Virus record (IMG/VR): IMGVR_UViG_3300043410_000816
Span: 1 to 34,363 of that record
Source of the DNA: a virus
DNA: 34,363 nucleotides
Reading direction: 5' to 3' (one strand)
A program made the position numbers and the translations under genes. Position 1 is the stretch's first letter. Each line of letters begins with the position of its first letter. Positions 1-34,363 of the stretch are shown here, piece by piece. Below the pieces are notes generated by a model, which did no database searches, was not told the DNA's origin, and was given only the letters and a program-made list of their open reading frames with translations.

Positions 1-2
1 TA

Positions 3-608
3 GATAACTATAATAGATTAGCTGACTTCGAATATTATCCTGTAAATATACAAAGATATGCGGACAAGAACGGATTAGCTTACTCTGAAGCTTATAAAGA
101 AGTTAAAGAGTTTGCTATTAAACACATGGAGGAAACCTTATTCGTAAAGCTAGCTAACGGTTCAACTTGGGGAACTCCTTTAATCTATGACATAGAGTTC
201 TGTGATGACATTAAATTCTTAAAGATTAAATGGAATAAAGAAGTTATACCTCTAATTAGCGGAACTATGGAGAACGGAAAGTTCTTACGCTATGATGCTA
301 GGATGGATTCTACTTCTAGCAATAAAGTCTATCTACTTTCTGAACTTTTACAAAAAAACTTATATAGGTTAAGCCTAAGACCTTTTTCTTTTACTCTAAG
401 TATTATGGAAATTAGAGAAGCTACTGGAACTGTACATAGTTATCCAGAGTACTATGAACTAAAACGTAACGTAATTACCCCTACTTTAAAGGAAATGGCG
501 GAAACTATAGGAGAGAAACTTGTCTTAGCTAAAGGAAATAGACGAGAAGTGACATTTATACGAGCTAAAGAGACTGAAACTAGAACTTTACTACCAACTG
601 GAGTTTAA
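3..608 (+). CDS. Rep_3-family replication initiator, 5' end cut by window edge
   Basis: The frame is open from the first bases of the window to TAA at 606-608 (201 residues visible), so the gene starts outside. The ATG at 126 lies in this frame but has no Shine-Dalgarno sequence and is not the likely start. The visible part matches the WH1 winged-helix domain of Rep_3 plasmid initiators: an I-P-L-I-S-G segment, F-L-R-Y-D-A-R-M, a Y-L-L-S-E-L-L helix, then E-I-R-E-A-T-G, a Y-E-L-K-R-N-V-I helix leading into L-K-E-M, and a wing strand ending K-G-N-R-R-E-V-T-F-I. Rep_3 proteins bind iterons and open the origin of theta-replicating plasmids. The protein stops soon after this domain, with no obvious WH2; the next ORF starts 2 bases later and could supply a second DNA-binding domain. 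Family call made by recall of motifs. Confidence 0.75.
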   Translation, partial: DNYNRLADFEYYPVNIQRYADKNGLAYSEAYKEVKEFAIKHMEETLFVKLANGSTWGTPLIYDIEFCDDIKFLKIKWNKEVIPLISGTMENGKFLRYDARMDSTSSNKVYLLSELLQKNLYRLSLRPFSFTLSIMEIREATGTVHSYPEYYELKRNVITPTLKEMAETIGEKLVLAKGNRREVTFIRAKETETRTLLPTGV

Positions 609-610
609 CA

Positions 611-964
611 ATGCACAAATTATTCGATAGAATCAAACTAGAGTTAGCTTTAGATGCTAAATGGGAAGCTAATCCTGCTTTAAAAGAACTATTTACAGGT
701 AATCCTAAGGATTTCTACTTACGAAAACCAGATATAAGAAAGAGAAACAAAGTTAGTAGGCAGTATGTCTATCCTATACTTAGAAGTCTTAGTGAGATTT
801 ACGGTATCCAAACTATTTCTATAGATACTAATAAAACCATAGATATAACTATTTATCTTCTACATGAAACTGAGGAGATACTGTTTAACCAACTTATCGA
901 AGAGTTTAGCTGTGAAGGATTAACTTTCGCGGCTATTTGTAATGATAAGATAATTGATTTATAA
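611..964 (+). CDS. Unknown protein, possible winged-helix DNA-binding domain
   Basis: 117 residues. It starts 2 bases after the Rep_3 stop, with GGAG at 600-603 and 7-base spacing, so it is translationally coupled to the initiator. I do not recognise the family. Residues about 40-85 are basic (R-K-R-N-K-V-S-R), then a helix (Y-V-Y-P-I-L-R-S-L), then two short beta strands around I-Q-T-I-S-I-D and I-D-I-T-I-Y-L. This is the shape of a recognition helix followed by a wing. It could be the detached second domain of the initiator or an independent replication/copy-control protein; the sequence alone does not decide. Confidence 0.6.
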   Translation: MHKLFDRIKLELALDAKWEANPALKELFTGNPKDFYLRKPDIRKRNKVSRQYVYPILRSLSEIYGIQTISIDTNKTIDITIYLLHETEEILFNQLIEEFSCEGLTFAAICNDKIIDL

Positions 965-982
965 ACCTAGCTATGGTATAAT
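954..982 (+). promoter_or_regulatory. Sigma70-type promoter with extended -10
   Basis: TTGATT (954-959), 17-base spacer, perfect TATAAT (977-982) preceded by TGG at 974-976, which gives an extended -10. It lies at the 3' end of the preceding ORF and would start transcription near 989, in front of the 46-residue ORF, nrdJb and the small membrane peptide. The -10 overlaps a perfect inverted repeat, so regulation is likely. Confidence 0.65.
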
Positions 983-1009
983 AGTCTCTAACTTAAAGGA
1001 GACTATTAT
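978..1009. promoter_or_regulatory. Perfect 11-bp inverted repeat spanning -10, RBS and start codon
   Basis: ATAATAGTCTC (978-988) and GAGACTATTAT (999-1009) are exact reverse complements separated by 10 bases. The left arm contains most of the -10 box. The right arm contains part of the Shine-Dalgarno AAAGGAG and the first two bases of the ATG at 1008. It could be a repressor operator, or in read-through RNA a hairpin hiding the ribosome-binding site. Confidence 0.65.
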
Positions 1010-1148
1010 GACCGACTCAAAACAACCAACTGAACTCTCTTATCTTGAAAAGTTAAGAGCTAGAGAACTTAAAGACACACCCTTAAAAGAGGACACTGAA
1101 AATGACTTTCAAAATCAACCAGAAGATAACAGCCTACAAAGTAGTTGA
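1008..1148 (+). CDS. Small acidic protein of unknown function
   Basis: 46 residues, hydrophilic, rich in Glu, Asp, Lys and Gln, with no membrane segment. The ATG at 1008 is chosen over an in-frame TTG at 954 because AAAGGAG (996-1002) sits just upstream and the TTG falls in the promoter -35. Its 3' end overlaps the nrdJb-like gene by 47 bases in another frame, so the two may be translationally linked. First gene behind the promoter/palindrome at 954-1009. Function unknown; a small regulator or a leader ORF are both possible. Confidence 0.55.
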   Translation: MTDSKQPTELSYLEKLRARELKDTPLKEDTENDFQNQPEDNSLQSS

Positions 1149-1743
1149 CAAAACTGAACCCACAACTCCAGAGTCAACTATTCAAGTAATGAATGAGTTT
1201 ATCTCCAGACCCGACTTTCTAATAGGAACTACCTATAAAATCAAAACTCCCCAGTCAGAGCACGCCATGTATATAACTATTAATGACATGATTCTTAACG
1301 AAGGAACAGCTGACGAGTTCAAACATCCCTACGAGATGTTCATCAACTCCAAAAACATGGAACACTTCCAGTGGGTACTTGCACTTACGCGGCTTATCAG
1401 TGCAGTTTGGAGAAAAGGAGGTAATGCGCACTTCCTCATTGAGGAGTTAAAGAATGTCTTTGACCCCAAGGGCGGTTACTATAAGCGGGGAGGAGTCTAC
1501 ATGCCCTCAATAGTTGCTGAAATAGGTCATGTAATAGAGAAACATTTACTGGCTATGGGTTACTATGTAGCTGAAGTAGACCCTAACTTACAAAAGTTCC
1601 TCCAAGAGAAGCGGGAAGAGGTCAGTTCTAGTTCAGAATTCCCAGAGTCAGCTACTTTATGTTCGAAATGCTCAACTAAAGCTCTAGTTTTACTTGATGG
1701 TTGCCAAACTTGCTTAAACTGTGGAGAATCTAAATGTGGCTAG
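1102..1743 (+). CDS. nrdJb: NrdJb-like C-terminal part of B12-dependent (class II) ribonucleotide reductase
   Basis: 213 residues. The middle (about 45-150) is a TSCPD-type domain with Y-K-I-K-T-P, F-I-N-S-K-N-M-E-H-F-Q-W, L-T-R-L-I-S-A-V-W-R-K-G-G, F-D-P-K-G-G-Y and P-S-I-V-A-E-I-G. The C-terminus carries six cysteines (187, 190, 201, 204, 207, 212) ending S-K-C-G, as at the C-terminus of adenosylcobalamin-dependent reductases. In Pseudomonas the class II enzyme is split into NrdJa (catalytic) and NrdJb, and this protein matches NrdJb along its length. No catalytic NrdJa lies in the window, so it may act with a partner elsewhere in the phage or with a host enzyme. Class II reductases make deoxynucleotides without oxygen. 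ATG 1102 has AGAGG about 9-10 bases upstream. Base composition looks slightly richer in C than neighbours, which may indicate host origin. Confidence 0.85.
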   Translation: MTFKINQKITAYKVVDKTEPTTPESTIQVMNEFISRPDFLIGTTYKIKTPQSEHAMYITINDMILNEGTADEFKHPYEMFINSKNMEHFQWVLALTRLISAVWRKGGNAHFLIEELKNVFDPKGGYYKRGGVYMPSIVAEIGHVIEKHLLAMGYYVAEVDPNLQKFLQEKREEVSSSSEFPESATLCSKCSTKALVLLDGCQTCLNCGESKCG

Positions 1744-1814
1744 ATACTGACCTCGCTGTTACAGTAATAATAGCTCTAGCTATTACCCTTGTAACCTTAC
1801 TCTTTGTAGAGTAA
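1734..1814 (+). CDS. Tiny single-span membrane peptide
   Basis: 26 residues. It begins inside the last codons of the nrdJb-like gene (10-base overlap, different frame) with GGAG at 1723-1726 and 7-base spacing. Four residues after the first Met are M-W-L-D-T-D-like and polar, followed by an almost unbroken hydrophobic stretch of about 19 residues (L-A-V-T-V-I-I-A-L through L-L-F-V) and a final Glu. It ends 8 bases before the convergent endolysin gene. Too short for family assignment. The good ribosome site and clean membrane segment argue that it is real; it could be a lysis accessory or a membrane-enzyme regulator. Confidence 0.45.
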   Translation: MWLDTDLAVTVIIALAITLVTLLFVE

Positions 1815-1822
1815 CTTCCCTC

Positions 1823-2173
1823 TTAACCTTTCCATCTTGCATGACCTTCTCTTACATCAACATGAGTGAAGGTCTTGTAGCTTCCCAAACCTCCAATTCT
1901 ATCCCCGAAAGTAGTTTCAAGCCAAGCTTGTACATCTGAAGGGTGCATATCTTTAATCTTAATATCAGCTGCATTACCTAAAACGTGTTGAGAGTGTTTA
2001 GCTCCTCCAACCTCAGCATTATGCTTCTCGCACCGCTTTCCACTCATAATAGTAATAGGTTTACCAACTTTAGTGCGGATTTCTTCCAGTAAGTCAACTA
2101 ACTTCGGACTCACTTCCATCTCTTGACACCCACAATGGCACATAAACTCACTAGGTTTAAAGTGTTCGCTCAT
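1823..2173 (-). CDS. Endolysin: M15-family zinc peptidase
   Basis: 116 residues, the size of single-domain M15 phage lysins (VanY/L-Ala-D-Glu peptidase type). Visible motifs: N-terminal F-M-C-H-C-G-C, S-G-K-R at 44-47, H-N-A-E-V-G-G-A, S-Q-H-V-L-G-N-A-A-D at 61-70 and F-T-H-V-D-V-R at 102-108. His63, Asp70 and His104 are the expected zinc ligands and Asp106 is near the active site. It cuts peptide bonds in peptidoglycan at the end of infection. No signal peptide is visible, so it would depend on the holins encoded just upstream. Its start overlaps the stop of the second holin-like gene by 4 bases; GAGAGGT lies upstream. Last gene of the minus-strand operon. Confidence 0.88.
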   Translation of the reverse strand: MSEHFKPSEFMCHCGCQEMEVSPKLVDLLEEIRTKVGKPITIMSGKRCEKHNAEVGGAKHSQHVLGNAADIKIKDMHPSDVQAWLETTFGDRIGGLGSYKTFTHVDVREGHARWKG

Positions 2174-2412
2174 TTCTTACCTCTCAAAAGTAAAATAGTT
2201 TTAAGTTTCTGTTCCACGCGAATCATATCATTATCTAGGACTCGAATCTGGTCTATAAGTTCTACAAGTACGATGTAAGCTTCCTCTAGTATAGGCTTAA
2301 TCATAGTTGTAGTCCATAACCAGACAAAGTAGACAATATAACCCATACCCGCAGCAGCTATTATAGGAAAACCATACTGATTTATATAGTTAGCAAGCTC
2401 TTTAAGGTCCAT
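2170..2412 (-). CDS. Holin-like membrane protein 2
   Basis: 80 residues: one membrane span at about 14-35 (Y-G-F-P-I-I-A-A-A-G-M-G-Y-I-V-Y-F-V) followed by a helical, coiled-coil-like tail and a basic end (R-G-K-K). The ATG at 2412 is chosen because AAGGAG lies 9 bases upstream and the start then aligns with holin-like protein 1. A second in-frame ATG six codons earlier (2430) has no ribosome site and itself precedes the AAGGAG. The protein is a diverged copy of its upstream neighbour (shared G-F-P-I, A-A and G-M/M-G segments, similar length, same layout), suggesting a holin/antiholin pair. Next to the endolysin gene, with a 4-base overlap. Confidence 0.68.
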   Translation of the reverse strand: MDLKELANYINQYGFPIIAAAGMGYIVYFVWLWTTTMIKPILEEAYIVLVELIDQIRVLDNDMIRVEQKLKTILLLRGKK

Positions 2413-2653
2413 TAGGAGGTTCTCCTTCATTTGGAAGTTCTAAAGCTCTTGAAAGTAGCTTATCTATCTTTACAATATCCTGTGACATACCAGAAACTCG
2501 TAAGTCAAGTTGTTTTATGATAGCTATTAGACTTTTAACCTTCTCAAGTACAGAATCTAAGATAAACTTCTGCGTGAGGAAGACGAAATACATCCCCACG
2601 CAAGCAGCTGCTATTGGAAATCCTACTTCAGTTATAAAGTTTAGAAAGTCCAT
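2402..2653 (-). CDS. Holin-like membrane protein 1
   Basis: 83 residues: short N-terminus, one hydrophobic span at about 10-30 (G-F-P-I-A-A-A-C-V-G-M-Y-F-V-F-L), then an amphipathic helical region with regular hydrophobic spacing and a Pro-rich end. A paralogue of the next gene, which overlaps its 3' end by 11 bases. No Shine-Dalgarno is visible before ATG 2653, so translation may depend on the upstream gene ending 10 bases before. Position next to an M15 endolysin supports a role in membrane permeabilisation. Small virion or fibre-linked membrane proteins of this shape also exist, so the holin role is inferred. Confidence 0.68.
   Translation of the reverse strand: MDFLNFITEVGFPIAAACVGMYFVFLTQKFILDSVLEKVKSLIAIIKQLDLRVSGMSQDIVKIDKLLSRALELPNEGEPPNGP
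2414..2426 (-). promoter_or_regulatory. Hairpin enclosing the holin-2 ribosome-binding site
   Basis: Read on the minus strand: AGGAG, three-base loop AAC, CTCCT. The 5' arm is the Shine-Dalgarno of the ATG at 2412, so the folded RNA would hide it. The other in-frame ATG (2430) lies immediately upstream of the hairpin. This resembles in principle the structure-controlled dual start of lambda S, though the details differ. Confidence 0.5.
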
Positions 2654-2663
2654 AGGTTTTAAA

Positions 2664-3092
2664 TTAAGTTAAAGGAGTAGATTGAGCATTAACTAATACC
2701 CAAGATACAGTTGGCTCGTCCCACTCATAGAAATTTCCATCCTGCGGGTAAGGTACTGGAGGATTCCAGCTCATAGTAGCTAAGTCACCTATCCAAGAAG
2801 GGTAAGGTTTTCTAGCTTGATGTTCAGTTTCTTTATCCGTATTAAACTCCTCTTCCGTAAGAACTTTTATAACACCATTTAGATATACACTGGCATCATC
2901 ATCACAAGTCCCATAGTATAAAGGTGTCTCTAAATAAACTCCATCTTCTCTTAAACTTATCGGGTAAATAGATTCATTAGAGAATATAAACTGAAAGCCT
3001 TTTACATTAGGTAAACTTGGACCAGAGGTCATAGGAGCTTCGGTACATAATGTATTTGTAACTGCATCTATGTTTGTTAATTTAATATACAT
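2664..3092 (-). CDS. Fibre-associated or fibre-chaperone-like protein
   Basis: 142 residues, soluble, acidic. The C-terminal third has P-Y-P-S-W-I, W-N-P-P-V-P-Y-P, G-N-F-Y-E-W-D-E-P and V-S-W-V, a Trp/Pro-rich pattern I associate with small proteins next to phage tail fibres. It starts with a good AGGAGA at 5-base spacing and lies directly downstream of the Fn3/DUF1566 protein, where fibre chaperones often sit. Whether it is virion-bound or an assembly factor cannot be told from sequence. Confidence 0.5.
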   Translation of the reverse strand: MYIKLTNIDAVTNTLCTEAPMTSGPSLPNVKGFQFIFSNESIYPISLREDGVYLETPLYYGTCDDDASVYLNGVIKVLTEEEFNTDKETEHQARKPYPSWIGDLATMSWNPPVPYPQDGNFYEWDEPTVSWVLVNAQSTPLT

Positions 3093-3100
3093 ATAATCTC

Positions 3101-4459
3101 CTACACTGGGATTCGTCTAACAGCTCTAATACGCCATGAGGTTATTGTTTTATACCCAGTAGTAGCTTCACCAGTATTAAAAGACCTAACGTGCATTTCA
3201 TTAGTAGCATAAGTTGAAACTGGAGGGTGTTCATTTTCTGAACTACTAAAATAAAAACCAGAGACAAATGCTTCAGAATTTCCAAGTTGGAAACTGCTTA
3301 AATAAGTCTGAGCAGGGCTACTTGCGGTATAAGCTGTTGTAGTAGACCTTGGCGATACTGCTGCTGGATTATACCCATTAGGAATACCATCCCAATTACC
3401 TGTAGTAGGGTTAAGAGACCCATTTATAGTAGTTAAATAAGTATTATTAGCTGTTGTTGTAGGTTTAAAGTAATAGTATAATGATTCTAGTTCAAAGAGG
3501 GAAGGAACATACCAATCATTATACCCACCTATGGTTAAATTTTTACAAAAGGTAGCTGCTACCCTATTAGTGCCTTGAGCTGCTTGTGTTACAGTATTTG
3601 CATACCCATTTGTTTGATTTAGTGTATTATAGTAAGTAGTAGGGCCATATGGTTCAGTAACTATCTCGCCAGTAGCTTTAGGAGATAGAATTAAATGGTA
3701 TAATGTCCCATTATCGTTTATCTTTCCTGCATAAAAACCGCCACCAAAAGAAGCTCCTAAAACTACCATAAGAACAGAAGGACTAGTGGGGCTAGGGTTA
3801 CTTGTACCAATAGCATTAGTAGCTGTAACTGTAAATGTATAAGATTGTCCTGTAGTTAAACCTGTGAAAGTCATAGTCCCTGACCCACTTTGGTTTAAAG
3901 TTATAGTAGCACCATTAGAACAAGTACCTGTATAACTTGTAATAACAGAATTTCCATTGTAGGAGGGAGCTGCAAAGGTAATTACTGCTGTAGTATCAGA
4001 AGTAGCACTTGCAGAAGTTATAGTAGGAGCGTCTGGAGCACTTATGTTAGTCGGTGTATAACTATTACTAGCTGAACTAGGTACACTAGTCCCTAGCTGG
4101 TTAGTTGCAGTCATGGTAAAAGTATAAGTAACCCCGTTAGTCAAGCCAGTTAAAGTTAAAGGACTGCTAATACCAGATACGCTATTACCTCCAGGGGAGC
4201 TAGTAACAGTATAATTTGTAATACTATAACCGCCATTATCATCTGGCGCAGTAAAAGGTATTCTAGCAAAAGCATTACCTCCTGTAACAGTTCCTAAGAC
4301 AGGAGGGTCTGGTACTGAGTAAGTTTTTGCCCATAAAGAGCTTTGTTTAGCTTGACTTTGCTCAGATAAAGAAAACCTTCCATTAGCTTTTCCAGTATAA
4401 CGAGTACCAGACATAGGCGCAGGAGTAGGCGTTACAACATTACCTCTATATTTAGACAT
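3101..4459 (-). CDS. Receptor-binding-like protein: two Fn3 domains plus DUF1566/Lcl domain
   Basis: 452 residues. After a short basic N-terminus come two fibronectin type III domains (about 50-140 and 140-232), each with the A-P/P-x-x-P start, L-T-G-L-T-x-G-x-x-Y-T-F and T-A-T-N motifs. The C-terminal about 220 residues match DUF1566 (Lcl_C): G-G-Y-N-D-W-Y-V-P-S-L-F-E-L, Y-F-S-S-S-E, V-R-S-F-N and the closing R-I-R-A-V-R-R. This domain has a C-type-lectin-like fold and commonly binds surface ligands. The gene sits in the minus-strand fibre operon, supporting a host-recognition role. DUF1566 proteins can be targets of diversity-generating retroelements, but no reverse transcriptase gene is in this window. 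Confidence 0.78.
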   Translation of the reverse strand: MSKYRGNVVTPTPAPMSGTRYTGKANGRFSLSEQSQAKQSSLWAKTYSVPDPPVLGTVTGGNAFARIPFTAPDDNGGYSITNYTVTSSPGGNSVSGISSPLTLTGLTNGVTYTFTMTATNQLGTSVPSSASNSYTPTNISAPDAPTITSASATSDTTAVITFAAPSYNGNSVITSYTGTCSNGATITLNQSGSGTMTFTGLTTGQSYTFTVTATNAIGTSNPSPTSPSVLMVVLGASFGGGFYAGKINDNGTLYHLILSPKATGEIVTEPYGPTTYYNTLNQTNGYANTVTQAAQGTNRVAATFCKNLTIGGYNDWYVPSLFELESLYYYFKPTTTANNTYLTTINGSLNPTTGNWDGIPNGYNPAAVSPRSTTTAYTASSPAQTYLSSFQLGNSEAFVSGFYFSSSENEHPPVSTYATNEMHVRSFNTGEATTGYKTITSWRIRAVRRIPV

Positions 4460-4470
4460 AATTAAGTACC

Positions 4471-4866
4471 TTAGGAAATATCTTCATAACTAATTATATA
4501 GTTAATTTTACTAGCTATCCCAGAAGTTACAATAATAGATGTACCTTCTTCAAGATAAACAGCAGTAGATTTATCAAGTACGTTAAGTGTCGCACCTGCT
4601 GGAATAGCTACCGTAAAGATTATCGGATAAGCTGTACCGTCACTAGGAGCAGAACCTTTAGCTACTGCGCCATTAGTATAGATTGAAACAGTTGCGCTGA
4701 TTGAGTTAGTTCCGTCAACATTAGCTGCTAAAATTTGATTTACTTTAAAAACTTTACCACTTGCTGCTGGATTAGGCAAAAGAACAACTGCTGTCGTTAC
4801 CGCTGGGGTAAGATAAGTTGTCTTAGCATAAATATTTGCAACATTAACTATATTAGGTGCTGCCAT
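4471..4866 (-). CDS. Small beta-rich virion protein (hypothetical)
   Basis: 131 residues starting M-A-A-P-N-I-V-N-V, with GGAGG 9 bases upstream. Alternating hydrophobic residues suggest an all-beta fold; it has P-A-A-S-G-K-V-F-K-V-N-Q-I near residue 35 and a closing Y-I-I-S-Y-E. Small proteins beginning this way are common in fibre regions of aquatic phages, where they are annotated as structural proteins of unknown role. Position between fibre and receptor-binding genes suggests a fibre-network component. Confidence 0.6.
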   Translation of the reverse strand: MAAPNIVNVANIYAKTTYLTPAVTTAVVLLPNPAASGKVFKVNQILAANVDGTNSISATVSIYTNGAVAKGSAPSDGTAYPIIFTVAIPAGATLNVLDKSTAVYLEEGTSIIVTSGIASKINYIISYEDIS

Positions 4867-4871
4867 TTAGA

Positions 4872-5708
4872 TTAACCTCCAAATACGATTGCCATAGCTA
4901 TGGCTTTACCTGTTGAAACTCCTCCAGAACCTCCAGAAATAGTTATATCTCCAGAACCTAAAAGTGAGTTACCATTAATTGTCTTGATATTTGTACCACT
5001 AACAAGAGCTGCTTGTTTTGTATTAAAAGTTGTCCAATCCGTAGAAGTTAAAACACCTCTAGCTGTCGCACTTGCACTAGGTACATTAATAGTAATAACT
5101 GGAGTAGAAGTACTATCAGCTACAGTAGAAGTTAAATCTATACCTGTAGTTGTAATAGTAAGTGCAGCTACAGAGTTTACAGTCCCAGTACCGGCATCTC
5201 CTTTGTCTCCTTTAATAAGAGTCCACTCATAATCCCCAGCTGTAGTGGATTCTGTAGTAGAAGTCTTATTAACCGCAATACCAATATAACTTTTACCAGT
5301 TGAAGTATTACTTAACCCAGTACCAATAGCATCATCAGCATATTTAATCCAAGTATAAGTTGGACTACCATCATTACCTTTAATCTGCGACCAAGTATAG
5401 TCAGTTGCAACTGTAGACTCAGTTGCTGAGGTCTTGTTAACTGCAATACCGATAAATAGTTTATTAGTCGGTGTATCCGAAAGTCCAGTTCCTATGGAAT
5501 CGTCTGCATACTTTATCCAAGTATATAAAGAAGCACCATCTCCAGCAACCAAGTCCCAGTCTGAAGTTACAGTAGGTAAAGCAGTTGTAGTTGTTTTAGC
5601 AATATAGCTAGCCCCATTATACCTAACTAAATCTAAAGGTTTATGAGACCCAGCTGTATAAGTGCCTTTAGGTACTATAGCAACTCTACCTAAATTTGTA
5701 GTCGTCAT
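4872..5708 (-). CDS. Tail fibre protein with tandem repeats
   Basis: 278 residues. The N-terminus has a carbohydrate-binding-like motif (Y-T-A-G, L-D-L-V-R-Y-N-G-A-S-Y-I-A-K). Two repeats of about 50 residues follow, each Y-T-W-I-K-Y-A-D-D, G-T-G-L-S, I-G-I-A-V-N-K-T-S, D-Y-x-W and I-K-G. Then come a short G-D-K-G-D-A-G collagen-like turn and a cassette with T-F-N-T-K-Q-A-A-L-V-S-G and I-K-T-I-N-G-N-S-L-L-G-S-G-D-I, which is also near the end of the larger fibre upstream. The stop of that larger fibre overlaps this ATG (TAATG). GGAG is 8 bases upstream. Confidence 0.78.
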   Translation of the reverse strand: MTTTNLGRVAIVPKGTYTAGSHKPLDLVRYNGASYIAKTTTTALPTVTSDWDLVAGDGASLYTWIKYADDSIGTGLSDTPTNKLFIGIAVNKTSATESTVATDYTWSQIKGNDGSPTYTWIKYADDAIGTGLSNTSTGKSYIGIAVNKTSTTESTTAGDYEWTLIKGDKGDAGTGTVNSVAALTITTTGIDLTSTVADSTSTPVITINVPSASATARGVLTSTDWTTFNTKQAALVSGTNIKTINGNSLLGSGDITISGGSGGVSTGKAIAMAIVFGG

Positions 5709-7744
5709 TAATTATACTCCGAAATAAATTCACCATCTACTATAGATAGAGTGAAAGAGGATGAATGTTCTACAACAAGTTCACCATCTACGATAGAGAA
5801 AGATGCAAAAGCTCCAGTACCGCCACTTCCACCACCTACAGCTGAAATTTTACCAGCTCCATCTATAGTAATTGTAGTACCGTCAACTCTAACACCACCA
5901 AGAGTAGTTGGGGTTGCTACGGGAAGTTCATAAGAACTAGCTACTACAATATCACCAGAACCGAGAATAGAACTACCGTTGATAGTTTTAATTGTAGTCC
6001 CAGATACTAGAGCAGCTTGCTTACCGTTAAAAATTGACCAGTCTGCTGCACTCAAAGCACCACGAGAAGTAGCATTAGCTGTAGGTAAGTTTAAAGTAAT
6101 AACTGGAACTGTAGTGCCGTTAAGAACTGTAGAACTTACATCATTACCATTAGTTGTAATGTTAAGAGCTGAAACAGATACAACCCCACCAGCTGAACTA
6201 ATCTGAACATATACAGAAGTTGCCCAACGATAACTTAAATTCGTATCGATTGCAATATAAATCTTTCCAGCTTGTCCAACTGTAGGAAATGCAGCTAAAC
6301 TTGCAAATTCAAGAACATCATCTACATAGGAAGGTAAGTTGACTGAAGGAATTAAGCCGCCAACTAAAGGAGCAACACTAACTCCAATATCTGCAGTCTT
6401 AACTCCATCCGTAATACCCAAGCCAGTTAGAGTTGTAGGGTTAGTTGCTGAAGTTACGATACCTTTAGCATTTACACTAACTTTAGTATAAGTTCCAGCA
6501 GTAACCCCAGAGTTTTTTAAGCTTGCAACTCCAGTTACATCAGCTGAGCCATCAAAAACTCCAGAACTCCAAGTAACATCTCCAGTCATAGAGATATTTC
6601 TAGCAGTATGGAACTTCATAGCTTCGTCAGCTGTACCTGCAGAACTAATTTCTACATAAGCTGAACCAGAAAATCTATAAATCTTATTAGTATCTAGTAC
6701 AAGATAGACAACTGACGATGAACCATTTACAGGAAGGTCAAGAAAAGTTCCAATCTCTTGAATTTGGTCTACAGCAGCTGGCATTTGAGAAGTTGTTAGC
6801 TTTCCATTAGGACCTAAAGTAGCTAGTCCCGATTCTGCACCTACAAGAGCTGAATTAACTGCATCAAGAATACCATACCCAGTCAAAGTAGTTGGTCTAC
6901 CGAGAACGTCAGTAAAGTTTACAGTAGTAGAGCCGCCTGCTTGTCCAACATTGATATAAGCTGACCCAGACCATCTATAACTAGCATGAGTACTTGCATC
7001 AATATAGATAATCCCAGAAGTTCCTGTAACTGGAAAGTTAGAAGCAGTAGGATATTCTATAATATCGTCTATGTAAGAAGGCAACTGACTAGGAGGAACT
7101 TTAAGATTATTTCCTAAAGTTGCAATAGAAACTCCAAGCTGAGTTCCGCTAAGTCCATCTATAATTCCATAACCTGCAAGTGTAGTCGGTTTACCCGTCA
7201 AAGTTTCAAAACTTGGAGTAGCACTTGAAACAGCTGCATCAACTTCAGTTTTAGTATAAGCATCAATAATGCCCATAGTTCCAAGAGTAGCTGGGTTAGT
7301 TCCGCCAGTAACTCGACCTTTCTCATCTACAGTTACTTTAGTATAGTCTCCAGCATTAACACCTGTACTTGCAAGGGTGATATAAGTATGTCCTGCTACT
7401 GTAGAAGCATCTCCAGAAAAAGCTGGCATTCTTTCTGTACTAAAGATACCTGCATTAATAGAATTTGCATCTATAACTAAGTTATTTTCTTGAACTGCCT
7501 GTAGGCGACCTTTAGAGTCTACAGTTATTGTAATAGTTTTAGCAGCTGAACCATATTGACCAGCAATTACTTGAGTGTTTGCAAGAGCAGTAGTAACAGC
7601 TTGTCCTGTAGTTCCAGTTCCAGTCACATCACCTATAAGGGAAATTGCAGGGTTAAAGTCAGTAATTCCAGGAGGTCCTTGCTCTCCTCCAACCGCAATA
7701 ACAATACTATCTACAACTTCATTAACTACTATAGTATCAGCCAC
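5708..7744 (-). CDS. Large tail fibre protein
   Basis: 678 residues. The start codon is GTG (7744) with a very strong GAGGAGG six bases upstream. A short G-E-Q-G-P-P-G collagen-like turn near residue 20 is followed by T-V-D-S-K-G-R and V-D-E-K-G-R-V-T-G-type fibre motifs. Three repeats follow, each with P-S-Y-(I/V)-D-D or a variant, F-P or L-P, G-x-(I/V)-(I/V)-Y, Y-R-(W/F) and A-Y or V-Y-(I/V). The C-terminal region shares the F-N-(G/T)-K-Q-A-A-L-V-S-G ... I-K-T-I-N-G-S-S cassette with the neighbouring fibre and ends with two S-I-V-D-G-E repeats. Probable trimeric side-fibre shaft. Overlaps the end of the preceding gene by 8 bases. Confidence 0.8.
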   Translation of the reverse strand: MADTIVVNEVVDSIVIAVGGEQGPPGITDFNPAISLIGDVTGTGTTGQAVTTALANTQVIAGQYGSAAKTITITVDSKGRLQAVQENNLVIDANSINAGIFSTERMPAFSGDASTVAGHTYITLASTGVNAGDYTKVTVDEKGRVTGGTNPATLGTMGIIDAYTKTEVDAAVSSATPSFETLTGKPTTLAGYGIIDGLSGTQLGVSIATLGNNLKVPPSQLPSYIDDIIEYPTASNFPVTGTSGIIYIDASTHASYRWSGSAYINVGQAGGSTTVNFTDVLGRPTTLTGYGILDAVNSALVGAESGLATLGPNGKLTTSQMPAAVDQIQEIGTFLDLPVNGSSSVVYLVLDTNKIYRFSGSAYVEISSAGTADEAMKFHTARNISMTGDVTWSSGVFDGSADVTGVASLKNSGVTAGTYTKVSVNAKGIVTSATNPTTLTGLGITDGVKTADIGVSVAPLVGGLIPSVNLPSYVDDVLEFASLAAFPTVGQAGKIYIAIDTNLSYRWATSVYVQISSAGGVVSVSALNITTNGNDVSSTVLNGTTVPVITLNLPTANATSRGALSAADWSIFNGKQAALVSGTTIKTINGSSILGSGDIVVASSYELPVATPTTLGGVRVDGTTITIDGAGKISAVGGGSGGTGAFASFSIVDGELVVEHSSSFTLSIVDGEFISEYN

Positions 7745-8096
7745 GAGTAACCTCCTCTTTAATAGTCACTTTACCTTCGATAAGTCTAACTGTTTTAGCT
7801 GGAAAGTAAATCTCAAGGTCATAAACTGCATCTTTAGTTGCTACTAACCCACCTGTATCGGTAGAAGCTATAGAAAGCTGAACTTTACCTGTAGTTCCTG
7901 TAAGGATAATCCTTCCATTTGCAGTACTAAGTTCTCCAAGAAGAACTGAACTGTCTACTGTAGGGCGGATTTGCATTTTAGCTGTGCAGTTAGTAATATC
8001 GATTGGCGTAGTTTTATCAGCTGCTCTCCAGTACACGGTGTGACTATAAGTAGCACCTTTTTCTATTGGAGGAAGATTAAGTTTAACGGCAGTCAT
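7737..8096 (-). CDS. Putative fibre-attachment/baseplate-type structural protein
   Basis: 119 residues. The N-terminus L-P-P-I-E-K-G-A-T-Y-S-H-T-V-Y-W and the later T-A-K-M-Q-I-R and A-V-Y-D-L-E-I-Y-F-P segments resemble small beta-sandwich proteins that precede phage fibres. These share a general look with the N-terminal domains of BppU-like upper baseplate proteins. It lies immediately upstream of and overlaps the large fibre by 8 bases, so a role linking fibres to the virion is plausible. Assignment to a named family is not secure. Confidence 0.55.
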   Translation of the reverse strand: MTAVKLNLPPIEKGATYSHTVYWRAADKTTPIDITNCTAKMQIRPTVDSSVLLGELSTANGRIILTGTTGKVQLSIASTDTGGLVATKDAVYDLEIYFPAKTVRLIEGKVTIKEEVTRG

Positions 8097-8104
8097 AAAA
8101 CCTT

Positions 8105-8338
8105 CTATTGATAAAATTTATTAAATATATAACCAGCAGCAGTTACTAAAACACCAATCACAGCAGAAACTCCAGCTATAAATCCTACTTGTTTTTCTCT
8201 TTGCATCTTTAGCGTTTGTACAGAGTCAGATATTTCCAAGAGAGCATGACGAAGTTCAATTCTAAACTGTTTATTATCGTCAATCTCATTATCTAAATTA
8301 GCTTCAAGTCTAGCAACTCTGCAAGGTAAATCTGGCAT
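8105..8338 (-). CDS. Coiled-coil protein with C-terminal membrane anchor
   Basis: 77 residues: a charged heptad-like N-terminal helix (R-V-A-R-L-E-A-N-L then I-E-L-R-H-A-L-L-E-I) followed by one hydrophobic span at about 51-70 (V-G-F-I-A-G-V-S-A-V-I-G-V-L-V-T-A-A-G-Y) and a short basic tail. The layout resembles XhlA-type lysis accessory proteins and small phage membrane proteins of unknown role. The lysis genes proper are at the other end of this operon, so a third lysis component is a possibility, not a firm call. Confidence 0.6.
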   Translation of the reverse strand: MPDLPCRVARLEANLDNEIDDNKQFRIELRHALLEISDSVQTLKMQREKQVGFIAGVSAVIGVLVTAAGYIFNKFYQ

Positions 8339-8340
8339 AT

Positions 8341-8700
8341 CTAAACCTGTAAATAAGTAACTGAGTTAGGGAATTCTAAATCATTCCAAGGAAGTCTATT
8401 CTCTATAGCCTGTCTTCTATTAGCTAACTTATGTCCACTTTTTCTATGTAAACAGAAAGAAGTTAAAGTCAACCTACGAATAGTAGCTCTTTCAATCCTA
8501 GACCATTCATCTTTATATAAAGGATTCAGCTTATACTTTCTAACTTTTTGCCTATAGTTACATAGAGCCATCCAAAAAGCTTGGCATTGAATAATAGCTT
8601 CGGGCTTACCAGTATAATCTATAATGATAACTTCCCTATTAAAAGCTCTTTCCCAAAGTTCTTTAAGTTCTATAGTTAGTGAATAAGCTTGGTACTTCAT
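8341..8700 (-). CDS. Unknown basic protein, first gene of the minus-strand operon
   Basis: 119 residues, rich in Arg, Lys, Trp and Tyr, mostly helical by eye, no membrane segment. Features include W-E-R-A-F-N, Y-R-Q-K-V-R-K-Y-K-L, R-I-E-R-A-T-I-R-R-L and H-R-K-S-G-H-K-L-A-N-R-R. Family not recognised. It is the promoter-proximal gene, which, with its basic nature, is compatible with a DNA/RNA-binding role, but nothing proves this. No strong Shine-Dalgarno precedes ATG 8700, and it ends 2 bases before the next gene. Confidence 0.55.
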   Translation of the reverse strand: MKYQAYSLTIELKELWERAFNREVIIIDYTGKPEAIIQCQAFWMALCNYRQKVRKYKLNPLYKDEWSRIERATIRRLTLTSFCLHRKSGHKLANRRQAIENRLPWNDLEFPNSVTYLQV

Positions 8701-8721
8701 ATAAATACTCTATTTTCTTGG

Positions 8722-8750
8722 ATAGTAACATAACTGACCGCATGAGTCAA
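8722..8750 (-). promoter_or_regulatory. Promoter of the minus-strand fibre/lysis operon
   Basis: Read on the minus strand: TTGACT (8750-8745), 17-base spacer, TACTAT (8727-8722), with TGT before the -10 (extended -10). It is placed to transcribe everything from 8700 down to the endolysin at 1823. The -35 touches a 14-bp palindrome at 8749-8762. Confidence 0.6.
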
Positions 8751-8762
8751 TCGATTTCGATT
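8749..8762. promoter_or_regulatory. 14-bp palindrome between divergent promoters
   Basis: AATCGA-TT-TCGATT, a perfect 6-bp inverted repeat with 2-base centre. It overlaps two bases of the minus-strand -35 box. A further imperfect-context AT-rich repeat, TTTAAACT (8766-8773) and AGTTTAAA (8788-8795), lies next to it, so the 156-base gap 8701-8856 holds two promoters and two inverted repeats but no gene. A regulator-binding site is likely. Confidence 0.5.
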
Positions 8763-8797
8763 AATTTTAAACTTTTCTAAGTATTTTAGTTTAAATT

Positions 8798-8826
8798 TTG
8801 CTTTTTTTAGAAAAATAATGTATATT
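8798..8826 (+). promoter_or_regulatory. Probable promoter of the packaging/head operon
   Basis: TTGCTT (8798-8803), 17-base spacer, TATATT (8821-8826), 30 bases upstream of the small-terminase ATG. It is a moderate match to sigma70 consensus. The only candidate in the gap with correct spacing on the plus strand. Confidence 0.45.
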
Positions 8827-8856
8827 TCAGACAAAATTTAACATAGTGAGGACGAC

Positions 8857-9429
8857 ATGACAACCTTAGACCCAACTAATAAAGCTATTATAGACCTAGA
8901 TGCTCCAGCTAGTCCTGCAGTTCTAGCAGGTATTTTAGATATTCCAGTATCTATGGTTCACCAAGGACGGCAAGATGGTAAACTTCCGACTAAGACCTCA
9001 GCTAGTTACCGTGAAAATATCCGTCAATATATTTATCATTATAAGAAGAAAGTAAGCTCTCGGTCAACTTCTATGGGTGAAGCTAAACTAGCTCAAGACA
9101 TTAGGAATGGAATTGCCAAAGAATATTTACAATGGATGGAAATCAAAACTATAAAAGAAGAAGTTATAGACATTGCGGTTATGAAGGAACTATTCGAACC
9201 AGTGTTCCAGATTATACGAAGCTCTCTGATAAATATCTCAAGACAGCATCCGGAGACAGTAACTACTATAGACAATACTTTAGAAAGTTTATACTCTTTA
9301 GGTCATAAGTTAGCAGAAGCAGCTAATGAGGATTCAAGACACTATGTCCAACTTATGCTAGATAAAGACCTTTCTATGAATGAAGCTGAAGAAGAACTTG
9401 AAGAACTATTTGACACGGAGGTTTTATGA
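8857..9429 (+). CDS. Terminase small subunit (Nu1-type role)
   Basis: 190 residues, first gene of the plus-strand morphogenesis block and immediately before terminase large in function order. The N-terminal region (about 18-50) has the spacing of a winged helix: P-A-V-L-A-G-I-L-D-I-P-V-S-M-V then R-Q-D-G-K-L-P, like the DNA-binding head of lambda Nu1. A long helical middle and acidic C-terminus (E-E-E-L-E-E-L-F-D) suit the oligomerisation and large-subunit contact parts. It recognises phage DNA for packaging. GAGGAC lies 7 bases upstream. Its stop overlaps the start of the HNH gene (ATGA). Confidence 0.8.
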   Translation: MTTLDPTNKAIIDLDAPASPAVLAGILDIPVSMVHQGRQDGKLPTKTSASYRENIRQYIYHYKKKVSSRSTSMGEAKLAQDIRNGIAKEYLQWMEIKTIKEEVIDIAVMKELFEPVFQIIRSSLINISRQHPETVTTIDNTLESLYSLGHKLAEAANEDSRHYVQLMLDKDLSMNEAEEELEELFDTEVL

Positions 9430-9938
9430 TTACCCAAGCAGACTTACATGAATTATTTTACTACGATAAAGATACAGGAATCTTTACTAGAAAAATAGAT
9501 GTTGGTAAAAGAGCTAAAGCTGGGGATATTATCACAAATACAAATAATAACGGCTATATAGTTATTGTAATAGATAGACAGAAATATCAAGGTCATAGAA
9601 TGGCTTGGTTATATGTATATGGCTGTTTACCTAAATACTTAGACCATAAGAATGGTATAAGACATGATAATAGAATAGAAAACCTAAGAGAATGTACTAT
9701 GGCAGAAAATAATTCTAATAGAAGTACAACAGCTATAGGTGACTCTGGGCATAAAGGAATTCTTTGGTCTTATAAATATAATTCTTATGTAGCTAGATTA
9801 GCTGTAAATAAGCAAAGATTTCAAAAAACTTTTACAATTAGCAAATTTCCTAGTAAAGAAGAAGCTTTAAAAGCAGCTGTAAATTGGTTAGCTGAATTAA
9901 GAACAGAACATCACAAGGAGTTTGCTTGTTATGGTTGA
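9426..9938 (+). CDS. HNH endonuclease with AP2-type DNA-binding domain
   Basis: 170 residues. HNH core at about 55-95: G-H-R-M-A-W-L-Y, Y-L-D-H-K-N-G-I-R-H-D-N-R-I-E-N-L-R-E and E-N-N-S-N. The C-terminal domain (about 113-155) has K-G-I-L-W-S-Y-K-Y-N-S-Y-V-A-R and R-F-Q-K-T-F, typical of the AP2 fold in free-standing phage homing endonucleases. It sits between the two terminase genes, overlapping the first by 4 and the second by 8 bases, and is visibly more AT-rich than its neighbours, consistent with later acquisition. Some cos phages need an HNH protein for packaging, but the AP2 domain favours a homing endonuclease. Its last codons contain the ribosome site of the large terminase. Confidence 0.85.
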   Translation: MITQADLHELFYYDKDTGIFTRKIDVGKRAKAGDIITNTNNNGYIVIVIDRQKYQGHRMAWLYVYGCLPKYLDHKNGIRHDNRIENLRECTMAENNSNRSTTAIGDSGHKGILWSYKYNSYVARLAVNKQRFQKTFTISKFPSKEEALKAAVNWLAELRTEHHKEFACYG

Positions 9939-11862
9939 GTTAGATTTAGATACAACTTGGGGAGAAAGGCTCTTTATTGGAAAAGCTCTACAACTTTTCA
10001 AGAAACCAAACAGAATGTCTACAAGAGAGTGGGCAGAAACTAATAGGTTTTTAACCTCAGATGTTTCTTCACGTCCAGGAAAGATGAACTGTATGGAAAC
10101 TCCTTGGATGCTGTTTGTAATGGAATGTCTTGATAATCCAGAGATAGGAGTTATTGTAGGTAAAAAGTCAGCTCAAATTGCTTGGACAGAAACTATTAAC
10201 AACTGGATAGGGAGAACTATTGACCTAGACCCTAGAAATATAATGATAGCTTTTCCTAGAGCAGCTTCAGCTCAGAAGTTCTACAAAGAAAAGTTAGTTC
10301 CATATATAAAACACACTCCTGTACTTAAAGAAAAGATTGGGAGTTTAGCTAAAGTATCTCATAAGCATATACCTTATGATGGAGGTTTCTTAGTTTTAGC
10401 TAATGCGGGAACAGCTGAAGACGGAAAGTCCTCTGTAATACCTTATGTAGTTGTAGAAGAGCCAGATGGTGTTAAGAAAGACGTTAATAATCAAGGAGAT
10501 GGGATGGCTATCCTTAAACAAAGGATGAAGTCTTTCTCTGACAGTAAACTCATCTATGCTGGTACTCCTACAGATAAAGACTTTAGTCAAGTAGATTTAG
10601 CTTACGAACAAAGTAATAAGATGGTCTACTTAGTCCCTTGTCATCTTTGCAGTGAGTTCCACGCATTAAGTTTCGATAACTTAAAGTGTGATGAATGGCA
10701 AGAAAGAAAGATAGATGAGTTTTATGGGATATATAATCCCGAAACAGCTTATTATGAATGTCCCTTCTGTAAAGGAATCTGGAACAATGAAGATAAGAAT
10801 AGAAACGTGCTTAATGCTATTAACTTTCACAATCTGGGTTGGGTTAGCTCTAATCCTAGTGTATCTGACACTTATGGATTCGCCTTTAACGAACTGTTAA
10901 GTTCATTTGAAGCTTCTTCTCTTGTAAACTTAGCTAAACAAAAGCTTAAAGCTCAACGTGCATATGATAATGGGCATGAAGGTTTAATGAAGAGCTTCAC
11001 TAATAACTCTAAAGGCGAAGCTTATGTACCTTTAAATGCTGGCTTAAGTATAGATGAGATGAAAGCTAGAAGACTGAACTACCCAGAAACAGTAGTCCCT
11101 TATGAAGGTCTTATCATTACAGCAGGTATTGACGTACAGCATAATCGTTTTGCTATAGTAACTAGAGCTTGGGGTCGAAATGGTAACTCTTGGCTGGTGA
11201 ACTGGATTGAGATTTTCGGAGATGTACTTGATTATAGTGATGCAGTTTGGGGTAAACTATCTGACTACATCTTTCAGAAATGGACTCATGGGGCTGGTAA
11301 AGGTAAGTTCTTAACCATCTCAGCTGCTTCTATTGACTCTGGTGATGGGGCGACAGCTGAACTAGTATATAGATGGGTCTCAGAGATGAACCTTAAGCAT
11401 CAACATATCTTTGCTTGTAAAGGTATTGGGGAACTTAAGTACAACAACTACGAGATATTTAATGAACCAAACACTATGGAAGTAGGTTCAAGTACTCAAG
11501 AAAGAAAGACTTTAGCTCAAACTATGGGTGTGAATGTCTTTCCTATGGGAGCTTACCGTGCGCATGAAGAAGTTCTTCGCAGATGTAACCTTAAAGGTAA
11601 TAGAGATAGACACTATCACTGTGAAACTATGTATGGCGGTTATGAAGAAGGGGTTCTCTCTTGCCGTAAAACATTTGAAACAGATACAACTAAAGCTGGC
11701 TATAAGCTGATTGCAGGTAAACATAAAGAAGCTATTGACTGCGAAAAGATGGCTCTTCATGCTGCTTATGCTATACAGATTAGAAACTATAACAACTTTC
11801 ACTGGGCTGCTTTAGAAGCTCATCTACACGTTAATTCCGAAACTGGAGATTTTAATGCCTAG
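9931..11862 (+). CDS. Terminase large subunit, lambda gpA type
   Basis: 643 residues, similar to lambda gpA (641). ATG 9931 is chosen over TTG 9922 because AAGGAG (9915-9920) lies 10 bases before it. ATPase: Walker A-like V-G-K-K-S-A-Q-I-A-W-T-E at about 76-87, Walker B V-V-V-E-E-P-D at 173-179, coupling G-T-P-T at 211-214. A zinc-finger-like C-H-L-C (237-240) and C-P-F-C (277-280) is typical of gpA. Nuclease domain: G-I-D-V-Q near 399-403 and A-S-I-D-S-G-D-G near 466-473. It cuts concatemeric DNA and drives it into the prohead, suggesting cohesive-end (cos) packaging, though no cos site could be located. Confidence 0.95.
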   Translation: MVELDLDTTWGERLFIGKALQLFKKPNRMSTREWAETNRFLTSDVSSRPGKMNCMETPWMLFVMECLDNPEIGVIVGKKSAQIAWTETINNWIGRTIDLDPRNIMIAFPRAASAQKFYKEKLVPYIKHTPVLKEKIGSLAKVSHKHIPYDGGFLVLANAGTAEDGKSSVIPYVVVEEPDGVKKDVNNQGDGMAILKQRMKSFSDSKLIYAGTPTDKDFSQVDLAYEQSNKMVYLVPCHLCSEFHALSFDNLKCDEWQERKIDEFYGIYNPETAYYECPFCKGIWNNEDKNRNVLNAINFHNLGWVSSNPSVSDTYGFAFNELLSSFEASSLVNLAKQKLKAQRAYDNGHEGLMKSFTNNSKGEAYVPLNAGLSIDEMKARRLNYPETVVPYEGLIITAGIDVQHNRFAIVTRAWGRNGNSWLVNWIEIFGDVLDYSDAVWGKLSDYIFQKWTHGAGKGKFLTISAASIDSGDGATAELVYRWVSEMNLKHQHIFACKGIGELKYNNYEIFNEPNTMEVGSSTQERKTLAQTMGVNVFPMGAYRAHEEVLRRCNLKGNRDRHYHCETMYGGYEEGVLSCRKTFETDTTKAGYKLIAGKHKEAIDCEKMALHAAYAIQIRNYNNFHWAALEAHLHVNSETGDFNA

Positions 11863-12124
11863 AACAATCACAGAAGTACAAGCAGATTTAGCAGTTGTTA
11901 ATGCTGCTCTGCAAGATTTAATAGCTGGTAAACGACTAACTCAACTTCGTCTAGGTTCTGGAGACTTTACTCGACTCTTCCAGTACCAAGAAATAACCTA
12001 TGAGGTTTTAAAAGCTGAACAAGCCGAACTTACACAAGAGTTAGCTAGTTTAGAAACCCAACCTCAAATGCAGTTTAGAACTATGACTAACATTCCTCTT
12101 AACGTAACTAAATTCAGAGCCTAA
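11855..12124 (+). CDS. Head-tail joining protein, gpW-like
   Basis: 89 residues, a little longer than lambda gpW (68). The core V-N-A-A-L-Q-D-L-I-A-G-K-R-L-T-Q-L-R and F-Q-Y-Q-E-I-T-Y-E-V-L-K-A-E match gpW's helix-hairpin-helix arrangement, and the position between terminase and portal is the lambda position of W. It binds the portal after packaging and makes the site for the next connector. Overlaps the terminase end by 8 bases. Confidence 0.85.
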   Translation: MPRTITEVQADLAVVNAALQDLIAGKRLTQLRLGSGDFTRLFQYQEITYEVLKAEQAELTQELASLETQPQMQFRTMTNIPLNVTKFRA

Positions 12125-12126
12125 TT

Positions 12127-13572
12127 ATGTCACTACCTTATGATTCAGAAGAATTCTACTACTCAAGAGCTAAGCAACAAGCTTTTGACGGTGCTGTTAC
12201 TAACTATAGACTTGAACAGAAAGGTTTAGTTACTGGAGAGTCGGACCTTTTAGCAGCTAGAGAACTTAATCTTCTCTGGCAACGCTCACATCATGCTGTT
12301 AGGAATAATGGCTGGGCAAAGACAGCTAAGACTAAGAACCTTATTAACCTTAATGCTATTTCTGTAAAATGGAAAGATGATAAAGGTAAAGTTAACAAAA
12401 AGATGCAAGCTCTTTGGGATACTTTTGCAGCTGACCCTAACCTAGATGGTTATGGTACTTTAGACAACACTCAAGAAGCTTGGAATGGGGCTATGTTTGA
12501 GTCTGGAGAAGCTCTTTGCCGAATGTTGATTAAGAAAAGAGCTGGTCATCCTATTCCTTTAGTTCTTCAGAATATTGAAGCTGAGTACTTAGACCCTAAC
12601 TTTACTAATGGAAGTCCTCAAACCACCCGTAATGGTATTAAGTTTGAAAATAGCAAACCAGCTATTTACTACTTTAGTAAAAGAACTCCTAACTTTAACT
12701 TATTTAACTTATATTCTATTGAGAAAGTTGAAGTACCTGCGGATGAAGTTCTCCACTTGTTTGTTCGTGACAGACCTGGGCAATGGAGAGGTGTTCCAAC
12801 TTTAGCTCCTATTCTCTTACCTTTATATGAACTTGACGACCTTACCGATGCTACAGTTGCTAAACAAAAAGCTGCACAAGCTATTAGCTGGGTTATTCGC
12901 AATACTAATCCTGCTGCCGCTGTTTCTGTCGGCTCTGCTCTTAATAGTGTTGACCCAAATGACATTGACCAGTCTACAGGTAAGCGAAGAGTGGTTACAC
13001 AAGCTTCTGGAGGAGGTGTTCAATATCTAAATAAAGGTGAAGATATTAACTTCTATCAAGGTACAGATATTGGAGCTAACTTACCCGAACTTATAAAGTC
13101 TGAACTACATAAGATTGCCCAAGCTTCTGGACTTACTTATGAAGTTTTAACTGGAGACCTTACAGGTATTAGTTTTTCAGCTCTTCAGCAAGTAGCTATT
13201 GATATGAAAACTAGAGCCGAGTTCATGTATAAGTTTTATATTGTAAACTTAGGTTTAAAACCATTATGCAATAGATTTAGAGAGCTTGCTGCTATTTATA
13301 GTAATAAAAGCTTTGCTAATTTAACTCCTACATTCCAATATCCAAGAAAGTATGGTGTTAATGACTTGAAAGATGCTCAAGCTGACCTCTTAGAAGTTCA
13401 GTCTGGTTTTGCTACTTGGGAAAGTAAACTTGAGGAAAGAAACTTAACTGTTGAAGAGATTGTTGAGGATAAAAAGATTCAACAACAAAGTGGGGTTAGC
13501 TTTGAACCTACTGTTCAGAATACAAACCAGACTAAGAATGTAAAGGCAAATCCTAATTCTGCTGGAATGTAA
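12127..13572 (+). CDS. Portal protein, lambda gpB type
   Basis: 481 residues (lambda gpB 533). Portal_2-type features: N-terminal Y-Y-S-R-A-K-Q-Q-A-F, R-E-L-N-L-L-W-Q-R-S-H-H-A-V-R-N-N near 46-63, Q-N-I-E-A-E-Y-L-D near 143, L-H-L-F-V-R-D-R-P-G-Q-W-R-G-V-P near 209-225, and S-G-L-T-Y-E-V-L-T-G-D-L-T-G near 340. It forms the dodecameric DNA channel at one head vertex. It starts 2 bases after gpW and is followed by a 74-base gap holding a promoter-like signal in an inverted repeat. Confidence 0.93.
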   Translation: MSLPYDSEEFYYSRAKQQAFDGAVTNYRLEQKGLVTGESDLLAARELNLLWQRSHHAVRNNGWAKTAKTKNLINLNAISVKWKDDKGKVNKKMQALWDTFAADPNLDGYGTLDNTQEAWNGAMFESGEALCRMLIKKRAGHPIPLVLQNIEAEYLDPNFTNGSPQTTRNGIKFENSKPAIYYFSKRTPNFNLFNLYSIEKVEVPADEVLHLFVRDRPGQWRGVPTLAPILLPLYELDDLTDATVAKQKAAQAISWVIRNTNPAAAVSVGSALNSVDPNDIDQSTGKRRVVTQASGGGVQYLNKGEDINFYQGTDIGANLPELIKSELHKIAQASGLTYEVLTGDLTGISFSALQQVAIDMKTRAEFMYKFYIVNLGLKPLCNRFRELAAIYSNKSFANLTPTFQYPRKYGVNDLKDAQADLLEVQSGFATWESKLEERNLTVEEIVEDKKIQQQSGVSFEPTVQNTNQTKNVKANPNSAGM

Positions 13573-13584
13573 GTAAATACATCA

Positions 13585-13629
13585 GATAACCCTTGACTTT
13601 CTCCCTCAAAGAGAGTATAAAGGGTTATC
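13585..13629. promoter_or_regulatory. 10-bp inverted repeat framing an internal promoter
   Basis: GATAACCCTT (13585-13594) and AAGGGTTATC (13620-13629) are exact reverse complements with 25 bases between. The left arm overlaps the -35 and the right arm overlaps the last bases of the -10 of the promoter described next. In a read-through transcript it would also form a hairpin just before the protease start, but there is no T-tract, so it is not a simple terminator. Confidence 0.6.
13593..13621 (+). promoter_or_regulatory. Internal promoter before the protease/capsid genes
   Basis: TTGACT (13593-13598), 17-base spacer, TATAAA (13616-13621); each box is one base from consensus. It would start transcription near 13628, just before protease, scaffold, decoration and capsid genes, boosting the most abundant head proteins. 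Confidence 0.6.
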
Positions 13630-13646
13630 ATTTCCAAGGTGGGTAT

Positions 13647-14888
13647 ATGAACAAACATCATAGACTTTTAACAAGATTAATTAACACTCCTCTGGCTATT
13701 AGCCAAGATAAGCTAGAAGTTATCTCTAGTAATGTGAGTTTAAAGTTATTAGCGGGACAAGCTCTCGATTCTGGGGTTGCTGCTCCTACAGATAAGACTG
13801 TAGCTACTGAAGGAAAGACTTCAGTTATTAATGTATTTGACAGTTTAGTTTCTAAAGGAGGAGCTGGAGAATCTGGCTTTACTTCTTATTCAAGTATTAA
13901 AGGTCAAGTAGAAAATGCAGTAGCTAAAGGCGCAAGTAAGATTTTATTCTACATTGATAGCCCTGGCGGTGAAGTATCTGGTCTTTTTGGTCTTTCAAGC
14001 TATATAGCTTCTCTTCCAGACACTTATGGAGTTGAAACAGTTGCATTTACTGACGGTTCTATGACCTCAGCTGCTTATGCAATCGGCTCAGCTGCTCAAC
14101 AAGTATATGCTACTGAAAGTTCTACAGTAGGTTCTATTGGGGTCATCATGTCCCTAGTAGATGTTACTGAAGCAGATAAAGCTAATGGTTATAGCTATAC
14201 AATTCTTCGTAGCAAAGAAGATAAAGCTATCTACAACCCACATGAACAAATATCTTCTGCTGTTATTGACAAGTATTCAGCTATGCTGGCTGAACTTGAC
14301 AGTCTTTTCAACGCAGAAGTGGCGAAAAACCGCCCACAATTAACCTTAGAGTCTATTATCAACATGAAAGCGGATGCTTTCTTAGGTAATAAGGCTTTAG
14401 AGTTAGGTCTTATAGATGGTATTGTCTCATCTATGGACGAAGTTATAAACTTAAATCTAAACTCAACAACTAAACGAGGTGATGTTATGACACTAGAAGA
14501 GTTGAAAGCTCAACTTAGTGCTAAAGATACGGAGTTAGCTACACTGCAAGCTAGTGTTACTAACACTGTAGCAAAAGCTATTGCTGATGAACGTGCAAGA
14601 TGTATTGACATCTTAGCTGCTGGTCAGTCTTTGAAAATTACAGCTGAACAAGTTACTAAACGTATCGCAGCTGGTACAGCTAAAGAAGATGCAGTTGACA
14701 TCTTTACTGCTATTGCTGATGCTATCGGCACTTCAACTGCTATTGACACAGCTGCTCCAGTAGAAGCTACTGTTTCTAAAAACTTAACAACTGATGCAAC
14801 TGAAACTAAAGTAGAGATTGAAGGTTCTTCTTACTCTATTAGTGAAATCGTTGCTGCTGCTCACGCTATCTCTAAAGGAGTTAAATAA
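13647..14888 (+). CDS. Head maturation protease (S49, lambda gpC type) with C-terminal scaffold
   Basis: 413 residues (lambda gpC 439). ATG 13647 is preferred to TTG 13593 because AAGGTGG lies just upstream and the TTG falls in the promoter. S49/ClpP-fold motifs: F-Y-I-D-S-P-G-G-E-V-S-G at 101-112 and D-G-S-M-T-S-A-A-Y-A-I-G at 136-147, where Ser141 is the likely nucleophile; Lys190 or Lys193 is the likely base. The C-terminal third is a helical scaffold rich in Ala, Thr and Lys that is also made separately from an internal start. It guides prohead assembly and cleaves scaffold. Stop and next start overlap (TAATG). Confidence 0.9.
   Translation: MNKHHRLLTRLINTPLAISQDKLEVISSNVSLKLLAGQALDSGVAAPTDKTVATEGKTSVINVFDSLVSKGGAGESGFTSYSSIKGQVENAVAKGASKILFYIDSPGGEVSGLFGLSSYIASLPDTYGVETVAFTDGSMTSAAYAIGSAAQQVYATESSTVGSIGVIMSLVDVTEADKANGYSYTILRSKEDKAIYNPHEQISSAVIDKYSAMLAELDSLFNAEVAKNRPQLTLESIINMKADAFLGNKALELGLIDGIVSSMDEVINLNLNSTTKRGDVMTLEELKAQLSAKDTELATLQASVTNTVAKAIADERARCIDILAAGQSLKITAEQVTKRIAAGTAKEDAVDIFTAIADAIGTSTAIDTAAPVEATVSKNLTTDATETKVEIEGSSYSISEIVAAAHAISKGVK
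14487..14888 (+). CDS. Nested scaffold protein, lambda Nu3-like (internal in-frame start)
   Basis: 133 residues, same frame and stop as the protease gene. The ATG at 14487 follows GAGGTGAT (14476-14483), an 8-base perfect match to the anti-Shine-Dalgarno consensus, with about 5-base spacing; such a signal in the middle of a gene is unlikely by chance. The product starts M-T-L-E-E-L-K-A-Q-L-S-A-K-D and is helical and charged, as expected of a scaffold. Lambda makes Nu3 from gene C in the same way. The internal start is inferred from sequence. Confidence 0.78.
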   Translation: MTLEELKAQLSAKDTELATLQASVTNTVAKAIADERARCIDILAAGQSLKITAEQVTKRIAAGTAKEDAVDIFTAIADAIGTSTAIDTAAPVEATVSKNLTTDATETKVEIEGSSYSISEIVAAAHAISKGVK

Positions 14889-15244
14889 TGGCTGCTGAAA
14901 CTTTTACATATACCCCTAAAAGACTTATTGCTGGTTCAGACCCAGACGTAGTAGTTAAACCAGGAACTTTACTTTTAGGTCAAAACCTAGCTCAGTATAC
15001 TCTTTTAGAGTCAGATACAGCTGGTAAATGGAAAGTACACGCTGGTGTTAATAAAGTAGCTGGTATTCTTTTAAATGCTGTAGATGCTACTTCAGCTGAC
15101 CAACCTGCTCAAGCTTATATTGCGGGTGACTTCTTTGCTGACCAGTTAGTATTCCCTTCAGCAATCAACACTAACTTGTTAAAACAAAAACTTGTTGAAG
15201 GTAGTATGATTGCCTTAACATTCTTAGATACTGGTGAGGTATAA
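14888..15244 (+). CDS. Head decoration protein, gpD-like
   Basis: 118 residues (lambda gpD 110). It has the family's disordered N-terminus, a G-T-L-L-L-G-Q-N-L segment, A-G-I-L-L-N-A-V-D-A-T and the A-Q-A-Y-I-A-G-D-F strand near residue 80. It binds at capsid threefold sites after expansion and stabilises the full head. Located exactly between protease and major capsid genes as in lambda; ends 2 bases before the capsid start. Confidence 0.88.
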   Translation: MAAETFTYTPKRLIAGSDPDVVVKPGTLLLGQNLAQYTLLESDTAGKWKVHAGVNKVAGILLNAVDATSADQPAQAYIAGDFFADQLVFPSAINTNLLKQKLVEGSMIALTFLDTGEV

Positions 15245-15246
15245 TA

Positions 15247-16392
15247 ATGGCTCGTTTTGCTACTCCTTATGAATTAAATGAGATTTACGGTACACTTACT
15301 GACCGTAACTATCCAACTCCTACCGAGTTACAATCTAACTTTGGTATCATGCAACCTTTTGAAACTGAAACTATTAACTTAGATAAAGTTTCTCCAGACT
15401 TGCGTATTGGTATCTTTGTAGCCCCAGATGCACAAGCTAAACCAACTGTTGCTCGTGGCTACCAAACTAAAGTATTCTATCCAGCTTACTGGAAAGATAA
15501 AACTACAGTTGATTTCAGAAACATCCGTGCAAGAAAAGTTGGTGAGCAGATTTCTGTTCCTACTTCAAACGCTGGGCGTATTGCTTCTGCTTTACAAGAT
15601 AACATGATGTTAATGCAAGCTAAACGTGACCGTTTACTTGAATGGATTGCATCACAAATCTTACTTTATGGTTCTTATGTTGCTACTTCAGAAAGACATC
15701 CTTCTGTTCTTGTAGACTTAGAACCAAACATTGCAACTGACGCTGCAAGTTTAAACGGTGGTAAAGCTAACCGTGCAAACTTAACAGGTACTGCAGTTAA
15801 CTTACCTACAGGTGGTACTTTACCAGTTATTACTGATAATGGTGGCGCAGGTAAACGTGCTTGGGGTTCTACAGGCGGTACTAAAGCTGTATCTCCTATT
15901 GCTGACTTACAACAAATGTTAGATGCAGCTTGGGAACCAATCAGCAAAATCTATATGTCTGACGATGCTTGGTTAGAAGTAACTAAAGACGCTAGTTTTG
16001 CAACTGTGATTTCAACTTTAATCACAACTACTTCTTCTTTCTTAGTTGACCTTTTACCACGTCAACAATCTAAAGAAGGTTTAAAACTTCGTGGTACTAT
16101 TGCTGGTATTCCTATTTGGACATACAATGCAGCATACCAAGGTACTTCAAGTGCAGCTACTAGCTTAACTAAGTTTATTCCAGCTGGTTGGGTAGTTATG
16201 GTTCCAGCTGCAACTTATGGTATCCAAGCTTATGGTGCAATTCAACATGGTGCTGCAGATTTTACAGCAACTGAAATGTTCTGGAACTCTTGGATTGAAG
16301 ATGAGTTTGGAACACCATGGTTGCAGGGACAATCTAGCCCATTGATGCTTCACACAAAAATCAACTCAACTGTTGCTTGGCGCGTGATGTAA
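15247..16392 (+). CDS. Major capsid protein, lambda gpE type
   Basis: 381 residues (lambda gpE 341). PF03864-type features: P-F-E-T-E-T-I-N-L-D near 37, L-R-I-G-I-F-V-A-P near 52-60, R-N-I-R-A-R-K-V-G near 91, a D-A-A-W-E-P-I segment near 230, and the closing F-G-T-P-W-L-Q-G-Q-S-S-P-L-M-L. A Gly/Thr-rich loop at about 165-215 is longer than in lambda. Arg codons are mostly CGT here, whereas most neighbours use AGA, consistent with very high expression. HK97 fold expected. GAGGT precedes the ATG. Confidence 0.93.
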   Translation: MARFATPYELNEIYGTLTDRNYPTPTELQSNFGIMQPFETETINLDKVSPDLRIGIFVAPDAQAKPTVARGYQTKVFYPAYWKDKTTVDFRNIRARKVGEQISVPTSNAGRIASALQDNMMLMQAKRDRLLEWIASQILLYGSYVATSERHPSVLVDLEPNIATDAASLNGGKANRANLTGTAVNLPTGGTLPVITDNGGAGKRAWGSTGGTKAVSPIADLQQMLDAAWEPISKIYMSDDAWLEVTKDASFATVISTLITTTSSFLVDLLPRQQSKEGLKLRGTIAGIPIWTYNAAYQGTSSAATSLTKFIPAGWVVMVPAATYGIQAYGAIQHGAADFTATEMFWNSWIEDEFGTPWLQGQSSPLMLHTKINSTVAWRVM

Positions 16393-16404
16393 GGTAGGAC
16401 AACT

Positions 16405-17070
16405 ATGGCTTTTACTGCAACAATTACTGGACTAGATGAAATTGTTCAAGCTTTTGAACAAACTAACTTCGAGAAAGATGTAGTAAAAGCCGTAGGTTCT
16501 GTAACTAGAGAACTACATTCAGTACTAAATACGCAAGTAAGAGCTACTTACTCTATTGGGAATCGGAGTTTGAACTCAGTACTTGTTGGTGGAACTGAAT
16601 CTAACCTAAGAAGAGGTGCTGGGTTTATAGAAAATGGTTTAGTTTATGAATCTAAGCCTTTAAAACTAAGTGACTTTCCTTGGTCAACTATAAGTACAGG
16701 TTTGTTTACACCTTTCATAGCTCCTAATAAGTTTACTCCAGGACTTGAAGGTAAAATTAAACGTAAGAAACCAGTAGAAGCTATTGTAGTTTCTATTAAA
16801 AGAAATTCTAAAACTCTAGTTAAAGGAGCTTTTAGAGGAAAAGTTAAAGAGAAAATAGGTATTTGGAGAAGACGTAACTACTTTGAAGGTGGTTTAACTT
16901 GGGAAGTTCTTCCTACTAGAGATGATTTATATGGTAAGAGAACTCCTTATACACCTATCTACGGTCCGAGCTTATCTCAGATGGCAGCTAAAGTTTACGA
17001 TACAAACCCATACTTACAAAAGTTTAAAGACGATTTTGGTAATAAAGTAGCAGATAAACTCTGGAGTTGA
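16405..17070 (+). CDS. Tail completion protein, gpZ-like
   Basis: 221 residues (lambda gpZ 192). Features of the minor tail protein Z family: an N-terminal helix with V-T-R-E-L-H, the central V-S-I-K-R-N-S-K-T-L-V-K-G-A-F strand pair, and the C-terminal T-P-I-Y-G-P-S-L-S-Q-M. Z acts at the head-proximal end of the tail and is needed for proper joining and DNA placement. Lambda has FI and FII before Z; here Z follows the capsid gene directly. The next gene starts 1 base after the stop. Confidence 0.82.
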   Translation: MAFTATITGLDEIVQAFEQTNFEKDVVKAVGSVTRELHSVLNTQVRATYSIGNRSLNSVLVGGTESNLRRGAGFIENGLVYESKPLKLSDFPWSTISTGLFTPFIAPNKFTPGLEGKIKRKKPVEAIVVSIKRNSKTLVKGAFRGKVKEKIGIWRRRNYFEGGLTWEVLPTRDDLYGKRTPYTPIYGPSLSQMAAKVYDTNPYLQKFKDDFGNKVADKLWS

Positions 17071-17071
17071 A

Positions 17072-17386
17072 ATGGAAGATATACAAATGGTTCTTGAAAA
17101 AGCTGGAGTACTTCTAACTTTTAACCAATGTGAGATTTATGGAATTCCTGGATTTCAAACTGAATCTTTAGTTAACCTAGACTCGAACTACGAGATAACT
17201 AAACAAGCTTTTACTTTTCAAGTATCAACTTTAGATTTAGCGGATAATGGTGTGCAAGTTGACGATACTTTCAGTATTGACGACACAACTTACACTTATA
17301 CATTTAGTTTAACTAAAACTCCAGTCCCAGACCTTACTGGGTACTCTAAACTTTATGTAGATTACATCTCCAAGGTTCTTCTATGA
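17072..17386 (+). CDS. Putative head-tail connector, FII-like by position
   Basis: 104 residues, soluble, beta-rich by eye: Y-E-I-T-K-Q-A-F-T-F-Q-V-S, D-D-T-F-S-I-D-D-T-T-Y-T-Y. The pattern of a sheet followed by D-D-T-F-x-I-D-D resembles FII-type and HK97 gp10-like connector folds, and the position between gpZ-like and gpU-like genes fits a connector. Direct sequence similarity to lambda FII is weak by eye. Its stop overlaps the following ATG by 4 bases. Confidence 0.6.
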   Translation: MEDIQMVLEKAGVLLTFNQCEIYGIPGFQTESLVNLDSNYEITKQAFTFQVSTLDLADNGVQVDDTFSIDDTTYTYTFSLTKTPVPDLTGYSKLYVDYISKVLL

Positions 17387-17796
17387 TAACTTTAGATACT
17401 TTAAAAACTAGATTAGATACTACAGGCTATACAGTTCAGTTTGCCCGTGACCGCGAGGTTGACTTACAAGAACTAACTGACCTACCAGTAATCTATATCG
17501 GTTATAATAATATAGATAGTAAAAACCCTAATCAGCCAATAGCTTATGACACTTATGACCTTAATGGCGAGAACTTAGTACAAAACTTTACTATACAGCT
17601 GGTTTGTCAGCAAGCAGACTTCAGTACAATCTGGAAAGCTATTTATAAAAAGCTTATAGGATGGAATCCAGTTGCTGCTGATAGTATTCATACAAGCTTC
17701 ACTTACGTCCAAGGTGGAGTTATGGGTTTATCTAATAGTAAGTTCTATTGGGTAGATATTTGGCGAATTGGTTTTCCAACAACTTCAATTTTATAG
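17383..17796 (+). CDS. Tail terminator, gpU-like
   Basis: 137 residues (lambda gpU 131). The layout fits a tail terminator: an N-terminal helix (L-D-T-L-K-T-R-L), a strand ending L-P-V-I-Y-I-G-Y, an exposed loop, then F-T-I-Q-L-V-C-Q and a helix W-K-A-I-Y-K-K-L. It would cap the finished tail and dock to the head. Assignment rests mainly on gene order (just before the tail-tube gene) and fold-like pattern. Confidence 0.7.
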   Translation: MITLDTLKTRLDTTGYTVQFARDREVDLQELTDLPVIYIGYNNIDSKNPNQPIAYDTYDLNGENLVQNFTIQLVCQQADFSTIWKAIYKKLIGWNPVAADSIHTSFTYVQGGVMGLSNSKFYWVDIWRIGFPTTSIL

Positions 17797-17804
17797 AGGT
17801 ATTT

Positions 17805-17963
17805 ATGGCTAGTAGTGTTATTCAAGAAGATGGAAGTATCTTAAATACTTCAGTTCTTACAGAAACAACTAAACTTCCTGCAGATAGTGTCTGCGGACAA
17901 TTACAAGCTGCTCAAGATTTACTTGCAGCTCAAGAAGTTCAAACTTTAGTAGAAGGAGAGTAA
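17805..17963 (+). CDS. Small acidic protein between terminator and tail-tube genes
   Basis: 52 residues: M-A-S-S-V-I-Q-E-D-G, a Thr/Leu stretch, then a Gln/Ala-rich helix (Q-L-Q-A-A-Q-D-L-L-A-A-Q-E). ATG 17805 with TAGAGGT upstream is preferred to an in-frame ATG at 17748, which lies inside the previous gene. Unknown family. Its tight spacing, 4 bases before the tail-tube ATG, shows it belongs to the operon. Confidence 0.6.
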   Translation: MASSVIQEDGSILNTSVLTETTKLPADSVCGQLQAAQDLLAAQEVQTLVEGE

Positions 17964-17967
17964 CTAA

Positions 17968-19248
17968 ATGGCTAAATTTCACGAAAAGAACCAAGCTATC
18001 TACTTTGGTTTACAAACTGGTTCTGGTTCAGCAAACAAATTAGCTACATCTGCATTAGGTTCTACAACTGCTATTGCTTGTACAGCTATTTCTGGCGACC
18101 CAACTAGAGATACAGGTTCTTATCAATACTTAGGTGACTCTTTGTCTCGTGATGAGTACACTTACGAGAAAGATAAATACATTGACTTACAGATTGATAC
18201 TTTCCAACAAGTATTGTCTGATATGACAACTGCTATCGTTGCTAACGATGCTAGTTTATGGAAACTTTATCAAGTTTGTGGTGGTAATGTTATCGTTGAC
18301 TCAGCTACTAAGCAAGTATTTGTAGATAATGCAACTGACTCACCAGACTACGGTACAGCTGATTTCCGTAAATCAACTCCAGATGATGCAACTAATGATA
18401 AGTTATATAAATTCTGGGACTTACGCGGAACTGTAGACGTAACTGCAACTGTAGGTGAAGTACCTTCTTTGAAATTCTCTTTGAAAGGTAACGTAGATGA
18501 CCCAGCTCCAGTAGCTAAACAAGTTGCTGATTTTGGTAAACAAACTACACGAGTAGCTCCTTCAGTACTCTACTCTACAATTACTTCTGCGTATCTTGTA
18601 GAGATTTCTCCTTCAGATACTTTTGCAGCATCTTTAGGTGGTACAATTAGCGGTGTAACTGCAGGTTCGGCTCAAATTAATGTTAATTTCTCGTCTGCAC
18701 CTTCTGGAGTAGCTACTGGGCAGCTTAGAAGAGTTAGTATCTCTGGCTTAACTCCTACCTCTTTAAATGGTGAGCATACTTTATACTTTGTAAGCCCTAC
18801 TAGAGCTATTTACTACGTAAAAGGTAACACCTCAGCTGCTTCTGGTACTGCAGTTATTAAAGTTTCAGATGTAGCTCCCTCTACATTCTGTTTCTCAACT
18901 TTAAATGCAGCTAACTTCTTTGGTTATGACTTCCAAAGATATATGACTGGTTGTGATACTGGTTTTGCTAAAGGTGGTACTCCAACTGACGTGTCAGTAT
19001 CTATGCTCGAAGACCAAGCTGGTGCTTCAGGTGTATTCTTACCAGATACTAAAGCTGGTAGTTTCTTCTCAGCTGTCCTACAGTTTGGTAAGAAAGATAG
19101 TGGGGGAGCTTTAGTTGCTGGTACAGGTGTTACCTATATGTGGGATAAACTGCAGTTAGCTAACGTAAAACAAGGTAAGATTGCAACTTACTTAGGTCGT
19201 GATGTTACCTTCCGTAATACTGGTAGTTCATTTATTTTCTATCAATAA
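17968..19248 (+). CDS. Major tail (tube) protein, gpV-type role, with inserted domain
   Basis: 426 residues, longer than lambda gpV (246). The N-terminal part (T-R-D-T-G-S-Y-Q-Y-L-G-D-S, Y-T-Y-E-K-D-K-Y) and the C-terminal W-D-K-L-Q-L-A-N-V-K-Q-G-K suit a tube protein. A beta-rich segment at about 201-302 (I-S-P-S-D-T-F-A ... V-K-G-N-T-S-A-A-S-G-T-A-V-I-K-V) looks inserted: it is flanked by copies of V-A-P-S-x-x-(x)-x-S-T exactly 106 codons apart. Its Arg codons are all AGA, while those outside are mostly CGN. Many siphophage tube proteins carry an extra surface Ig-like domain, usually at the C-terminus. Directly followed by a terminator. Confidence 0.82.
   Translation: MAKFHEKNQAIYFGLQTGSGSANKLATSALGSTTAIACTAISGDPTRDTGSYQYLGDSLSRDEYTYEKDKYIDLQIDTFQQVLSDMTTAIVANDASLWKLYQVCGGNVIVDSATKQVFVDNATDSPDYGTADFRKSTPDDATNDKLYKFWDLRGTVDVTATVGEVPSLKFSLKGNVDDPAPVAKQVADFGKQTTRVAPSVLYSTITSAYLVEISPSDTFAASLGGTISGVTAGSAQINVNFSSAPSGVATGQLRRVSISGLTPTSLNGEHTLYFVSPTRAIYYVKGNTSAASGTAVIKVSDVAPSTFCFSTLNAANFFGYDFQRYMTGCDTGFAKGGTPTDVSVSMLEDQAGASGVFLPDTKAGSFFSAVLQFGKKDSGGALVAGTGVTYMWDKLQLANVKQGKIATYLGRDVTFRNTGSSFIFYQ
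18553..18880 (+). repeat. Direct repeats flanking inserted domain in tail-tube gene
   Basis: GTAGCTCC at 18553-18560 and 18871-18878, same reading frame, 318 bases (106 codons) apart; both continue into codons for P-S and, a few residues on, S-T. They bracket the extra beta-rich domain. This is what a domain insertion with boundary duplication would leave, or a swap between two similar edges. Confidence 0.55.
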
Positions 19249-19263
19249 ACTTTGTGCGCTCTG

Positions 19264-19291
19264 GGAGGAGTTAATAACTCCTCCTCTTTTT
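19264..19291 (+). terminator. Rho-independent terminator after the tail-tube gene
   Basis: GGAGGAGTT (19264-19272), loop AAT, AACTCCTCC (19276-19284): a perfect 9-bp stem with 3-base loop, followed by TCTTTTTATAT. It lies 15 bases after the tail-tube stop codon. It would lower transcription of the scarce tail-tip and chaperone genes downstream, with read-through supplying them. Confidence 0.88.
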
Positions 19292-19314
19292 ATATAACTT
19301 CAGAGGACAATCTA

Positions 19315-19758
19315 ATGGCTAAAAAACTTTTCGTAAAGCTCCAAACACCAACTATTGAACTTACAGTAAAAGCTACTGACGCTTCTGGCTCAACTAGCGA
19401 AATTCTTGTAGGATTCAAACGATATGACCTTTCGCAGCTGGAAGCAAAATTCAAAGAACAAACTCCAGATACTGCTACAGATACTAATGCTGATTTCAAC
19501 TTTATTTCTAAAGAAGTTATCTACATTAAAAATGCTGTTCTTGAAATCTATGATGAAAAAGGCGAGTACTTAGAGGACTTAGTAGTTGCCGATACAAGAA
19601 CAGTTGAACCGAACGAGTTCTTCCAAACCTCAGCTGATGCTTTAAACGTCCTCTTAGAGCATTATATGGGTTCTAATCCTTGGAAGAACTCCCTTTTTGA
19701 AGCTTATAGAGATGCACTAGTTAATGTATCCTATAAGGAAGCTGAACTAAAAAACTAA
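19315..19758 (+). CDS. Tail assembly chaperone gpG
   Basis: 147 residues (lambda gpG 140). ATG 19315 is used, with AGAGGA upstream; an in-frame upstream extension to 19252 would run through the terminator hairpin and is rejected. Beta-strand rich start (K-K-L-F-V-K-L, I-E-L-T-V-K-A), then helices including a Y-M-G-S-N-P-W-K-N-S-L-F segment near the end. The protein coats the tape measure with gpGT during tail assembly and is absent from the virion. The last sense codons contain the slippery heptamer A-AAA-AAC. Confidence 0.85.
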   Translation: MAKKLFVKLQTPTIELTVKATDASGSTSEILVGFKRYDLSQLEAKFKEQTPDTATDTNADFNFISKEVIYIKNAVLEIYDEKGEYLEDLVVADTRTVEPNEFFQTSADALNVLLEHYMGSNPWKNSLFEAYRDALVNVSYKEAELKN

Positions 19759-20150
19759 TAGAAGCGGGAGAGTTTCTAGGAAAAGCAGCTTTAGAGAGTA
19801 TGGTCTCAAACAAACTAGCTAAAGCTAAGAAAGTTGAAGACGACTTTAAAGCTGCTTTTCAATCTCTCGCTTTTGAAGAATCTAGTGAGATAGAGGAAGA
19901 TGAAGAAGTTTACTTCTACCTCTGGGAAAGCTTAGAGGAGATAGTTAGTGTTTATAGGACTCTTACTAACTATCTTTCTGAGTACTATGCAATAGATACA
20001 GCAGTTCTTTTAGCTTTAGTTAAAGATAAATGTATGCCTGTAGAGAGAACTTTACAGTTGATTCCCTATATCCATTCTGGGTATTTAGATATTATTGTTG
20101 ATAAGGCAGAAGATAATGGCAGACCAGACAACCAAGACATTAAACCTTAA
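19315..20150 (+). CDS. gpGT: -1 frameshift fusion of the tail assembly chaperone
   Basis: All 147 gpG residues followed, after a -1 slip at 19749-19755, by 131 residues read from 19755 to the stop at 20148-20150. That frame is open across the junction (first residues L-I-E-A-G-E-F-L-G-K). Total about 278 residues against 279 for lambda gpGT. The T part is helical and acidic (E-E-S-S-E-I-E-E-D-E-E) and would recruit the tape measure and tube subunits. The only ATG in the T frame, at 19800, has no good ribosome site, which supports expression by frameshift. Its end overlaps the tape-measure start by 35 bases. Confidence 0.85.
19735..19755 (+). other. Programmed -1 frameshift site (slippery heptamer with upstream SD-like stimulator)
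   Basis: A-AAA-AAC at 19749-19755 in the gpG frame, directly before the UAA stop (19756-19758). Both tRNAs can re-pair after a -1 slip. AAGGAA at 19735-19740 lies about 9 bases upstream, like the Shine-Dalgarno stimulator of the dnaX frameshift. No strong downstream hairpin was found by eye. Confidence 0.82.
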
Positions 20151-23100
20151 ACTTACTGCTGATACTAAAGGTATTGATGTAGTTAAAAATGCTCTTACAG
20201 ATTTAAAAAAAGATACTACTTCTCTTTCTAATTTACAACTACTATCTAATACTTTAGAAGAAGTTAAAGGTAAATTACTTTTACAGCAGGCTAAACAAAT
20301 AGAAGCTATTAATACCTCAATAGCTTCTTCTAAACTTAAAGAAAATTTCTCTGCTAAAGTCCTAGAAGAATTTGGTAATAAATTGGCTAAAATAGATAGC
20401 CTATTAGCTGCAATTAAATCAAATACACCAGATATAGGTAAAAGCCTAAGAACTTCAGCTGCTAAAACGCTATCTGAGGAAGAGCTTAAACTACAAGCTG
20501 ATTCGCAAGCTAAATACGCAGCTCAGCGTATAAAAGCAGAAGAAGATTTAGCTGATAAAACTAGAAAAATAACTCTTGACTCTTTAAGAAAAACTATTGA
20601 AGAACGTAATGCAATTCTGAACGCAGCTAGTAAGCAAAGACTAGGAAATGCTATAGGAGATATTACGTCTGCAGAATCCTCTGACCGTAAGAAACTATTA
20701 AGAAGTCTTAGAGAGGATATGACTGAAAGAGCTAAACTCCAACAAGAAGAGTTTAACTTAGTCGAAAAAGCTCTCCAACAAACTAGAGCTAGAGAAGCTG
20801 AAAGAGCTAAACTTGAAGAGAATGCTGCTAGACAAAGACTTGAAAGACAAGCTGCGGTTAATAGACAACTTTTAGCTAATGAGACTGACTTTAATGAGAG
20901 ACAAAGACAGAATCAGCTTAGAGGAATGCGAACTTCAGCTACTGAAGCTTTTGCACCTACGCCTACGGTAAAAACTTCACCTATTCCTAGAGTTCCAGAC
21001 GATGTTAGAAGTTCTTATGATAGTCTTTTCGCTCGTATTGGTGCGATTAACATAGAGTATAGACTTTGGAATGAAGCTATTAACACTGTTACTAATAGTT
21101 TAAGAGCTATTCCTAAAATTGGTATCGAATTAGAAGCTACTAAGTCAGTTCTAACTGCTGTTATGGGTACTGAAGCAGGTATGGAGTCTGTAATGAAGTC
21201 TCTAACCAAAGAAGCAGACCGTACTGGTATGAGTTTAGAAGCTATCAGAACTTCTTTTAGAACTTTCAGCGCATCAACTACTTTAGCTGGAGAGTCTTTA
21301 GAAAGTACTTGGAAAATGTTCACTAATATGAACACAGTTATTACTGCGTTACATTTAAGTACTGACCAAGCTAACCATGTATTCTTAGCTCTTTCTCAAA
21401 TCTTTAATAAATCTAAAGTACAATCTGAAGAGCTAGTTAAACAGTTAGGTAACTTACTCCCAGGTGCCTTTGCTAGTTTTGCAAAATCTATGGGTATTAG
21501 TACTATGGAACTTGCAAAAAGAATGAGGGATGGAACTGTATTTGCACAAGAAACTGTAGAAAAATTTACAAATTTCATGGCAACTACTTTTGGTAATTCT
21601 TTCGATATAGCTAGTCAAGGTTTAAATGCTAATATAAATAGAATGCAATCTAGCTTTATATCTTTAGGTGAAGCTATTTATGGGCTATCTGGCGGTGCGC
21701 TTAATTCAGTAGTTAAGAGTATTACTAATTTAACAAACTACTTTACAGCTGCTGTTAAAGGTGAGAATGATTTTATAGAAAATACTAAACTTCTAGTAGA
21801 TGTTTTAACGGGGGCTTTAGTTGCGGGATTTTTAGCAACTATTAAACCAGCTACTATGCTAATGGAAGCTTTATACGCTGCTGCTACTGCAGCTACAGTA
21901 CTTAAAAATAACTTATTAGCTATTGGAGGTACTGCTGTAATAGCAGGTTTAACAGCTGTTCTTTCTTATACTAGAAGACTTGGAGACGAGCAAGCTGCTT
22001 TAGCAAAACGAGCTAGAGAAGATATTGCAGGTATTCAAGCTGAAAGAAAGAAAGCTGATATGATGCAGCCTATTGAGGTTAGAGTTGGAGCTGACCCAGC
22101 TGTTCAAGAACAGCAAAAACGTATTAGTGAATATACAGCTGAGTATAATAAAATTCTACAAATGCGTAAAGAAGGAATTACTATCTACGCTGGGGAAGAT
22201 GGTAAGCAAGAAGATATATTAATAGCTCAGAAAAGATTTTTAGATGCTATTAAAGAAAATCAAGTAAAGTTAAAAGATACTAAACTTACTGTACAATCTC
22301 AGATTGAAGCTAATGATGCTAAGTTCCGCCAAGAGCAGATTACGCATGGAGTTGACTTAACTACTGATATGCAGAATGCTCAAGTGGCTGCTTTAAAAGC
22401 TACAGGTAAGGATGTAGAAGCAGCTACTCTTCAATTTGATAATATCCATAAAAAGTCTATAGCTGCTGCTGAAGACCAGATAAGCCAGTACAAAAAGAGG
22501 TTAAAAGAACTTGAGGAAACAAATAAAGGCGGTATTAATGACCCTCAAATAGAATCTGCTAAGCAAGAACTAAAAGATAGAGAAACTTTTATAACTAATT
22601 TAGCTACTGAAAGAGCTGATACTATTCAGAAAGTTCAAGATAGATTAGATAAAAAATCTGAGTCTGCAGCTAAATCAGCTTCTAATGCTAAATTCAAAAT
22701 AGCTAAAGAAGAAATAGATACTGTTAAACAATTTAATATTACAGCTGCTAATGAAGCTGAAAATCAGATTAAACTTTTAGACTCTGAAAATAAAGCTAAA
22801 ATGTACTCTTTCGAGGAATACGTTAGACGTAAAAAAGAGATTCTAGCTAAAGAATATGAAACTGAAAAAAGCTATGCTGAACAGCAAAAAGCTCTAGCAG
22901 CTGGTACTGGTAGAAAAGATTTAGTAGCTAAGTACGAAGAAAGACTTAAGCAGCTTAAAGATACTTACGAATCTAAAGTTGGTACTGCTGAAACTAAAGG
23001 TGTTATTGATAATGAAGCTCAGCAGAATATAGATGAGTACAATACCAACTTAAACATGATTCATCAAAGATACCAAGATATTCTTGGTATTGAAAGAGAT

Positions 23101-24183
23101 TCTAACGACTTAAGTTCTACTAAACTTGAACTTCTTAGAAAACAACTTGAACTTGAGTCTAAAGAGAAAGGAGAAGTTGGAGAACGTGCTAGAACAGGTG
23201 CTAAAGAGTTAGAAATTTTAGTACAAGCGCAGAATCTAAAAGCTAACATAGCTATTAATCAGAAAAATTTAACTGCTGCTGAGAAAGTAGCTAACGATGC
23301 TCTACAACGTAACCAAGAGCTTAAACAAGTAGGTCAGATGACTGACTTACAATATGCTCTAAGTAATACCAAGATTAAAAGAGAGCAGATTCGTTTAAGT
23401 GAGTTAGAAGTTGACGCTATGAAGAGAAAATTAGATGCAGCTAAGCCAGAAGAAAGACCAGCTGCTCAAGCTACTTATGATATAGCTAAACAGAAACTTG
23501 AAAGCTTAAAACTTGTAGCTGATGAAACTGGAGCTATGATTGAGCAATCTTTAGGTAATGCTTTTGATAACGCATTTACAGGTTTAATTAATAAGTCTAT
23601 GACAGCTAGTCAAGCCTTTAAGTCTTTTGCTAATAGTGTTCTAGGTGATATAGCTAAGATTCTTGCTCAAGAGATGAGAAGTCAGCTTTTAGGAGCTATT
23701 CTAAAACCTTTAGCTGGGGCTGCTTTATCTGGTCTTGGAAGTCTAGGACAAAGTGCAGGACTATTTCAAGCTACTAATATAAGCTCTACTCCTGGATTTA
23801 TAGGACCTATGAAACCTACTTTTGCAGCTAATGGTGGGGTATTTGCAGGTGCTGGTATCTCAGCACATTCTGGTACAATAGTTAGTTCCCCTACAGTATT
23901 CCCTTTTGCAAAAGGTGTTGGTTTAATGGGTGAAGCTGGTCCAGAAGCTATTCTACCTTTGAAACGAAACGCGCAGGGTAAACTTGGAGTAGTGACTGAA
24001 AATGCTGGACAATCTAAAGGAAATCTGTATAATATCACAGTAAACGTACAGTCTAAACAAGGTGAAAATCCAGAACAGTTTGGGCAAAGAGCTGCTGCAG
24101 CTATGATGCGTAGTATAGCTAAAGAGGAAATCTCTAATGCTAAACGTCCTGGAAATACCTTAAATAAAGCGAGATTTGGCTAA
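20116..24183 (+). CDS. Tape measure protein, gpH type
   Basis: 1355 residues; ATG 20116 is preferred over TTG 20095 because AAGG lies about 9 bases before it. Long charged coiled-coil regions (about 100-300 and 650-1150), a conserved tape-measure core near 370-480 (T-W-K-M-F-T-N-M-N-T, L-G-N-L-L-P-G-A-F), hydrophobic segments near 550-630 and a C-terminus with G-L-M-G-E-A-G-P-E-A-I-L-P-L-K-R, typical of lambda-like tape measures. It sets tail length; at the usual about 0.15 nm per residue a tail near 200 nm would be expected. Arg codons are almost all AGA. Ends overlapping the next ATG by 1 base. Confidence 0.93.
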   Translation: MADQTTKTLNLKLTADTKGIDVVKNALTDLKKDTTSLSNLQLLSNTLEEVKGKLLLQQAKQIEAINTSIASSKLKENFSAKVLEEFGNKLAKIDSLLAAIKSNTPDIGKSLRTSAAKTLSEEELKLQADSQAKYAAQRIKAEEDLADKTRKITLDSLRKTIEERNAILNAASKQRLGNAIGDITSAESSDRKKLLRSLREDMTERAKLQQEEFNLVEKALQQTRAREAERAKLEENAARQRLERQAAVNRQLLANETDFNERQRQNQLRGMRTSATEAFAPTPTVKTSPIPRVPDDVRSSYDSLFARIGAINIEYRLWNEAINTVTNSLRAIPKIGIELEATKSVLTAVMGTEAGMESVMKSLTKEADRTGMSLEAIRTSFRTFSASTTLAGESLESTWKMFTNMNTVITALHLSTDQANHVFLALSQIFNKSKVQSEELVKQLGNLLPGAFASFAKSMGISTMELAKRMRDGTVFAQETVEKFTNFMATTFGNSFDIASQGLNANINRMQSSFISLGEAIYGLSGGALNSVVKSITNLTNYFTAAVKGENDFIENTKLLVDVLTGALVAGFLATIKPATMLMEALYAAATAATVLKNNLLAIGGTAVIAGLTAVLSYTRRLGDEQAALAKRAREDIAGIQAERKKADMMQPIEVRVGADPAVQEQQKRISEYTAEYNKILQMRKEGITIYAGEDGKQEDILIAQKRFLDAIKENQVKLKDTKLTVQSQIEANDAKFRQEQITHGVDLTTDMQNAQVAALKATGKDVEAATLQFDNIHKKSIAAAEDQISQYKKRLKELEETNKGGINDPQIESAKQELKDRETFITNLATERADTIQKVQDRLDKKSESAAKSASNAKFKIAKEEIDTVKQFNITAANEAENQIKLLDSENKAKMYSFEEYVRRKKEILAKEYETEKSYAEQQKALAAGTGRKDLVAKYEERLKQLKDTYESKVGTAETKGVIDNEAQQNIDEYNTNLNMIHQRYQDILGIERDSNDLSSTKLELLRKQLELESKEKGEVGERARTGAKELEILVQAQNLKANIAINQKNLTAAEKVANDALQRNQELKQVGQMTDLQYALSNTKIKREQIRLSELEVDAMKRKLDAAKPEERPAAQATYDIAKQKLESLKLVADETGAMIEQSLGNAFDNAFTGLINKSMTASQAFKSFANSVLGDIAKILAQEMRSQLLGAILKPLAGAALSGLGSLGQSAGLFQATNISSTPGFIGPMKPTFAANGGVFAGAGISAHSGTIVSSPTVFPFAKGVGLMGEAGPEAILPLKRNAQGKLGVVTENAGQSKGNLYNITVNVQSKQGENPEQFGQRAAAAMMRSIAKEEISNAKRPGNTLNKARFG

Positions 24184-24545
24184 TGACAACTACTGCACTT
24201 CCTTTAAGTACTAAGATAACTATTGAAAGCGAGAAGACAGTTGTATTTAGTGATATGTCTGCTCAGTTCGGAGACGGCTACGAGCAGATAGCTCCTAAAG
24301 GTATTAATAACATTAGAGAGAACTGGTCTATCCAATGGGGCGGTTTAACTACAGCTGAAAAAGATACCATCGTAACAGTTTTAAATACAGTAGGTTCTTG
24401 GGGCATTCTAACTTGGACTCCTTGTGGTGAAACTGTTCAGAAGAAATATAGAATGACTAGAGACGGTTACTCTACTAGAAGAGAAGGTTCTAATGCTATC
24501 TTTACAGTTAGTTGTACTCTTAGACAAGTATTTGACCTAACTTAG
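24183..24545 (+). CDS. Minor tail protein, gpM-like
   Basis: 120 residues (lambda gpM 109). The minor-tail M family pattern is clear: F-G-D-G-Y-E-Q-I-A-P-K-G-I-N, W-S-I-Q-W-G-G-L-T near 50, and W-T-P-C-G-E near 78, which precedes a closing strand pair. It joins the tail tip around the tape-measure C-terminus. Stop-start overlap (TAATG) with the tape measure; 8 bases before gpL. Confidence 0.88.
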   Translation: MTTTALPLSTKITIESEKTVVFSDMSAQFGDGYEQIAPKGINNIRENWSIQWGGLTTAEKDTIVTVLNTVGSWGILTWTPCGETVQKKYRMTRDGYSTRREGSNAIFTVSCTLRQVFDLT

Positions 24546-24553
24546 GAGGGAAG

Positions 24554-25333
24554 ATGGATATAGATGATTTAACTACTCAGTCTACCCTTCCAGCTTATAT
24601 TGAACTATTTGATATAGATGTAATAGCAACCTCTCTTTTACAAAATGTTGGATTTGAAGTAGCTGCTTCTGGGACTTTTCACTGTACTCCTAATATTAAT
24701 TTAACAGTAGGGTCTAAAGTTATTATAGCTGGGATTTTATCTGGTACAGGTAGTATTCCTAGTTTAGCAGAAACATCTACATATTATATAACATCTTTAA
24801 GTACAGTAAACGGGCAAATTTTATTTGACCTTTCGACAACTGTAAATGGTTCTCCTATAGTTTGCACAGCAGGTACTTTAACTGGTCTTAGATTTACAGT
24901 AGTTACTAATACGATTTATAGGTTTACTCCTAATGTAAATCCTAATAATACTCCAATTATGTTTGGGGGAGATACTTATACTCCATTTCCTATTGAAATT
25001 ACAAGCTATTCTCAAACTTCAGATGAAGCTCCAGCTAGACCTACTTTAAGTGTCTCTAACATTAATAAACTCTTTGGGATTCTAAGTTTCACTTTACAAG
25101 ATATTATAGGGGCTAAAGTTATTTATTATAGAACTTTTGAAACTTATCTAAACCAACCAACTAAAGTGTCAGCTGCTCCTTTGAAATTCACAATAGCTAG
25201 AAAGACAGCACATAATATGTCAGTTATTAGCTTTGAACTTCGCTCTCCTTTAGATGCTGATAGAGCTATGTTACCTAAAAGACAAATGCTTAAAAGAGAT
25301 TTTCCTGGACTTGGTATTAATAAGGTGCTATGA
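24554..25333 (+). CDS. Minor tail protein, gpL-like, with inserted domain and no cysteine-rich C-terminus
   Basis: 259 residues. The start (P-A-Y-I-E-L-F-D-I-D) and the second half (F-G-G-D-T-Y-T-P-F-P-I-E-I, A-P-A-R-P-T-L-S-V-S-N-I, K-F-T-I-A-R-K, F-E-L-R-S-P-L-D, P-K-R-Q-M-L) match lambda gpL. Residues about 30-115 are an extra beta-rich module (H-C-T-P-N-I-N-L-T-V-G-S-K, T-Y-Y-I-T-S-L, A-G-T-L-T-G-L-R-F-T-V) of a type seen in many phage structural proteins, flanked by direct repeats 240 bases apart. The protein ends soon after R-D-F-P-G, so the cysteine-rich Fe-S domain of lambda gpL is missing. Overlaps gpK by 4 bases. Confidence 0.85.
   Translation: MDIDDLTTQSTLPAYIELFDIDVIATSLLQNVGFEVAASGTFHCTPNINLTVGSKVIIAGILSGTGSIPSLAETSTYYITSLSTVNGQILFDLSTTVNGSPIVCTAGTLTGLRFTVVTNTIYRFTPNVNPNNTPIMFGGDTYTPFPIEITSYSQTSDEAPARPTLSVSNINKLFGILSFTLQDIIGAKVIYYRTFETYLNQPTKVSAAPLKFTIARKTAHNMSVISFELRSPLDADRAMLPKRQMLKRDFPGLGINKVL
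24653..24934 (+). repeat. Direct repeats flanking inserted domain in gpL gene
   Basis: TACTCCTAAT occurs at 24685-24694 and 24925-24934, exactly 240 bases (80 codons) apart in the same frame. Similarity extends upstream to the pairs starting TTTGAAGT (24653) and TTTACAGT (24893). Encoded edges are F-E-V-A ... C-T-P-N-I-N and F-T-V-V ... F-T-P-N-V-N. They bracket the inserted module. Confidence 0.55.
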
Positions 25334-26040
25334 TGTATGATATAGATGAACTAAGTAGGGGAATTATAAATAACTACCCAGAAGAGAGTTGTGGGTTTAT
25401 TCTTAAAGATGATACTATTGTTTTCTGTTATAATCTTGCAGATAATCCAGAGAAAGCTTTCAAGATAAATCCAGCTGATTATATTAAGTATTCTGGAGAA
25501 ATTAAATATATCTTTCATAGTCATTGTGTAGACCCAAGAAAAGGTAAAACTTTAGACCCTAGAACCCCTTCAGTTGCTGATATGAAAGGTCAAAAAGTAT
25601 CTGGGATTCCTTGGTTAATCTTTGCAACAGAAGGTTGGGTAGTTTCAGACCCTATCGAGCTGCCAAGAACTCCTTCAAAAGACTATCTAAATCGTCCTTT
25701 TATCTGGTTTATAAATGACTGCTATACACTTGTACAAGATTATTATAAATTTGAACTAGGTATTGAGTTAAAACCTTATATTCTACACGATTACACCGCA
25801 GTTCGGAAGTCAGATAGAGTTTTTGAAGAGTTTATAGAAGATTATGGTTTCAAAGAATCCGCTACACTAGATGACCTACAGAATGGCGACCTTTTTATTA
25901 TAGATAACTCTGGTTTTACTGAAAATCATCTAGCTATTTACCATGAAGGTTCTATTCTCCATCAAGGTTTACTCTCCTGTAAAGAGCCAATAGAAAACTA
26001 TATGTATCAAATTAAAAGAAGGTTAAGATATGTTGGTTAA
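25330..26040 (+). CDS. Tail tip peptidase, gpK-like (JAB/MPN + NlpC/P60)
   Basis: 236 residues with the two gpK domains. JAB/MPN (1-100): P-E-E-S-C-G-F at 17-23, H-S-H at 63-65 and S-V-A-D at 81-84. The gap between the second His and the Ser is 15 residues instead of the usual seven, and the Pro after H-S-H is replaced by Cys. NlpC/P60 (about 120-236): catalytic N-D-C-Y-T-L at 129-134 and E-N-H-L-A-I-Y at 198-204 (Cys131, His200). It cleaves peptidoglycan stem peptides during DNA entry or acts in tip assembly. Start could be ATG 25330 or the next codon. Overlaps gpI by 11 bases. Confidence 0.88.
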   Translation: MMYDIDELSRGIINNYPEESCGFILKDDTIVFCYNLADNPEKAFKINPADYIKYSGEIKYIFHSHCVDPRKGKTLDPRTPSVADMKGQKVSGIPWLIFATEGWVVSDPIELPRTPSKDYLNRPFIWFINDCYTLVQDYYKFELGIELKPYILHDYTAVRKSDRVFEEFIEDYGFKESATLDDLQNGDLFIIDNSGFTENHLAIYHEGSILHQGLLSCKEPIENYMYQIKRRLRYVG

Positions 26041-26641
26041 GATTTATTCAACAGTTAATGATTTTATAGAATTTGAAACTGAACTTAAAGATACTAGAGA
26101 GATTTTCAACTCTATTAAACATACTTATGGTGAAGATGTTACTGATAAAATCCTTTACTCTAGTCATGTGTTTGTAGGTATTATAGGAGATAGGGTCGAT
26201 ACTTTAACAGCTACTACTTTAATATCTGATATAAATTTATACGAACAGCTGCATATTATCCCTGCTGTAGAAGGCGAAGAGTTAATCACAGCTTCCATGA
26301 TAGCAGCAGCCGCTACATCTATGGGTGGGGCAGCAGCAGGAGCAGCAGTTTCAGCTACTATTGTAGGCGGTATAACAGTAGCTGGGGCTATAGCCTGCGT
26401 TATGAACACAGCTATTTTAATTGGTTTATCTATGGCTGTATCAGCTATTATGACACCAGATACTAGCTTTGGGTCTGACCCATCTCAAGCACAAAAACAA
26501 AGTAAAATGTTTAATACAGCACTTACAATTACAGAACAAGGTGGTTCAGTTCCTTTGACTTATGGAAATCCTTTTTGTGGTGGTGTATTAATTTCTTCAG
26601 GTATAACTTCTTCTAACGTAGGGGCGGCTAGCGTAGTATGA
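26030..26641 (+). CDS. Tail tip assembly protein, gpI-like
   Basis: 203 residues (lambda gpI 223). Family layout: ubiquitin-like N-terminus with I-K-H-T-Y-G and a D-I-N-L-Y-E-Q-L-H-I-I-P-A-V segment near 65-80, then a long Ala/Gly-rich hydrophobic stretch at about 90-145, then F-N-T-A-L-T-I-T-E-Q-G-G-S-V-P-L-T-Y-G and a V-L-I-S-S-G end. Needed for tip assembly in lambda. Overlaps gpK by 11 and gpJ by 4 bases, in lambda order K-I-J. Confidence 0.88.
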   Translation: MLVKIYSTVNDFIEFETELKDTREIFNSIKHTYGEDVTDKILYSSHVFVGIIGDRVDTLTATTLISDINLYEQLHIIPAVEGEELITASMIAAAATSMGGAAAGAAVSATIVGGITVAGAIACVMNTAILIGLSMAVSAIMTPDTSFGSDPSQAQKQSKMFNTALTITEQGGSVPLTYGNPFCGGVLISSGITSSNVGAASVV

Positions 26642-29600
26642 GTACAGAACTTATAATTGCAGGTGAAATGGGTAAAGGTGGCGGCTCTACCGAATATAAA
26701 GATACCCTTATCAGTGAACAAACAGTTAAAACTCTATTTGCAGTAGGGGAAGGAATTATTGATAGCGTTGAAAATGTATATCTTGATACTGTAGAGATTG
26801 CTAACTTTGACGCTACTTTAGTCTATAGGGTGGGGACTTCAAGCCAAGAAGTTATTGACGGTTTTACGGTAACTGAATCTCCTCTTCCAGGTTTTACAGC
26901 TAAGAATATTATAAGAGATTCTACTAAACCTACTGGACAAGAACTTCCTAATGTAAGTACTGGGATTACAGTTCCAGTTACTAACTTAGTTAAAAATACT
27001 TATTATAGAATTACTTCTTTAGGTAACACTGTATGGGGTCCTGTATATGAAGGAGGTCCTAAAGCTGCAGTAGGAGTTGTATTTAAAGCTGCTAAAGCTG
27101 GAACTGGGACAGGAACTACAGTTCAGATGCAGCCTAACTTTCAAGTACCAGAGACTATAGTTTCAATTCCTTATGAAGAAGCTATGAAGTCTGTACGTTG
27201 TTCTTTTACCTTTTCAGCTCTATCTAAAACAGATAGGGATGGTAATATTGTAGGAAGTACAGTTGTATTTGAAGTTTATGTACGAAATAACACTACTACT
27301 GGACTTTGGACTCTCTTAAATAATAAACAATATACAGTTAAAGGTAAAACTACTCATGGTTATACTTTTGACTTAGAGATTAATCGTCCCGTTACAGCTA
27401 CCACAACATGGCAGATTAAAGTTATAAGAATAACTCCCGACTCTGGTACTGTTAAAAAACAAGATACTATGCAGTGGTCAGCTGTTACTCAGTTGTACCA
27501 TAATGATTTAACTTACCCAGGAACTGCACTTGCAGCTGTTACTTTAAGAGATGCAACTCAGTTTGGTAATAGAATTCCAGAGATTATGTTTAAAGTTAAA
27601 GGTAAGAAAATCCGCTTACCTACTAACTATACTCCTAGTACTTCTATTGCCGTTGGTACTTATAATGGGAACTGGGACGGAACTTTACATACAACTTATC
27701 TCCAATACTCTAATAACCCAGCTTGGTGTTTATATGATGTATTGACAGATACTGTCTCTGGTCTTGGTATTCCAGAAGCTGACTTAGATAAATATTCTTT
27801 CTACAACTTAGGAAAATATTGTGACGATTCTTTACCTAATGGGTATAGTGAAGCTGTAGTTTGTAGAGATAATGGGGAACTGCTTGAAGAAGCTTATCCT
27901 TTATATATTCCAAGACATACTTTGGACTATTCTTTCAATACCAGAGAGAATGTAAAAGACTTCTTGTCTCAAATCCTAAGTCTTTGTAATGCTAACTTAA
28001 TTACAAATGAGTTTGGGCAAATAGCTGTTATCTTTCAACAGCGCGGACAGATAGTTAAAAGAAATGTAACTAATGCTAATGTTATTGATGGGACTTTCAC
28101 TTACCAGAGTTCAAATATCGAGCAAAGAACTAACTTAGTTAATGTAACTTATAACCGAGGTTTGAACTTTGGTCGTACAGATACAGCTACTGTTTCTGAT
28201 GATAGTTTGATTGACCGCTACGGGCTTAGACCTACAGATGTAGTACTTCCAGGCTGCTACTACGAAGCTCAAGCTATTAGAAAAGCTCGTTGGGTACTTT
28301 ATACTAACTGTTACTTTACAGACTTTGTAACTTTTAGTGTATTCTTAGATGGTATGACCTATAAGATAGGGGATTTGATTAGGGTCTACGATAACTATAA
28401 TCAAACAAATACTCAATCGGGACTATTGACTAGTGCAGTTATCTCTGGTAGTTCAACTACTTTAACTTTTGACCGTGAAATCTCGCTGCCAGCGGGAACT
28501 TACACCTTCCACTCATATGATTCTAGTGGAAATGAAGTTACTAAAGTTATCTCTGGAGGGATTACTCTAAATAATATAGTTATTTCCTCAGCTCTTAGTA
28601 TTAATGTTGGAGTTGTTTTTGTTATTGCTGGAACTTCAGAGGGTAAGATTTATCGCGTAACTTCTATTTCAAGAAGTGAAGAGAACATCTACTCAGTAAC
28701 AGCTCTTGAATTTGATGAAGCTATCTTTGATTATGTTGATTCGGGTTTGAATTTAACCCAGAAAACAGGTGATTTTGCTAATGTTGGGCAGTTTAGTACT
28801 GTCCCCGTAGAAAGTATCTCTGTTAAAGAAAACTTTGGGACTAATGGGACTTATACCAACGGTAGATTGCAAGTAAGTTGGGTTTGGGATTCAGCTAAGA
28901 CTCAAAAGTATAGAGCTAACTTTAAAGTAACTTGGCTCTTAGATGATGGTATTCCAACTATCATAGACACTATCACTTCTGATACTTATGATATTATGAA
29001 CCCAGTTCCAGGAGTTTATACTATCTCTGTGTGGGCAGTTAACTCCTTTACTGGAATTTATTCTCAAGTTCTAACTACAACTTATAACTTTAGAACTGTA
29101 ATTTCTAACTCTACACTTTTACCTCCTATAAATGTAAGAATAGCTGGAACTACTCCTGCTCTGATACAACCAGCTACTTTAGAGTTCTCAACTCCAGAAC
29201 TTACACTAACTTTTGACTATAACCCAGAGAATCAGAGTGTAGATGATGCGCTTTATGACTACTTAGCTGAAGTTTGGGACTCTACTGGGGCTACTAAAGT
29301 TGAATCTTACAGCTTAAATCCTGTAATCGGGGACGAAACAGTAGACCCTATAGATGAATATCTCCTTTATAAACCTATAAATGGAACTTTTGCACTTCCT
29401 TTTAACCGAAATGTTAATATTTTTAGTGGAACTGCTGCTCGAACTTTTATAGTTAAACTTTATAGTCGGGATACTCTTGGAGACCTCTCACTTCCTATTG
29501 AAGTTACAGTTACAAATCCAGTTCCAGTTTTCACCTCTTTCAGTGTAACTCCAGATTTCGGTAAAGTTAGAGTTGATATTGAAGCTTCTTCTGAGATTGA

Positions 29601-32181
29601 TGTTAGAGACTATTTCATTTATAGAGGAACTATAGCTAACTTTGTAGCTGATGAAACTACTTTATACTATAAAGGTCCTAGTAACTCAGTAGCTTTAACT
29701 ACACCAGATATTGCAACTTACTACTATAAGTGTGCTATTTCTGATAGTTTTGGGGAAACTGGTCTTCAGGTTTCAAGTTCAATTTCAGCTAAATCTCTTG
29801 AAGGTAATGCTAACTTTGTAACTATCTCTGGAGAGCAGTTCTTTACTTATGCTTCTGGAGCTACAACTCCTAGAAACTCAACTATTACTTTAACTGCAAC
29901 TTTACATGGTACTTTAACTACTTATTTATGGCAGTATTGGAATGGAAGTACTTGGGTAACTTTGTCTGGGACAGCTGTAGGACAGAATTATATACTTTAC
30001 CCAGACAATACCGCTTGGGGAACTTCTAAGTTACTTAGAATTAGATGTCTTTCAGATACTATGGCTGGAGAAATTAGTATTGTTAAGGTTTCTGATGGAG
30101 CTAATGGTATTCCAGGATATACTACAGCTACAGTCTACATCTATCAAAGACTTGCAGGAACTAACCCTCCAGCTTTACCTACTGTAACTACAACTTATAC
30201 TTTTGCATCTGCAGTTCTTACTGGGTTAAATAACGGATGGGTAACTTCTATTCCTGTAGGTACTGACCCTTTGTATGTTTCAGCTGCTACTGCTTCCGCT
30301 GGGACTGCAACTGATACTATATCTGCTAATGAATGGGCGACTCCAGTTGTGTTAGCTAGGAATGGTACTGACGGAAATCCTGGAACTCCGGGAGCTAATG
30401 GTATAAATACAGCTACTATCTATTTATATCAAACAACTACAACTTCAACTCCTCCAAGTTTGCCTAATGCGGATGTTATTTATACGTTTGCAACTGGAAC
30501 TACAACTGGAGTTACTAATGGTTGGGTACGTTCACTACCAACTACAGGAAGCTATCGATGGGTAACTACGGCTACTGCTTTAAGTACTGCAACTACAGAT
30601 ATTATTCCAAGTTCTGAGTGGGCGGCTGTAAGTTTACTTGCTCAAGATGGTGTGAATGGTACTAGAACTGCTATTTTAGATATGTACCAGTGGTCAGCTT
30701 CTGCTCCTACAACATTTCCAGCAGGTACATCTACTTATACATGGGCAACAGGACAGTTTACTGCTCCTGGGACTTTGAATGGTTGGAATTTAGTTCCTCC
30801 TGCCGCTGTAAAAGGTCAAACTTTATATGTAACTAGAACTGTCTATGCTGATTCTGGTACTACAGCTACTACTTCCATTACTTGGAATGCTACTACTGCT
30901 ACTCCTAGAGGTTTAGCAGGTACTGACGGTACTAATGGCTCAAGAACTGCCTTTATGGAGCTATACCAGTGGGCAGCTAGTACTCCAAGTAGCTACCCAA
31001 GTGGAATTTCAACTTATACTTGGTCTAATGGAGTATTTACAACTCCTACTACAGCTAATGGTTGGTCGTTACTTCCTGGTGCGCCTACTAAAGGTTACAC
31101 TCTATATGCTATAGGTCAAAGTTATAGCGATACTGGGACTAGTGGAACTACTAATATAACTTGGTCAAGTAACACACCTTACCCAGTTGGTTTAGCAGGT
31201 TCTGATGGACCGCAAGGACCTCAAGGAAATACTGGACCGCAAGGACCTCAAGGTCCGCAGGGTACTCAAGGTGTAGTTGGACCTTCTGGTAAGTCAGCTG
31301 TAAGAGCTTATCAAGTAACTTCTAGTGCAGGTACTCCTCCAACTTATACAACCTCAACAAGTAATGGGGTTTTACCTGGAGTTAGTTGGTCAAGTACACA
31401 AGGAACTGTAGGTGTGAATCAGTTCCAATGGCAGATAGATGGTATTGCGGACTATAGTACTGGCACTACAACTTGGACAAATCCATACCTTAGTGTATTT
31501 AAAGTTGATACTTTAGCTGCTTTTACGGTTAATACTGGAGCTTTAACGGTTAATAACGCACTTACAGTTAGTACTGGAGGTGTTATTAAGTCTGGTATGA
31601 CTGATTTTGCGGCTGGAACTGGTTATTGGTTAGATTATAATGCTGGTACACCTAGATTTAGCATTGGAACTGGGTCTGCAGGTACTCTAACTAAAGGTAT
31701 TAGCTGGAATGGAAGTACTTTTACAGTAGCTGGAGAGGTTATTACAACAAATAACATAGCCGCCCTAAATGTAACCGAAATTACGTCAGCTACTTATGGT
31801 GTTAATATAACTCTCCCAGCAAATAGTGGAGGTTCTGTAAACACAACTACAGTGTTTTCTAGTTTTGTGATACCAAGTGTTAATGTTTCTACAGAAAGAA
31901 CTTTCATTTTAACTATGACTATGTCACATACAGATAGTACTTGTGGATATTTTAGAATAACTATAGGAGGAATTTCCTTTACCTCAGATGCTAATAGTAG
32001 ATTAGTCGATGGGTCTAATGTAACTACTTATACTTTTGTAGGAAAGAAAACTATAGGAGCAAATGTTACTGATTTTGGTAATTGCTATGTTGATTTAGTT
32101 AACGGAGCTTCAGCTAATTACTGGAACTCTGGGACTCCTTTTGCTACAATTAGACTTTCAGTTTTCACAGGTAAAAGATAA
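26638..32181 (+). CDS. Central tail tip/host specificity protein, gpJ-like
   Basis: 1847 residues, longer than lambda gpJ (1132). N-terminal part: G-K-G-G-G-S-T-E-Y-K-D-T-L-I-S-E-Q, V-L-R-like T-L-R-D-A-T-Q and N-R-I-P-E-I-M-F-K-V-K-G-K near 300-325, Y-D-V-L-T near 365, a tip (phage-tail_3) domain to about 700, then Fn3-like beta domains (about 850-1080). A module at about 112-163 (Y-Y-R-I-T-S-L-G-N-T-V-W ... G-T-G-T-G-T) looks inserted. Residues about 1154-1521 are four repeats of about 90 residues separated by short G-x-x runs. A collagen-like stretch (G-P-Q-G-P-Q-G type) spans about 1521-1550, followed by a beta-rich C-terminal receptor-binding part. Overlaps the next ATG by 1 base. Confidence 0.9.
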   Translation: MSTELIIAGEMGKGGGSTEYKDTLISEQTVKTLFAVGEGIIDSVENVYLDTVEIANFDATLVYRVGTSSQEVIDGFTVTESPLPGFTAKNIIRDSTKPTGQELPNVSTGITVPVTNLVKNTYYRITSLGNTVWGPVYEGGPKAAVGVVFKAAKAGTGTGTTVQMQPNFQVPETIVSIPYEEAMKSVRCSFTFSALSKTDRDGNIVGSTVVFEVYVRNNTTTGLWTLLNNKQYTVKGKTTHGYTFDLEINRPVTATTTWQIKVIRITPDSGTVKKQDTMQWSAVTQLYHNDLTYPGTALAAVTLRDATQFGNRIPEIMFKVKGKKIRLPTNYTPSTSIAVGTYNGNWDGTLHTTYLQYSNNPAWCLYDVLTDTVSGLGIPEADLDKYSFYNLGKYCDDSLPNGYSEAVVCRDNGELLEEAYPLYIPRHTLDYSFNTRENVKDFLSQILSLCNANLITNEFGQIAVIFQQRGQIVKRNVTNANVIDGTFTYQSSNIEQRTNLVNVTYNRGLNFGRTDTATVSDDSLIDRYGLRPTDVVLPGCYYEAQAIRKARWVLYTNCYFTDFVTFSVFLDGMTYKIGDLIRVYDNYNQTNTQSGLLTSAVISGSSTTLTFDREISLPAGTYTFHSYDSSGNEVTKVISGGITLNNIVISSALSINVGVVFVIAGTSEGKIYRVTSISRSEENIYSVTALEFDEAIFDYVDSGLNLTQKTGDFANVGQFSTVPVESISVKENFGTNGTYTNGRLQVSWVWDSAKTQKYRANFKVTWLLDDGIPTIIDTITSDTYDIMNPVPGVYTISVWAVNSFTGIYSQVLTTTYNFRTVISNSTLLPPINVRIAGTTPALIQPATLEFSTPELTLTFDYNPENQSVDDALYDYLAEVWDSTGATKVESYSLNPVIGDETVDPIDEYLLYKPINGTFALPFNRNVNIFSGTAARTFIVKLYSRDTLGDLSLPIEVTVTNPVPVFTSFSVTPDFGKVRVDIEASSEIDVRDYFIYRGTIANFVADETTLYYKGPSNSVALTTPDIATYYYKCAISDSFGETGLQVSSSISAKSLEGNANFVTISGEQFFTYASGATTPRNSTITLTATLHGTLTTYLWQYWNGSTWVTLSGTAVGQNYILYPDNTAWGTSKLLRIRCLSDTMAGEISIVKVSDGANGIPGYTTATVYIYQRLAGTNPPALPTVTTTYTFASAVLTGLNNGWVTSIPVGTDPLYVSAATASAGTATDTISANEWATPVVLARNGTDGNPGTPGANGINTATIYLYQTTTTSTPPSLPNADVIYTFATGTTTGVTNGWVRSLPTTGSYRWVTTATALSTATTDIIPSSEWAAVSLLAQDGVNGTRTAILDMYQWSASAPTTFPAGTSTYTWATGQFTAPGTLNGWNLVPPAAVKGQTLYVTRTVYADSGTTATTSITWNATTATPRGLAGTDGTNGSRTAFMELYQWAASTPSSYPSGISTYTWSNGVFTTPTTANGWSLLPGAPTKGYTLYAIGQSYSDTGTSGTTNITWSSNTPYPVGLAGSDGPQGPQGNTGPQGPQGPQGTQGVVGPSGKSAVRAYQVTSSAGTPPTYTTSTSNGVLPGVSWSSTQGTVGVNQFQWQIDGIADYSTGTTTWTNPYLSVFKVDTLAAFTVNTGALTVNNALTVSTGGVIKSGMTDFAAGTGYWLDYNAGTPRFSIGTGSAGTLTKGISWNGSTFTVAGEVITTNNIAALNVTEITSATYGVNITLPANSGGSVNTTTVFSSFVIPSVNVSTERTFILTMTMSHTDSTCGYFRITIGGISFTSDANSRLVDGSNVTTYTFVGKKTIGANVTDFGNCYVDLVNGASANYWNSGTPFATIRLSVFTGKR

Positions 32182-32618
32182 TGGAAAATACAACTAAAAG
32201 TTACACTTTTTATGAACCTAATGGCAAAATTACATCTAACTTAACAGCTTCTTTAGAAGTTTTTGAGTTAGTAGCAGCTTCTAGTGGTTTCAACTACATA
32301 GAAGGAGAGTACTCTCAAGAGTTTTACTATGTAAAAGATGGTCTGCCTATAGAAAAACCTCCAAGACCAGACTTTACTTACGATTTTAACTATACTAGTT
32401 ATAGTTGGGAGCCTAATTTAACTATAGCTGAGTTAAAAGTCAAAAATATTCGTAATCAACTTCTCCAAGAAAGTGATTGGACAGATACAGTATCAGCTCA
32501 GCCTAGACTTGGAGAAACTTTATATAATGCTTGGCAAACTTACAGACAAGAACTTAGAGATATTACTTTACAAGCTGGATACCCACTTGAAGTAGTGTTT
32601 CCAAGTCCTCCTCAGTAG
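32181..32618 (+). CDS. Tail fibre assembly chaperone-like protein (Phage_tail_APC-type C-terminus)
   Basis: 145 residues. The C-terminal 60 residues have the pattern R-N-Q-L-L-Q-E-S-D-W-T-D-T, a short loop, then W-Q-T-Y-R-Q-E-L-R-D-I-T and a closing Y-P-L-E-V-V-F-P-S-P-P, diagnostic of the phage tail assembly chaperone C-terminal domain that often follows fibre genes. The N-terminal part is less conserved. Overlap with the gpJ stop (TAATG) suggests it acts on the gpJ C-terminus, or that it is a tip-associated product. Confidence 0.8.
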   Translation: MENTTKSYTFYEPNGKITSNLTASLEVFELVAASSGFNYIEGEYSQEFYYVKDGLPIEKPPRPDFTYDFNYTSYSWEPNLTIAELKVKNIRNQLLQESDWTDTVSAQPRLGETLYNAWQTYRQELRDITLQAGYPLEVVFPSPPQ

Positions 32619-32848
32619 GTAGTTTGGGTAAAAGCGTCAAGTTTCTGTCTAATGTCGGATTCTTGACGCAAAATTCCCTAAATATTTCTTGAAATTACTC
32701 CGAAACAAGAGTAAACTAACTAAAATAGCAACTTAATTTTATAATTAAACACCCTTTAGTTATAAACTTAACTTGCTGATAAAGGTTTTGAGTAGCTATT
32801 ACTCAAAAATGACACTGCATTACAGTGGGAAGAACTAGGAGATTGACT
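32619..32848 (+). other. Gene-free 230-base region with three inverted repeats
   Basis: No ORF fits here. It holds GCGTCAAG (32634-32641) paired with CTTGACGC (32662-32669); TTTTGAGTA (32786-32794) paired with TACTCAAAA (32800-32808), a 9-bp stem with 5-base loop; and CACTG (32813-32817) paired with CAGTG (32823-32827). An AT-rich core (32700-32765) includes TATAAT at 32740-32745 without a matching -35; TTGAAA (32689) with TAAACT (32712) at 17 bases is a weak promoter candidate. No T-tract follows the stems on the plus strand. On the minus strand the first stem is followed by TTTT. Possible control region, packaging or replication site. Confidence 0.5.
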
Positions 32849-33640
32849 ATGGCAGTCGATTCTACAAGTACAGGTTCAGGTATTGACTTGAACAATCTCT
32901 TTCAATCAGCAATTACAGGTGGTAATATGGGTAACTTATTCGGTGGTTCAAGTGATAACATGGGCGGTGGCTTGATTGGAGGTCTTATTCTAGGTAGTTT
33001 ACTTAGAAATAATGGTAATCTATTCGGTGGAGCTGATGGTGGAGCAGCTGGAGCTATGTTAAGAACTCCTCCCGAACAAGCTACTGCAAATATGTCTTTA
33101 ATGGCGGGTATTGGTGATGTAAAACAAGCAGTAGCTGTTAATGCGGCTAATGCTGATACTTCAAATGCTATGCAAACTAATGCTCTATCGAGTCAACTTT
33201 CTGGTATTGCTGCTGCTTTAACTAATACTGTAACTATGGCTAAAGATTCGGCTTCAGCTAATGCAGTTACTTTAATGCAGCAGTTAAATACTGTAAATAC
33301 AAACTTGATGGAGAGTAAATTTGAACTTTCTCAAGCTATTACCAATGATGGCGAGAAAACTAGAGCTTTGATTACTCAGAATATGGTTACAGAACTTAAT
33401 AACCAACTTGCTGACTTGAGAACTAAACAAGCAGTTCAAGATAATGGTATTACAGTTACTAATAACATTAATCAGAATCAAGCTCAGCAACAACAGCAGC
33501 AACAGTTAGGGTATGTAGTTAACGCTTTGAATGGAGTTGTTAGTGAACTTCAAAGAAACACACAATCTGTGGTTAATCTTGGAACAATGTCGGGTTCAGC
33601 TGGTTCACAAACAGCTAATAACACTAGAGTTAATGGCTGA
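32849..33640 (+). CDS. Probable virion structural protein, Gly-rich N-terminus, Gln-rich coiled coil
   Basis: 263 residues; ATG 32849 with AGGAG and 7-base spacing (an upstream in-frame start at 32825 lacks a ribosome site). Residues about 1-75 are Gly/Leu/Asn-rich (L-I-G-G-L-I-L-G-S-L-L) and weakly hydrophobic. About 95-190 is a helical Ala/Asn/Thr region including A-I-T-N-D-G-E-K-T-R-A-L-I-T-Q-N, and near 205-215 comes N-N-I-N-Q-N-Q-A with a run of seven Gln. Proteins of this architecture recur in several phage groups as virion-associated proteins of unknown role. It stands alone behind a long intergenic region, suggesting separate expression. Confidence 0.65.
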   Translation: MAVDSTSTGSGIDLNNLFQSAITGGNMGNLFGGSSDNMGGGLIGGLILGSLLRNNGNLFGGADGGAAGAMLRTPPEQATANMSLMAGIGDVKQAVAVNAANADTSNAMQTNALSSQLSGIAAALTNTVTMAKDSASANAVTLMQQLNTVNTNLMESKFELSQAITNDGEKTRALITQNMVTELNNQLADLRTKQAVQDNGITVTNNINQNQAQQQQQQQLGYVVNALNGVVSELQRNTQSVVNLGTMSGSAGSQTANNTRVNG

Positions 33641-33680
33641 AGTCGGTATGGTCTGGTTAGTTTAGAGGAAAGAGGTCAAG

Positions 33681-34058
33681 ATGAGTGCTTCAATAGACGA
33701 ATTACAGAAAAGAATTGCTGAGTTGCAGCTTGGAATAGCACCTGTAGTGCCAACCCCAGTTGTAAATACTGACCAAGAAGCTATTAAAACTTTAATTAGG
33801 CAAGCTATTCGTGAAGAAATGAGCTTATTGAAGGACTCAACTATAGTTAAACCCGAAACTCCTGTAGTCCCAGCTAGAGAATTAACTATGTTGGAAGCTA
33901 TAGGTCAGTGTTTAACTCCAGAAGAGCAGGTTTGGCTCTCTAAACCAGATATTCTACAACAAGTTGATAAGAAATTAGCAACTTATTTCCAGACGGAGGG
34001 AGGAAAGTCAGCTGTAAAGGCGTTCTTCACCTACTTTCGAGGGTTCTATGAAAATTAA
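33681..34058 (+). CDS. Unknown protein with N-terminal coiled coil
   Basis: 125 residues. N-terminal heptad-like helix (I-D-E-L-Q-K-R-I-A-E-L-Q), a Pro/Val linker, a second helix (I-K-T-L-I-R-Q-A-I-R-E-E), a further Pro-Val linker, then a helical C-terminal half with L-T-P-E-E-Q-V-W-L and F-F-T-Y-F-R-G-F-Y. AGAGGT lies 6-9 bases before the ATG. Not recognised. Overlaps the next gene by 11 bases, so the two are co-expressed with the preceding structural gene. Confidence 0.6.
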   Translation: MSASIDELQKRIAELQLGIAPVVPTPVVNTDQEAIKTLIRQAIREEMSLLKDSTIVKPETPVVPARELTMLEAIGQCLTPEEQVWLSKPDILQQVDKKLATYFQTEGGKSAVKAFFTYFRGFYEN

Positions 34059-34305
34059 ACATACAGTTGAAGCTAGTGCGGAGGAGGTTAATGCCCTCTT
34101 TGACATTAGTATGAAGGCTTGCTTGACTAGTTATAGTACAGTTGAGGAACAGGCAGTTGCAATCTCAGCTGCTAAGGTTGAGTTTGAAAAGTTACTTAAT
34201 AACTATGTCTCGCAGGCTTGCAGACTTGGTAAGAAGTTGGGTAAGGTTCGAGCTGATAGTAAAGATGATGTGATGTACTCGGCTATGGAAACTCCTGTAG
34301 CTTAA
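34048..34305 (+). CDS. Unknown small helical protein
   Basis: 85 residues, soluble, probably all-helical: V-E-A-S-A-E-E-V-N-A-L-F-D, a second helix V-E-E-Q-A-V-A-I-S-A-A-K-V-E-F-E-K-L-L and a basic stretch R-L-G-K-K-L-G-K-V-R. The ribosome site (CGAGGGT) lies inside the previous gene. No family recognised. Confidence 0.55.
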   Translation: MKIKHTVEASAEEVNALFDISMKACLTSYSTVEEQAVAISAAKVEFEKLLNNYVSQACRLGKKLGKVRADSKDDVMYSAMETPVA

Positions 34306-34316
34306 CTTCCACTTAG

Positions 34317-34362
34317 TCCTCTTTCGGGTGTATATTAGAAGTAGTGTATAGCTGAAAGAGGA
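34317..34362. repeat. 9-bp inverted repeat at right window edge with promoter-like core
   Basis: TCCTCTTTC (34317-34325) and GAAAGAGGA (34354-34362) are exact reverse complements, 28 bases apart, in the gene-free end of the window. A TATATT preceded by TG (34329-34336) lies between the arms, the same TG-TATATT seen before the small terminase (8819-8826). No clear -35. It may be an operator around a promoter for a gene beyond the edge. Confidence 0.4.
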
Positions 34363-34363
34363 T

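Follow-up and report, generated by a model that had tools for sequence, protein, structure and literature searches.

Total absence of GATC from a nearly complete lake phage genome and recurrence of the avoidance on other phage backbones

The tetranucleotide GATC is entirely absent from IMGVR_UViG_3300043410_000816, a nearly complete genome of a lambda-like tailed phage of ~35 kb (hereafter, the window, that is, the whole stretch of DNA analyzed here, 34,363 bases, which is the entire IMG/VR virus record). The absence is brought about by synonymous codon choice, is conserved among relatives, and recurs in phages that have other backbones but share genes for lysis and a ribonucleotide reductase (RNR)-like gene with the window. 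We consider it probable, with substantial room for doubt, that restriction by a Type II enzyme of the host, resembling DpnII, MboI or Sau3AI, drove the loss of the sites.

An exact search of the 34,363 bases yielded 0 sites, which confirms the original prediction that GATC is missing from the whole window. From trinucleotide counts (maximal-order Markov model), 74.5 sites are expected (z = -10.5; Poisson probability of zero sites, 4e-33), making GATC the most depleted of all 256 tetramers relative to the Markov expectation; base composition alone gives 116, so that the earlier estimate of about 110 was right for composition. GATC is avoided synonymously, by codon choice in each of the three frames. 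Aspartate codons that precede a C are GAC in all 57 cases and never GAT, compared with 368 GAT and 132 GAC elsewhere; isoleucine after G is never encoded by ATC (0 of 103), and serine after nGA is never encoded by TCN (0 of 15). When codons were shuffled synonymously with the proteins fixed (n = 200), 75.3 sites were expected (SD 6.6, minimum 56). An origin of the absence in composition, codon bias or faulty assembly, with no selection on GATC, is refuted by these shuffles, which give 75 +/- 7 at fixed proteins and codon usage, and by the agreement of independent assemblies from many metagenomes; nothing was found in its favor, and we assign it a negligible probability.

Other palindromic tetramers had also been stated to occur in the window. 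This is the case for AGCT, GTAC, GCGC and TCGA, which are near or above expectation, but not to any comparable extent for CCGG, with only 3 sites against 22 expected; GGCC is found once against 10 expected. GATC is the extreme case among several avoided palindromes. AGCT is over-represented (458 vs 385 expected), also in the clade of the window and in L015 but not in the sister clade; this excess was set aside as a second signal, 379 of the 438 coding copies being in the codon context nnA GCT (alanine).

Relatives reach ~140 bases further to the left and 100 to 850 bases further to the right, so that little of the genome, about 35 kb in all, is missing from the window. One relative comes from metagenome 3300002835, which is among lake data sets (PMC6344600). 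The gene order is a fragment of a Rep_3-like initiator, an RNR-like gene, an endolysin with two small neighbors, minus-strand tail-fibre genes and, after these, the genes for both terminase subunits, portal, protease, capsid, tail, tape measure and a J-like tail tip; some names, such as protease and small terminase, are assigned from gene order only. No tRNAs and no Rfam matches were found in the window. The features of interest are:

Positions 1 to 34363: whole phage contig, GATC-free on both strands (the site is a palindrome).
Positions 126 to 608, plus strand: Rep_3-like replication initiator, C-terminal part; the contig starts within the gene.
Positions 1102 to 1743, plus strand: TSCPD/ribonucleotide-reductase-like gene, common to GATC- and GGCC-avoiding phages of other backbones.
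Positions 1823 to 2173, minus strand: M15 peptidase endolysin, 63-66% identical in G022 and G047.
Positions 2170 to 2653, minus strand: two small paralogous genes adjoining the endolysin (phrog_18771), probably involved in lysis, 60-81% identical in phages of other backbones.
Positions 4471 to 4866, minus strand: small tail/lectin-like gene, 85% identical on L179, a contig of another backbone.
Positions 9426 to 9938, plus strand: HNH/AP2 endonuclease gene, between the small and large terminase genes.
Positions 9931 to 11862, plus strand: terminase large subunit, GpA type (PF05876/PF20454), the query for relatives.
Positions 12127 to 13572, plus strand: portal protein.
Positions 15247 to 16392, plus strand: major capsid protein, the query for five further relatives.

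Several features of these genomes are worth recording in their own right. The gene at 1102-1743, similar to the TSCPD/RNR C-terminal region, is a stand-alone gene of 213 amino acids that is widespread in environmental phages of differing backbones. In the relative G001, the contig ends with a 127-base stretch that repeats its first 127 bases, the start of the rep gene, in reverse complement (L019:17292-17418 and L018:1-127), and G009, from another metagenome, carries the same inverted junction at the contig end (L026:1-99); this may be a terminal inverted repeat, an inversion of the rep gene or an effect of assembly. In G004, a different initiator of 252 amino acids, ~30% identical to plasmid Rep_3/RepM initiators, lies reversed at the same genome end (L022:87-845); this suggests that replication genes of plasmid type are exchanged and that these phages perhaps replicate in a plasmid-like manner.

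A search with the terminase identified 17 relatives (64-96% amino acid identity), and the comparison with related phages that the original prediction had called for showed 16 of them to be GATC-free as well, the exception being L013, with 18 sites against 30 expected. Together, the window and these 16 contain none of about 685 expected sites, a figure that pools homologous stretches and does not represent that many independent trials; five further contigs found with the major capsid protein lack all of 118 expected sites. In a divergence test, each accepted difference of a relative was put singly into the other background. Such single swaps would create GATC in 63 cases for G001 (of 5,948 swaps), 72 for G003, 39 for G004 and 35 for G005, and yet, in every pair with the window, both genomes have zero sites. 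Selection against GATC, as claimed originally, is thus evident from codon choice, conservation in relatives and the GATC-free diverged pairs. On the terminase tree, the count is zero in the clade of the window, L015 and L044, and the observed/expected values are 4/29 in L031, 3/48 in L042, 7/28 in L032, 18/30 in L013 and 27/48 in L035, with ratios of about 1 outside these graded groups. The depletion tracks the phage phylogeny and relaxes step by step in more distant relatives. If hosts are indeed shared, sister lineages with and without GATC (those of the window, L031 and L013) would provide a natural series in which the gain and loss of the pressure could be timed.

Avoidance in this phage group is not specific to GATC but extends to GGCC, CCGG, TCTAGA, CTTAAG and other sites. 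In the clade of the window, the observed/expected counts are 6/130 for CCGG, 3/76 for GGCC, 1/59 for RGCGCY, 9/152 for CTTAAG, 2/122 for RCATGY and 3/111 for TCTAGA; the sister clade has 63/75 for CCGG, 51/74 for GGCC and 35/28 for RGCGCY, yet 0/197 for GATC. A set of avoided sites that changes from clade to clade would be expected if restriction systems turn over. Palindromic hexamers overall are moderately avoided (0.72 of expectation), and the same is seen in T7, N4, lambda and Cp-1, so that general hexamer avoidance does not separate the hypotheses.

These data bear directly on the main rival to restriction, counter-selection through Dam and MutH, under which the host would methylate GATC for mismatch repair, replicating, under-methylated phage DNA would be nicked or broken by MutH, and sites would be lost, a mechanism that has been proposed for phages of enterobacteria. 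T7 and N4, which infect Dam+/MutH+ E. coli, are nearly as depleted (6/141 in T7 and 1/150 in 49 kb of N4; lambda has 116/212), and therefore strictness alone does not prove restriction. Furthermore, phiX174 lacks GATC, the toxicity of MutH to phage DNA has been discussed (PMC5014478, PMC4687349), and the replication, tail and terminase relatives of the window point to proteobacterial hosts, some of which are Dam+/MutH+. However, this mechanism accounts neither for GGCC, which in related settings is lost as strongly as GATC or more so (0/75 in G029, a 79-kb phage of another backbone), nor for the clade-specific loss of CCGG and RGCGCY, and both require restriction in any case. Moreover, phiX174 carrying twenty GATC sites grew without any defect under standard conditions (PMC5014478). 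Avoidance of GATC only is a weak criterion for the Dam/MutH type because T7 and N4 also avoid other palindromes. On balance, we regard Dam/MutH counter-selection as unlikely but deserving serious consideration.

The avoidance recurs on backbones other than that of the window. The RNR-like gene has 77 relatives (53-72% amino acid identity) on contigs of other phages. Among 17 long records of this set compared with the terminase of the window, 16 had no match and one had a distant match of 23%, and what five records examined in full share with the window is chiefly the RNR-like gene, the endolysin or the small genes beside it, and pieces of tail fibre. G029 contains 0 of 245 expected GATC and 0 of 75 expected GGCC sites, with normal GCGC (270/249), and GATC is at 1/152 in G047 and 9/116 in G051. 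The median observed/expected ratios in the 77 RNR-sharing contigs, most of which are related to each other and amount to few lineages rather than 77 trials, are 0.29 for GATC, 0.04 for GGCC and 0.91 for GCGC, compared with 1.03, 0.88 and 1.02, respectively, in 77 distant terminase relatives. Within the RNR-sharing set (L144-L220), GGCC loss is more uniform than GATC loss. Because the depletion is also found in phages of other backbones that have the lysis and RNR-like genes, the pressure appears to act at the level of the host, and the phages that exchange lysis and tail genes may well belong to one host group. Many RNR-sharing contigs have normal GATC and no Dam-family gene was found on them, so the pressure is not uniform. 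The lake phage DSL-LC04, whose sole shared gene is lectin-like, contains GATC at the normal frequency (190/186).

The recurrence also bears on a cause internal to the phage, either a phage-encoded nuclease directed at GATC or a GATC-sensitive step of Rep_3-type replication. The genome does carry a Rep_3-like initiator and an HNH gene, but the same depletion is found in phages with a different replication module, comprising a family A DNA polymerase and helicases, and we consider an internal cause very improbable. The HNH/AP2 gene (9426-9938) is present in the window only, the relatives jumping from ~9405 to 9943; an internal cause acting through this gene was rejected, as the gene is missing from relatives that also lack GATC.

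No D12 methylase was detected in the window and 12 relatives, and no N6/N4 methylase in six relatives, all in records that may be slightly incomplete. Two marks of avoidance of the phage K type are thus present: GATC is under-represented beyond composition and codon use in the window, and no phage-encoded methylase protecting the site was found in the records searched. G054 (L216), which shares the RNR-like gene and encodes a Dam-family methylase, keeps GATC (63/71), as protection would predict, in a single case. A D12-class adenine methylase gene is present on G060 (L222, 31266-31838; the contig of L042), a GATC-poor terminase relative (3/48 in the part read), and this counts against restriction, as does the fact that no restriction gene was seen. 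Restriction of methylated GATC by a DpnI-type enzyme, alone or in alternation with DpnII-type strains as in Streptococcus pneumoniae, would fit the total absence of GATC, since a phage can evade both types only by having no site at all. Such alternation has been described (PMC4687349), and Cp-1, a phage of S. pneumoniae, a species with both types, has 0 of 51 expected sites. Against this stand G054, whose normal GATC content DpnI would punish (one case), and the clade of the window, where no methylase was found that would make methyl-GATC. DpnI-type restriction is accordingly less favored, and we rate its chances as low.

The host of the window phage is probably a proteobacterium, judging from the similarities of the terminase, tail-tip and initiator, which point to proteobacterial hosts. 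No close relative of the terminase and no related locus that would point to the host was found among the genomes of 84,980 species. The Rep_3 initiator compared with plasmids gave best matches of 30% to mixed Gammaproteobacteria, which is not decisive, and the terminase of G029 groups with those of phages of Alteromonas, Pantoea, Vibrio, Escherichia and Aeromonas (53-54% amino acid identity). A cyanobacterial host was considered because methylation of GATC and GGCC is common in cyanobacteria; the position of the G029 terminase among these phages speaks against it. The original suggestion of a host that polices GATC is supported indirectly by the same depletion in phages of other backbones that share the lysis and RNR-like genes; candidate forms of such policing are restriction of unmethylated GATC, DpnI-type restriction and Dam/MutH.

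Under restriction of unmodified GATC, the reading we prefer, the following scenario can be outlined. A lake bacterium, probably a proteobacterium, would be the host of this tailed phage, and its Type II enzyme would cut incoming phage DNA at unmodified GATC. Synonymous changes would remove the sites, GAT C becoming GAC C, G ATC becoming G ATT or ATA, and nGA TCN becoming nGA AGY, after which purifying selection would keep GATC out. Other lineages sharing the lysis and RNR-like genes probably share hosts and carry the same signature together with GGCC loss, and the hosts might hold several restriction systems in varying sets, with GGCC among the further specificities. Restriction would explain the completeness of the loss, the accompanying avoidance of GGCC and CCGG, and the changes from clade to clade. 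We further propose, tentatively, that a group of uncultured lake bacteria with widespread GATC and GGCC restriction barriers shaped several phage lineages, and that the joint loss of these words marks the phages of this host group and could be used for host assignment. If the hosts are indeed shared, missing GATC and GGCC would offer an inexpensive way of sorting such phages by host. In these uncultured lake phages, evasion of a host attack aimed at GATC has become complete, and it is common to backbones between which lysis genes are exchanged; the recurrence with joint GGCC loss is the part that a specialist would follow.

Overall, the window adds a strong example from uncultured lake phages to the already known total loss of GATC, which is well precedented by phage K, Cp-1, N4, T7 and phiX174. 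Marinobacter phage PS3, the closest annotated terminase (35% amino acid identity), resembles the window in its GpA-type terminase and head module but has GATC at expectation (262/265) and encodes a C5 cytosine methylase. T7, N4 and phiX174, for which complete loss of GATC has been reported in the case of phiX174 and counter-selection in enterobacterial phages has been linked to Dam/MutH (PMC5014478), share with the window the total or near-total absence of GATC, and T7 and N4 also avoid palindromic hexamers; unlike the window, they have known, Dam+/MutH+ hosts, and it is in the window's group that loss of GGCC and CCGG accompanies that of GATC. For both phage K and Cp-1, the host species have GATC restriction (PMC6532042, PMC4687349). 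Cp-1 (0/51 in the stretch read) lacks GATC like the window and has a host species with DpnI/DpnII systems, but it is a small phage of a Gram-positive host, and the likeness lies in the loss of GATC. Staphylococcus phage K, which lost GATC in escaping Sau3AI (PMC6532042) and has 0 of 108 expected sites in its first 49 kb, has a known Gram-positive host, and the likeness is one of GATC loss, with no kinship claimed; like the window, it is a tailed phage in which GATC is totally absent, and there the absence is explained by GATC restriction in the host.
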